Source: Desmodus rotundus (Eukaryota > Chordata > Mammalia > Chiroptera > Phyllostomidae). Taken from it: DNA of 64,000 bases. Position 1 is the first letter of the stretch. The number at the start of each line of letters is the position of its first letter. The DNA lies in assembly GCF_022682495.2 (NCBI RefSeq), contig NW_026527292.1, positions 1 to 64,000 of the forward strand, given 5' to 3'. Below are positions 1 through 64,000 of the stretch, piece by piece. Position numbers and translations under genes: made by a program. A model generated the notes under the pieces. That model searched no databases. It saw nothing but the letters and a program-made list of their open reading frames with translations, and was not told the DNA's origin.

Positions 1-271
1 GGAAGACACGCCCCACCCCGCGGGGATTGGCTGCTCTGGGTCCAGTGAGTGCCTGTCACACAGCCTGCAGCGAGGACTGTGGCTTGGTGTTTTCTGTGGC
101 TTGTTTTCCTGCAGCTGGTGAGGGACCCACCCTGCAGGAACTGGGAGCCCTGAGCCGGGGCGGACCTTAGGGTGGACGTGGCCCTCCTGTCGCCCGACAA
201 AGTGTCTTTGTTCCACCAGACTGTAGTGGGGATCCCCAACTTTCGTCTAGGCCCTTCCGTGCTCTCCCTTT
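1..271. other. Unassigned GC-rich flank
   Basis: No open frame, RNA gene or repeat family is recognised. The stretch is GC-rich with a few CpGs near the start and ends at an L1 insertion site. It is not similar to the repeat modules that fill the rest of the window. Confidence 0.4.
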
Positions 272-448
272 TCAAACCCACTTTCTTTCTTTTTTTTTTT
301 TTATTGTTATTCAATTACAGTTGTATGCCTTTTCTCCCCATCCCTCCACCCCACCCCAGGTGAACCCACCTCCCTCCCCCCTCTCCACCCTCCCCCTTGG
401 TTTTGTCCATGTGTCCTTTATAGTAGTTCCTGTATCAAACCCACTTTC
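272..448 (-). mobile_element. 5'-truncated LINE-1 tail with target-site duplication
   Basis: A T-run at about 286-302, the complement of a poly(A) tail, is followed by pyrimidine-rich sequence typical of the antisense of bat L1 3' ends. The insert is bracketed by a 14-base direct repeat, TCAAACCCACTTTC, at 272-285 and 435-448. This is the expected signature of target-primed reverse transcription. Only the last 130 or so bases of the LINE were copied, so there is no coding content. Confidence 0.85.
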
Positions 449-999
449 AGCAAGAGCTGCATAACCAGTGAGGCCGAGGTCAAGACTGTATTGCATTCTG
501 GGAAACTGTTACGTCAGTAAATTCTGACCACACAATTGGTAGACACAAAGTAAGTTCCAGAGGGTTCAAAATTTAAACACAACAAAGGACATCGTAAGTA
601 CACTGGAAAACACACTGGGAGAATTTCATGTCTCACAGAAGTGGCGTTATGAGTAATAGATATGCTTAAGTAACTCAGGTCTGAAAATATTTCAGAAATT
701 GGAAGACAAGATAAAACTAAACAAAACTAAATAATTTTTTTAAAATACTGAGAAAACCTACTAGTATTTTGCATAAAAATAAGGTACCAAATTTGAGGAC
801 CGGTCCACAGAGCAGGGTCAGTGTAACTGCTGCTGCCTTTCACGGGATAAAATGGGAAGAGCGTCTCTGGTCCTTACCTCGTTTCGAGCACATAAATATA
901 CCTTGATTTTCATGGATTGCAAATAAGCCAACTAGCTAATTATTACTGTGAAATTGCATAAAGGGAAACCTCACTAAAGTGGAGTTGGGGTCAGTGGGG
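449..999. other. Unassigned AT-rich stretch
   Basis: No gene-like frame, known RNA or recognised repeat is seen. It is A/T-rich, and frames are short and interrupted on both strands. Confidence 0.4.
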
Positions 1000-1371
1000 G
1001 TGCTGTCACATAGCACCACCGGGGGTAAATTACAGGAAAAATTGTCACAGGCCCCAACATGAAGATGTACCTATGTGTGCTCCCAGGAGAAACCAACTCC
1101 CCAGCAACTCAGCCAGAGAGAAACCAGGGTCACCCTGAACCAACACTTTCCTCCTCTGCACTTTTGTTTGAAATGACCCTTCCCAACTTCCTCCTTTGTC
1201 CCGGTAACGTACCTCTCCTTTAATTGTGGAGCTTGCCTATGGTTTCTGTACAGCTTGATTGTCCTACATTGCAATTTTTACTGTTTCCGAATAAACCCCT
1301 TATCTGCTGGTAAAATGACTGGCTGCTATAGTTTTGAGGTCAACACAGTTTGGTGGCCCGTATGGGGATCC
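1000..1371 (+). mobile_element. Endogenous-retrovirus-like LTR 3' part with primer-site-like sequence
   Basis: The segment has an AATAAA polyadenylation signal at 1,290-1,295 and ends in CAACACA at 1,347. Three bases later comes TGGTGGCCCGTATGGGGA (1,351-1,368), which begins with TGG and is placed as a tRNA primer-binding site would be just after a 5' LTR. The 5' limit of the LTR is uncertain. No gag, pol or env frame follows. The reading comes from layout; the family was not identified. Confidence 0.5.
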
Positions 1372-1547
1372 GGAGGACTCCTGGAATCCCTGAGGCTGAT
1401 GAGCAAGCAGGTGCAGTGACCTTGCTCTGAAAGGCTCGGGGAAGGGTCCTTTCGTGCAGACTCTCTGGTGATCATTTCGAGAATAGCCATCCAGAAATAG
1501 CATCCTCATGGCCTCTGACCCAGAAATTTCAAAATTTCCCCTGGTAG
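1372..1547. other. Unassigned stretch downstream of LTR
   Basis: This could be a short remnant of retroviral leader sequence, but no feature is recognised that would show it. Confidence 0.3.
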
Positions 1548-1712
1548 CCCCGGCCTGGTAGCTCAGTTGGTTAGAATGTCCTGCCTTTATGCCAAGATGG
1601 TCAGTTCATTCTCCAGTTAGGGCACCTACAAGAACCAACCAATGAATGAATACATAAGCAGAACAACTCTCTCTTTCTCTCTCTTTCAAATTAATAAATG
1701 AAATTAAAAGAA
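1548..1712 (+). mobile_element. VES-like tRNA-derived SINE (old copy)
   Basis: The head CCCCGGCCTGGTAGCTCAGT carries an A-box-like TAGCTCAGTTGG. A decayed B box follows around TCAGTTCATTCTCCAG, then GGGCACCTACAAGAACCAAC and a CT-rich then A-rich tail with AATAAATGAAATTAAAA. This order (tRNA head, CAACCAATGAATG body, CTCTCT tract, A-rich end) matches chiropteran VES SINEs. Possible target duplications are AAAATTTCCCC before and AAAAAATCCCC after. The B box is mutated, so it is probably inactive. Confidence 0.8.
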
Positions 1713-2570
1713 AAGCATTAAAAAATCCCCCCGTTTTGCTTCCCTTTGTATGAAATGAAGTATGTTTAATATTTTATCCAACACTTATATAATAACAGAT
1801 ACAATTTTAGTATATATCTTACTAAATTATTGTTAATATATATCTTACTAAATAGTAACATATCTTACACATTTTAACAAATTCAGTAGAAGAGAATTTG
1901 TTAAATTATGGTTTCTAACACTGTGAAATATTATAGAACATTAAAAATGGGTGAGAATATATAACATTTCATTCAAGAAACAATCTAGTAAGGTGGTTCT
2001 AATGGATTTTAACAGAGAATAATTTTCTTAGTAATGTTGTGATGTGAGAACAGTATCCTGCAAAACATGTTGTGTTAAAGAAAACCCAGGCAGAAAACAC
2101 GTGCTGAAAGGAGACGCAGGGACTAGTCACAGGGGTCAGGGTCTGGGCAACGTGCAGGGGAAACTTGCTTTTCCTTCATGTCATTTGGAATGTTGCGTCA
2201 TTTCTTTTCTCCTTTGCTTAGAATAAACCTATCTATACATATTTTTTGTAGATAAAAGAATGGATGAGAAGTAGTTGATTATATATGTATGCATTTAAAA
2301 ATGACTCAACAAAAACTCTGCCCACCCTCATTACACCCAGTGGCCCCGGCCGCCTTCCTTATCCGAATAGTGCCCTGACCACCCAAAGTGTCCCATTTGC
2401 ATCCAGAGCTCTATTCCAGCAGGAACACTTCCGTAGTGCAAAATGTACTATGTCACGCAGTTACTGTTTGTTTGAGAGAAGAAAACCATTTATTATCAAA
2501 AGAATGAATTTTTAAGTGCTGGATCCAAGGTCACTTACAGAAATGCTATTAAGAATATTATAAAGCCAGG
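1713..2570. other. Unassigned AT-rich stretch before HAL1
   Basis: It is low in complexity and A/T-rich, with short frames only (60-76 codons) that show no recognisable domain. It ends at AAGAATATTATAAA, the left target site of the HAL1 insertion. Confidence 0.4.
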
Positions 2571-4530
2571 GCTTCCGGCCAAGATGAAGGCGTAGGCAGA
2601 CACACTGTGCCTCCTTGCACAACCAAAAAGAAGGACAACAACAATTTAAAAACAAAAACAACCAGAACTAACAGATAATTGAACTGTGTGGAAGTCGGAC
2701 AACCAAGGATTTAAAGCAGAAATATTCATCCAGACCGGTAGGAGGAGCAGAGAGGGGCACCTGGGGCGGAGAGGACTCACAGCAAGGCAGCTGGCGGACC
2801 CAGCTAGGCGGTGGATTGTGGAACAGGACAGGCCAGTCTGCAGCTAGCAGATCCTGCGGCCCCACATTCGTGCACAGATAAACCGGGAGGAATGGCGGGG
2901 CAGCGAAGCAGACCTCCCAACCCAGGGCTCCAGCGCAGGGAAATAAAGCCTCAAACCTCTGACTGAAAACCCCTGTGGGGGTTGAGGCGACAGCAGGACA
3001 GACTCCCAGCCTCACAGGAGAGTTCATTGGAGAGACCCACAGGGGCCTAGAGCATGCACAAGCCCACCCACTCGGGAATCAGCACCAGAGGGGCCCAGTT
3101 TGATTATGGGTAGTGGAGGGAGTGACTGAAACCCGGCAGAGAGTGGAGCGAGCACCATTGCTCCCTCTCGGCCCCTCCCCCACATACAGCATCACAGCAC
3201 AGCGAGATCAGCGTTACCCCGCCCCCGGGAACACCTAAGGCTCCGTCCCTTTATGTAACAGGCACACCAAGACAAAAAAAAAAAAAAAAGGCCCAAATGA
3301 AAGAACAGATCAAAGCTCCAGAAAAAATACAACTAAGTGAGGAAGAGATAGCCAACCTATCAGATGCACAGTTCAAAACACTGGTAATCAGGAAGCTCAC
3401 AGAATTGGGTGAATTTGGTCAAAAACTAGATGAAAAAATGAAGGCTATGCTAAGAGAAACAAAGGAAAATGTACAGGGAACCAACAGGGATGGGAAGGAA
3501 ACTAGGACTCAAATCAATGGTGTGGACCAGAAGGAAGAAAGAAACATCCAACCAGAAAAGAATGAAGCAACAAGAATTCAGAAAAATGAGGAGAGCCTTA
3601 GGAACCTCCAGGACATCTTGAATCATTCCAACATCCTAATTATAGGAGTGCCAGAAGGAAAAGAGGAAGAGCAAAAAATCGAAAACTTCTTTGAACAAAT
3701 AATGAAGGAGAACTTCCCTAATCTGGCAAAGGAAATAGACTTCCAGGAAGTCCAGGAAGCTCAGAGAGTCCCAGAGAAGCTGGACCCAAGGAGGAACACC
3801 CCAAGGCACATCATAATTACATTACGTAAGATTACACAGAAGGAGAGAATCTTAGACGCAGCGAGAGAAAAGGACACAGTTACCTACAAAGGAGTTCCCA
3901 TAAGACTGTCAGCTGATTTCTCAAAAGAGACCTTACAGGCAAGAAGGGGCTGGAAAGAAGTATTCCAAGTCATGAAAGGCAAGGACCTACATCCAAGATT
4001 GCTCTATCCAGCAAAGCTATCATTTACAATGGAAGGACAGATAAAGTGCTTCCCAGACAAGGTCAAGTTAAAGGAGTTCATCATCACCAAGCCCTTACTA
4101 TATGAAATTTTAAAGGGATTTATCTAAGAAAAAGAAGATAAAAAATGTGAACAGTAAAAATGACAGCAAACTCACAGTTATTAACAACTACACCTAAAAC
4201 AAAAACAAAAGTAAACAAAGAAAACAACTAGAACAGGAACAGAACCACAGAAATGGAGATCACATGGAGGGTTATCAACAGGGGAGTGGGAGAGGGAGAG
4301 AGGGGGGAAGGTACAGAGAATAAGTAGCATAAATGGTAGGTAGAAAATAGACAGAGGGAGGGTAAGAATAGTATAGGAGATGTAGAAGCCAAAGAACTTA
4401 TATGTATGACCCATGGACATGAACTACAGGAGGGGATGTGGGAGGGAGGGGGTGGGCAGGATGGAGTGGAGTGAAGGGGGGGAAATGGGACAACTGTAAT
4501 GGCATAATCAATAAATAAACAACAACAACA
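2571..4530 (+). mobile_element. Near-complete half-LINE (HAL1) retrotransposon
   Basis: The layout is an L1-type 5' UTR (2,571-3,296), one ORF1 (3,297-4,127), then immediately an L1 3' UTR with a purine-rich, G-run-rich tract (about 4,265-4,320 and 4,430-4,490), AATAAA near 4,510 and an (AAC)n tail. No ORF2 (endonuclease/reverse transcriptase) sequence lies between ORF1 and the 3' UTR. This is the defining feature of HAL1 elements, known in several mammals including bats, which depend on the L1 machinery in trans. Imperfect target duplications (AAGAATATTATAAA before, AAAGAATATAAA after) flank it. The intact ORF1 and near-full length suggest a fairly young insertion. Confidence 0.85.
3297..4127 (+). 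CDS. LINE-1/HAL1 ORF1 protein (RNA-binding chaperone)
   Basis: The uninterrupted 276-codon frame encodes an L1 ORF1p-type protein, a trimeric single-strand nucleic-acid-binding chaperone that coats its own RNA in cytoplasmic particles. Residues 1-110 are charged and coiled-coil-like, shorter than in canonical ORF1p of about 338 residues. An RRM-like domain begins at about 113 with NILIIGVPEG and includes RRNTPRHIIITL near 165-178. A C-terminal domain from about 180 to 260 contains ILDAAREK, YKGVPIRLSADFSKETLQAR and YPAKLSF. The first in-frame Met at 3,297 is probably not ancestral. Upstream codons read AAG-GCC-CAA, whereas a related antisense copy near 29,390 has Met-Ala-Gln there, so the original start appears mutated to AAG three codons upstream. 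A 16-base A-run (3,274-3,289) lies just before the start. No stop or frameshift is present. Expression cannot be judged from sequence. Confidence 0.9.
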   Translation: MKEQIKAPEKIQLSEEEIANLSDAQFKTLVIRKLTELGEFGQKLDEKMKAMLRETKENVQGTNRDGKETRTQINGVDQKEERNIQPEKNEATRIQKNEESLRNLQDILNHSNILIIGVPEGKEEEQKIENFFEQIMKENFPNLAKEIDFQEVQEAQRVPEKLDPRRNTPRHIIITLRKITQKERILDAAREKDTVTYKGVPIRLSADFSKETLQARRGWKEVFQVMKGKDLHPRLLYPAKLSFTMEGQIKCFPDKVKLKEFIITKPLLYEILKGFI

Positions 4531-4549
4531 ACAAAAAGAATATAAACCA

Positions 4550-5372
4550 TGCTAGTGTGGTTCAGCTTCTGTGTCTGGCATCTGGCAACTAGGGTTCATT
4601 GTCCAGCTCCAGCTCTGGAGTCTGGCTGTGGGGTCTTGGTTACGGATCTGGGTCCTGTGTCTGAGGTCTGTGGTCTGGGTTTAAATTTATTTGGCTATGG
4701 GTCTCAGATCTGAGGTCTTTTGGGTGTGGCTTTGGGGTCTCTGGGTTTGTGTGGCGGGTCCATGTCCATTTCTATAAATTTATAGTTGTTGGCTCCAAGT
4801 CAATGCCAAGAGGAGTCAGTCCCAAGGTTGGGGTGCGGTGATGACGGAAACTTCAGTGCAAATACCTCAATTTAAAGACAGAATGGCTATGAGCACAGAA
4901 GGGTTGTTAAGAAGCTCAGTATTGTCACAGGTGAACACTGTGTATCACTCAACAGTGCTGCTTCTTAGTTACGTAGCATCAGGGCTGTGAGGAGGCCCTG
5001 AAGTGAGGCAGCCCCAGGGCAGACTCCCTCTCCCGCTGTGCTGCTCAGGGCTGCTCTGCTCACTGAGACCTTTCATTTCCTCTCTGCTCGGCTGCATTTG
5101 CACATGAAGAAGAGAAAATTGGAAAAGGAGCCCCTCTGAGATCAGTCTGGGCAAGCACAGAAAAGGCCTCTGGTGGTGTCACCACAACAGACTAGATTAT
5201 TATTATTTTTAAATTATGCCATGTTTTCCTCTACATTGTTTTAAGCCCAAACTGAGGTAGCCTGTTTTTGTTGTGGTTGCCGCTTACTTAAATTATATAG
5301 AAGAATAGAAATAGTTGAAAATCCTACCCAAATAGGTAATAACTGCTATTATGTTAAGTATTTGCACTTCTA
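4550..5372. repeat. X-repeat, partial copy 0 (GT-rich block plus tail)
   Basis: It starts with a GT-rich, GGGTCTGG-type degenerate block (4,550-4,790) equivalent to those at 10,530, 33,475, 51,045 and 57,000. A conserved tail (4,790-5,200) follows, containing GAGGCAGCCCCAGGGCA and CTCTGCTCGGCTGCATTTGC, also found near 11,220, 35,070 and 51,760. The upstream part of this copy is missing or displaced at the HAL1 insertion. No coding potential is evident. Confidence 0.8.
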
Positions 5373-5474
5373 AACAAGCTGGGTGTGTGTGGTGGGATGG
5401 GCGGAGGAGGGCAAAGGGGAAGAATTGGGAAGCTGTAATAGAATAACAGTAAAAAATTATTCAATAAAAAAGTA
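5373..5474 (+). mobile_element. LINE-1 3'-end insertion in X copy 0
   Basis: A short G-rich L1 3' end (GGAGGAGGGCAAAGGGGAAG) runs into AATAACAGTAAAAAATTATTCAATAAAAAA. It interrupts sequence that is continuous in paralogues near 11,575, 35,400 and 52,145. Imperfect direct repeats AAGTATTTGCACTTC (before) and AAGTATATATCCTTC (after) fit a target duplication. It is absent from the other copies, so it postdates the array duplication. Confidence 0.8.
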
Positions 5475-5833
5475 TATATCCTTCCAGACACCACTACTTG
5501 CACATTTCCATTCTTCCACTTCTTCCTAATGTGTGGATTCATCAATACATTTTTTCCAGAGTGTTTTTTATATACTATTTTTATTATCATTCAGCTGAAA
5601 TTATTTTTTAACTGTAATTGTAATTTAATTTGCATGTTATTTAGAAGTGTATTCTATAATTTTTAAATATAAGGACTTTGTAGTTATCTTTTATTACTGA
5701 TTGCTAGATTAGCTGTGATGAGAGCAAGAAACATACTTTATATAATTTCAATCCTTTTATATATATATTTTTGAAATTTGCTCCTTAGTACATGGTCAAG
5801 GTTAAAAAAAAAAAGTTCCAAGCGTGGTTCTCT

Positions 5834-5850
5834 GCTGCCATCTCTTGTTC
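5834..5850 (-). promoter_or_regulatory. Degraded CTCF-like motif
   Basis: The + strand reads GCTGCCATCTCTTGTTC. Its complement scores 12/15 against CCASYAGRKGGCRSY by hand count; the CCAC end is lost. The flanking GGGAATAACACC module is intact, so this is a decayed member of the array. Confidence 0.35.
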
Positions 5851-6283
5851 ATTTTGGGAATAACACCTTAGTGCCAGTCAACAAGAAAGGTGGTTGATTG
5901 TGGTGGAATGTCAATGATTGTTGATGGCAATGGTATTTAGAAATGTATTTTAAAATGTCTAAATGTATGGACTGTCTAGTTACCTTGTGACTGGTTTCCA
6001 GAATAGGACAAAGGAAGCAATAAACGTGTTTTATGTGCCATTTGTTGGACTTGCTGTATAATATAAGAGTCAGGTTTTTAGAAGTTCCAAGTGTGCTTGA
6101 AAATCATTTGTAATTTGCTTTGTTCGTTGCGGCTTCCTGAAATAATGAAGAAAGTAAAATCTATTTAAAATAAATTTTAACCCAAGAGGCTAAAAAAAAA
6201 ATAAAGCCACTATCATTTTATAAGTAAAAACCAAACGAACCCTTTGGCCAAGCCACTAATGAGAGTCCCAAGTGTGCATCTCT

Positions 6284-6300
6284 GCTGCCATCTCGTGGGA
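6284..6300 (-). promoter_or_regulatory. CTCF-like motif
   Basis: The + strand reads GCTGCCATCTCGTGGGA. The reverse complement matches the CTCF core consensus at 14/15; only the fifth position differs (G instead of C/T). AGATGGC within it also resembles a YY1 core. It is 450 bases from the preceding copy, and the same spacing recurs at 29,681/30,132. Confidence 0.6.
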
Positions 6301-8099
6301 ATTGTTGGGAATAACATCTTAGCACAGGTCAGCAGGAAAAGTGGTTGATTATAGTGGAATATCAGTGAGTGTTGATTTTTTTTAAGACTGTTCGGTGGTA
6401 CAAGTCTCAGGTCCTAATGTAAGTGACCAGTTCCTTGGGACCACTTTTTATGAGCACATGATATTGACAAAACACTGGAATTGGGAGTGCACCATGGGTT
6501 CTTTTATTTGATTATATCTTTAAATTATTCTTTGTCTATAGAAAAGATATTTATTTCTACATGTTATTTATCACACAATTTACTAAGTTGTATTATTTAT
6601 AATAACTTTAAGTTGATAATCATGAGTTGTCAAGGTAAATAAGATATCATGCAATAATAAAATTACGTTAGTTTAGTTGTATAAAACATGAAAAAATAGT
6701 TAAAGCTTGGAATAAAACATGAAGACATGAACAGGTAAAATGTGTTAGTTATAAGTTCATTAGTAATTAAATAATATAGTAAAATGAATCTTAGCATCAT
6801 AAATGAGTTCAGGGCCTGGAGCAACGGTGTTCTAGAAATCAGAAGTATTTTGTAAGTAAAATTGTGCCCCCTGTAGGTTATCTGAGGAACTCACAATATG
6901 GCAAATGTCCACATTTTCAAAGAGAACGTTTGATGGTGAATTCTAGAATCTAAAAGAGTAAGATTATAGATTCTAAGTTATGTTAAGAAACAATTATTGA
7001 AGAGTGATTTACGGGCAATGAAAAGAGACAGTGAGCCTCAGTGCTGTGGTTTATCATATGTGGTTCAGTCTCTTAAGGTGCCATATCTTCCTTGGCTTCT
7101 GATCTTTTGCAGGTGTTTTCTTAGCTGAGGACATTTGTTCCCAGTCTTTGCAAGACAGCTAGCTGGCATTGTTATTTTTGTTGTTGTTCTTAGCTCTCAG
7201 CCTCCAGGCTGCCTGTCCAGAGAGAGGCGTGATTTCAGATCCAGGGTGCAAAGTCACATGCTGTTTGTATTCTAATGGACTCTTCATCCTGCTCCATACA
7301 GAGGAGGGTTTCTCATGGCTATGGATAATTCTTTCTCCTGGGAGATTTTTCTCTGCATTGTAGGTGCTTATTAGCAGTCCTTACCTCTGTTCAGTGCATG
7401 CCAATAACTCCCACCTTAACCCCACCCTAAGGACAGTCTGAAAGGTGTCCACACAACGTGCCAAATGTCCCCTTGGGGGGAAAGTCAACCTCAGGTGAAA
7501 ACCACTGATCTTGAAGCTGGATCATCTTTGGAACCTGAGTGATCTGGCCTTGGTAAGAAGTATTTTCACTATCAACCACGCAAATTATTTTCTAACTCCA
7601 ATTGTGATTTATTTTGGGGTGGTTATTTAGAAGTGTATTTCATAATTTGTAAATATAAGTACTTTCTAGCTATCTGTGTTACTGATTTCTTGATTAATGG
7701 CAGTGATAGGAAGAAATAGATATAATTCTAAATAAATGTCAGTCCTTTGAAGTTCGTTGGAACTTGCTTTATATCACAATATGGTCAGTTTTTAAAAAAA
7801 TTCCCAGGGTTCTTGGAAAGCATCTGGGGCATATTTGCATTTTGGGGGTGTAGTGAAGTACTTATGCACATTGAATGCAATTTGCTTCTCATGTTATTTT
7901 ATTTTACTATTTTTTGTGGGTTGTATTGGTTCTGAAACAGAACCTGAATGATAGAGGCTTGTTAAATCTGTTACTATGATTATTATTTTGTATATTTGTC
8001 CATGTAGCTCTGTTGTATATAATTTTGAGTTTATGTTATTAAGTGAATAAAAATGTGGAACTAACTGGTGGATTAAACTTACTGATACGAAGTACTCCT

Positions 8100-8940
8100 C
8101 TTTATTTGTAGTAGTGGGGTTTTTTTGCCTTCAAGTCTACTATAGGTTACATAATTTTTATTTATTAATGAAAGTATAGTATACTTTTCCCATTCTTTCA
8201 CTGTAGATCTTTTTGCATGTTTCAGATAGCTTTCAGTGTTTTATATTAGTTATGAGTGGCTATTAAAATCAATTAAAGAATTGATTTTGGTGGAGGATGT
8301 CATGTAGGGGGCCCAATATTTTTCCCATTCAGTTGTTCCAACACCTGTTATTATATCACAAACATTTTCCCACAAGTCTAAGGAGACATCTTTGTCATAG
8401 AAAATTTCCATCTGATTTTGCATTTATTAACTTTGTATTTTGTCCCATCAATTTGTCTATTCAAAGGCCATTACCCCACTGTTTAGATTAATGTAGGTTT
8501 ATAACACAATACACAGTTATGTTTGTTTGGGCTAGGTTCTATTTATTAATTTGCTCTTCCATAATTTCCTTTCCTCATTTTAACAAGTGAGCTGAAAATG
8601 AGAATGTTTTAGTTTTAAAATGTTGATATTTTAAACTGTATCACATTCAATGTATAAGCCACTTTGGGAAATTGACATTCTTACGTTTTTTATCGAAGAA
8701 CACGATGTTGCTTTCCAGTTGTCAAGCGTCTTTCATTGGGCATCATTGTAACATTTGTCCACACGGATCATGCACATTCTTGCTGAGGTTGGCGTTAGGT
8801 GTTTTATCTGTTTTGTTGCTATTGGTTCTTTTCGATTCTGTCTTTAACTTACTGTTTCTATATACAGAGAAAGGACGTTTATTATCTGTGTGTTATTTCC
8901 CCTCACTGTAATAAATTCCATTACTTGTAATCATTGTGTT
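8100..8940 (-). mobile_element. Ancient LINE-1 fragment, antisense
   Basis: Sequence around 8,295 (GATGTCATGTAGGGGGCCCA) and 8,440-8,500 (CCCATCAATTTGTCTATTC, then ACTGTTTAGATTAATGTAGG) resembles the antisense of the L1 ORF2 3' region. It is heavily diverged with no open frame. Shortened equivalents occur at 31,975-32,283 and 49,490-49,782, so the insertion predates array duplication. Confidence 0.6.
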
Positions 8941-9250
8941 GCTCTTCATGATTCATCAAGGTAAATAAGCTATTGTACAATAATAAAATTGCGTTACTTT
9001 AATTATGTAAAAACATGTAAAAATACATAACATTTGAAAGTATGAAGAAAGGAGGTAATGTGAGGAGTTAGAGAAAATTTTGTTGGTGGTAAGTCCATTA
9101 ATGATCTGATGTGTCAGGGCCCCATATTCTCTCCAGTAAGACCCCTCCTGGCAGTCAGAGAATCCAGATCTGAGGGGAGAGGACACTCTGTGCTGGCTGA
9201 GTGGACCCCACCCTCTCTCAGATGCCCACTGCCCAGAAATGCTCTTCTCT

Positions 9251-9267
9251 GCTGCCATCTAGTGCAC
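9251..9267 (-). promoter_or_regulatory. CTCF-like motif, copy-1-specific
   Basis: The + strand reads GCTGCCATCTAGTGCAC; the complement matches 14/15, with only the first C changed. It lies in the 8,400-9,340 segment absent from X copies 2 and 3, so it has no counterpart there. Confidence 0.5.
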
Positions 9268-10529
9268 ATCCTGGGAATGGCAACCACTTACTCAGCAGCT
9301 GCTCTTACTGTTTTGCAAGGACACTTTGCAGCCCCACGCCCCTCACATCATCGCTGCCTCATTTATGCTCTTCTGCGTGTGGGGTTTCTGACTCACTCCT
9401 GTGAGTGAGGTTCTCCCGCCTATGCATATCTTACATTTGGCCATTTTCATTTGCTAATCTGTGTCATACCTGTTGAATTATTAGACCAGCCCAAAGATTC
9501 TTGAGGTCACAGGAAAGGTTGTTTCCCCACCACGTAAGCAAGCAATCAGGTGTTTAATATGAGGTGAATTTGGGGAGTACATGTACCTTACCATTTACTT
9601 AAGGAAGATGTAACAATTTAAGTAAAGTAACTTATTCTCAAAACTGAACGATTATGTCAGTGAAATGTGGAACAATGTATAAATGTACCTTGTGGATATA
9701 CAACTTCTGTTTAAAGTTTCAAAGGTGGCAATGAAGAGGGCCAACATTTTGCACTTGGCACATTGATTTGAAACTGGCTGTTAAGAAAGGGAAGACTGAG
9801 AAATTACGTAGGATTGTCATCTCATTTCTTCCTAAGAGGTTTAGTGGCCACAGTTTGGTTTAGGAAGAGAACTTCAGCACCATCACCTCAGCTTCAGACA
9901 GTGACACTCCTAGCAAGAGCCTGTTGACCCTCTTACCGTCTCCTCGTGTCTTAAAGTTTTGGGAGTTGCCTGACAGAAATCAACCTGCCAGGTATGCTGC
10001 CCATTTTTCTAAATTACCTGCATGTCCCCCATTTCACCTTTGAAATCTAAGACTCTGTTCTTCCATTCTCCAAAATACCCTGTATACCCAATATCACCTC
10101 ACTGTGTTTGGTATTCATTTGAATATGAATTCCCCTTGCCCATGTATTTGATATTGAAAACCTCCCGTTAATCAGATCATGTTAATTTGATTGTTATGCC
10201 AGCTCTTAGAACTTAGAAGGTATGGCAAAAATAATGTTTTAAACCCTGCAGTGTTGGTGAGCTGGCCATGTGACATGAGTGGCCGGGACAGTAACTTCTG
10301 GAAAGTGCAGTCTCTGAGAGATCATAGACATTTCCTGGCAAAAGTAAGCATTATTATTATTTTTAGCTCTCTCATCCTTTTTGGCCTATTTCTGCAGGGT
10401 TTGGTATAATTTAGTATTGCCGAGAGTTATTTTCCTCTCTTGTACACTTACATTGGCATGAAAAAGTGTTTCTGAGGCCATCTGCTCAGACTTAAAGAGT
10501 CAGGAATGTTCTTTATGGGCTCCTGGCTC

Positions 10530-10980
10530 TTTTTACATTGTGAGGACTCGGTTCTGCTCCTGCATCTGGCAGCTGGGCTCCATTGTCCAGCTCTAGCTCT
10601 GGAGTCTGGCTGTGGGGTCCTGGTTACACATCTGGGTTCTGTTTCCTGGGTCGGTGGCCTGGGGATGGATCTGTGTCTCTGTGTCTGGGATCTGGAGGCT
10701 CTGTGGGTGTGGCTTTGTGTCCTGGGTTGGTGTTTGGGGTCCGTGTGCACCTCTGGCTCTAGGGTCTGATGTATGGAACCTGGTGTCCAGGGTTCTCTAT
10801 CACTCTCTGGTGTCGAGTGTCTGGCATTTAAGGTCGATGGTATTGCCTGGGTCATGGGACAGTTTTGGGGTTGGGGCCGGAGTCTGGGGTTCAGCTTTTG
10901 GTTCTGGGTCTGCTCTGGGGTCCAGGTTCTGGACTCCAGGGCCTGTGTCCGGTCCTGAGTTTGTGGCATCTGTGATGTGA
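10530..10980. repeat. GT-rich degenerate minisatellite block, X copy 1
   Basis: Imperfect reiterations of GGGTCTGG/GTGTCTGG-like words cover about 450 bases, strongly G+T-biased on the + strand. Equivalent blocks lie at 4,550, 33,475, 51,045 and 57,000. The strand bias removes stops and creates a 232-codon antisense frame (10,448-11,146), rich in Pro, Thr, Gln and Arg, and overlapping + frames. I do not consider these genes. Confidence 0.75.
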
Positions 10981-10984
10981 TGGT

Positions 10985-11430
10985 CTTTGGCTCCAATTCA
11001 ATGCCAGCAGGAGTTCCAGAGTTGGGGTGTGGGGAAGAAGGAAACTGTAAGTAGTGCAAATAGCTCCATTTTGATAATAATGGCTGTGAGTGCAGCAAGG
11101 CTGTTAGGAAGCTCAGTATTGTTCCAGGTGAATCATGAGGCAGCACCTCTGTGGGTCAGCTTAATGGTGCTGCTGCTTAGTTGTGAAAGCATCATGGTTG
11201 TGAGGGGGCCCTGCAGTGAGGCAGCCCCGGGGCAAGTTCCCCCTCAGGCTGTGCTGCTCGGTGTTTCTCTGCTCTTTTTGGTCTGGTCCCGTCATTTCCT
11301 CTCTGCTCGGCTGCATTTGCAAACAAAGAAACACACAGTGGAAAAGGGGCCCCTCTGAGTCCGGAGATTGGGCTGGGTGAGCAGAGAAAAGGCCTCTGGT
11401 GGTGTCACTACAGCAATCTAGGTTATTTTT
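10985..11430. repeat. Conserved tail block, X copy 1
   Basis: The block begins with CTCCAATTCAATGCCAGCAG and runs through GAGGCAGCCCCGGGGCAAG and TCTCTGCTCGGCTGCATTTG to AAAAGGCCTCTGGTGGTGTC. It is one of the best-conserved stretches between X copies (4,790, 34,830 and 51,525). No frame is conserved across copies. Confidence 0.75.
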
Positions 11431-12381
11431 ATTCTTAAGTTTTGTCATGTTTTCCCCTCGTACTTTTTTTAACCCAAACTGAGGCTGCCTTTTTTTTTTT
11501 TGTTACAGATTTTTTAAATTATACAGAAAAGTGAAAATTAATTCTAATTTCTACCCAAACAGGCAATAACTGCTATTGTTTAAAGTATATACCCTTCCAG
11601 ACATCTCTACTTTCCTATTTCTATTCCTCTACTTGCTCTGGATGTAATTTATTATTCTGGGTTTGTAATATGGATGCAGAACATGTGAATTTTCAGCTGT
11701 TTCCCCCTGGTGTGCAGGTTCATCACTACTGTTCCCATAGGTTTTTAATGTATTATTTTTATTATTATTCAGTTCCAATTTTTTTTTAACTCCAATTGTG
11801 ACTTATTTTGAGGGTTATTTAGAAGTGTATTTCATCAGTTTTAAATGTAAGAACTTTCTAGTTACCTTTTACAAATGATTTCTAGATTATCTACAATGTG
11901 AGCAAGAAACATACTTCATCTAATTTTAGTCCTTCGAATTTTCATTGACACTGGCCTCATAACAATATGGTGGATATAAAAAAATCTCCCAAGCATGCAT
12001 CTCTTCATTTTGGAAATATCACCTTTGTGCAGGTGAGCAGGAAAAGTTGTGTATACTCGGTTGTCTGTGAATGCTGAATCCAGTTTGCTGCTCACGGTGT
12101 TTCTTACATCCTTACTGAATTTTTTGAGGTGTTCTCTTGTTTGTGAAAGGAATGCTCTATTCCTGACGAGAGAGGTTTGTTAAATCTAGTATGATTATAA
12201 ATATTTTTGTGTCTCTGTTCTATATAATTTAAGTTTATGATATCAAGTACATGGTGAATTTGGATCTTCCTGGTAAATTAAACCTATTGATATAAAGTGC
12301 TCTTCATCTCTACTAATTCTGTTTACCTTGAGGTCCACTGCATGTTATTATATAATTTTCATGTGGTTTATGTTTGCATAA

Positions 12382-12515
12382 TACAGGATGGGAGAAAAAT
12401 AGGGTCAGAGTTCCGAGTACGAGAAACAAAGTTTATCGTTGTCTTATTATTTAATAATTATGATATCATTTTCCATGTGAACAACTGTAAAGCTGCTTTT
12501 GCACCACCCTGTGTA
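12382..12515 (+). mobile_element. Mariner-type MITE, copy 1
   Basis: This miniature inverted-repeat element has a 5' end TACAGGATGGGAGAAAAATA and a 3' end with ACAACTGTAAAG and ACCACCCTGTGTA, roughly the inverted repeat of the start. It has no coding content. Equivalent copies sit at the same place in X at 36,227 and 52,942, so it inserted before X was duplicated. Confidence 0.75.
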
Positions 12516-12719
12516 TCTGTTCCTGTTCTTTCACTTTCTGTCTTTTCGTACCCTATGTTTTAGGTAACTCATATTTCCTCACACTTTGTGTCTTGCCCTT
12601 TTATTCTCTGAACTTTTTCAGAGTACTCTTTAATTTTATAAAGTATACATCATTTATGTCTGTCCACAGGTATAGTCGATTCCTGACTGATTTTGTTTAA
12701 GTGGACCACTAAAAATCAA

Positions 12720-13085
12720 ACCTACAGATGAGGGGCGGGGCCTGTCTGAGGTCAGAGGCAGGACTGGGCTGCAGGTGAGAGGGCCGGCCAGGCCAGAGAT
12801 GTGGGTGGGGCTGGGTGGGAGGCAAATTTAGGCTGGCAGGCCTGAGGGGCTAGCAGTTCTGGACCAGAGATGAGCATTGATGCGGACCCGAGGTTAGGCG
12901 ACGCTGCTGGCCGCGGGTCCCTGCTGTCACGAGGTGATGCTTATGGCCAAACGTGATGCAAGCAACGCAATCCAGGTACAGGAGGTGAGCTGCGGGGGGG
13001 TATGAGGTGAGGGGACTGGGGCCAGATACAGCCACGCTGTAGGCAGCAGAAAAGGGGGGCCAGACTATTCCTGGGTACACATCTT
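12720..13085. repeat. GC-rich segment with GC box, X copy 1
   Basis: This island in AT-rich surroundings carries an Sp1-type GGGGCGGGGC at 12,732-12,741 and several CpGs. It is conserved at 36,590-36,960 and 53,290-53,660 with the GC box unchanged. It could be a small promoter-like element, but no TATA box, transcript or frame supports that. Confidence 0.5.
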
Positions 13086-13089
13086 GGGT

Positions 13090-13440
13090 CCCGATTTAAG
13101 GGACCACTTCCTGTGGTACCACTTTGCTATATTAATCTAGATTATATGATGTTTATAGACAACTTTGGTAAGTGGGTATACAATGATACCCAATTTTTAA
13201 TCCAAGAACAAGATAGCTTTCCTCTGTTACAGTTTCTGTTATTGGGGAGCAGTTTCCAATTTCGCTCATACAGATCCTGTACATCATTGTTAAGTGTATT
13301 CCGAGTGTTTTTTTTTAAACCTGTTTTGTTGCTATTGAGTCCTTAACACATTGTATCTTTAATTTACTATTTCTACATTTATTTCTGCATGTTATTTCCT
13401 CATCACTGCACTAAATTCCATTTGTGATACTTCTCCGTTG
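13090..13440 (-). mobile_element. Ancient LINE-1 fragment, antisense
   Basis: The sequence around CATACAGATCCTGTACATC, TTAAGTGTATTCCGAG and TTTTGTTGCTATTGAG resembles antisense L1 ORF2. It is too diverged to code. Equivalents occur at 36,960-37,290 and 53,650-54,020. Confidence 0.5.
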
Positions 13441-13979
13441 ATTCTCATGAGTTATAAAGGTAAACTCGCTCTCCCGCAGTAATGATTATTCCATTTTGGT
13501 AGCTGTATATGACATAGAAATAGTTAAAGCTTGAAAGGAAATAGAAAGATGTGAGGTAATGTGAGGAGCTAGAAAAATTCTTTTTGTTAGTCCTAGATAT
13601 ATTAATGACTAAATAAAAGAGTAGCATCATTCTTAGCGTTTTAAGGGACTGTACAGCCTGGAAGCAAGCATGGTGTTCTAGAAATCTCAAGTGTTTTGTT
13701 AGCAGAGATGTGCCCCCGACTTGGTAATCTGAGGAACACACAAGGTAGCAAATGTCCACGTTTTCAAAGAGGAAAACTTTAGATGGTGAATTCTGGCATC
13801 TAACAGAGTAAGATTCTTTGTTCTAAGTGATATTATGAAACGGTTATTAATGTGACTTACGAGGAATGGAAAGAAGCAGGGATCCTCAGATGCTGACTCA
13901 GTTTTATTACAGTGCGACTCAGTCTCCTAAGTCGTCAGATCTTCCTTTGTCTCCTGAACTTTTCCAGATGTCTTCTCAA

Positions 13980-14026
13980 CCATGTTGCAAATATTGGGAC
14001 ACTTCTCCCCAATATTTGCAACATGG
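13980..14026. other. Perfect 19-bp hairpin created in copy 1
   Basis: The arms at 13,980-13,998 (CCATGTTGCAAATATTGGG) and 14,008-14,026 are exact inverted complements around a 9-base loop. The paralogue near 37,825 has the right arm but not the left, reading only CAACTTGGGACACTTCTC. The left arm therefore appears to have been copied from the right. Confidence 0.85.
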
Positions 14027-15685
14027 ATGGCATTTTTTTGTTCTTTAACTTTTAGCTTCCATGCTTCCTGTTCCAAGAAAGGCAGCATTTCAGACATAGG
14101 ATGCAGATGGACATGCTGTTTGTATTCTAAGGGACTCTTCAGGATACAGAGCAGGGTTTGTCACTCTCAGCACTGTGGAACTTTTTGGCCACATAATTCA
14201 TTCTCCTGGGGCATGGTCCTCTGCATTGTAGGTGCTTATAAGCATCCTGTACCTCTATTCACTGCCCACACCCTGGCTTCCCTTCCCCTCAGGAAAGTCT
14301 AAAATGGCTCAGCACATAGCCTAAAGCCCCCTTGGGGGCAGAAATCACCTTTGGTTGAGAACCACTGAGTTTGAAGCCTTTATCATTTTGGAAAACAGAA
14401 CTTGCTCTGGTATGCAGTCGTTTTATTATTTTTCTATGTTAATTATTTTCCAACTCTGACTGTGATTAATTTTGAACAGTTATTTAAAAGTGTATTTTAA
14501 AACATGTAAATGTAGGGACTTTCTAGTTACCTTGTGACTGGTTTCCAAATGAATGGCAAAGAGAGCAATAAACATACTTTATGAGACATTTGTTGGAACC
14601 TGCTTTCTAGCTTAATATAGTCAGTTTTAAAAATGTTCCAAGTGTGCTTGAAAAGCGTTTGTAACTTATTTTTTTGTTGCCGCTTACTTAAACAATGAGA
14701 AAAAATTTATTCAAAATTGTACACCAAGAGTTAAAAAGAAACTGCTAATGACAGGGGACTCAAGAGTTGGAAAATATTAGTTTAAGGTTAAAAGTTATAA
14801 GCCTAGCAAGTAATGTATATGTTAAAGGTTTTGTTTCAGAAACTACAGATAAGGCCTGTCCTGGCTCCTGGAAAACAGCTGACGTCCTGGGGCACTGGTA
14901 AAGATTACCCCCTGGAGAGAAGTTGGAGGCATCCAGACCTTTGTGTTCCAGGGAGAGACCCAAGGGACACAGTCAAGAGGAAAGGCACCCTGGGGTGGGG
15001 GGAGATGGAGACCCTCTCGGGCCAGAATCCAGCTGCTGAGTGGGCCTGGTGGCTGAGCCTCATGGGGCGGGGCTGCCAGCAGGCCTGAGGGCCAGGGAGG
15101 GGACAGCGCCAGCTGGTGTGGCCCCTGCTGTGGTTTTGCTCTTGTGGGAGCCGGGCTGTCTGTTTAGCTCCTTCTGTTCTCTGGCTTCCTGGAGAAGAAG
15201 AACCTATTCCCTGGCTGCTGGGTCCTGCAGCAGCCCCTGACCCTGGCAGGAGCAGCCTGCTCACAAGGACTTGGCTGCGATGATTTGGGGGAGGAGTGAA
15301 TTTTCTGGACCCCCTGCAGCCACATGAGCAGCTCCTCCATGTGAGGCTGGGGACGGTGGGCAGTTGTGCCTCCAACCAGATGGGCTCATCTGAACCAAAG
15401 ACCCCAGGGGAGCAGACGAGGGCCATGGGGTCAGGTTGGCAAATGCGTCAGTCACACCATGGCCAGCCCCCTCCTCACTGGCCCTCGAGCTCGGGGTCCC
15501 CGGGGCCTGAGGGGGGGGAGGCATGGGCATGGGCACCACACACTTGTGAGGTACAGGGAAGGGCCCCCCCAGAATCCCTGCTGCCGCCACCTTGACTTCT
15601 TGACCCTTGACTTCTCTCTGGAAATGATGACGGTCCCCCGCTGTTCTGGCCCCTCTCACCTACTCAGGGAGCAGGCAGAGCTGTT

Positions 15686-16043
15686 TCCTTTTTTTTTCCC
15701 CCCTTTAATAAATTTTATTTTTTACTGAATTATAATAAGTAGAGAAAACGCAGAGATCTTAAAAGTACAAGATGATATTTATATACGTAAACCATCATGA
15801 TAACCATCATTCAGATCAAGATGTAGAACATTTTGAACACCCCAGCAGATGTGTCGCATCCCAGATGATAACTCCCAAAGTTAACCATTACTCTGACTTA
15901 TTTTTACCCTGAGTTAGTATTTTTTTCATGAATTCCTATTTCTTGACCTGATTGTTGGCTACATGACTGCGGTCACTTTTTATGCATCCATACACTTAGG
16001 ACTTGTGTACTTTTCTGTATGTTATACTTCAATGTTTTTTTTA
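15686..16043 (-). mobile_element. Old LINE-1 3'-UTR fragment, antisense
   Basis: After a T-rich start come ATAAATTTTATTTTTTACTG, GATCAAGATGTAGAACATTT, CACCCCAGCAGATGTG and TTAACCATTACTCTGACTTA. This order resembles the antisense of L1M-type 3' UTRs. It is diverged and non-coding, and absent from S3 copy 2. Confidence 0.65.
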
Positions 16044-18120
16044 CAGCCCGCTTCACAGGCTCACACCCCTGTCCGCCCCACCTCCTCCCCAGGGGGCAGG
16101 GACCACAGAGAGCCTGGGCGTCCTGAAGGCTCTCCCATTTGGGCGGGGTTCCCGAAGTTACAGGCCCCGCCCCTTCGTTGAGCAGAGGAGGAAACTGAGT
16201 CCCAACCAGGGCAGCCCCGGGCTCAGGTCGCCAGCAGTGCAGCCCCCCGCACCCTGCCAGGCAGTCTGCAAGGGGCAGCGCAATGGGGAAAGTCAGTCCC
16301 TGACTCGAGTGCACGACCCGTGTGGCCAGGGCTCTCAGACACACCAGGTACGCACGTGGAGCCAGAGGAAGAAGGGGAGGTCAGCAATTAGTCCTTCTCA
16401 GGGGAAGGCTCCTGTGGGGGGGCTTCCTGGACCAGTGATGCAGCTGGTTGTGGGGTCCCTTGTGGGGTTACAGCAAGGAGGGCTCCCCTTTCTCTGGGCG
16501 ATCAGAATTCACAAGGAGAATGGACACAGGTCATACTTCTGAGCTTTTACTTGGAAATGATGTGGAAACTCCCAGCCTGTGGGAGAAGGTGGGACAGGTC
16601 CCCTCCAGGCCCCTGTGAGTTCTCACTGTCCCCAGGCCTCTCCTGCCACAGCATCTCCTTCAGCGGATGGCCTGAGGTGGACCCTGGGCCCTGGACACTG
16701 GGTCTGAGGTTCCGGTAGACTCATGGTGAGGGCTTATCACCTCAGAGGCCAGTCTTCAGGCTCAGGAACTGCAGCCCTGGCGTGCTAGCTCTTCCCCTTC
16801 TCAGGGACCCTGCTGCTCCCCAGGACGGATATAAACACAGGGACGGGGGTGCTCCTTGTGGCTGGTCTGCCTCTTTCTCCTCACTGGACAGTGCTGAGGA
16901 TTTTTTAAAACACAAGCCCATTTTATCTCCGAATTCAACCCACCCCCGTAGCATTTTCCTTAAACTCTTCCACCCCAGAGTGAAAAGCTCAGGGCATTCA
17001 CTCCCTGGCTCCACGGTGCAGCTGCGCAAACTGTGGCAGAGCTGGGATGAAAGGCCACTCCCACCTGGTTTGTGATCCCCTGGGAGGTCCGGCACCCAGG
17101 AGGCACACCAAGGCTCAGCTCCTTTTCTGTGGCCTGCGGGGAGGCCCCAGAACTCCACATCTCTGTCCAGTTTCAGGCATCTGCACCACCCTGGTGAACC
17201 CAGGAAGCAGGTGGCGTTGACGGCTCACAGCCCTTTGGTGAACAATTTAATTGCTTTTGCGGGGGGCTGTGGGCACCGATGGTCTTTTATGTTTTAGTTC
17301 TCTGGCCGAAAAGCCATTTAGATGGTGCAGAATCCTCGGTCTTTGATTTCTGATAAATGCTGATTTCCATGAAAAAACCCTAATTATCTCCGTCTCTTCC
17401 CTCCCTCCAGGCAGAGTCACGGGGGAAGGCAGTGCCTGCCCTTTGGCACCACGGAGGCCCTCTCCCGCCCTGGTAGCTTGTAGTGACACTGAAGTGCCCC
17501 CCATCCTCCATCTTGGGCAGCGCCCTCCCCTCCCCATGCCCAGGGTGCAGCTAAGGCCCTGATGCAGACCCAGCCTCTGGACGCCAAGGAGACCTGCATC
17601 TGTTTGGAACATATTCCCGTAGGACCCCCCCAACCCTGGTTTTCTACCCAGTGGTTGTCTTTCTGCTTCGATGGCTCTAACTTCTGTCTGTTAAAGCCCA
17701 GGGGACCAGTCTCTGGGAGCAAGAAGGGTGAAGATGATGAAATAGTCCTTTTGTGGTTGGGTTGCCAGTAGTACAAACGGTAGTGAACTTGAGCAGACAG
17801 CATTCTGGTTTGTACCAGTACAGCATCTGTGAGGGACCTGCACCCATGCTCAGGGCCAGGCTCACCGTTCACCCCGCTGCCTCCCGCAAAACATGTGGGA
17901 TTGGGGATTTTCTTTTTTTTAAGCAGCGATTTGCCACCACGTGGGGAGGGCGGGAGGACGGCATTGGAGAGAGCACGCTGAGACGGGGACTACTGGGACC
18001 CGTCCTGTCCAGGGCACCTCCCCACAACCCCCTGCAGAACAGGGTGCACACACAGCAGGTCTCTCCCGGGGCTGAAGAAGGCCGGGTTGCCTGAGCTTTG
18101 GGGCTCTGGTTTTGTCCTAT

Positions 18121-18164
18121 TGCAGTAATAGTAATAATAATAATAAACAATAACTAACAATACC
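18121..18164. repeat. (TAA)n microsatellite
   Basis: Imperfect TAA repeats follow TATTGCAGTAATAG. The same tract, slightly longer, is in S3 copy 2 at about 43,308-43,354. Confidence 0.85.
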
Positions 18165-20214
18165 TCTCATAGTCATCCCCGGGGTTGGCTGGCTGGCTGT
18201 GGAACTGCTGAGGAGCGTTTGTTTTAGAATTATTTTCCACTTGTGATGTTTTCTGGATGGAATCCCATGCAGATGTGACATTAAGTGGGAGCCACTGTCT
18301 TCGGATGGGTGACTGGGGCTCGCCGAGGGTCAGGTCGGATCTGACAGACTCCCACCTGGTCAGGACAGGCACCGGGTGTGCGTCCGTGGAGGTGGCTCTG
18401 GGGAGACGGTGTCTCCTGCGTGTGGCGGTCTGAGCTCGGGCCACGGACTCCCATGGACCAGCCTTCAGCAAGCGGCCTTGGAGGCATGGGAGGCCGTGTG
18501 AGCCGGCTCACTGACTCCGTTCCCCTGCAGGGAACACTGTTGGGGTGCACGTTCCCCTCGGGGAATCATCCACATGTTGGCAACGTGCTGTTCGAATGAG
18601 GCCCCCTCTGGCTCTTCACATGGGCCCTTTGGAGGACGGACAGCTGGTGTGGGGGCTCGGCCAGACAAGCAGAGGCTTCTTGTGGGCACATCACGGCCCC
18701 CCAGAGCCCAAGAGTCTGGCACACAGTCCCCACCGTGGGTCGCCCTGAACTTCGTCCAACGGCGAAGGCAGCGTGGAGAACAGGGTGCTCCCAGTCAGGA
18801 ATCTGTGAACAGGAGCTGGGGGTGGGGGGGGTGGGGCGGGGGGCGGTGCTCAGAGACCTGGAGAGGGGCGTGTGTCAGAAGCGAGGTCAGGCTGGGTCCC
18901 CTCCCCCCACTGCGAGGTCCCCAGCGAGGAGTGGGTGGTGGCCTGGGGCGCAGGGATGACCAGGAGCTGAGGGGCATCCACAGGCATCGGGGGCACCTCG
19001 ACTTGGTGCAGTTAATGGGTCGAAAAACTCAGGTGTGGGCATTAAACACACTCGTGAAATCCTCAAACAGAGCTGAGCTGAGCTTCCTAAGTGACTGAGA
19101 TGTATAGCAAATAAAAGTCTGAAATTACAGAAAGGTTTTTACAGAGATCGCTCTGCAGGGCCAGCCGGGGAGAGGCCCTTCTGCTCTCTGTCGAGTTATT
19201 ACAGAATTGTATTTTGTTTTTAACATCAAGGTTTTTAATAAGAAATCATCTGGCAGCACCTCCCCCCACTGAGCGTATCGTTTTGTGGCCCTTTTTAGCT
19301 GGAAGGCTGATTTTGTAATAATTTTACCAAACGGAGGGTCCTTTTCCTAATGTGGAGACAGTGGCTCCTGCAGGGGACACCCCTCTGAGGAGCACACCCG
19401 GGGGGGCGGTCCGTGTCCTCGTTACCCCTTGGCAGGGGGGGGTCCCACTCCCGAACACCTCCCAGTGTCTCAGCCCAGCACCTGGGCTGTTCCAGGAAGG
19501 GGCGCCGGGGCACCCCGAGCAGAGGCTGAGGGGCGAGGTGCACAGCTGCATGCTGACCTTGGGGAGCAGCCGTGCCGGGCCGCATGGGGTTCCCGACACA
19601 GGGCTCGGAGGAGACCGGGCTGAAGCGGCCCAAGGAGCCCCTGCTGGGCACGCTGCTGCCGGGCAGCTGGACAGCACCTCAGGAGGAGCTGAAGGAAGTG
19701 AGACGCCCCATTAGAAAGGGAAAACGGTGCCGAATACACAGCTGCCTCCAAAACATCTCCCGGTTTGGCCAGAGGTGCCGGGTGCCAGGTGGGCGGTGCC
19801 AGAGAGTGGACCCAGGGTGCCCACCGACACTGTGCCTCCCAGGGACACACAGGAGCGATCGGCCGGCAAGCCGCCCGGGCGGAAACTTAAAGTGGGAGGG
19901 TCGGAGAGGGACAGATGACAGGGGCATCTGTAGAGAAGATCCAGAAACATCCACAAACTGCCCAGCTAATGCGTGATTTTACCCAAGCCACTGGGTTCAA
20001 GGCCCATTTACAAAAATCAAGCAGATTTCTTCAGAAAAGCAGCGAACAGGAAAAATTTAAAATGCCCCGGCAGCGGCATGTGGACATCTATACCTGGGAA
20101 TAAATCCCTGTACAGACCTCCACACGGAATGAGAGAAATCCCCCAGAGGAACGGTGAGGATCGCCAGTGAGAGGGGACGGAGCACCGTTTCACGCCACAT
20201 TCAGCACCTCCCCT

Positions 20215-20522
20215 TCAAGCCGCATTCACGCAGTGTTCACATTCCGTCCATGAATGGATCACGTGCCATTCACATGCTGAGCATGCGTCACTCATGCCCT
20301 GTTCACATGCCATTCATGTGCTGATCATGTGCTGATTACGTGCCGTCCACGCTCTGTCCACGTGCCATTCACATGCTGATCACGTGCCACCCATGTCCTG
20401 TTCACGTGCTGATCATGTGCCATTCACACCCTGATCTCGAGCCATCCATGCATCATTCACGTGCCAATCAGGTGCCATCCACACTTTGTTCACGTGTTAT
20501 TGACACGCAGTTCATGTGCTCT
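20215..20522. repeat. Minisatellite rich in CACGTG E-boxes
   Basis: Degenerate tandem words of the form TTCACATGCTGATCACGTGC repeat over about 300 bases with an irregular unit length. Six exact CACGTG hexamers are present (20,260, 20,359, 20,381, 20,403, 20,458 and 20,491) among several CATGTG/CACATG variants. S3 copy 2 ends before this point at an LTR, so it is unique in the window. Confidence 0.8.
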
Positions 20523-20984
20523 TTGATAGGGGACTTCAGAGTTGGAAAATTTCAGTTTAGGTAATAGCTAGTAAGCTTCGTAATCAATGCATGTAAAAGC
20601 TTTGTTCCAAGAACTGAAGGTGGGACCCACCCTGACTCCAGGAGACCATGAGCAGCTCCACCTGTGAGCCTCAGGAGCCCCGCACCCAGTTCCAGGTGGT
20701 GTCTGAGCCCCCTGCACTCCAGGTGAGATGCCCACTGCCCAGGGTGAGAATGCTGAACTTGTTTGTTTGTAATCCAGTGAACTTTTCCCTGAATTCCAAA
20801 CCCCTTACCTACACTTTGTTCTCCAGATAAAAAGGGCCATTTGAAAATGGAATTTAACATGGTCTGTTAGGGTGCGAACCCGCCATGGTCTCAGATCCCC
20901 GGCCATCTGAACAAAGCGCCATAAAGACTCAGTCCCTGTCACTGCTGATTGTGTTTGGTAGTGACGGGCAGCCCGAACACCAGT
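20523..20984. repeat. Diverged paralogue of the S3 start, then unassigned
   Basis: GGGGACTTCAGAGTTGGAAAAT with TAAGCTTCGTAATCAATGCA parallels the S3 opening at 14,755-14,830. It then continues with GC-rich sequence not matched elsewhere. From 20,860 to 20,984 nothing is recognised. Confidence 0.5.
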
Positions 20985-21387
20985 GTCTTTTCCGGTTTCA
21001 CTGTTGTTTTATGTATATACATTTGCCGAGATGTCGATGTGCACGTTTTTGTCTACTTTCTCTGGATTTAATGTGCTCTTTTAGGTTCCTAATATGGGTA
21101 CAAAAATTGTAAATTTTCAGCTTTTATTTCTGATAATGTGAATTTAAAGGTGAACATGTTTTTCATAAGTTTTGGTACGTAGTATATCACCATTCATTTT
21201 CAATTATTTTGTAATTGAAATTGTGTTTTACTTTTGAGGTTGTTTACAAGTGTATTACATAACTACCAGATATAAGGACTTTCCAGAGTCCCATTTGTCG
21301 TGAATTCTGGCTGAAGTGCAATGAGAGCACTTCAGAAACATTGTATATAATTTCAATGCTGCCATGCTTGTTGAAACTGACTTTATA

Positions 21388-21570
21388 TTGGGTTGGCCAA
21401 AGGCTAAAACCTTTTGGGAAGATGGAATTATGAATATGCCTGCAATATTGCAGAAAGCAGTGGAACAAAACTGTGAATACATTGTTCAGTACAGTTATTG
21501 GTGAAAACGAAAAACGTCTGTTCCTTTGCGTCTTTACATAAAAACTGGATGAACCTTTTGGCCAAGCAAA
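21388..21570 (+). mobile_element. Internally deleted mariner, MITE-like
   Basis: The 5' terminal repeat (TTGGGTTGGCCAAAGGCTAA) is joined almost directly to the last part of a mariner transposase region (CTTTTGGGAAGATGGAATTATG) and the 3' terminal repeat (GAACCTTTTGGCCAAGC). It is flanked by TA and is 183 bases long. A near-identical derivative occupies the same place in a unit at 55,653-55,833. Confidence 0.8.
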
Positions 21571-21598
21571 TAGTACAGTGTTCCAAGAGTGCATCTCT

Positions 21599-21615
21599 GC
21601 TGCCATCTCGTGGGA
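21599..21615 (-). promoter_or_regulatory. CTCF-like motif
   Basis: The + strand reads GCTGCCATCTCGTGGGA; complement 14/15 to the CTCF core, with a CpG inside the core. It lies 28 bases past the mariner derivative's 3' end. Confidence 0.6.
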
Positions 21616-22357
21616 ATTCTGGGGAATGACATCTTAGTTGAGTCAGGAAAAGTGGTTGATTCCAGTGGAATATCAATGACTGTTGATGGCAGTGGTATTT
21701 AGAAGTGCACTTCAAAACATCTAAGTGTAAGTACTTTCCAGTTACCTCGAGACTGGTTTCCAGAGTAATGGCCAAGGAACAATAAACGTGATTTATGTGA
21801 CATTGTTGGAACTGGCTTTATAGTGTAATCAAGTTGTTAAAACTTGCAGGTGTGCTTCAAAATCACTTGTCATTGGCTTTGTGTGTTGCAGCTTCCTTAA
21901 ACAACGTGGAGGGAAAATTTATTCATAATTTTGCACTAAGAGGTACAAGAAAAAAAGAGTAAAATATAAGCGCCATCGTTGTATGTATGTGCCCTTCTGG
22001 ACATGTCTACAGGCTCGTTTCCTCCACTCTGCCTGGACTTTGTTTACCATTTCAGATTCCTTGTATGGGCGCAAAGCTTGTGCATTTTAAGCCTCTGTTT
22101 CTAATGTGTGCATTCAAGGGTGAGAATTTCTTTCTCAGGTTTTGGTCCGTAGCATCTTTAGCATCATTCAGGTCAAATTACTTTGTAATTCAAATAGTGT
22201 TCATTTTGGAGGTTCTGCCGGAGTCTATCTGGGAAGGTCTGTACAGCAGAACTTTGTCCTCATCCATTCCCTGTGAGGGCTAGGTCAAGTGCCATTAGAG
22301 CAGAAAACATATTGTATAGGCTTTCGAGGCTGTGATGATGGTTGAAACTTGCTTTAA

Positions 22358-23660
22358 ATGGGATTGTCCAAAAAGTCAGTTCGGCCCCCCACAACTGCAC
22401 CACCTCTGCGTCCCCCCCAGCACATCACCTGGCACCGGTCCTGCATACTTGCCTTTAATGTCATTTGAAACTTTTTTAGACAGTATCGTGACAGCTGTCC
22501 TATCCCTGTGGGATGACAAACCTCATGACAACTGTTGAATGTATGTGTGGCCCTCTTCTCACTGAAGACACCTGAATGTAACATTTTTGGCCCCTCAGTC
22601 TGTGTCATTTCCAGAAAGGTACAAGCGCAACTGTAAGGCAAGAAAACATGCTTGGTGTACAGAGAAGACGCTGAGTCTGATGGAACGTGTGAGAAGTGGG
22701 TTGCAAAGATTCATAAGGGAGATTTCTCATGTGCAGTTGCCCCACGGGTAGGCAGACCAGGTGCAGTGGAGAGCCATCCAGGGCAGACGTTAACAGAGGA
22801 CAGACCATGTTATGGCACGCGGGAGACAGGCAACATACTCAAAGTATCCCAATCAAGTGTCAAAAAGCATTTGCAGCAGCTTGATTACGTTAATCTCTTT
22901 GACGTTTGGGTTCCACGGAAGTCTAGCTGGGTGGTGGGGGTCCCATCTGACTGAATTTCCTCATGCAGTTCTCTACGGAAATGGAAGGGAAACATTCCAT
23001 TTCCAAGATAAAGTGTGAGGGGTTGAACCATTGATATCTGAGAATAATGTGGAACAGGAGATATTGAGGGAAGCCCAGGAACCACCAGCAGCCCCTCCAA
23101 AGGGCGGTCTTCATCCGAAGGAGGTGATGTCCTGCAGTGGGAGCTCCTTGCGGAAACCCAGCGGGCTTCTCCCGACAAGTACTGATCTCTGTTAGACCAA
23201 GTGAAAGCCACCCGAGGGAAAATGTCCAGAATTTGTCAGGAAAGACAGGGAAGCTTCAGGATAAGGCAGGAGCACACACATTTCTCTTTGGTGACCAGGG
23301 GAAGACTGTTCCAGCCTAGCTGGGCAGTCATGATTCATCCACAGTCCTCACCAGAGCTTGTGGCTTTGCATGACCCTTTAGTTTGGTCTTTGTGAATTTC
23401 TCTTATTGGAAAGAAATTTTCCTTCCCTGGAAGACTGCAGAAGACACCTGGAAGAGTTCCCTGGTCTGAAAGAGGACAATGTTGTGGGACGATGGAACGG
23501 TGAAGTAGCTTCAAAGGTGGCAGAGGGCAGTGGAACAAACAGTGACAACGTTGTCCAGTAGTTGTTCAGTCCCGTTGTTTGGGGGAAAATGAAAAATGTC
23601 TCTGTCATGGCATCTGATGGTAAAAAGCAAACAAAATTTTTGGTCAAGGCATTAGTACGC
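22358..23660 (+). mobile_element. Dead mariner (Tc1/mariner) with transposase pseudogene, M1
   Basis: The element starts with GGATTGTCCAAAAAGTCAGT and ends near TTTTTGGTCAAGGCATTAG. Transposase relics in order: a helix-turn-helix region (about 22,540-22,760), KKHLQQLDYVNLFDVWVP (about 22,862-22,915, the mariner WVPHEL linker region), LQDKAGAH (about 23,255) at the second catalytic-Asp block, and a C-terminal region with LEDCRRHLEEFP-type residues (about 23,425). Frames shift repeatedly. The GDEKW first-Asp block is missing and the third catalytic Asp is replaced (LHD context). Not functional. Confidence 0.85.
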
Positions 23661-23684
23661 TATGTGTTCCAAATGCTGGTCTTT

Positions 23685-23701
23685 GCTGCCATCTTGTGGC
23701 C
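23685..23701 (-). promoter_or_regulatory. CTCF-like motif
   Basis: The + strand reads GCTGCCATCTTGTGGCC; complement 14/15. The usual CpG has become TG, consistent with deamination. Confidence 0.6.
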
Positions 23702-24169
23702 ATTATGAGGAATGACACCTCAGTACAATTCAGCAGGATAAGTGGTTGATTCCAGGGGAATATGAATGACTTTGGATAGCAGGGGTATTCAGAAGTGCGT
23801 TTGAAAATGTCTAAATGTCAGGGCTGGCCAGTTACCTTGTCACTGGATTCCAGATTAACAGCCAAGAGCGCAATAAGCATATTTTCTGTGACATTTCTTG
23901 GATCTGGCTGTGTAGCGTGATAGAGTCGGGTTTCTACAAGTTCCAGGTATGCTTGAAAATCACGTGTAATTTGGTTTGTCTTATGCAGAATCCGTAAACA
24001 ACGAGGAGGAAAATTTATTTAAAGTTCTCTACGAAGAGGTAAGAACAAGTGAAGAAAAATACAAGCACTTTCACTTTTTTTATATCCCCCTGTGGACATG
24101 TGTACCGGCTCGTTTACTCAACTTTGCCTAGAGTGCGTTTACTATTTTAGGGTCCTCGTTCGGGTAAAA

Positions 24170-24245
24170 AGCGAAGGAACCTTTGTGGGACGCCAATTGT
24201 AGAGCGTGTCTTCCAACTGACGGTCTCTGCTGCCACCTTTTGGCC
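24170..24245 (+). mobile_element. Mariner 3'-end remnant next to a CTCF-like core
   Basis: GGGTAAAAAGCGAAGGAACC is a mariner 3' terminal region joined directly to body sequence, so nearly the entire element has been deleted in this unit. At 24,229-24,245 the + strand reads GCTGCCACCTTTTGGCC; its complement scores 13/15 against the CTCF core. This is the only unit in array I with such a short spacing (544 bases) to the previous core. Confidence 0.6.
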
Positions 24246-24747
24246 ATTCTTGGGAATGACATCTCAGTGCAGGTCAGCAGGAAAACTGGTTGATTCCAGT
24301 AGAATGTCAATGACTTTGGGTGGCAGTGGTATTTACAAGTGCATTCGAAAACATCTAAATTTCAGGGGTGTCCAGTTACCTTGTGACTGGTATTCAGGTT
24401 AAGGGCAAAGGAGCCATTGATAGGTTTTATGTGACGTTTCTCAGAACTGGCTCTGTAGCGTAGTAGCGTCAGTCTTTGACACGTTGAAGGTGTGCTTGAA
24501 ATTCGTTTGTCTTTGCTTTGTTGCAGCTTCCTTAAACAACGTGGAGGTAAAATTTATACAGAATTCTGCACCAAGAGGTGCAGGAAAAAAAGCAAAGTAA
24601 AATATCAGCGCTATCAGTGTATGTACTCTTGTTTCCTCAACTTTGCCTGGAGTTCCTTTTCCATTTTCGGTTCCTCCTACATGTGCAAACCTTGTACATT
24701 TCCAGTTTCTGCGTCTGACTTCTGCATTGAGGGGTGAAGAATTCTTT

Positions 24748-24790
24748 ATCAAATAAATAAATAAATACAATCTTAAAAAAATAAAAAGAG
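24748..24790. repeat. A/T-rich tail, probable SINE or LINE remnant
   Basis: AAATAAATAAATAAATACAA and AAAAAAATAAAAAG sit exactly where the mariner 5' portion should be, immediately before mariner M3. It looks like the A-rich tail of a retroposon whose head is lost. The family is uncertain. Confidence 0.45.
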
Positions 24791-25385
24791 GATATTTCAA
24801 AGAAGAAAAGGAGCATCTTCGTGCAAAGAATGTGGTAGTGTGTACGTGGTGGGTTCGGGAGAGAGTACTTTAGTAGAACATGCTTGCGGAAAACCAGTGG
24901 GGTTACTTGCAACAGGTATGGCTCCCGATTAAATCAACTGAAAGCACCACTCCAGGGAGAGCCAGCAGTTTGTCATCAGAAGACACGGAAGCTTGTGGAT
25001 AAGGTGAGAGTGTTGTTTCCCTTTGGTGACCAGGCCAACGTGTTCCCAGCCTGGCTGCCCAGTCGTGATTTGTGCACAGTACCCAGCAGACCTCGCAACT
25101 TTGCATGGCTGTTTAGTTCAGTCTTTCTGAATTTCTCTTAATGGAGAGAAGTTTCCATTCCCTGGAAGACTGCAGAAGGCACTTGGAAGAATTCTCTGTT
25201 CCAACAGATAACAATATTTTGGGAAGATGGAATGGTAGGTTGCCTGAAAGATGGCAGAGGGTGGTTGAAGAAAACGTTGAAACTGTGGTTCAGTCACGTT
25301 GTTGGGGGAAAATGAAGAATGTGCCTGTCATTGCAACTCCCGGTACAAACCGTAGGATCCCTTTGGCAAAGATCAAAGTACCCGT
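24791..25385 (+). mobile_element. 5'-deleted mariner M3
   Basis: Only the 3' half of the transposase region survives, from about AAGGAGCATCTTCGTGCAAA to the 3' terminal repeat near CCCTTTGGCAAAGATC. A readable C-terminal piece (25,141-25,443) begins MERSFHSLEDCRRHLEEF and includes LGRWNGRLPERWQRVVEEN, typical of mariner C termini. The N-terminal half is missing, so it is dead. Confidence 0.8.
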
Positions 25386-25404
25386 GTTCCAAATGTGCAT
25401 ATCT

Positions 25405-25421
25405 GCTGCCCTCTCGTGGCC
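25405..25421 (-). promoter_or_regulatory. CTCF-like motif
   Basis: The + strand reads GCTGCCCTCTCGTGGCC; complement GGCCACGAGAGGGCAGC scores 14/15. It includes the GAGGGCAGC form seen in strong sites and an upstream GG. Confidence 0.65.
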
Positions 25422-26160
25422 GTTTTGCGGAATGACACTTTAGTGCGAGTCCCCAGGAGAATTGGTTGATTTCTGTGGAATATCAATGACTTTTGACAGC
25501 AATATTAATTACAAGTGCATTTCAAGACATCTAAATGTAAGGATTATGAGGTTACTTTCTGATTGGCTTCTAGATTAAGGGCAAAGGAAGCACTAAACGT
25601 GTATTATGTGACATTTGTTGGAACTGGCTTTTAGCATGATAGAGTCAGGTTTTTACAAGGTCTAAGTTGTTTGAATTTTTTTGTAATTTGTCTTGTGTGT
25701 TGCAGCTTCTTTAAACAAGGGGAAAATAAAATGTATTCAAAAATCTCCACTCAGAGGTAAAATCAAATCAAATTGCTATCATTTTCTGTACGTGCCCTTC
25801 CAGACACGTCTAGAGGCCTGTTTCCTAGAGTGTGTCTTGGCTTCATTTACTCTTTTCGGTTCCTCAAATGAGTGCCACTCTTGTACAATTTGAGGTCTTG
25901 TGCCTAACACGTGTGTTTAAGGGTACAGATTTTGTTCAAGTTTAAGTATGTAGTATGTTTAGCATCATTCAGTTCAAACCATTTTGTAACTCACAATGTG
26001 GTTCATTTTGGAGGTTCTGTAGGAGTCTATCTCAGAAGTACCAAGCAGGAGAACTTTCCAGTCACCCATTTTCAGTGAACTCTAGCTTTAGTGCTGCGAG
26101 AGCAAAACACATACTGTAATTGATTTCAATGGTGCAATTCTGGTTGAACCTTTCTTTATA

Positions 26161-27471
26161 CTGGGTTGGCCCAAAAGTCAGTACGGTCCCCACCACCCTT
26201 TTGCCATCCTACCCCTTCTTGTTACTCTGGATTGCATACTTGGATTGTCTTTAACTTCATGTGAAACTGTTCTGTTAGAATGTATCATGACAGATGTCAT
26301 ACCAGCATGCGTTTCAATAAAAAACTCATCAAAACCATTGAGTGATGTTGTGGCCATTTTCATCCTGAAGATGGCTGAACATAAGGAACAGTTTTGGCAC
26401 ATTAGGCTCTGTCATTTCAAGAAAGGTGAAAGCACATCTGGAATGCCAAAATAAAGATTTGTAGTGTGTATGGAGAAGGCTCCCTTAGGTGGTGAAATGT
26501 GTCGAAGTGATTTGCCAAGTTTCACGCCCAAGATTTCTCGCACAGAGATGCCCCACAGGTCTGGCAGACCAGTAGCAGTTCACGGCCATTGAGTCCAGAC
26601 CTTAACTGAGGACAGACCACGTTATGCTATGTGGGAGACAGGTGACATACTCAAAGTATCCAAATTGAGCATTGAAAATCATTTGCACCTGCATGATTAC
26701 GTGAATGGCTTTGATGTTTGGGTTCCATACATATTGAAGGGATGGGGGGGACTTTCTTGACCTCATTCCCACATGCGGTTTTCTAGTGAAACCTAAGGAA
26801 ACTGTTCTGCTTGCAAGCAAATTGCTAGGGGCGTATGAACTGTTAAACTTTGAGAATAATGTGGAACAGGAGAGATGGTGGGCAAATGAAGGAACCACCA
26901 GCAGCAGCTCCTCCACAGGGCGGTCTTCATCCAGAGCAGGTGATGTTGCCTATGTGGTGATATGGGAGGGATTCCTGTAGGAGATGCTCCTTGGGGAAAA
27001 CCAGTGGGATATTTGCAACACATGCTGGCCCATCAGACGAATTGTAAGTACTGCCGGTTGACAGAGTCGAAGCAAAAGACGGGAAAGCTTCAGGATGAGG
27101 TGGGAGAGTATGTTTCTCTTTGGTGACCAGGGAAAGACGGTTCTAGCCTGGCCGCACAGTCGTGATTCATTAGCAGAACTCACCAGAAATTGCACCTTTG
27201 CATGGCTGTTTAGTTCCGTATCCCGAGTTTCTCCGTGGAGAGAAATTTCTGTTCCCTGGAAGACTGCAGAAGGCACCTGGAAGAACTCTCTGCTGCTAAA
27301 GGTATCAGTGCTGTGGGACGATGGAATGGGAAGTTGCCTGAAAGATATCAGAGGCCAGTGGAACGGAATGGCGATGACGTTGTGCAGTTATAATTTTTGG
27401 GGAAAATGAAAAGTGTGCGGGACATTGCATCTTACCATAAAAAGCTAAGGAACCTTTCAACCAAGGCATTA
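26161..27471 (+). mobile_element. Dead mariner M4, nearly full length
   Basis: It begins after TTATA with CTGGGTTGGCCCAAAAGTCA and ends near AGGAACCTTTCAACCAAGGC. Transposase relics include the HTH segment (HKEQFWHIRLCHFKKGEST, about 26,380), a NHLHLHDYVNGFDVWVP-like linker (about 26,680-26,730) and a C-terminal WKTAEGTWKNS region. It has stops and frameshifts and no first catalytic block. The third catalytic Asp position reads Leu-His. It aligns with M5 at an offset near 20,070. Confidence 0.85.
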
Positions 27472-27501
27472 GTGCGACGTGCATTGCCTGTGTCAGTCTA
27501 T

Positions 27502-27518
27502 GCTGCCATCTCGTGGCC
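27502..27518 (-). promoter_or_regulatory. CTCF-like motif
   Basis: The + strand reads GCTGCCATCTCGTGGCC; complement 14/15 with the core CpG retained. It is 2,097 bases from the previous full unit's core. Confidence 0.6.
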
Positions 27519-28104
27519 ATTTTTGGGAATGACACCTTAGTGCGGGTCAGCAGGAAAAGCTGTTGATTCCACTGGGAATATCTTTGACTTTTCATAGTAG
27601 TGCAATTTAGATACTCAGTTGAAGACGTCCAAATGTCAGGACTGTGCAGTTACTTTGTATCTGGTCTCCAGATATCGGCCAAGGGAGCAATAAGACTATT
27701 TTCTGTGACGTTTTTTGGAACTGGCTTTGTAGCGTAATAGAGGCAGGTTTTTACAAGTGCCAAGTGTGCTTGAAAATCGCTTGTAATTTGACTTTCATTG
27801 CAGGTTCTTTAAATATCATGGAGGTCAAATTTATTTGAAATTGTCCACCGAGAGGCAAATAAAAGTAAAGTAATATACAAGCGCTCTCATTTTATGTACG
27901 TGCCCCTGAGGACATGTCTACGGGCTCGTTTCCTCCACTTTGCCTGGACGTGGTTTACTATTTTAGGTTCCTCCCACAGGTGCAAAACTTGTGCATTTCC
28001 AGCTTCTGTTTCTAACCTGTGCATTGAAGGGTAAGAATTTCTTTCTTAAGTTTTCATACAGAGCATCTTTACCATCAGTCAGTCATGTGCAGTTATTTTG
28101 GTTT

Positions 28105-29607
28105 TTTGAAATTTATTTAAATTTATTTATTTACTTACTATATTTATTTTTAAAGTTTTTATTGATTATGGTATTATGGTTTTCCCAATTTTCCCCCTTT
28201 ATCCCTCCTCCTCCCTGCACCCCTTACCCTCCAGCATTCCTCCCTTGCTTAGTTCATGTCCATGCCTTGTACATGTAAGTTCTTTGCGTTCTGTTTCCTA
28301 TACCATTTTTATCCCTCCCATCTAGTTTATGCCTACTTTTATACTTCTTTTTCCCTGTACCTTTGCCCCCCTATTCCTCCCTTCCCCCTCCCCGCTGAAA
28401 TCCCTCCACATGATGTCCATTTCTCTGATTCTGTTCCTGTTCTAGTTGTTTGCTTAGTTTTGGTTTTCCTTTTTTTTCTTTTCTTTTTGGTTCAATTGTT
28501 GAGAGTTGTGAGTGTGTTGTCATTTCACTGTTCATAATTTTGGATCTTCTTCAATTTCTTAGGTAAGTCCCTTTAACATTTCATAGAATAAGGGCTTGGT
28601 GATGATGAACTCCTTTAACTCTACCTTATCTGGGAAGCAGTGTATCTGCCCTTCCATTCTGAACGATAGCTTTACTTGATAGAGTAGTCTTGGATGGAGG
28701 TCCTTGCCTTTCATGACTTTGAATACTTCTTTTCAGCCCATTCTTGCCTGTAAGGTTTCTTTGGAGAAATCAGCTGATAGCATTATGGATACTCCTTTGT
28801 AGTTAACTGTCTCCTTTTCTCTTGCTGCTTTTAATATTATCTCTTTATCGTTAATCTTGGATAACTTAATGATGATGTGCCTTAGTGTGTTCCTCTTTGG
28901 GTCCACCTTCTTTGGGACTGTCTGGGCTTCCTGGACTTCCTAGAAGTCTATTTCCTTCTCCAGATTGGGGAAGTTTTTCTTCATTTTTTGTTGAAATAAG
29001 TTTTCAATTTCTTGCTCTTGTTGTTCTCCTTCTGGCACCCCTACGATTTGGGTATTGGAACATTTAAAGTTGTCCCAGAGGTTCGTAAGCTTCTCTTCAT
29101 TTTTTGAATTCTTTCTTCATTTTGTTCCAGTTGCATGTTTATTTCATCCTTTCATTCCAAAGAGTTGATTTGAGTCCTGGTTTCCTTCCTGTCACTGTTG
29201 GTTCCCTGAATATTTTACTTTATTTCACTTTGGGTAGTCTTCATTTGTCCTTTCATCTTGCGACCAAGCTCAGTCAGTTCTGTGAGCATTTTGATCACCA
29301 GGGCTTTTAACTCTCCGTCAGATAGGTTGGCTATCTGCTCATCGCTTAGCTCTCTTTCTGGAGTTTTGCTCTGTTCTTTCGCTTGGGCCATATTTCTTTG
29401 TTTTGGTGCACCAGTCTGGTTGGTCTGGTTGACTGTTTCTTTAATTCCTTTGTTGTCAGAATTCCACGCATGTTGATTTTGTGGCACTTCTGGTTGTTTA
29501 TTGATTTTGGATTGGTTGTTATCTTCCTTTTGGTTGTGTGAGGAAGTGAAGGGTTTCTACCTATGGCCCCATCTTTGTCGGAACCTCAGAGAATCTGATT
29601 TTGTTTT
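28105..29607 (-). mobile_element. Antisense HAL1, 5'-truncated
   Basis: Read on the minus strand, it carries the end of the 5' region, ORF1 and the same 3' UTR type as the HAL1 at 2,571. On the + strand this gives TCCCTCCTCCTCCCTGCACC, CTGTTCCTGTTCTAGTTG, CTTTCATGACTTTGAATAC and similar words. ORF1 is broken; its N-terminal part is open at 29,215-29,487 (ELSDEQIANLSDGELKALVI). It lies between a U unit and X copy 2. The same insertion, with more lost, is at 48,156-48,915. Confidence 0.85.
29215..29487 (-). pseudogene. HAL1 ORF1 fragment
   Basis: The 90-codon open piece covers the ORF1 N terminus. The true ORF1 start is probably the internal Met of MAQAKEQSKTPE (near 29,392), because the preceding residues correspond to 5' UTR. 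It is followed downstream (toward 28,560) by frame-disrupted RRM and C-terminal sequence. Non-functional. Confidence 0.75.
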
Positions 29608-29680
29608 TTTGAAACTTGGTCCATAGTACAATATGGTCAATGAAAACAAAAAGAAAGAAAAGTTCCAAGCGTGGTTCCCT

Positions 29681-29697
29681 GCTGACATCTCTTGTTC
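29681..29697 (-). promoter_or_regulatory. Heavily degraded CTCF-like motif
   Basis: The + strand reads GCTGACATCTCTTGTTC; complement 11/15. It is the counterpart of 5,834 and decayed further. Confidence 0.25.
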
Positions 29698-30131
29698 ATT
29701 TTGGGAATAACACCTCAGTGCCTGTCAACAAGAAAAGTAGTTGATTCTAGTGGAATGTCAATGACTGTTGATGGCAATGGTGTTTAGAAGTGTATTTTAA
29801 AATGTGCACAGGTGAGGACTGCCCAGTTACCTTGTGACTGGTTTCCAGATTAGTGAAAATGAAGCAATAAACGTGTTCTATGTGCCATTTGTTGGAAGTT
29901 GCTGTATAGTGTAATAGAGTCAGGTTTTTAGGAGTTGCAAGTGTGCTCGAAAATCATTTGCAATTTGCTTTGTTTGTTGCAGCTTGCTTAACCAATGAAG
30001 AAAGTAAAATGTATTTAAAATAAATTTTAACCGAAGAGGTTTAAAAAAATAAAACTGCTATCATTTTATACATAAAAATCATACAAACCATTTGGCCAAG
30101 CCACTAATACATGTCCCAAGTGTGTATCTCC

Positions 30132-30148
30132 GCTGCCATCTGGTGGGA
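30132..30148 (-). promoter_or_regulatory. CTCF-like motif, full consensus match
   Basis: The + strand reads GCTGCCATCTGGTGGGA; the complement TCCCACCAGATGGCAGC matches CCASYAGRKGGCRSY at 15/15. It is the best site in the X modules and 451 bases from the degraded partner. Confidence 0.7.
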
Positions 30149-31974
30149 ATTGTTGGAATAACATCTTAGTGCAGGTCAGCAGGAAAAGTGGTTGATTATA
30201 GTGGAATATCAGTGACTGTTGATTTTTTTTTTTAAAGACTGTTTTGAGGTACAAGTCTCAGGTCCCAATGCTACTCACCAGTTCCTTGGGACCACTCTGT
30301 ATGAGCACATCATCTGGACCAGACACCAGATTTGGGGGTGTCCCATGGATTCTTTTCTTTGATTATATCTTTAAATTATTCCTTGTCTACAGAAAAGGTA
30401 TTTATTTTGCTTGTTATTTACCACACAATTTACTAAGTTGTATTATTTATAATAACTTTAAGTTGATATTGATGAGTGGTCAAGGTAAATAAGATATCAT
30501 GCAAAAATAAAATTACATTACTTTAGTTGTGTAAAATATGAAAAAATAGTTAAAGCTTGGAATAAAACATGAAGACATGAACAGTTAAATGTGTTAGTTA
30601 TAAGTTCATTAGTAATTAAATAAAATAGTAACATGAATCTTAGCATTATAAATGAGTTCAGGGCCTGGAGCAATGGTGTTCTAGAAATCAGAAGTATTTT
30701 ATAAGTAAATTGTGCCCCTTTTAGGTTATCTGAGGAACTGGCAATATGGCAAATGTCCACATTTTCAAAGAGGAGAACGTTTGATGGTGAATTCTGGAAA
30801 ATAAAAGAGTAAGATTGTAGATTCTAAGTTATTTGAAGAAACAATTACTGAAGAGTGATTTATGGGCAATGAAAAGAGACAGTGAGCCTCAGTGCTGTGG
30901 TTTATCACATGTGGTGCAGTCTCTTAAGGTGCCATGTCTTCCTTGGCTTGTGAGCTTTCCCAGGTGTCTTCTTAGCGGAGGACATTTGTCCCCAGTCTTT
31001 GCAAGACAGCTAGCTGGCATTGTTATTTTTGTTGTTGTTGTTTAGCTCTCAGCCTCCAGGCTGCCTGTCCAGAGAGAGGTGTGCTTTCAGATCCAGGGTG
31101 CAAAGTCACATGCTGTTTGTATTCTAATGGACTCTTCATCCTGCTCCATACAGAGGAGGGTTTCTCATGGCTACGGATCATTCTTTCTCCTGGGAGATTT
31201 TTCTCTGCATTGTAGGTGCTTATTTGCAGTCCTTACCTCTGTTCAGTGCATGCCAGTAACTCCCACCTTAACCCCACCCTAAGGACAGTCTGAAAGGTGT
31301 CCACACAATGTGCCAAATGTCCCCTTGGGGGGAAAGTCAACCTTAGGTGAAAACCACTGATCTTGAAGCTGGATCATCTTTGGAACCTGAGTGATCTGGC
31401 TCAGGTAAGAGTGTTTTTGGTAAGAAGTGTTTTCACTATCAACCACGCAAATTATTTTCTATCCAATTGTGATTTATTGTGGCGTGGTTATTTAGAAGTG
31501 TATTTCATGATTTGTAAATATAAGTACTTTCTAGCTATCTGTGTTACTGATTTCTTGATTAATGGCAGTGATAGGAAGAAATAGATATAATTCTAAATAA
31601 ATGTCAGTCCTTTGAAGTTCGTTGGAACTTGCTTTATATCACTCTATGGTCAGTTTTAAGAAAAGTTCCCAGGGTGCTTGGAAAGCATCTGTGGCGTATT
31701 TGCATTTTTGGGGTGTAGTGAAGTACTTATGCACATTGAATGCAATTTGCTTCTCATGGTATTTTTTATATTTTTACCAATTTTTGTGGGCTGTATTGGT
31801 TTTGAAACAGAATCTGAATTATAGAGGTTTATTAAATCTCCTATTATGAATATTAATTTGTGTATTTTTCCACATAGCTCTGTTCTATATAATTTTGAGT
31901 TTATATTATTAAGTGAATAAAAATTTGGAACTATCTGGTAAATTGAACTTACTGATATGAAGTACTCCTCTTTA

Positions 31975-32283
31975 TTTGTAGTAGTGTTTTTTTCTTTTTT
32001 TTTTTTGCTTTCTGGTCTACTATAGGTTATATAATTTTCATTTGGTTAATGTTCGTGTACTATATTTTTCCCATTCTTTCACATTAGATCTCTTGGTATG
32101 TTTTAGATAGCTCTCATTGTTTTATATTAGTTGTGAGTGGCTATCAAAATCAATTAAAGCATTGATCTTGGTGGAGGATGTCATGTAGGGGGCCCAATAT
32201 TTTTCCCCTTCAGTTGTTCCAACACCTTGTTTTATATCAGAAATATTTTCCCACATATGTAAGGAGATATTTTTATCATAGAA
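31975..32283 (-). mobile_element. Ancient LINE-1 fragment, antisense (X copy 2)
   Basis: Equivalent to 8,100-8,400, with GATGTCATGTAGGGGGCCCA retained. It is cut short at the junction shared with copy 3. Confidence 0.55.
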
Positions 32284-33474
32284 AATAACCATGGCACCTC
32301 ACATCATCGCTGCCTCATTTATGCTCTTCTGCGTGTGGGGTTTCTGACTCTCTCCTGTGAGTGAGGTTCTCCAGCCTATGTATGTCTTACATTTGGCCAT
32401 TTTCATTTGCTAACCTGTGTCATACCTGTTGGATTATTAGACCAGCCCAAAGATTCCTGAGGTCACAGGAAAGGTTGTTTCCCCACCAGGAAAGCAAGCA
32501 CTCAGGTGTTTAATATGAGGTGAATTAGGGGGGTACATGTATGTCACCATTTACTTAAGGAAGATTTAAGAATTTAAGTAAAATAAGTTATTCTCAAAAC
32601 TGAATGATTATGTCAGCGAAATAGGGAACAATGTACAAATGTACCTTGTGGATATACAACTTCTATTAAAAGTTTCAAAGGTGGCAATGAAGAGGGCTAA
32701 CATTTTGCACTTGGCAGGTTGATTATAAACTGGCTGTTAAGAAAGGGAAGACTGAGAAATTATGTAGGATTGTCATCTCATTTCTTCCTAAGAGGTTTAG
32801 TTGCCACAGTTTGGTTTAGGAAGAGAGCTTCGGTACCATCACCTCAGCTTCAGACAGTGACACTCCTAGCAAGAGCCTGTTGACCCTCTTACCCTACTCC
32901 TTGTGTCTTAAGGTTTTGGGAATTGCCCGACAGAAATTAACCTGCCAGGTATGCTGGCTTTTTTTCTAAATTGCCTGCATGTTCCCCATTTACCTTTGAA
33001 ATCTAAGACTCTGTTCTTCCATTCTCCAAAATACCCTGTATACCCAATATCACCTCCTTATGTTTGGTATTCATTTGAATATGAATTCCCCTTGCCCATG
33101 TGTTTGACATTGAATACCTCCCGTTAATTAGATTATGTTAATTTGGTTGTTATCCCAGCTCTTAGAACTTAGAAGGTATGGCAAAAATAATGTTTTAAAC
33201 CCTGCAGTGTTGGTGAGCTGGCTGTGTGACATGCATGGCTGGGACACTAACTTCTGGAAAGTGCAGCCTCTGAGAGATCATGGACATCTGCTGGCAAAAG
33301 TAAGCATTAATATTATTTTTTTTGCTCTGTCAGCCTTTTTGGTCTATTTCTGCAGGGTTTGGTATAATTTAGTATTGCCGAGAGTTATTTTCCCCTCTTG
33401 TGCAATTACATTGGCATGAAAGTGTTTCTGAGGCGAGCTGCTCAGACTTAAAGAGTCAGGAATGTTCTTTATGG

Positions 33475-33905
33475 GCTCCTGGCTCTGTTTACATTGTGAG
33501 GACTCGGTTCTGCTCCTGCATGTGGCAACTGGGCTGCACTGTCCAGCTCTAACCCTGGAGTGTGGATGTGGGGTCCTGGTTACACATCTGGGTTCCGTCT
33601 CCTGGGTCTGTGGCCTGGGGTTGGATCTGTGTCTGTGTGTCTGGGATCTGGAGGCTCCGTGGGTGTGGCTTCGTGTCCTGGATTTGTGTATGGGGTCCGT
33701 GTGCAGCTCTGGCTCTCGGGTCTGATGTATGGAACCTGGTGTCCAGGGTTCTCTGTCAGTCTCTGGTGTCGAGTGTCTGGCATTCAAGGTTGATGGTCTT
33801 GCTTGGGTTGTGGGGACAGTTTGGGATTGGGGCTGAGGTCTGGGGTTCAACTTTTGGTTCTGGGTCTGCTCCGGGGTACAGGTTCTGGACTCCGGGCCTC
33901 TGTTC
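33475..33905. repeat. GT-rich degenerate block, X copy 2
   Basis: Same GGGTCTGTGG-type words as at 10,530. Open frames here (198 codons antisense at 33,344-33,940; 124 codons sense at 33,562-33,936) result from base bias. It ends at the LTR insertion. Confidence 0.75.
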
Positions 33906-33906
33906 T

Positions 33907-34787
33907 TGTTACGGAACAGACAGGGCGGAAGGATGAACAATGTACTATTACTGAAAGGACTCCCCCTTTGTCTCTGGGGGTTCCCCCAACACCTACTAGG
34001 TTCGCAATGCCCGCCACTAGAGGAAAGACGTCTCTCAATGCCAGAGACTGGTGAAAAGGAAAGAAATTATTTATTTAAAAGTTATACAGTCCTTCCTTCT
34101 CCCTCTGCCCAGTCTGGGGTACTGTATCTCAGGAAAAGAAGTCGAAGTCTGTGATTCAGGCTCCAGGCACCATCAGATGAGTCACCGCCACGGGGTCCCC
34201 ACTCTGCCAAAGCAGCATGGTTCTCCCCCTTCTCTGTCAAAGCCATGGGTCCTCTCTTGGTATGGCTGCCGCACCTGGCTTTAAATCCCAGTGCCCATCT
34301 TCCCCTGCATCCCCATTTCCGACTCCTCCCACAATCAGTTACACCTGCCAGCATTCCCTATCCTCCCAGCTTGACTGGACTGCCACAGTAAGTCTGGGCA
34401 TGTGTGGCCCCATGGCATGGAGCAAATCCTCTCCCAAGTTCTCACACAGGCGCTGTAACCAGAGGGAGTTGCTTCCCAGTTACATCTTGGGTGGAAGTCA
34501 CTCCCAGCTTCCTGGCTCAAAGCATGGCCACAGCTATTTAACATATCCATGAAACCAGTTAAAGGTTATAGATATGTTAAGTGACCATGCCAGAGGTTAG
34601 CTGCACAGCTGTTGTTATACAAAACAGCTCTGAAAGGCCCTGCTCCATGTGTCCCTTCCCCCACCTCAGGCTTGTGGGGGTGGGAACATCCTATACATAT
34701 TTTCCTAATATTTCCTGGACTCCTTGAGTTCTGGACGCCATTACAGATCCCTATTTGGGGCCCTCGTCTTGGCTGCACCCCGTTTCA
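33907..34787. mobile_element. Solo LTR inserted in X copy 2
   Basis: The 881-base insert runs from TGTTACGGAACAG to CCCCGTTTCA, with the canonical TG...CA ends. TTCT precedes it (33,903-33,906) and follows it (34,788-34,791); paralogues at 10,950 and 51,475 carry the uninterrupted target. A related LTR is at 44,755-45,848, where the match stops near CCATTACA, about 42 bases earlier. Orientation is unclear: TGGGGCCCTCGTCTTGGC near the 3' end resembles a leader/primer region on +, whereas AATAAATAATTTC on the minus strand could be a polyA signal. No viral gene is present. Confidence 0.7.
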
Positions 34788-34829
34788 TTCTGTCCTGAGT
34801 CTGTCTGTGCCATCTTGCATCTGCGAAGT

Positions 34830-35260
34830 GCTGGTCACTGGCTCCAATTCAATGCCAGCAGGAGTTCCGGAGTTGGGGTGTGGGGAAGAAGGGAACTTTA
34901 GTGCAAATAGCTCCATTTTGATACTAATGGCTGTGAGTGCAGCAAGGCCGTTAGGAAGCTCAGTATTGTTCCAGGTGAATCACGAAGCAGCACCTCTGTG
35001 GGTCAGCCCAATGGTGCTGCTGCTTAGTTGTGAAAGCACCATGGTTGTGAGGGGGCCCTGAAGTGAGGCAGCCCTGGGGCAAGTTCCCCCTCAGCCTGTG
35101 CTGCTCATTCTAGTCTGGTCCTGTCATTTCCTATCAGCTCGGCTGCATTTGCACACAAAGAAGGGAGCATTGGATAATGGGCCCCTCGGAGTGAGGAGAT
35201 GGGGCTGGGTGAGCAGAGAAAAGGCCTCTGGTGTTGTCACCAGAGAAGTCTAGGTTATTT
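34830..35260. repeat. Conserved tail block, X copy 2
   Basis: It resumes after the LTR with CTCCAATTCAATGCCAGCAG and matches 10,998 and 51,530 onward. It lacks about 20 bases near 35,105 present in copies 1 and 3. Confidence 0.75.
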
Positions 35261-35823
35261 TTATTCATAAATTATGCCAAGTTTTCCTCTCATACTTTCT
35301 TTTTTCCCAACCTGAGACTGCCATTTTTGTGGCAGCTTATTTACATTATACAGGAAAATAAAAATTAATTCAAAATCCTATCCAAAGAGGTAATAGCTGC
35401 TATTGTTTTACGTGTAAACCCATCCAGACATCTCTCCTTGCCTATTTCCATTCTTCTACTCTCCTGGAGTTAATTTATTATCCTGCATTTCTAATATGGA
35501 TGCAAACCTTGTGAATTTTCAGCTGTATGTCCGTAATGTGCAATTATCATGGCATTTTCCAATTGGTTTTTAAGGTATGATTGTTATTATTATTCAGTTC
35601 CAATTATTTTAAATTCCAATTGTGATTCATTTTGAGGGACATTTAGAAGTGTATTTCATAACTTTTAAATGTAAGAACTTTGTAGTTACTTTTTACAACT
35701 GATTTCTAGATCAGCTACAATGAGAGCAAGAAACATACTTCATGTAATTTCAATCCTTTGAATTATTTTGGAATCTTCATTACAATCTTGTCAATGTAAA
35801 AAACGTTCTAAGCATGCATCTCT

Positions 35824-35840
35824 GCTGCCATCTCGTGGTC
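35824..35840 (-). promoter_or_regulatory. CTCF-like motif
   Basis: The + strand reads GCTGCCATCTCGTGGTC; complement 14/15. It is identical in core to 52,566; the matching position in X copy 1 (about 12,000) has lost the core. Confidence 0.6.
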
Positions 35841-36226
35841 ATTTTGGGAATAACACCTCAGGGCAGGCCAGCAGGAAAAGTTGTGTATAGTCGGTTATCT
35901 GTGAATGTTGAGTCCAATTTGCTGCTCATGGTGTTTCTCATATTCTCATTGAATTTTTTGAGGTGGTCTCTTGTTTCTGAAAGAGGAATTCTCTATTCCT
36001 GATGAGAGAGGTTTATTAAATCTATTACGATATAACAATATAAATTTTTGTTTGTGTCTCTGTTCTATATAATTTAAGTTTATGACATTAAGTACATGGT
36101 GAATTTGGATCTTCTGGTTCAATGAAACTTTTTGATAGGAAGTACTCATCATCTCTAGTCCTTCTTTGTACCTTGAAGTCTACTGCATGTTATTATGTAA
36201 TATTTATGCAGTTTATGTTTGTATAA

Positions 36227-36357
36227 TACAGGGTGGGGCAAAAGTAGGTTTAGAGTTGTGAGTACGAGAAACAAAGTTTATTGTTGTCTTATTTAATAAT
36301 TATGATATTATTTTCCATGTGAACAACTGTAAAGCTACTTTTGCAGCATCCTGTGTA
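36227..36357 (+). mobile_element. Mariner-type MITE, copy 2
   Basis: The 131-base element has ends TACAGGGTGGGGCAAAAGTA and GCATCCTGTGTA. It is the best preserved of the three copies and non-coding. Confidence 0.8.
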
Positions 36358-36589
36358 TCTGTTCCCATTCTTTCACTTTTGATCTTCTTTCACCCTATGT
36401 TTTAGGTAATTGACATTTTCTCCCAGTTTGTGTCTTTTCTTTTTATTGTCTGAACAAGTTCTTTTTCAGAGTGGTCCTTAATTTTATAAGATATATACTA
36501 TTAATGTATTTCTTCATTAAACTGCATGTTCACAGGTATACTTGATTCCTGGCTGTTTTTGTTGAAATGGACCACTAAAAATGAAACCT

Positions 36590-36960
36590 ACAGAGGAGGG
36601 GCGGGGCCTGTCCGAGGTCAGAGGCAGGACTGGGCTGCAGGTGAGAGGGCTGGCCAGACCAGAGATGTGGGTGGGGTGGGTGGGAGGCAAATTTAGGCTG
36701 GCAGGTCTGAGGGGCTGGCAGTTCTGGACCAGAGATGAGCATCCACACGGACCTGAGGTTAGGCGTTGCTGCTGGCCGTGGGCCTCTGCTGTCACGAGGT
36801 GATGCTCCTGGCCAAACTTGATGCAAGCAATGCAGTCCAGGTACTGGAGGTGAGCTGCTGGGAGGTATGAGGTGAGGGGACTGGGGCCAGATACAGCCAC
36901 CCTGTAGGCAGCAGAAAAGGGGGGCCAGACTGTTCCTGAGTATACATCTTGGGTCCCGAT
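36590..36960. repeat. GC-rich segment with GC box, X copy 2
   Basis: GGGGCGGGGC lies at 36,598-36,607 in the same context as copy 1. The stretch contains short frames on both strands that are not conserved with copies 1 and 3. Confidence 0.5.
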
Positions 36961-37290
36961 TTAAGGGACCACTTCCTGTGGTACCACTTTGCTATATTAA
37001 TCTAGATTATATGATTGTATACACTGATACCCAATTTTTAATCCAAGAACAAGATAGCTTTCCTTTGTTACAGTTTCTGTTATTAGGGAGCAGTTTTCAA
37101 TTTCGTTCATACAGATCCTGTGTACATCATTGTTAAGTGTATTCCGAGGGTTTTTTTTTAAACCTGTTTTGTTGCTATTGAGTCCTTAAAAAATTGTATC
37201 TTTAATTTACTATTTCTACGTGTTTATTTCTGCATGTTATTTCCCCATCACTGCACTAAATTCCATTTGTGATACTTTTCTGTTGATTCT
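36960..37290 (-). mobile_element. Ancient LINE-1 fragment, antisense (X copy 2)
   Basis: Equivalent to 13,090-13,440, including CATACAGATCCTGTGTACAT. Non-coding. Confidence 0.5.
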
Positions 37291-40200
37291 CATGTGATAT
37301 GAAGGTAAACTCCCTCTCCCACAGTAATGATTATTCCATTTTGGTAGCTGTATATGACATAGAAATAGTTAAAGCTTGAAGGGAAATAGAAAGATGTGAG
37401 GTAATGTGAGGAGCTAGAAAAATTCTTTTTGTTAGTCCTAGATATATTAATGACTAAATAAAAGAGCAGCATCATTCTTAGCGTTTTAAGGGATGGTACA
37501 GCCTGGAAGCAAGCATGGTGTTCTAGAAATCTCAAGTGGTTTGTTAGCGGAGATGTGCCCCCGACTTGGTAATCTGAGGAACACACAAGGTAACAAATGT
37601 CCACGTTTTCAAAGAGGAAAACTTTAGATGGTGAATTCTGGCATCTAACAGAGTTAGATTCTTTGTTCTAAGTGACATTATGAAACGGTTATTAATGTGA
37701 CTTATGAGGAATGGAAAGAAGCAGGGATCCTCAGATGCTGGCTTAGTTTTATCACAGTGTGACTCAGTTTCCTAAGTCGTCAGATCTTCCTTTGTCTCCT
37801 GACCTTTTCCAGGTGTCTTCTCAACTTGGGACACTTCTCCCCAATATTTGCAAGATGGCTGGCATTTTTTGTTCTCTGAGTTTCAGCTTCCATGCTGCCT
37901 GTTCCAAGAAAGGCAGCATTTCCCATGTAGGATGCAGAGGGACATGCTGTTTGTATTCTAAGGGACTCTTCAGGATACAGAGCAGGGTTTGTCACTCTCA
38001 GCACTGTGGACCTTTTTGGCCACATAATTCATTCTCCTGGGGGATGGTCCTCTGCATTGTAGGTGCTTATCAGCATCCTGTACCTCTATTCACTGCCCAC
38101 ACCCTGGCTTCCCTTCCCCTCAGGACAGTCTAAAATGACTTAGGACATTGCCTAAAGCCCCCTTGGGGTCAAAAGTCACCTTTGGTTGAGAACCACTGAG
38201 TTTGAAGCCTTTATCATTTTGGAAAACAGAAATTGCTCTGGTATGCAGTGGTTTTATTATTTTTGTATGGTAATTATTTTCCAACTCTGACTGTGATTTA
38301 TTGTGAACAGTTATTTAAAAGTATATTTTAAAACATCTAAATGTAGGGACTTTCTAGTTACCTTGTGACTGGTTTCCAGATGAATGGCAAAGAGAGCAAT
38401 AAACATACTTTATGAGACATTTGTTGGAACCTGCTTTATAGCTTAATATAGTCAGTTGTAAAAATGTTCCAAGTGTGCTTGAAAAGCGTTTGTAACTTAT
38501 TTTTTTGTTGCCGCTTACTTAAACAATGAGAAAAAATTTTATTCAAAATTGTATTCCAAGAGTTAAAAAGAAACTGCTAATGACAGGGGACTCAAGAGTT
38601 GGAAAATTTTAAGGTTAAAAGTTATAAGCCTAGCAAGTAATGTATATGTTAAAGGTTTTGTTTCAGAAACTGCAGATAAGGCCTGTCCTGGCTCCTGGAA
38701 AACAGCTGACCTCCTGGGGCACTGGTAAAGATTACCCCCTGGGGAGAAGTTGGAGGCATCCAGACCTTTGTGTTCCAGGGAGAGACCCAAGGGACACAGT
38801 CAAGAGGAAAGGTTCCCTGGGGTGGGGGGAGATGGAGACCCTCTTGGGCCAGAATCCAGCTGCTGAGTGGGCCTGGTGGCCGAGCCTCACGGGGCGGGGC
38901 TGCCAGCAGGCTTGAGGGCCAGGAGGGGACAGCGCCAGCTGGTGTGGCCCCTGCTGTGCCTTCACTCTTGCAGGGGGTGGGCTGTCCGTTTAGTACCTCC
39001 TGTTCTCTCCATTCCTCAGGAAGATGAGCTGATCCCCTGGCCTCTGGGTTCTGCAGCAGCCCCTGGCCCTGGCAGGAGCAGCCTGCTCACATGGACTTGG
39101 CTGTGATGATTTGGGGGACGAGTGAATCTCCTGGACCTCCAGCTGCCACATGATCGGCTTCTCCCTGTGAGGCTGGGGGCAGTGGGCGGTTGATACAGAT
39201 GTTCAGAAAGATGTGAGCGCTGCCATTCACGGAGGAATTCGGGGTCACATGGTGCAGAGGGCAGCAGTCACAGCTCCCAGAGGAAGACCCTCAGCCCCTC
39301 CCCTTCCAGGGCTGGGCCAGCCCCAGCGCCCTGCCCAGCTCCTTCCTGCAGGGCAGCGCCCTGCACATTGCAGCCTGGGTGAGAGTGCGGGCGATGCCCA
39401 AAGGCGCTCCCGTGACACAGGACGAATGCTGCTGGGAGGACGAGGGTGGCAAGATGTGCACCGCAGCCCCGCCTCGCCCACACCCAGGGAGGCCCCCACC
39501 CCACAGGCAACCCTGGGCTTTTTGTAAACATTCCTGCTTCTGGTTGGTACGGTGGCAAAGCCTGTAACCCTTGACATGGCCCCTTAGCCCCATGTGCCCA
39601 CGTCCCTGGGCTGTGGGGACCCTTCCCACAGAGAGGACCCATCTCTGTGTCTCTCTGTCCGCCCTTTTGTTGTCTTTGAGTCCCTCTAAGTTTGCACCCC
39701 ACACCCAGCGCTGTTCTGTGATTTTGAGTTACTACTTTCCTGTCCCTGGAACCCTGTCAGCCCTCCAAGGCAGGGAGAGTGTGCTCATGGTGCTGCCCAG
39801 GGCCGCCATTGTGGGAGGGATGAGAGAATGCATGGATGGACGAGGGCATCGTCCCTTCACCTCAATCTGGTTGAGGTGAAGGCAACACCCCCTCACCCCA
39901 TCGTGTTCTCTGAACCCAGTCCCGGGGGGCGTCCTGAGCCCCACTTACCCAAAGGGGGGCTGGCACACACTCACCTGTCTAGGAGGCCACACTCCACAGG
40001 CTCAGCCATGGTGGTAGGATTCCTTTTTCTTCCCGAAAACCTGGGCAGTCAAGGCCTGCAGAACCTGTGCAGGACAGGGGCCCAGGAGACACAGACTTGG
40101 GCACAGAAGCGGGGGTGTGCCGGGAACAGCCCAGGGCAGGGGAGGCTGTGGGCAGACTGCTGGTGGGAGGGACCAGGAGCTGGACAGCCTTGGGAAAGAC

Positions 40201-43200
40201 TGGCTGGCCCCCCAGGGGCACCGCATAAAGCGGGTGTTGCCCTTGGGCCCAGGCAGGACTTCCCGCCCCCACCCGAGAGGATGAAAGCCATGCCCCACCT
40301 CCCACTTTCTGAGGCTGCAGCAGCCAAGTCAGACCAGGCAGTGACAGTGTCCAGTCCTGGGGAGTCTGAGCCTGGGAGGGACCCTGGACCTGAAGGCTCA
40401 GGAAGGGTGTGGCCTGTGTGGGCTGAGGGTGGGGTCTCTGAGGGCACACGGGCACCCCCGCCCTTACAAACGGGAACGGCTGAGGCCTGGGTGTGTGCAT
40501 GGGAAGACATTTCGGGGCGGGAGCCTCTACAATCCTAGGAAAACTCTGCCCTCCATTCTCCATCTGCCGTGGAGAATGCGGCCTCAGCCGGAGCAGCTGG
40601 TCTCAGAGGAAAAGGGACAGTGAGTCCACAGCAAGCTGCTCCATGGCCTTGCCAGAGAGCGCTGGGCACACACACTGCCAGGCAGGGTGGCCGCAGCTCA
40701 GATGGGTGCACAAGTGGCGAGGCCCTGGCTGTCCCTGCAGCCCCTTTGGACCGGGCCAGGGGGCTCCTGGGGACAGATATGCTAACAAGATTGAGTGCAC
40801 AGCCTCTGGTACCCTGAGGACTAGGTAGGGGAGGCCACAGGCAGCAACAGCACAGGCACTGTGACAAGCCAGAAGGCCTGGCTGCTGGATACTCACCTTG
40901 GCCTAGTGAGCTGCTGCTGCTATTTGTAATGTGTGATTGCCCAGCAAGGGCGCAGGGGTGCCTGGGCCAGACCCAGGCCACGGCACTGGGAGGAGGCCTG
41001 TCCTCCCTCTCCCTCCCTGTGTCCCTGAGGTCAGTGGCCGTCCCCTGCAATGGCGGCAGCAGCGGCGGCGGGGAGGGGGTGATCTGTCCTTTTTAAACGG
41101 AAGACGGAGCCTATCCCTGCTCTGGGGAGCTGTCTTCAGGAACCCCCGCCTCCTGGGCAGGACCAGTGCGTCACGTGAGGTGTCCCCCGCCTTGGCCAGG
41201 CCACCTCTCTAGCCCACCCCCTTCAGGCCACTGGACATGGCTCTGCCTGGGGGGCAGGTGGGAAATGAAGGTGATGTGGAGACTGAACCTCGGCCTGTGG
41301 GGTCAGAGCCAGAGAAGGGAGGCCTGCTGCTGCTGTGCTCAGGTCCAGGCCCCCGGAGTCCTTTTGTGGCAGGTACCACAGGCTCTGAGGTGCCTGCCCT
41401 GGCTCCAGCAGGCCTGACTCCCCGTGGGCAGCCCTGCGCCCGCCTCACCTTCCAGCCACATGCAGCCCCGAGACAGGAGTCCAGGGCTCACACGCTGGAC
41501 CCTGCGACCCCCACACAGCCACCCCTAGATCACCATCGGATACCTGGGTGTGCAGGGGTCGGGTTGTTGCTCGTCCTCGCGGGGAGGACGACCCTCCCAC
41601 AGGTGAGCCTGCAGCTCCAAGTGTGTGGGGTCCAGATGCCCCATAGGTGCCTCAGCACACAGGGGCAGCATAATGGGAAAAGTCAGTCCCTGACTCGAGT
41701 ACACGACCCCCGTGTGGCCAGGGCTCTCAGACACACCAGGTACGCACGTGGAGCCAGAGGAAGAAGGGGAGGTCAGCAATTAGTCCTTCTCAGGGGACGG
41801 CTCCCGTGGGGTCTTCCTGGACCAGTGATGCATCTGGTTGTGGGGTCCCTTGTGGGATTACAGCAAGGAGGGCTCCCCTTTCTCTGGACGATCAGAATTC
41901 ACAAGGAGAATGGACACAGGTCATACTTCTGAGCTTTTACTCAGACACGATGTGGAAACTCCCAGCCTGTGGGAGAAGGTGGGACAGGTCCCCTCCAGGC
42001 CCCTGTGAGTTCTCACTGTCCCCAGGCTTCTCCTGCCACAGCCTCACCTTCAGGAGACGGCCTGAGGTGGGCCCTGGGCTCTGGGCACCAGGGTCTGAGG
42101 TTCTGGAAAACTTGTGGTGGGGGCTTATCTCCGCAGGAGCCCGTCTTCAGGCTCAGGAACTGCAGCTCTGGCGTGCTGGCCCTTCCCCTTCTCGGGGACC
42201 CTGCTGCTCCCCAGGATGGGTATAAACACAGGGAGTGGAGTGCTCCTTGCAGCTGCTCTGCCTGTTTCTCCCCACTGGACAGAGCTGAGGATTATTTAAA
42301 ACACAAACCCGTTTTCTCTTCGACTTCAACCCACCCCCACAGAACTCCACATTTCTGCCCAGTTTCAGGAGTCTGCACAGCCCTGGTAAACCCAGGCCTG
42401 GTTGGCCCACAGCCCTTTGGTGAACAATTTAATTGCTTTTGCGGGAGGCTGTGGGGACCGATGGCCTTTTATGTTTTAGTTCTCTGACCGAAGCCCATTT
42501 AGATGGTGCAGAATCCTCGGTCTTTGATTTCTGATAAATGCTGATTTCTGTGAAAAAACCCTAATTATCTCCGGCTCTTCCCTCCCTCCAGGCAGAGTCC
42601 CCGGGGAAGGCGGTGCCTGCCCTTTGGCACCAAGGAGGCCCTCTCCCACCCTGGTAGCTTGTAGTGACACTGAAGTGCCCCCCATCCCCCACCTTGGGCA
42701 GCGCCCTCCCCTCCCCATGCCCAGGGTGCAGCTAAGGCCCTGATGCAGCCCCAGCCTCTGGGCGCCATGGAGACCTGCATCCGTTTGGAACATATTCCCA
42801 TAGAACTCCCCCCAACCCCGGTTTTCTCCCCAGTGTTGACTCTCTGCTTCGATGGCTCTAAGAACTTCTGTCTGTTGAATACCAGGGACCAGTCCCTGGG
42901 AGCAAGAAGGGTGAAGATGATGAAATAGTCCTTTTGTGGTTGGTTTTGTGAGTAGGAGAAACATTAGTGAACTTGAGCAGACAGCATTCTGGTTTGTACC
43001 AGTACAGCGTCTGTGAGGGACCTGCAACTGTGCTCAGGGCCAGGCCGAACGTTCACCCCGCTGCCCCCCGCAAAACATCCGGGATTGGGGATTTTCTTTT
43101 TTTAAGCAGCGATTTGCCACCACATGGGGAGGGTGGGAGGATGGCATTGGAGAGAGCACGCTGAGATGGGGTCTGCTGGGGCCCGTCCTGTCCAGGACAC

Positions 43201-43307
43201 CTCCCCACACCCCCTGCAGAACGGGGTGCACACACAGCAGGTCTCTCCCCGGGGCTGAAGGCGGCCAGGTCACCTGAGCTTTGGGACTCTGGTTTTGTCC
43301 TATTGCA

Positions 43308-43354
43308 GTAATCGTAATAATAGTTTTAGTAATAATAATAATAAACAATAACTA
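43308..43354. repeat. (TAA)n microsatellite
   Basis: Imperfect TAA tract, slightly expanded and interrupted by GTTTTAG relative to 18,121-18,164. Confidence 0.8.
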
Positions 43355-43431
43355 ACAATACCTCTCATAGTCATCCCCGGGGTTGGCTGGCTGTGGAACT
43401 GCTGAGGAGCATTTGTGTTAGAATTACTTTC

Positions 43432-43513
43432 CTGGGGTGGGGTGGAGGGATGGGGAGAAAAGGCACACAACTGTAATTGAATAACAATACAAAATTAAAA
43501 TTAAAAAAAAATT
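43432..43513 (+). mobile_element. LINE-1 3'-end insertion in S3 copy 2
   Basis: G-rich L1 tail sequence (GGGGTGGAGGGATGGGGAGA) and ACTGTAATTGAATAACAATA with an A-rich end interrupt AGAATTATTTTCC, which is continuous at 18,227 in copy 1. GAATTACTTTCC before and AATTATTTTCC after are the target duplications. It postdates S3 duplication. Confidence 0.85.
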
Positions 43514-44754
43514 ATTTTCCACTTGTGATGGTTTCTGGATGGAATCCCATGCAGATGTGACATTAAGGGGGAGCCACTGTCCTTGGTTGGGTGACTGGGG
43601 CTCGCCGAGGATCAGGTCGGATCCGGCAGACTCCCAGCTGGTCAGGACAGGCACCCGGTGTGTGTCCATGGAGGTGGCTCTGGGGAGATGGTGTCTCCTG
43701 TGTGTGGTCTGAGTTCGGGCCATGGACTCCCATGGACCAGCCTCAAGTGAGCGGCCTTGGAGGCACGGGAGGCCATGTGAGCCTGGTCACTGACCCCCTT
43801 CCCCTACAGGGAACACTGTTGGGGTGCACGTTCCCCTCGGGGAATCATCTGCATGTTGGCGACATGCTGTTTGAATGAGGCCCCCTCTGGCCCTGCACGC
43901 GGGCCCCTTGGAGGAGGGACAGCTGGTGTGGGGACTCGGCCAGACAAGCAGAGGCTTCCTGTGGGCACATCACAGCCCCCCAGAGCCCAAGAGTCTGACA
44001 CACAGTCCCCACCGTGGGTCGCCCTGAGCTTCATCCAAGGGCGAAGGCAGTGTGGAGAACAGGGTGCTCCCAGTCAGGAACCTGTTAACAGGAGCTGGGG
44101 GCGGGTTGGCTCAGAGACCCGGAGAGGGGAGTGTGTCAGAAGCGAGGTCTGGCAGGGTCCCCTCCCCGCACTGCGAGATCCCCAGCGAGGAGTCGGTGGT
44201 AGGCCTGGGGTGCAGGGATGGCCAGGAGCTGAGGGGCATCCACAGGCATCGGGGGCACCTCGACTTGGTGCAGTTAATGGGTCGAAACACTCAGACATGG
44301 GCATTAAACACACTCATGAAATCCCCAAACCAGAGCTGAGCTGAGCTTCCAAAGTGACTGAGATGTATAGCAAATAAAAGTCTGAAATTACAGAAAGCTT
44401 TTTCAGAGATTGCTCTGCAGGACCAGGGGAGGGGCCCTTCTGCTCTCCGTCGAGTTATTACAGAATTCTATTTTGTTTTTAACATCATGGTTTTTAATAA
44501 GAAACCATCTAGCAGCATCCCCCCGCCCCCTCCGAGGGTATTGTTTTGTGGCCCTTTTTAGCTGGAAGGCTGATTTTGTAATAATTTACCAAACAGAAGT
44601 GTCCTTTTCCTGATGCGGAGACAGGGGCTCCTGCAGGGGACATCTGTTTGTGGAGCTCGCTTGGGGAGTCCGTGACCTCATTACACCTTGGCAGGTGGGG
44701 GGGGTCCCTTTCCCAAACACCTCCCAGGGTCTGAGTCGAGCACACGGGCCATTC

Positions 44755-45848
44755 TGTTATAGATCACGCGGGGGGTGGTTCACGATAAAGTTTTAAAGAA
44801 AGGATTCCACCTTTCTGTCTCTGGAGGTTTCCCCACGCACACACACACCTACTAGGTTCCAAATGCACGCCGCCAGAGGAAAGACGTCTCTCAATGCCAG
44901 GGACTGTTGAAAAGGAAAGAAATTATTTATTTAAAAATAACACAGACTTAGAGTAATGGCTTAATGTCTTCATTAAGATACTAAAGTCCTCTAGAATACC
45001 CACAGATGCACAGTCCTTCCCTCTCCCTCTGCCCAGTCCGGGGTACCGTATCTCAGGAAAAGAAGTAGAAGTCCGTGATTCAGACTCCCAGCACCATCAA
45101 TTTTGTGGCTGCCGCAATCTCCAGTTAATCCAAAGCCATGTGGCAGCCCATGCCACAGCCCACCAGCAAGAGTCCTTTCTCCCCTTGTCTTCCCGGCAAA
45201 GTCTCTTCAGCTGCCTAAGCCGTGTGGCAAAAAGAAGCACTCCAAAACCACATGGTCCTCTCCTATTCACTCCGCCAAAGCTGCATGTTTCTCTCCCTTC
45301 TTCCCCAAAACCTCGTGGTCGTCCCTCTTCTCCTTCAGAACCACGTGGTCCTCTCTCTGTATGGCTGCCACACCTAGGTTTAAATCCCAGCGCCCATCTT
45401 CCTTTGCAGCCCCATTTCCGACTCCTCCTACCACCAGTTACACCTGCCAGCATCCCTGTATTCTTCCAGCTTTACTGGGCTGTCATAGTAAGTCCGGGCT
45501 GGTGTGGCCCCATGCATGGCATGGAGCCAAACATCTCCACGCTCTCACGCAGGCTCTGTAACCAGGGGGAGTTGATTCCCAGTTATATCTTGGGTGGAAT
45601 TTGCTCCCATCCCCCTGGCTCAAAGCGTGCCCACAGCTATTTAACATATCTATGAAACCAGTTAAAGGTTATAAATATGTTAAATGACTGTGCCAGGGGT
45701 TAGCGGCAAAGCTCTTGCTACCCAAAACAGCTCTGAATGGCTCTGTTCCATATGTCCCTTCCCGTGCTCAGGCTTGTGGGTGTGAGGACATCCTATATAT
45801 ATATTTTTAATATTTCCTGAACACCTTGAGTTTGGGACCCCATTACAA
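44755..45848. mobile_element. LTR at a rearrangement junction
   Basis: Related to the LTR at 33,907: shared words include AAAGACGTCTCTCAATGCCA, AAGAAATTATTTATTTAAAA, TATCTCAGGAAAAGAAGT, TTTAACATATC and CCATTACA. It is longer, with about 65 extra bases near 44,940 and more near 45,100-45,300. No clear target duplication is seen. The left flank is S3 (like 19,485) and the right flank is a U unit (like 25,782), which are 6.3 kb apart in the first round. No viral gene is present. Confidence 0.7.
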
Positions 45849-46238
45849 ATCCTATCATGTTATGTACGTGCCCTTCCACACACGTCTAGAAGCCTGTTTC
45901 CTAGAGTGTGTCTTGGCTTCATTTAGTCTTTTCGCTTCCTCAAATGAGTGCCACTCTTGTACAATTTGAGGTCTTGTGCCTAACACTTGTGTTTAAGGGT
46001 GCAGATTTTGTTCTCAAGTTTAAGTATGTAGTATGTTTAGCATCATTCAGTTGAAACCATTTTGTAACTCACATGGTGGTTCATTTTGGAGGTTCTGTAG
46101 GAGTCTATTTCAGAAGTACCAAGCAGGAGAACTTTCCAGTCACCCATTTTCAGTGATCTCTAGCTTTAGTGCTGCGAGAGCAAAACACATACTGTAATTG
46201 ATTTCAATGGTGCAATTCTGGTTGAAGCTGTCTTTATA

Positions 46239-47531
46239 CCAGGTTGGCCCAAAAGTAAGTACGGCCACCCACCACACTTTTGCCATCCTGCCCCTTCATG
46301 TGACTCTGGATTGCATACTTGTCTTTAACTTCATGGGAAACTGTTTTTTTGGAGTGTATCATGACAGATGTCATACCAGCATGCGTTTCAATAAAAAACT
46401 CATCAAAACCATTGATTGATGTTGTGGCCATTTTCAACCTGAAGATGGCTGAACATAAGGAACAGTTTTGGCACATTAGGCTCTGTCATTTCAAGAAAGG
46501 TGAAAGCACATCTGGAATGCCAAAATAAAGATTTGTAGTGTGTACGTTAGGTGATGAAATGTGTCGAAGTGATTTGCAAAGTTTCACGCCTAAGATTTCT
46601 CACACAGAGGTGCCCCACGGGCATGGCAGACCAGTAGCAGTTCACGGCCATCGAGTCCAGACCTTACCTGAGGACAGACCAGGTTATGCCATGTGGGAGA
46701 CGGGTGACATACTCAAAGTATCCAAACTGAGCACTGAAAATCATTTGCACCTGCATGATTACGTGAATCGCTTTGAAGTTTGGGTTTCACACATATTGAA
46801 GGGATGGGGGGGGGGAGACCTTCTTGACCTCATTCCCACATGCGGTTTTCTAGTGAAACCTAAGGAAACTGTTCTGCTTGCAAGCAAATTGCTAGGGGCG
46901 TATGAACTGTTAAACTTTGAGAATAATATGGAACAGGAGAGATAGTGTGCAAATGAAGGAACTACCACCAGCAGCTCCTCCACAGGGCGGTCTTCATCCA
47001 GAGCAGGTGATGTTGCCTATGTGGTGATAACAGAGCAAGTTCTGTAGGAGGTGCTTCTTGGGGTAATTCGCAACATGTGCTGCCCCATCACTGCAAGACC
47101 AACTGCATGCACTTCCTGTTGACAGAGTCGAAGGAGAAGACGGGGAAGCTTCAGGATGAGGTGGGAGCGCACGTTTCTGTTTGGTGACCAGTGAGAAACG
47201 GTTCCAGCCTGGCCGCGCAGCCGTGATTCATCAGCAGTACTCACCAGAAATTGCACCTTTGCATGGACATTTAGTTCAGTATTCCGAATTTCTCAGTGGA
47301 GAGAAATTTCCGTTCTGTGGAAGACTGCAGAAGGCACCTGGAAGAGCTGTGCTGCTAAAGGTAACAGTGCTGTGGGACGATGGAATGGGAAGTTGTCTGA
47401 AAGATGGCAGAGGCCAGTGGCAAGGAATGGCGATGACGTTGTGCAGTTATAATTTGGGAGGAAAAAGAAAAGTGTGCCCGTCGTTGCATTTTACCGTAAA
47501 CAGCTAAGGAACCTTTCAGCCAAGGCTTTGG
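46239..47531 (+). mobile_element. Dead mariner M5
   Basis: It begins CCAGGTTGGCCCAAAAGTAA and ends near AACCTTTCAGCCAAGGC. The transposase is readable in pieces: HKEQFWHIRLCHFKKGEST (about 46,454), DILKVSKLSTENHLHLHDY (46,710-46,765), RFEVWV, then LQDEVGAHVSVW (about 47,150) and YSPEIAPLHGHL (about 47,240). The GDEKW block is deleted and the third catalytic Asp is His. Several frameshifts are present. Confidence 0.85.
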
Positions 47532-47560
47532 TTCGATACGCATTGTATCTGTCGGTTTCT

Positions 47561-47577
47561 GCTGCCGTCTCGTGGCC
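47561..47577 (-). promoter_or_regulatory. CTCF-like motif
   Basis: The + strand reads GCTGCCGTCTCGTGGCC; complement 13/15. It has a second CpG compared with the equivalent site at 27,502. Confidence 0.5.
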
Positions 47578-48155
47578 GTTTTGGGGAATGACTCCTTAGT
47601 GCATGTCAGCAGGAAAAGGGGTTGATTCCAGTGGGAATCCCTTTGACTTTTCATAGTAGTGTAATTTAGAAGCTCAGTTGAAGACGTCTAAATGTCAGGA
47701 TTGTGTAGTTACTTTGCAACTGGTCTCCAGATATCGGCCGAGGGAGCAATAAATGTATTTTCTGTGACGTTTTTTGGAACTGGCTTTGTAGCGTATTGGA
47801 GGCAGGTTTTTACAAGTGCCAAGTGTGCTTGAAAATCGTTTGTAATTTTCTTTTTCCATCGGAGTTTCTTTAAATAACATGGAGGTCAAATTTATTTGAA
47901 ATTGTCCACCGAGAGGTAAAAAAAAGTAAAGTAAAATACAAGCGCTCTCATTTTGTGTACGTGCCCCCAAGGACATATCTACGGGCTCGTTTCCTCCACT
48001 TTGCCTGGACTTGGTTTACTATTTTAGGTTCCTCCCACAGGTGCAAAACTTGTGCATTTCCAGCTTCTGTGTCTGACCTGTGCATTCAAGGGTAAAGATT
48101 TCTTTCTCAAGTTTTCATACAGAGCATCTTTGCCATCAGTCTTGTCGAGTTATTT

Positions 48156-48915
48156 TGTTTTTTACATTTATGTATTCACTTACTTTGATTTTTTAAAAAA
48201 GTTATTGATTATGCTATTACAGTTTTCCCAATTTCCCTACCCTTTTCCCCCCTCCTCCCTGCACCCCTTACCCTCCAGCATTCCTCTCTCCCCTTAATTC
48301 ATGTCCATGTGTTGTACATATAAGTTCTTTGAGTTCTCTGTTTCCTATACCATTTTTCATCTCTCGCCATCTATTTTGTGCCTACTAATTATGCTGCTTC
48401 TTCTCTGTACCTTCGTCCCCCTATTCTTCCCCTCCCCCTGCCCGCTGAAATCCCTCCATGTGAAGTCCATTTCTCTGATTCTGTTCCTGTTCTAGTTGTT
48501 TGCTTAGTTTTGGTTTTCTTTGCGGTTCAGTTGTTGATGTGAGTTTGTTGTCATTTCACTGTTCATAGTTGTGGATGTTCTTCAATTTCTTAGATAAGTC
48601 CTTTTAACATTTCATAGAATAAGGGCTTGGTGGTGATGAACTCCTTCAACTCGACCTTATCTGGGGAGCACTTTATCTGCCCTTCCATTCTAAATGATAG
48701 CTTTGCTGGATAGAGTCATCTTGGGTGGAGGTCCTTGCCTTTCATGACTTTGAATACTTCTTTCCAGCCCCTTTTTGCCTGTAGGGTTTCTTTTGAGAAA
48801 TCAGCTGATAGCATTATGGGCACCCGTTTGTAGGTAAATCTCTCCTTTCAGTTGCTGCTTCTAAGATTATCTCTTTATCATTAATGTTGGGTAACTTAAT
48901 GATGATGTACCCAGG
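48156..48915 (-). mobile_element. Antisense HAL1, 3' half only
   Basis: It has the same flank and same 3'-UTR start as 28,105-28,890 (CATACAGAGCATCTTTGCCA before it) but stops at GATGATGTACCCAGGTGTG and passes straight into X sequence. Relative to 28,890-31,425 about 2.5 kb is missing. ORF1 remains are short and broken. Confidence 0.8.
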
Positions 48916-49078
48916 TGTGTGGTTTTACTATTATTCCATGCAAATTATTTTCTAAATCCAATTGTGATTTATTTTGGGGTGGTCATTTAGAAGTGTATTT
49001 CGTAATTTGTAAATGTAAGTACTTTCTAGTTATCTCTTGTTACTGATTTCTTGATTAATGGCAGTGAGAGCAAGAAAT

Positions 49079-49119
49079 ATGTGTGTGTGTGTATATACAC
49101 ACACACACACACAAACACA
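49079..49119. repeat. GT/AC palindromic microsatellite
   Basis: (GT)6-ATAT-(AC)6 at 49,081-49,108 is a perfect 28-base palindrome, extended by further AC repeats. The paralogue near 7,715 is ordinary AT-rich sequence, so it expanded in this copy only. Confidence 0.85.
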
Positions 49120-49489
49120 TTTCAGTCCTTTAAAATTTGTTGGAACTTGCTTTATGTTACAATATGGTCAGTTTTTATAAACGTCTGCATGGTACTTGGA
49201 AAGCATCTGTAATCTGCAGTTTTGAGGTGTAGTGAAGTACTTGTGCACATTGAATGCAATTTGCTTCTCATGTTTTTTAAAAAATATTTTTTACTATATT
49301 TTTGTGGGCTTCATTGGTTCTGAAACAGAGAGAGTTTTGGTAAATCTCCTATAATGATTATTAGTCTATTTTTCTTTGTAGCTCTGTTCTATATAATTTT
49401 GAATTTATGTTATTAAGTGAATAAAAATTTAAAAGTAACTGATAAATTGAACTTACTGATATGAAGTACTCCTTTTTATATGTAGTGGG

Positions 49490-49782
49490 GTTTTGGGTTT
49501 TTTTTTGCCTCCAAGTCTACTATATGTGATATCATTTTGATTTGGTTAATGTTCGTGTACTATATTTTCCCCATTCTTTCACTTTAGATCTCTTGGTATG
49601 TTTCAGATAGCTCTGTTTTATGTTAGTTATGAGTGGATGGTAAAATCAATTAAAGAATTGATCTTGGTGGAGGATGTCATGTAGGGGGCCCAATAATTTT
49701 CCCGTTCAGTGGTTCCAGCACCTTGTATTATATCACAAATATTTTCCCACATATGTAAGGAGATATTTTTATCATAGAAAAT
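49490..49782 (-). mobile_element. Ancient LINE-1 fragment, antisense (X copy 3)
   Basis: Counterpart of 8,100-8,400 and 31,975-32,283, with GATGTCATGTAGGGGGCCCA at about 49,673. Non-coding. Confidence 0.55.
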
Positions 49783-50250
49783 AACCACGGCACCTCACAT
49801 CATCGCTGTCTCATTTATGCTCTTCTGTGTGTGGGGTTTCTGACTCTCTCCTGTAAGTGATATTCTCCCGCCTATGCATATCTTACATTTGGCCATTTTC
49901 ATTTGCTAACCTGTGTCCTACCTGTTGGATTATTAGACCAGCCCAAAGATAGTTGAGGTCACAGGAAAGGTTGTTTCCCCACCAGGTAAGCAAGCAGTCA
50001 GGTGTTTAATATGAGGTGAATTTGGGGAGTACATGTACGTCACCATTTACTTAAGGAAGATGTAACAATTTAAGTAAAGTAACTTATTCTCAGAACAGAA
50101 TGGTTATATCAGTGAAATATGGAACAATGTTCTAAGGTAGCTTGTGGATATACAACTTGTATTTGAAGTTTCAAAGGTGACAATGAAGAGGGCTAACATT
50201 TTGCACTTGGCACGTTGATTTTAAACTGGCTGTTAAGGAAGGGAAGGCTT

Positions 50251-50311
50251 AGCTTTGCGCAGTGGCAGTATCGTAGCCAATGAGGTTTATCTGAGGCGCG
50301 ATTATTGCTAA
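50251..50311 (+). pseudogene. Truncated U4 snRNA retrocopy
   Basis: The first 61 or so bases of spliceosomal U4 snRNA are present: AGCTTTGCGCAGTGGCAGTA, TCGTAGCCAATGAGG, GAGGCGCGATTATTGCTAA. There is one difference from the usual mammalian sequence (TTTATCTGAGG for TTTATCCGAGG). The rest of U4, including the Sm site, is absent. A near-perfect 15-base target duplication (AAGGAAGGGAAGGCT at 50,235; AAGAAAGGGAAGACT at 50,312) brackets it. Paralogues at 9,780 and 32,737 carry only one such sequence. No snRNA promoter element is present, so it is not a functional RNA gene. Confidence 0.93.
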
Positions 50312-51044
50312 AAGAAAGGGAAGACTGAGAAATTGCTTAGGATTGTCATCTCATTTCTTCCTAAGAGGTTTAGTTGCCACAGTTTGGTTTAGGAAGAGAG
50401 CTTCAGCACCATCACCTCAGCTTCAGACAGTGACACTCCTAGCAAGAGCCTGTTGACCCTCTTACCGTCTCCTCGTGTCTTAAAGTTTTGGGAGTTGCCG
50501 AACAGAAATCAACCTGCCAGGTATGCTGGCTTTTTTCCTAAATTAGCTGCATGTCCCCCATTTCACCATTGAAATCTAAGACTCTGTTCTTCCATATTCC
50601 AAAATACCCTATATACCCAATATCACCTCAATTTATTTGGTATTCATTTGAATGTGAATTCCCCTTGTCCATGTATTAGACATTGAATACCTCCCATTAA
50701 TCAGATTAATTTGATTTGATTGTCATCTTAGCTGTGAGAATGTAGAAGGTATGATAAAAAATAATTTTTTAATCCCCACAGGTTTGGTTATCCAGCCATG
50801 TGACGTTCATGGCCGGGACAGTAACTTCTGGAAAGTGTAGTCTCTGAGAGATCATGGGCATCTCCTGGCGAAAGTAAGCATTATTATTATTTTTTGCTCC
50901 GTTGGCCTTTTTGGTCTATTTCTGCAGGGCTTGGTATAATTTAGTAGTGCTGGGAGTTATTTTCTTCTCTTGTATACTTACATTGGCATGAAAACCTGTT
51001 TCTGAGGCCAGCTGCTTGGAGTTAGAGATTCAGGAATGTTTTTT

Positions 51045-51530
51045 ATGGGCTTCTGGCTCTGTTTACATTGTGAGGACTCGGTTCTGCTCCTGCATCTGGC
51101 AACTGGGCTTCATTGTCCAGATGTAACCCTGGAGTGTGGCTGTGGGGTCCTGGTTACAGATCTGGGTTCTGTTTCCTGGGTCTGTGGCCTGAGGTTGAAT
51201 CTGTGTGTCTGGGATCTGGAGTCTCTTATGGTGTGGCTCCATGTCCTGAGTTGGTGTTTGTTGTTGATGTTGGTGCAGCTCTGGCTCTAGGGTCTGATGT
51301 ATGGAACCTGGTGTCCAGGGTTCCCTGTCAGTGTCTGGTGTTGAGTGTCTGGCATTCAGGGTCCATGATCTGACCTGGGTTGTAGGGACGGTTTTGGGAT
51401 TGGGGCCGGGGTGTGGGGTTCAGCTTTTGGTTCTGGGTCTGCTCCGGGGTCCAGGTTTGGACCCAAGGGCCTGTGTTCTGTCCTGAGTCTGTCTGTGGCA
51501 TCTGGCATCTGTGAAGTGATGGTCATTGGC
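51045..51530. repeat. GT-rich degenerate block, X copy 3
   Basis: Reiterated GGGTCTGTGG/GTGTCTGG words as in the other copies. Short open frames on both strands follow from base bias. Confidence 0.75.
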
Positions 51531-51965
51531 TCCAATTCAATGCCAGCAGGAGTTCCGGAGTTGGGGTGTGGGGAAGAAGGAAACGTTATGTAGTGCAAAT
51601 AGCTCCGTTTTGAAAGTAATGGTTGTGAGTGCAGCAAGGCTGTTAGGAAGCTCGGTATTGTTCCAGGTGAATCATAAGGCAGCACCTCTGTGGGTTAGCC
51701 CAATGGTGCTGCTGCTTAGTTGTGAAAGCACCATGGTTGTGAGGGGGCCCTGAAGTGAGGCAGCCCCGGGGCAAGTTCCCCCTCACCCTGTGCTGCTCAG
51801 CGTTTCTCTGCTCTTTCTGGTCTGGTCCTGTCATTTCCTCTCTGCTCGGCTGCATTTGCAAACAAAGAAACGCACATTGGAAAAAGGGTCCCTCCTAGTG
51901 AGGAGATCGGGCTGGGTGAGCAGAGAAAAGGCCTCTGGTGTTGTCACCAGAGCTGTGTAGGTTAT
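51525..51965. repeat. Conserved tail block, X copy 3
   Basis: Matches 10,985-11,430 and 34,830-35,260, with GAGGCAGCCCCGGGGCAAG at about 51,757. Confidence 0.75.
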
Positions 51966-52003
51966 TTTTATTCTTAAATTATGCCAAGTTTTCCTCTTTT
52001 ACC

Positions 52004-52010
52004 TTCTCTC

Positions 52011-52047
<37 letters not shown>
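52004..52047. repeat. (CT)n microsatellite
   Basis: About 44 bases of CT with a single CCT interruption. Copies 1 and 2 have only a short pyrimidine-rich run at the equivalent place (11,460 and 35,295). Confidence 0.9.
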
Positions 52048-52565
52048 TTACCCAAACTGAGACTGCCTTTTTTTGTGGCAGCTTACTTAAATTATAGAGA
52101 AAAATAAAAATTAATTCAAAATACTACCCAAACAGGTAACAACTGCTATTGTTTTAACTATATACCCTTCCAGACATCTCTCCTTGCCTATTTCCATTCT
52201 TCTACTTTCTCTGGATTTAATTTATTTTTCTGGGTTTGTAATATGGATACAGAACATGTGAATTTCCAACTGTTTCCCACTAATGTGCAGATTTGTCACT
52301 GTGTTTTCACATACATTTTTAATGCATTATTTTAAATACTCAGTTGGAATGATTTTTAAACTTCAATTGTGATTCATTTTGAGGGATATTTAGAAGTGTA
52401 TTTCATATCTTGTAAGTGTAAGAATTTTCTGGTGACATTTACAACTGACTTCTAAATTATCTACAGTGAGAGCGAGAAACTTCATGTAATTTCAATGCTT
52501 GGAAATTTTTTTAAAACTTCATTACAATATGGTCAATGTAAAAAACGTTGTAAGCATGCATCTCT

Positions 52566-52582
52566 GCTGCCATCTCGTGGTC
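52566..52582 (-). promoter_or_regulatory. CTCF-like motif
   Basis: The + strand reads GCTGCCATCTCGTGGTC; complement 14/15. Identical to 35,824 in the same X context. Confidence 0.6.
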
Positions 52583-52941
52583 ATTTTGGGAATAACACCT
52601 CAGGGCCGGCCAGCAGGAAAAGCTGTGTATAGTCGGTTATCTGTGAATGTTGAACGTAATTTGCTGCTCATGGTGTTTCTCATATTTTCATTGAATTTTT
52701 TGAGGTGGTCTCTTGTTTCTGAAAGAGGAATGCTGTATTCCTGATGAGATAGGTTTGTTAAATCTATTAGGATTATAAATTTTTGTTTGTGTCTGTGTTG
52801 TATATAATTTAAGTTTATGATATTAAGTACAAGGTGAATTTGGATCTTCCGGGTAAGTACTCATCCTCTGTAGTCATGCTTTTTACCTCGAAGTCTACTG
52901 CATGTTATTATGTAATTTTCATGTGGTTTATGTTTCTGTAA

Positions 52942-53062
52942 TACAGGGTGGGCAAAAGCAGGTTTAGAGAGACCAAGCTTAATGTTGCCTTATTATTTAA
53001 TAATTATGATGTTTTTTTCCATGTGAACAACTGTAAAGCTGCTTTTGCAGCATCCTGTGTAT
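52942..53062 (+). mobile_element. Mariner-type MITE, copy 3
   Basis: TACAGGGTGGGCAAAAGCAG to GCATCCTGTGTA; about 10 bases shorter than copy 2 because of an internal deletion. Confidence 0.75.
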
Positions 53063-53289
53063 CTGTTCCCATTCTTTCACTTTCAATCTTCTTTCACCCT
53101 ATGGTTTAGGTAATTGACATGTTCTTCCAGTTTGTGTCTTGTCTTTTTATTGTCTGAACAAGTTCTTTTTCAGAGTTGTCCTTAATTTTATAAAGTACAT
53201 ACTATTAATGTATTTCTTCATTAAACAGCATGTTCACAGGTATACTTGATTCCTGGCTGTTTTGGTTGAAATGGCCCACTAAAAATGAA

Positions 53290-53660
53290 AGCTACAGATG
53301 AGGGGCGGGGCCTGTCTGAGGTCAGAGGCAGGACTGGGCTGGAGGTGAGAGGGGGCCGCAGATGTGGGTGGGGCTTGGTGGGAGGCAAATTTAGGCTGAG
53401 GGGCGTGAGGGGCTCGCAATTCTGGTGGAGATGAGCAAGCACGCGCTGGAAGTTAGGTGCTGCGGGCTGCCGGTGGCTGCTGGTCGCCGTGGTCCCGAGG
53501 TGTTGTTCACAGCCTAAGCTGATGCAAGCAACGCAATCCAGGGACAGGAGCTGAGCTGCGTAGGGGCTATGAGGTGAGGGGGGTTGGGAGGTAGATACAG
53601 CCACCCTATGGGGAGCAGAAAAGGGGGCCAGACTGTTGTTTCTGGGGTACATGTCTCAGG
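53290..53660. repeat. GC-rich segment with GC box, X copy 3
   Basis: GGGGCGGGGC at 53,302-53,311 is unchanged from copies 1 and 2, while surrounding sequence has small deletions (near 53,352) and substitutions. Confidence 0.5.
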
Positions 53661-54020
53661 TCCCAATTTAGCTGACCACTTCTTGTGGGACCACTTTTCT
53701 ATATTTATCTAGAGTATATTTCAGTTATAGATAACTTTGGTCTATGGATAAACAATGATACCCATTTTTAACCCAAAAAGAAGATGATATTTTCCATTTG
53801 CTAAAGTTTCTGTTATTGGGTAGCAATTTTCAATTTCATTCATACAGATCCTGTATGTCGTTGTTAAGTTTATTCCCAGGTTGTTGTTTTTTTTACCTGT
53901 TTTTTAAAGTCGTTTTAAAAAATTATATATTTAATTTACTATTTCTACATATTTATTTCTGCATGTTATTTTCACATCACTGCACTAAATTCTATTTGTG
54001 ATTCTTTTTCGTCAATTCTC
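53650..54020 (-). mobile_element. Ancient LINE-1 fragment, antisense (X copy 3)
   Basis: CATACAGATCCTGTATGTCG and TTAAGTTTATTCCCAGG correspond to 13,270-13,300. Non-coding. Confidence 0.5.
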
Positions 54021-55652
54021 ATGAGTTACGAAGGTAAACATGCTCTCATGCAATAATGATCGTTAAATGGTTGTAGCTGTAGGTGACTTAGAAATAGTTA
54101 AAGCCTGAAAGAACACAGGAAGTGAGGTAATGTGAGGAGACAGAAAAATTTTCTTTGTTAGTCATACATACTCAATAAAATAGTAACATCCTTCTTAGCA
54201 TTTTAAATGAGTTTGGGGCCTGGAAGCATGGTGTTGTAGAAATCAGAAGTATTTTGTTACAGGGAATGTGCCCCGGGGAGGTAATCTGAGGAACACAGAG
54301 TGTGGCAAATGTCCACATTTTCAAAGAGGAAAACTTGAGATGGTGAAATGTGGAATCTAACAGAGTAAGAATCTTTGTTCTAAGTGATATTATGAAGAAG
54401 TTATTACAGTGACATAGGAGCAGTGGAGAGAAGCAGGGATCCTCAAATGAGTACTGTGTTTAATCACAGTGTGATTTGGTCTCCTAAGTGGACGGGTCTT
54501 CCTTTGCCTCCCGATCTATTTTCTAGGACACTTCTCCCCGACATTTGTCAGATGGCTGGCCTTTTTTATTCTTTAACTTTTAGCTTCCATGCTTCCTGTT
54601 CCAAGAAAGGCAGCATTTCAGACGTAGGATGCAAAGGGACATGCTGTTTGTATTCTAATGGAGTCTTTAGGATACAGAACAGGGTTTGTCATTGTCAGCA
54701 CTATGGACCTTTTGGCGCCACATAAATCCTTCTCCTGGGTGATTGTCCTCTGCATTGTAGGTGCTTATTAGCATCCATGACCTCTATTCACTGCCCACAC
54801 CCTGGCTTCCCTTCCTCTCAGGACAATCTAGGATGACTCAGCACATTGCCTCAAGCCCCCTTGGGGGCAAAAGTCACCTTTGGTTAAGAAACAATTTGAG
54901 GCTTTTATCATTTTTGACAGCAGAAAGATCTTGGTTTGGTATGTAGGGTTTTTATTATTTTTCTACGTAAATTATTTTCCAGTCTGTGATTTATTTTGGG
55001 AAGGTATTTAGAAGTGTGTTTTAAAACATCTAAATACAGGGACTTTCTAGTTACCTTGTGACTGGTTTCCAGATCAATGGCAAAGAGAGCAATAAATAGT
55101 TTGTGAGACATTTGTTGAAACCTGGATTATAGCTCACTGTAGTTGTTTTTTTAAAAAAGTTCCAAGTGTGGTTGAAAAGCATTTTTAATTGACTTTGTTG
55201 GTGCTTACTTTAACAGCAAGGAAAAAAATTTTCAAAATACTACCCCAAGAGTTAAAAAGAAGTGCTTTCATTTTATGTATATACACTTGCAGATATGTCA
55301 ATGTGCACATTTCTGTTTACTTTTCTAGATTTTATTTACTATTTTAGATTCTTAGTATGGGCACAAATGTTGTATATCTTCAGCTTTTATATTTGATAAT
55401 GTGTATTTAAGGGTGAAGATGTTTTCCATAAGTCTTGGTATGCAGTATCTTTATCACCATTCAGTTTATTTTGTAATTGAAATTGTGCTTTATTTCTGAG
55501 GTTGTTGAGGAGTGTATTCCCTAACTACCCAACGTAAGGACTTTCCAGTCACCCATTTGTAGTGAATTCTAGCTTCAGTGCAATAGGAGCACTCAGAGAA
55601 ACACGTTGTATATAATTTCATTGCTGCAATGCTGGTTGAAACTGGCTTTGTA

Positions 55653-55833
55653 TCGGCTTGGCCAAAAGATAAAAAGTTTTAGGAAGATGGAATTATGAAG
55701 ATTCCTGAATGATTGCAGAATAGTGGGACAAAATGGTGAATACGTTCTTCAATGACATTACTGGTGAAAACGAAAAACGTCTCTTTCTTTGTGTCTTTAC
55801 CTAAAAATCGAATGAACCTTTCGGCCAAGCAAA
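55653..55833 (+). mobile_element. Internally deleted mariner, MITE-like
   Basis: Same architecture as 21,388-21,570: CGGCTTGGCCAAAAGATAAA fused to TTTTAGGAAGATGGAATTATG and ending TGAACCTTTCGGCCAAGC. The shared deletion points show one ancestral deletion event. Confidence 0.8.
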
Positions 55834-55859
55834 TAGTAGTGTTCCAAGTGTGCATCTCT

Positions 55860-55876
55860 GTTGCCCTCTAGTGGGC
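55860..55876 (-). promoter_or_regulatory. CTCF-like motif
   Basis: The + strand reads GTTGCCCTCTAGTGGGC; complement CCACTAGAGGGCAAC scores 14/15, with a C/T-consistent fifth position unlike most others. Confidence 0.6.
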
Positions 55877-56148
55877 ATTTCAGGAATAACATGTTAGTGG
55901 CAGGTGAGCAGGAAAAGTGGTTGAGTGTAGTTAGAACATCAATGAATGTTGACTGCAATGTTACTGAGACGTGAATTTAGTTACTTTTAAGTATCAGGCC
56001 TTACTAGTTACCTTTTGTTCCTGATTTCTATATTAACAGCAGCGACAGAAAGAAACATACCGTATACAATTTCAGCCCTTTGAAATTTGTTAAAACTCGC
56101 CTTTGCACAGGATGGTCCCTTTGAAAATTGTCCCAAGTGTGTCTCTCT

Positions 56149-56165
56149 GCTGCCATCTCATGTGT
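56149..56165 (-). promoter_or_regulatory. Degraded CTCF-like motif
   Basis: The + strand reads GCTGCCATCTCATGTGT; complement 12/15, CCAC end lost. Equivalent to 9,251 in a diverged X copy. Confidence 0.3.
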
Positions 56166-56169
56166 CAGG

Positions 56170-57480
56170 TGAGATGACAAATCTCATCATCCCACCGGTG
56201 TGGCCGTGGCTCGCCTCTCAGTTGTGGCTTCGGGGTCACGTGCCTTGCACTCGCGGGACCCTCTGCCCTCTGCTGGCTGCAGGCAGAGGAGGATGGTCGG
56301 CATTGCACTGGACAAGGACAGTCAGTCCTCTGACCCCCTGTGCACAGTGCAAGGCCCTGCTGGCAGGCGGTCGCTCTCTCAGGCCATGTCTGCTGCTGTT
56401 GCCACAAGATTTAACAAGTTTAGCAAAGTAACCTCTTCTGAACTGAGTGATCACAGTCATGAAATTTGGAAGAGTTTATTAGTTTACCTTGTGGTGAGTA
56501 GTTTGTAGGATTGCCTCCCAAAAAGTCACATTCCACGAATGCTGCACTTTTCATCAATTACCTATCACCCATTTTACCTCTATAAGACCCTGTTTCCCCA
56601 TCCTCCCAAATGTCCTTTATTCCTGCTATCACTTCATTGTCTGGTCTTCGTTTGTGCTTATGCATATATGAAATGTGGAATATCCTGTATTGATCAGATT
56701 ATGTTATTTTGATTATTATCCCACATGTGTTAGAGCCGACAAGGTTTGAGGAAAATAATTGCTTTTTAATCCCCCACAGTTTTGAAAAATTGCCGGTGAG
56801 GAATGAACGGCGAGACAATGCTAACTCCTGAACCTGTTGGAAGTGAGAGATCATGGACGTCTGCCCTGCAAGGTCAGCATCCTTTTTGTTCGCTCTGTCT
56901 TTTGGCCTATCAGTGCTTGGTTTGGTAAAAGGTTGAAGTTTGCATTTGGAGAGACGTGGGTTTTATCTTATTGAATGGCAGCGTTGTTTACAATGGGAGG
57001 ATCCGGTTCAGCTTCTGCCTGTGGCCTCTGGCAACCGGGGCCCGGTGTCTGGCCCCAACTCCAAATTCTGGCCATGGCATCCTGGTTATAGATCTGCATC
57101 CTGTGTCCAGGGCCTGTGCTTCAGAGTCAAAATGCATTCAGTTGTGTGTCTGCAGTCTCGCACCTCTTAGGTTGTGGCTCTGTGTCCTGGGCTCGCATGT
57201 GAGGTCCACGTGCAGATGAAGCTTTTGGTTTTGGTGTGTGGAGTCTGGCATTAAGGGTTTCATGTCAGTTCTTGGCATCTGGTGTTTGGCCTTCAGACTT
57301 CACGGTCTGGCTCGGTTGAGGGCACACGGCTCTGAGTTTGGGGCTTTGGGCCTGGAGTGCTGGTTGTTTTGGGTCTGCTCCAGGGTCCAGGTTTCAGAGT
57401 CAAAGGTCTGGGTCCAGGATCCTGACTTTGGCTCTAGTGACTGGTGTCTGTCAACGGATGATCATTGTGTTCAATGCAAT
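56170..57480. repeat. Diverged partial X copy 4
   Basis: GTTTAGCAAAGTAACCTCTT with CTGAACTGAGTGATCACAGT parallels 9,610-9,660. A GT-rich block (57,000-57,470) parallels 10,530. It is more diverged than copies 1-3. Frames of up to 114 codons occur, none recognisable. Confidence 0.65.
56262..56278 (-). promoter_or_regulatory. CTCF-like motif outside the usual module
   Basis: The + strand reads TCTGCCCTCTGCTGGCT; complement CCAGCAGAGGGCAGA scores 14/15. The flanks lack the U-module words, so it may be an independent site. Confidence 0.5.
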
Positions 57481-58309
57481 GCCAAAATGAATCCTCAAGT
57501 GAATGGAGTTGAGGCAGGTTAGTAAAAAAGGTAGAGAAATTCCTTGGTAGTGGAATGGGAAAAGTGAGTTTGATAGCAGAGTAACAACAATGATTTACAG
57601 CCCGGTAATAAATATGAGGATCTTATCTTCCCTAACCAAGGATATTTGAGAGTAAATGGTTTACACATTGCAGACCACCCAGGGGAAGACCCACCGCAGT
57701 CCCAGCCCTTCTCTGGTGACTTTTCTGAGGGAGAAATCACCAGAGAAGGACCCTGATCGCTCTGTGTGCTCGTTTTGTGGCATGAGCACATGAAAGGACA
57801 GCCCTGGAATTCAGAGTATTGTGTGCAGATTGGTCTTCTAAGACCCCCTCTAAAGTCCCCAACGTTAGAAAACAGGTAAAACCCTTAAAAAAGGACCCAG
57901 CATGCACTGTTTGTTGAGCACACGTGAGCCTTCCCTTCTCTTCTTTGCTGCATATCTTCACTCTGTTTTTCCTTCTGTCCAAAGGTCCCCAGGAGACTCG
58001 CAGCCAGGGGAGCCGTGGGCAGCAGCAGCTTGTCCCGGGCTCACCCCTGATCCTGTCTCCAAGGGCCTTCCTTGTGTCTAACTTTTCCATTTCCCAAGAA
58101 GCAGTTCTGTCTATGCTCACTCTTGTTGCTGTGATTGTGCCTCTTCTCTCTGAAGCCCTTTCTCTGTTTCACTGTCCTTAGATTTAATGTACAAACGCTT
58201 CAAATTCCCTACCTTTGTGTTGTGCAATTGTGCTGCAGGAAGTGAAGAATCTACACACATGAGACCTTTCCATGGCAAACATCCCTTTTCCATGACAGAA
58301 TAAGCAAAG
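57481..58309. other. Unassigned stretch with a hairpin
   Basis: No similarity to the array modules is seen. A 13-bp perfect stem (CCTTCTCTGGTGA at 57,707-57,719; complement at 57,737-57,749) surrounds a 17-base loop. Frames up to 127 codons (57,737-58,120 antisense) have no recognisable domain. Confidence 0.4.
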
Positions 58310-58510
58310 TTTGTGTATTCATTTATCTGCGGATGGACATTTGAATACTTTCCATGTTTCAGTTGTTAACAGTGCTGTTATGAATAATCCCGTATAAGTT
58401 TGTTATAACATCTGTTTTCAATTTCTCAGCTATATATTTTGAAGTAGAGTTATTGAACACAGTATCATTTTTTTGAGGAAATGTCCAACCATTTGATACA
58501 AGGTCTATAA
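58310..58510 (-). mobile_element. Old LINE-1 3'-UTR fragment, antisense
   Basis: ATTCATTTATCTGCGGATGG, ACATTTGAATACTTTCCATG and TTTTTTGAGGAAATGTCCAA follow the order of the antisense L1 3' region found widely in mammals. Non-coding. Confidence 0.75.
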
Positions 58511-58737
58511 TATTTTACATTCATGAAAGAAATGGTCAATCATTCTAATTTTTGTTTTTGATCATCAACATTTCTCAGTTTGTTTTTCTCAGTACAGCCT
58601 TTGTAGTGTCTGGGAGGGGGTAGTGTGCCGTGATATAGCCATTGAACATCTTCTCTGGTATTTTTTATATTGTACCATTTCTATGAATGTCTTCTCATCA
58701 GAGGGGACTATTCAAGTTTTTAAAAAATCTAGATGTG
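58511..58737. other. Unassigned short stretch
   Basis: Between an L1 remnant and a SINE head; nothing recognised. Confidence 0.3.
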
Positions 58738-58830
58738 TGCCTGGGTGTTATGGCTCATTGGATGGAGCACCGTCCTGTAAACCAAAGGGGGTCTCCAGTT
58801 GGATTCCCAGTCAGGACACATGCCTGGCAA
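58738..58830 (+). mobile_element. VES SINE head fused to mariner
   Basis: The tRNA-derived head has an A-box-like ATGGCTCATTGGATGG, ACCAAAGGGGGTCTCCAGTT, a B-box-like AGTTGGATTCCC, and CAGTCAGGACACATGCCTGG. It then stops without body or A-tail and runs directly into mariner transposase sequence. The head resembles younger VES subfamilies more than the copy at 1,548. Confidence 0.8.
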
Positions 58831-59177
58831 GAAAAGATCTGTGGTGCATGTGGAGAAGATGCTGTGACTGACGGAATGTGTCAGAAGTGGATTGTGAAAT
58901 TTCACGGTGATTTGTCCCAGGGGTGGGCAGACCAGGTGCAGTGGAGAGCCCTCAACAGCAGGCGTTCACTGAGAGACAGGCAGGGAGGCAGGAGACAGGC
59001 AACATGTTCAAAGTATCCTAATCAGGCTTTGAAAATCGTTTGCCCCAGCATGGTTATGTCAATCGCATGGACGTTTGGGCTCCACAGGAGTGAAGCCATA
59101 TGGTGGGAGAGGCTTCTTGACCAGATTTCCACAAGTGGTTCTCCACTGAAACGTGAGGAAAATGTTCCATTTCCAGG

Positions 59178-59213
<36 letters not shown>

Positions 59214-59848
59214 CATGAATCTCTGCTATTTGAGAATCATGTGGAATGGGAGAGACGGTGGACAAAGGAAGGAACTACCACTCGCCCCTCCAAAGGCCGG
59301 TCTTTGTGCAAAGGATATGATGATGGCCTTGTGGTGGATTCTGGAGGGAGTCCTGCAGTAGGAGCTCGTTTCAGAAAGCCAGCAGGTTCCTGGCTACACG
59401 TATCGTTCCCCATCATACTATGAAAGCTCCTCCCGAAGGAAAGAGTCTGGAATTTGTCAGCAGAAGATGCGCAAGGTTAGGATTAGGTGAGAGAGCACAT
59501 TTCTCTTTGGTGACCAGGGAAAACTCTTCTGCAGTCCTGATTCCTCCTTAGTACTCAGAGACTGTGCTCTTTCTCATGGCCATTTAGTTTGCGTCTCTGA
59601 ATTTTTCTTTATGGAGAGAAATTTGCATTCCCTGGAAGACTGCATCAGACAGCTGGAAGAGTTCTCTGCTCCAAAAGAGAACCATGTTGTGGGACGACGG
59701 AATGGTGAAATCACAAGAATGTGGCAGAGGGTAGTGAAAGAAAACGGTGAAGACATCGTGCAGTTATGTTGTGGGGGGATAATGAAAAGCATGCCCGTCA
59801 TTGCATCTTGGGGCAAAAAGGCAAGGACCCTTTCAGCCAGGCCATTAG
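58831..59848 (+). mobile_element. Dead mariner M6, 5' end replaced by SINE
   Basis: The 5' terminal repeat and first 280 or so bases are missing. The relic reads on through GACGGAATGTGTCAGAAGTG (HTH end), a linker with WTFGLH, KREENVPF, a GT microsatellite, then the C-terminal part with MERNLHSLEDCIRQLEEF (59,611 onward). A 224-codon open frame (58,687-59,361) spans SINE plus mariner but is a composite accident. The catalytic blocks are disrupted. Confidence 0.8.
59181..59211. repeat. (GT)n microsatellite inside mariner M6
   Basis: About 15 uninterrupted TG repeats lie where other mariner copies have ordinary sequence after CCATTTCCA. They keep the frame open as alternating Val-Cys codons. 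Confidence 0.95.
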
Positions 59849-59877
59849 TAGGCTATGCGTTCCATCTCTTGGTATCT

Positions 59878-59894
59878 GCTGCCCTCTCGTGGTC
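59878..59894 (-). promoter_or_regulatory. CTCF-like motif
   Basis: The + strand reads GCTGCCCTCTCGTGGTC; complement 14/15 with GAGGGCAGC. Confidence 0.6.
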
Positions 59895-60639
59895 ATTTTC
59901 GGGAATGACACCCTAGTGCAGGGCTGCAGGAAAAGTGGTCAAACCCAGTGGAGAATCAGTGACTTTTCATGACAGTGGTATTTACACGTGCATTTGAAAA
60001 TGTCCCAATGTCAGCTCTGTCCAATTACCTTGTGACCCGTCTCCAGATTTCCATCCAGGGACCAATAATCGGGTTTTATGTGACATTTTCAGATCTCGCT
60101 GTGTAGCGCAATAGATTCAGATTTCTACAAGTGTTAAGTGTGCCAGAAATTCATCTGTCATTTGCTTTGTCCATTGCAGCTTCTTTAAACAATGCACAGG
60201 TACAGTTTACTTAAAATTGTCCACCAAGAGGTAAAAAAAAATAAAGTAAAATACCCGTGCTTGTATTTTATGTCTATGCCCTTCCGGATGTGTCTATAGA
60301 CTCATTTCCTTCCGTTTGCCTGGAGTTTGTTTAGTACTTCAGGTTCCTCATAAGGGTGCACAATGTGTACATTTCCAGCTTCTGTTTCTAACCTGAACAT
60401 TTAAGAATAAAGACTTCTTTCTCAAGTTTTGGTACGGAGCATGTTCACTATCCTTCAGGTCAAGTTATTTTGTCATTCCAATGGTGGTTCACTTCAGAGG
60501 TTCAGTAGGAGTCCATTTCATAAGTTCGGAAGGACAGAACCTTCTAGTCATCCATTCTCAGTGAATGGCAGCCTAAGTGCTATGAGGTCCAAGAACATAG
60601 GATTTCGATGCTCTGAGGCTGGTTGAATATTGCATGAAA

Positions 60640-61945
60640 TGGGCGTGGCCACAAAGTTTTTGTGCCCCCACCCCTGCCTGTCAAGTGACTCCGGTCCCAT
60701 GTAGTTGTGTTTAATGTTCTTTGAAGCCATTATTTTAGAATCTTTTGTGACACTTGTCGTATATGCTTGTGTGTAAAAAAACTCATCCAAACTGGTGAAT
60801 ATGTGTGTGTCCATTTTCACACTGAAGATGGATGACTGTAAGCTATGTTTTTGGCACGTTAGGCTCTGTCACGTCCAGAAAGGTAGAAGCACAACTGTAA
60901 GGGAAAAAAGCTCTGTGGTGTGCATGGAGTAGGCGCTGTGAAGGATGGCACGTGTCAGAAGCGGATTGCCAAGTGTCATGCCGGAGGTTCCTCGTGTGCA
61001 GTTGCTCCACGGGTGTAGCGCCCCAGGTGCAGTGGAGAGCCATAAAGGACAGACGTTCACTGAGGACAGATCATGTTGTGACAGCAGGGAGACAGGCAAT
61101 GTACAGAAAGCATCCTAATCAGACTTTGAAAATCGTTTGCACCAGCTGTGTTACATTATCCCTTTGACTTTTTTGTTCCACAGAAGTTAAGCGGGGTGGT
61201 GGGGGTTGCTTCTTGACCACATATCCACATGGATTTCTCCGGTGAACCATAAGGGATCTGGTCAGTTTTCAGGTGAAATCGTGAGTAGGGGATGGGTCAT
61301 TGCTGTGTTAGAATAACATGGAACGGGAGAGATTGTGGGGAAAGAAAGGAACCACCACTCGCCCCGCCAAAGGGCGGTGTCCATCCAAAGGAGGTCAGGT
61401 CATTTATGTGGTGGGATATCGAGGGAGTCCCGCAGAAGGAGTTCCATGTGGAAAACTAGCAGGTGACTGGCAACAGGTACCATTCCCCATCAGATCAACC
61501 TAAAGGTCAACCAAAGGGAAATAGTCCAGAATTTGTCAGCAGAAGACATGTAAGCCTCAGATAAGGTGAGAGCGTACGTTTCTGTTTGGTGACCTGGAAA
61601 AAACGGTTCCATCCTGGCCGCACAGTGGTGATTCATCCGCAGTGCTCACTATACCTTGCACCTTTGTACAGCTGTTTAGTTTGTGTCTCTGAATTTTTCT
61701 TTTTGGAGAGAAATTTCTATTCACTCCAAGAATGCAGAAGGCACAGAGAAGAGTTCTGTGATCGGCAAGAGAACAATCTCGTGTGGTGATGGAACGGTGA
61801 AGTTGCCTGTAAGGTGGCAGAGGGCAGCGGAACAGAACAGTGACGACTTTGTGCAGTCACGTTGTTTGGGGAAAATGAAAAGTGTGCGTGTGATTGTACG
61901 TCACGGTAAAAAGCCAAGGAACCTTCCATCCCAGCCCTTCCTGGC
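60640..61945 (+). mobile_element. Dead mariner M7
   Basis: It starts near GGGCGTGGCCACAAAG and ends near AACCTTCCATCCCAGCCC. Pieces of transposase include MERERLWGKKGTTTRPAKGR (61,318) and a C-terminal EISIHSKNAEGTEK region (about 61,710). Both terminal repeats are strongly diverged. Frameshifts and stops throughout. Confidence 0.8.
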
Positions 61946-61970
61946 ATATGCATCTCCTGTGTTAGTGTCT

Positions 61971-61987
61971 GCTGCCATCTGGTGGCC
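61971..61987 (-). promoter_or_regulatory. CTCF-like motif, full consensus match
   Basis: The + strand reads GCTGCCATCTGGTGGCC; complement GGCCACCAGATGGCAGC matches 15/15, with TGG flanking upstream as in the long consensus. It is the strongest candidate in the window. Confidence 0.75.
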
Positions 61988-62734
61988 ATTTTCAGGAATG
62001 ACACCTTATTGTAGGTTAGGAAAAGTGCTTGATTCCAGTGCCATTTCAATGACTTGTCAGGGCAGTGGTATTTACAGGTGCAGTTGACAGCATGTTCATC
62101 TCAGCAACGTCCAGTTACTTTGAGAGCGGTTTTTAAAGTTAAGGGAAAGGGAAAGATGAATGTGGTTTATGTGATATTTGTTGGAACTGGCTTTGTCGTG
62201 TAGTAGAGTCAGGTTTTGTTCAGTTGCAGGCGTGCTTGAAAAATCATCTGTCGTCGGTGTGTCTGCTGTGGCTTTCTTAAAGAACGCGGAGGTAAGATGT
62301 ATACATGATGCTGCACGAAGAGATACCAAAGAAAGCAAAGTAAAATATCAGCGGTGTTATAGTATGTATTTCCCTTCCGGACATGTCTACAGGCTCGTGT
62401 CTTGGAATTTTCTAGACTTCATTTACCATTTTAGATTCCTCGTATGGGTGGAAAACTCGTCCATTTCCAGTTTCTGGTTGTAACGTGTTCAGCGAAGGGT
62501 GAAGGTTTCTTTTCAAGTTTCGGTCTGTAGGATGTGTAGCGTCGTTCACGTGAAATTGTTTTTTAATCGTAGCAGTGGTTCATTTTGGAGCATCTGTAGG
62601 AGTCTGTGTCAGAAGTCCCGAACAAAGAAGGTTCTCCTCATGTAGTCTGTGTGGATGCTAGCATAAGGGCTATGAGAGCAGAAACACACCGTATAGGGTT
62701 TCGAGGCAGCGCTGCTCGTTGAACCTTGCCTTCA

Positions 62735-64000
62735 TTCAGGCTGGCCAAAAAGTCCATTGGGCCAAAAAGCCGGTTAGGTCCCCAACCCCACTTCCACCGC
62801 CACCCCCCACCACCCCATTCCCTGTCCGCATTTTCTCATACTTGCCTTTAACGTCCTCTGAAACCGTTTTGTCAGACTGTGTCGGGGCAGCTATCGTATC
62901 AGTGTCCAGAAAGAAAACCTCATCCCAACTGGAGAAAGTGCGTGTGGCCCTTTTCCCACTGAAGACGCATGAAGAGGAGCCACGTTTCCGACCCCTTTGG
63001 CTTAGTCATTTCCAGAAAAGTACAAGTGCACCGGGAAGGTAAGAAAAGGTCTGTGGTGTGTATGGGGAAGATGCCGTGAGTGACGGAACATGTCTAAATT
63101 GGACCGTGAGTTTCATGCCAGAGATTTTCCTCACCCAGTAGCCCCACGGGTGGGCAGATCAGTTGCAGTGGAGAGTCATCCAGGGCAGACGTTCACTGAC
63201 TCCACACTGCGTTATGGGATGCAGGAGACAGGTGACATACTGAAATTATCCTAATCTAGCATCGCAAATCATTTGCACCATTATGGTTCCATTAATCACT
63301 TTGACACTTGGGTTCCACAGAAGTTAAGCAGGGTGGTGGGGGACCCCTGTCGATCACATTTCCAGAAGCGTTTCTCTACTGAAATATAAGGAAAACCTCC
63401 TGAGGACAATTTAGGGGGGTGCAGTGAATGGTTGATATTTGAGAATAAGGTGTGATAGGAGACATTGAGCGAACAAAGTACCAGCAGCAGCAGGCTCTCT
63501 AAAGGGTGGTCGTCACCCATCAGAGGTGATGGTATTCTGTGGTGGAATGAGGAGGGAGTCTGGCAGTGGGAGCTCTTGGGGAAACCAGCAGGTTACCAGC
63601 AACAGGTATCGCTCCCAGTTGCACCCAGCGAAAGCACCGTCCAAGCGAAAGAGTCTGGAATTTGTCAGCAGAAGACACATATCTTGAGGAGAAGGTGAGA
63701 GCACACATTTGTCTTTCTGATCAGGGAAAAACGGTTCCAGCCTGGGAATGCAGTGGTAGTTCATCCGCAGTGCTCTCCAGACCTTGAGCCTTTGCACGGC
63801 GATCGAGTCTGGTCTCTCGGGATTTGTTAGTGGAGAGAAATGTCCATTCCCTGGAAGACTGCCGAAGGCATTGGGAAGAATTCTGTTCTCCGAAAGAGAA
63901 CAGTGTTGTGGGAGGATGGAATGGTGAAATCGCCTGAAAGGTGGCAGAGGGCAGTGGAGAAAACAGTGAGGTCGTTTTCCAGTCACGTCATCTGGGGGAA
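62735..64000 (+). mobile_element. Dead mariner M8, truncated by window end
   Basis: It begins CAGGCTGGCCAAAAAGTCCA. The relic runs through an HTH area (about 62,950-63,100), linker TTTGACACTTGGGTTCCACA (63,299-63,318), the second-Asp block, CCTTTGCACGGCGATCGAG (third Asp replaced by Leu-His) and the C-terminal AGACTGCCGAAGGCATTGGG. Broken frames. It has a partly duplicated 5' terminal repeat (GGCCAAAAAGTCC then GGCCAAAAAGCC). Confidence 0.8.

Follow-up and report, generated by a model that had tools for sequence, protein, structure and literature searches.

Features of the window

The window, by which we mean the whole 64-kb stretch of Desmodus rotundus DNA that was analyzed, is the first 64 kb of C155, a contig of 82.5 kb that terminates in ~14 kb of degenerate TTAGGG/GGCTATGG repeat with the G-rich strand toward its right end. 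A preliminary description had listed 18 CTCF-like motifs in the window, and all 18 were found at their positions (Table 1), each on the + strand for the core as written, with GCTGCCNTCTNNTGG being exact at 11 of them. When up to two mismatches were allowed, GCTGCCNTCTNNTGG matched the window 20 times versus 6.4 times expected, the maximum over 100 shuffles being 15. A scan of both strands with the CTCF matrix MA0139.1 against shuffled-type controls, which the same description had proposed as a check, gave more matches than Markov controls on the − strand: there were 18 matches on the − strand and one on the + strand at p<1e-5, compared with means of 0.75 and 1.0 for the two strands and maxima of 3 and 4 in 20 Markov controls, and 11 matches on the − strand and none on the + strand at p<1e-6. 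The matrix scores reached p<1e-5 at 15 of the 18 sites and p<1e-4 at 17, the weak sites being 5834, 29681 and 56149, and three further − strand matches were identified at 6862, 11698 and 41212. The claim that every site points the same way is correct for the 18 sites but not for the window as a whole, which also has a + strand match (p<1e-5) at 38916. Beyond the window the array continues, with more matrix matches on C155 at 64096 and ~67140. A GC-rich control made of seven other contig starts (70 kb) gave 12 matches on the + strand and 14 on the − strand at p<1e-5, which per kb (26 in 70 kb) equals the window, and it is only at p<1e-6 that the window exceeds this control (11 versus 1). Together, the motif search and the matrix scan support co-oriented, predicted CTCF-type sites within a repeat.

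Table 1. Motif sites, module copies and duplicated blocks of the window.
Feature	Positions	Strand	Remarks
Motifs 5834 (weak, p 1.5e-5) and 6284 (p 1.3e-6)	5834..6298	−	Module copies 5811-6200 and 6246-6442
Long direct duplication	5768-19487 vs 29606-44749	+	88-92% identity, in pieces
Motif 9251 (p 1.4e-6)	9251..9265	−	Outside the module copies of the profile
Module copy without CTCF part (example)	14479..14740	+	Model 144-408
Three full module copies, motifs 21599, 23685 and 24229	21560..24596	−	Best p 2.1e-8
Two full module copies, motifs 25405 (p 3.0e-8) and 27502 (p 4.6e-8)	25366..27869	−	
Module copies, motifs 29681 (weak, p 8e-5) and 30132 (p 1.8e-7)	29658..30223	−	
Lone short CTCF unit, motif 35824 (p 1.0e-7)	35796..35912	−	
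Full module copy, motif 47561 (p 1.5e-6)	47518..47930	−	
Further partial copy of the long duplicated block	48919..55261	+	81-92% identity, in pieces
Lone short CTCF unit, motif 52566 (p 1.0e-7)	52538..52659	−	
Module copy with motif 55860 (p 2.3e-7), then motifs 56149 (weak) and 56262 (p 7.9e-8)	55823..56276	−	Last two outside the copies of the profile
Two full module copies, motifs 59878 (p 5.0e-8) and 61971 (p 1.8e-9)	59835..62339	−	61971 is the best of the window

Letters near 290-440 and 1550-1700 of the window are presumably LINE-1- and SINE-like. A search for two patterns typical of bat SINEs gave no match. A cluster of snoRNAs or other RNAs was rejected, as Rfam at the gathering threshold returned a single U4 match and ARAGORN no tRNA. 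A protein-coding array was likewise rejected, with Pfam searches of 10 of the 19 ORFs yielding LINE-1 ORF1 domains in one and sub-threshold matches only in the others.

Repeat structure and its possible origins

The motifs do lie in a repeat, as the preliminary description had it, but not in a simple tandem one, which was ruled out by TRF (periods to 500) finding no array over the modules. Self-comparison instead revealed nested duplications, among them blocks at 25.8-28.9 and 45.9-48.9 kb that are 88% identical to each other and ~2.1-kb units that are mostly 66-75% identical. Inside copies of one module lie 15 of the 18 motif sites, those at 9251, 56149 and 56262 being outside every copy found by its profile. 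The module consists of a CTCF unit of ~140 bp, often fused to a second piece, and 8 of the 23 copies that the profile found in the window start at model position 123-144. That all 23 copies share one strand, amid nested duplications of 66-92% identity, favors an explanation in which the motifs are passengers, carried by a subtelomeric duplication that spread through exchange between ends, with their orientation inherited and any CTCF binding functionless. We regard this explanation as unlikely, although of the alternatives it deserves the most weight, and return to it below with the conservation data.

SINEs have spread CTCF sites in other mammals, and the module could in principle have moved as a mobile element. 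Some of the DNA beside the modules does resemble antisense LINE-1 ORF2, scoring, with an ORF2 query, 120 at 7560-7850 (shuffle maximum 44) and 72 at 5760-6210 (shuffle maximum 46). However, two modules of the 2.1-kb units failed the same comparison, at 38 and 33 versus maxima of 42 and 45, and the places of the array in the genome are terminal rather than dispersed, such that dispersal by a transposon is very improbable.

Placement of the array at chromosome ends

The genome comprises 2.12 Gb, with 14 chromosome-size contigs (C1-C14, 28 ends) and one further contig of 6.2 Mb. The junction between array and telomere on C155 corresponds to the left end of C2 at 89-91% identity, and a junction marker adjoins telomere-type repeat at both. 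The motif 18-mer had 185 matches in the genome and its reversed control none. Among the 163 places listed on C1-C15, 132 are no more than 300 kb from an end of one of the contigs C1-C14 and 31 are beyond that distance from any such end; by these listed places the array is represented on 23 of the 28 ends, autosomes included. Of the 132 listed terminal places, 113 are directed inward and 19 outward. Around 24 copies of the junction marker, 110 of 123 nearby places are directed away from the telomere and 13 are opposite, while within 25 kb of the markers this direction applies to all 36 places; the sites are mostly tens of kilobases from the telomere tract. With the matrix (p<1e-5), the segment 50-100 kb from the left end of C5 had 13 inward sites and one outward. 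Two ends go against the inward rule, namely C8 right, with one inward place and two outward ones, and C12 left, where both places are outward. The array family is thus a subtelomeric repeat found at most chromosome ends, with its motifs mostly directed away from the telomere. In the literature searched, we found no account of it.

These placements bear directly on the proposal of the preliminary description that the array anchors an X-chromosome superloop, as DXZ4, ICCE and FIRRE do. Those loci are also local repeats with many CTCF sites, each unit of human DXZ4 and of cat repeat A having one reverse-direction site (PMC6985041, PMC4820808, PMC8662614, PMC3491370), and many co-oriented CTCF-type motifs within a repeat are what such an anchor would present. 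They are, however, as described there, single X-linked loci, whereas the module occurs at both arms of many chromosomes, on autosome ends as well as the probable X, and adjoins the telomere tract; because C155 ends in telomere-like repeat, we consider it to be a chromosome end and not a superloop anchor. The 185 genome matches and the placement at the ends of many chromosomes do not correspond to one X-linked locus as for DXZ4 (downstream of PLS3), nor does this placement fit ICCE, an X-linked repeat inside NBDY, or FIRRE, an X-linked lncRNA locus with R0 and RRD repeats. DXZ4 has been annotated by a conserved 34-bp CTCF signature with up to 13 mismatches allowed (PMC8662614); the 18 sites differ from it by 16 to 21 mismatches, and no place in the window matched within that published limit. 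A superloop anchor is therefore the most improbable of the explanations considered. From contig order and size, our guess is that C14 is the X and C15 the Y; C14 has the array at one end only, as autosomes do.

Conservation of the core and upstream block

To measure retention, the module was searched with its motif masked and loci fetched through the motif were dropped. The CTCF core was kept at p<1e-4 in 36 of 37 motif-masked copies. At p<1e-5 it was present in 13 of 15 non-redundant copies, compared with a neutral mean of 4.9 and a maximum of 11 in 2000 runs of a model that assumes a star tree; the profile had been built from copies picked through the motif. A block upstream of the core has a conservation of 0.948 versus 0.806 elsewhere, and ATTCC is present 8 or 9 bp ahead of the core in 35 of the 37 copies. 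The core and the upstream block are retained better than the flanks predict, and both observations count against the motifs being passengers, although gene conversion could also keep copies similar.

Reports on CTCF insulator sites describe an upstream motif ~7-10 bp before the core that is contacted by zinc fingers 9-11 (PMC12885311 and PMC5006368). The array resembles such core-plus-upstream sites in having a second conserved block at a comparable distance; the block, TGTYATTCC, agrees with the reported CAGCTGTTCC in place but matches its letters in part only.

A candidate subtelomeric boundary

We propose, at a probability of roughly 0.58, that the array is a one-way subtelomeric CTCF/cohesin boundary comparable in its action to the CTCF cluster of human TAR1, with binding and insulation being predicted from motifs and placement. 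CTCF and cohesin would bind the module sites. To judge by the direction of the motifs, read with published work on how it relates to the N-terminus (PMC12885311), CTCF on the array would turn its N-terminal side, with zinc fingers 1-3, toward the chromosome interior. Loop extrusion from the interior would then stop at the array before reaching the telomere, and the array would insulate the tip, meaning the telomere and any TERRA promoter. The block itself would have spread among ends by exchanges that preserve polarity. Marker and array shift together even in inverted blocks (C4 right, C1 left), as passenger motifs would. The ends are not independent tests of direction, since orientation within and between ends can come with the duplicated block, and orientation by itself could be passively inherited.

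The likeness to TAR1 is based on placement and motif direction. A preprint on the human TAR1 sites (PMC13174434) reports that CTCF there points its N-terminus away from the telomere, calls the cluster a boundary and describes its effect for the terminal 10 kb. The array is similarly telomere-adjacent on most ends, with clustered sites and a predicted N-terminus away from the telomere, but it is longer, its sites continuing for tens of kilobases. For human ends, CTCF that faces inward has already been reported. A further possibility, which we hold more tentatively than the boundary itself, is that selection maintains a ~100-kb one-way CTCF wall at the ends of most chromosomes, each such end having numerous strong core-plus-upstream sites in DNA unrelated to human TAR1. 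If so, two mammalian lineages would have arrived independently at CTCF that faces away from the telomere, and stopping extrusion in one direction would belong to mammalian chromosome tips in general. The long same-facing array at most ends makes the need for a dedicated stop of cohesin loops at tips testable, and this bears on what separates telomeres from the chromosome interior: a boundary predicts altered end contacts and telomere transcription upon deletion or inversion of the array, whereas passenger motifs predict no change.

CTCF might instead mainly drive or shape transcription into the telomere, as a TERRA promoter element like those of the human 17p family, which we consider improbable. 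The human precedent (PMC5727389) supports such a role, as does a CTCF-type match ~1 kb from the telomere tract on both C155 (at 67139, p ~1e-5) and C2 (at 7166, p 2e-8). However, the majority of sites are tens of kilobases from the tract, where one promoter would not need them, and a loose CpG-island cut was passed by only three 500-bp windows of the 64 kb, at 19751-20500 and 62501-63000. The 17p-family sites are likewise subtelomeric, near telomere repeat and common to several ends via duplication, but according to that report they comprise two tandem motifs oriented towards the telomere, in contrast to the many single motifs directed away from it here. The direction given there for the 17p family counts, as a separate observation, against the boundary reading.

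CTCF-type motifs and their strand bias

All of the 18 co-oriented CTCF-like motifs that the preliminary description placed at 5834..61987 were present with their core on the + strand (11 exactly), and the pattern, with up to two mismatches, had 20 matches in the window (expectation, 6.4; highest of 100 shuffles, 15). The CTCF matrix (JASPAR MA0139.1), scanned on both strands, gave 11 matches on the − strand and none on the + strand at p<1e-6, and 18 and one, respectively, at p<1e-5, a threshold at which Markov controls (n = 20) gave ~1 match per strand. Among the 18 sites, 15 scored p<1e-5 and 17 p<1e-4, with weak sites at 5834, 29681 and 56149. The single orientation claimed for the array held for these sites, but one p<1e-5 match, at 38916, is opposite.

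The matrix was also applied without the motif pattern TCTGCTGCCATCTCGTGG (the 18-mer). It identified 13 inward matches (pointing away from the telomere) and one outward at p<1e-5 at 50–100 kb of the left end of contig C5, and six inward and none outward in a 10-kb stretch at the right end of C1 that was chosen for known nearby motifs. A control of 70 kb, mostly GC-rich and taken from the starts of seven further contigs, had 12 (+) and 14 (−) matches at 1e-5, and one (+) and none (−) at 1e-6. As the GC-rich control was as rich at 1e-5, match count alone is no mark of the array; strand bias and strong CTCF matches do set it apart from GC-rich DNA.

Structure and origin of the module

Self-comparison revealed nested duplications in the window (see table). 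The motifs do lie in duplicated units, as had been proposed, but TRF found no short-period array across them in the window. A profile of the module, the repeat unit with the predicted CTCF core on the − strand, located 23 window copies, every one on the same strand, that contain all but three of the 18 sites (9251, 56149 and 56262). Because eight of the 23 copies start at model position 123–144, hence without the CTCF part, and others have little beyond model 1–142, the module looks, from its sequence, like a composite of a ~140-bp CTCF unit and a second piece.

Features of the window
Feature	Position	Details
Duplication	5.8–19.5 kb vs 29.6–44.7 kb	88–92% identity, in pieces
Third, partial copy of duplicated block	48.9–55.3 kb	81–92%
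Duplicated blocks	25.8–28.9 and 45.9–48.9 kb	88%
Repeat units, ~2.1 kb		mostly 66–75% identity
Module copies with little beyond model 1–142	30094–30223, 35796–35912, 52538–52659	
LINE-1 ORF1 open frame	3297–4127	276 aa, both L1 ORF1 domains
U4 snRNA (sole Rfam match)	50251–50318	just 68 bases
Frame with a match to Mos1 transposase HTH	58687–59361	sub-threshold, E 0.044

Some modules adjoin DNA similar in sequence to antisense LINE-1 ORF2: scores of 120, 105, 86, 83, 72 and 59 were set against shuffle maxima of 44, 59, 48, 58, 46 and 45, respectively. Two modules of the 2.1-kb units failed this test (38 vs 42 and 33 vs 45), as did two GC-rich control stretches (20 vs 27 and 25 vs 35).

To follow the motif across copies, a motif-masked profile was made from ten copies, which biases it since they were picked via the motif; it had 67 matches in the DNA searched. 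Thirteen matches in eight motif-fetched loci were left out, and 37 of the other 54 cover the motif place. The CTCF match was kept in 36/37 of these at p<1e-4 and 32/37 at p<1e-5. In a non-redundant set of 15 copies, whose flanks have an average pairwise identity of 0.70, 13 kept it at p<1e-5, whereas a neutral star-tree simulation gave a mean of 4.9 and a maximum of 11 (2000 runs). Conservation in these copies was 0.911 in the core, a value reached by 1/364 other 15-mers, 0.948 in an upstream block and 0.806 elsewhere. Gene conversion could maintain such likeness of the copies. ATTCC precedes the core in 35/37 copies, by eight bases in 14 and nine in 21, and its block is mostly TGTTATTCC (16 copies) or TGTCATTCC (15 copies). 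According to one report, the motif of CTCF zinc fingers 9–11 resembles CAGCTGTTCC, lies ~7–10 bp upstream of the core and occurs in ~13% of CTCF sites, typically insulators (PMC12885311); the module's block fits it in position and partly in letters.

Subtelomeric placement and orientation

The window is C155:1–64000 of an 82.5-kb contig that, from ~68.1 kb to its end, consists of degenerate TTAGGG/GGCTATGG repeat with the G-rich strand rightward, a polarity as at a right chromosome end, judged from sequence. Telomere-type repeat is on the opposite strand at the starts of C2, C5, C7, C8 and C11, and C155:66.0–68.4 kb is 89–91% identical to C2:8.4–5.9 kb.

The 18-mer had 185 matches in the genome and its reversed control none; split by the next base, 75/75 matches with T and 100/110 with other bases were listed, giving 175/185 located. 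Among these listed matches, 163 were on C1–C15 (C1–C14, 95–212 Mb; C15, 6.2 Mb), 132 of them ≤300 kb from a C1–C14 end, a zone comprising 0.4% of the genome, and 31 elsewhere; 23 of the 28 ends had a listed match within that distance. The 132 listed terminal places comprised 113 inward and 19 outward (p 2e-17, which, like other p-values here, overstates the evidence because places at the same end are not independent), and by majority of listed matches 21 ends were inward and two outward (C8 right and C12 left).

A 31-base marker adjoining the telomere tract had 25 matches with ≤3 mismatches, of which 24 were used; the other is interior (C3, 36.5 Mb, three mismatches). Of the 175 listed places, 123 lay on a marker's array side at a distance of ≤150 kb (110 directed away from the telomere, 13 towards), 52 were not near one, and none was ≤60 kb on the telomere side. 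Within 25 kb of a marker, 36/36 listed places pointed away from the telomere. By contig end, C4 right had 0/7 inward within 1 Mb and C1 left had three outward. The marker is inverted at C4:180914421 (−) and at C1:80390 (+), which faces C1:148146 (−), and relative to these inverted markers orientation agrees at 7/7 (C4) and 3/4 (C1) places. The sequence suggests that C1:1–150000 and C4:180914421–180980000 are inverted or misjoined end blocks of the assembly. Motif orientation can be passed on passively with a duplicated block.

Interior 18-mer places were seen at C6 93.57–93.62 Mb, C10 15.8–16.6 and 37.7–38.7 Mb, C12 52.5–52.6 Mb, C9 72.6 Mb and C15 1.34–1.37 Mb. They are possibly old telomere fusions or centromere-side copies, and the C15 group could be common to C14, if C15 is the Y and C14 the X.

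A predicted directional boundary

We consider it somewhat more probable than the contrary (about 0.6) that the array, with CTCF binding predicted, is a directional subtelomeric CTCF/cohesin boundary. The N-terminal (ZF3) side of CTCF is downstream of the core motif, according to PMC12885311, and here that side of the predicted bound protein would face the interior, such that cohesin arriving from there by loop extrusion would run into it and stall. In human cells, according to a preprint, the N-terminus points away from the telomere at nearly all accessible TAR1 CTCF sites, as predicted for the array, and these sites are termed a structural boundary (PMC13174434). In contrast to the array's inward motifs, human 17p-family motifs are described as facing the telomere end and as putative starts of TERRA (PMC5727389). 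Both C155 (67139, p about 1e-5) and C2 (7166, p 2e-8) have a CTCF-type match ~1 kb away from the telomere tract, so that for this single tract-proximal site a TERRA role is possible. Directly before the telomere tract, beyond the window, C155:67600–68080 is CpG-richer, with a splice-donor-like GTAAGG and parts nearly identical at C2; it is possibly the start of a telomere-directed transcript.

The literature on subtelomeres, CTCF, telomeres and bats, as partly surveyed, contained no such array in bat or of such length; human subtelomeric CTCF and TERRA work is already known from it. Deng 2012 and Stong 2014 are reportedly studies of human subtelomeric CTCF.

Other content of the window

Of 19 long ORFs found, ten were run against Pfam; one is the LINE-1 ORF1, and the other nine had no match above cut-off. 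This LINE-1 recurs inverted at 28158–29407 and 48202–48920. GC-rich duplicated blocks (16000–20000 and 38000–45000; GC up to 0.63, 88–91% identity) had tested ORFs without a Pfam match and mostly no CpG enrichment. The U4 match is likely a deleted pseudogene, and the frame with the sub-threshold Mos1 match is likely a mariner remnant.
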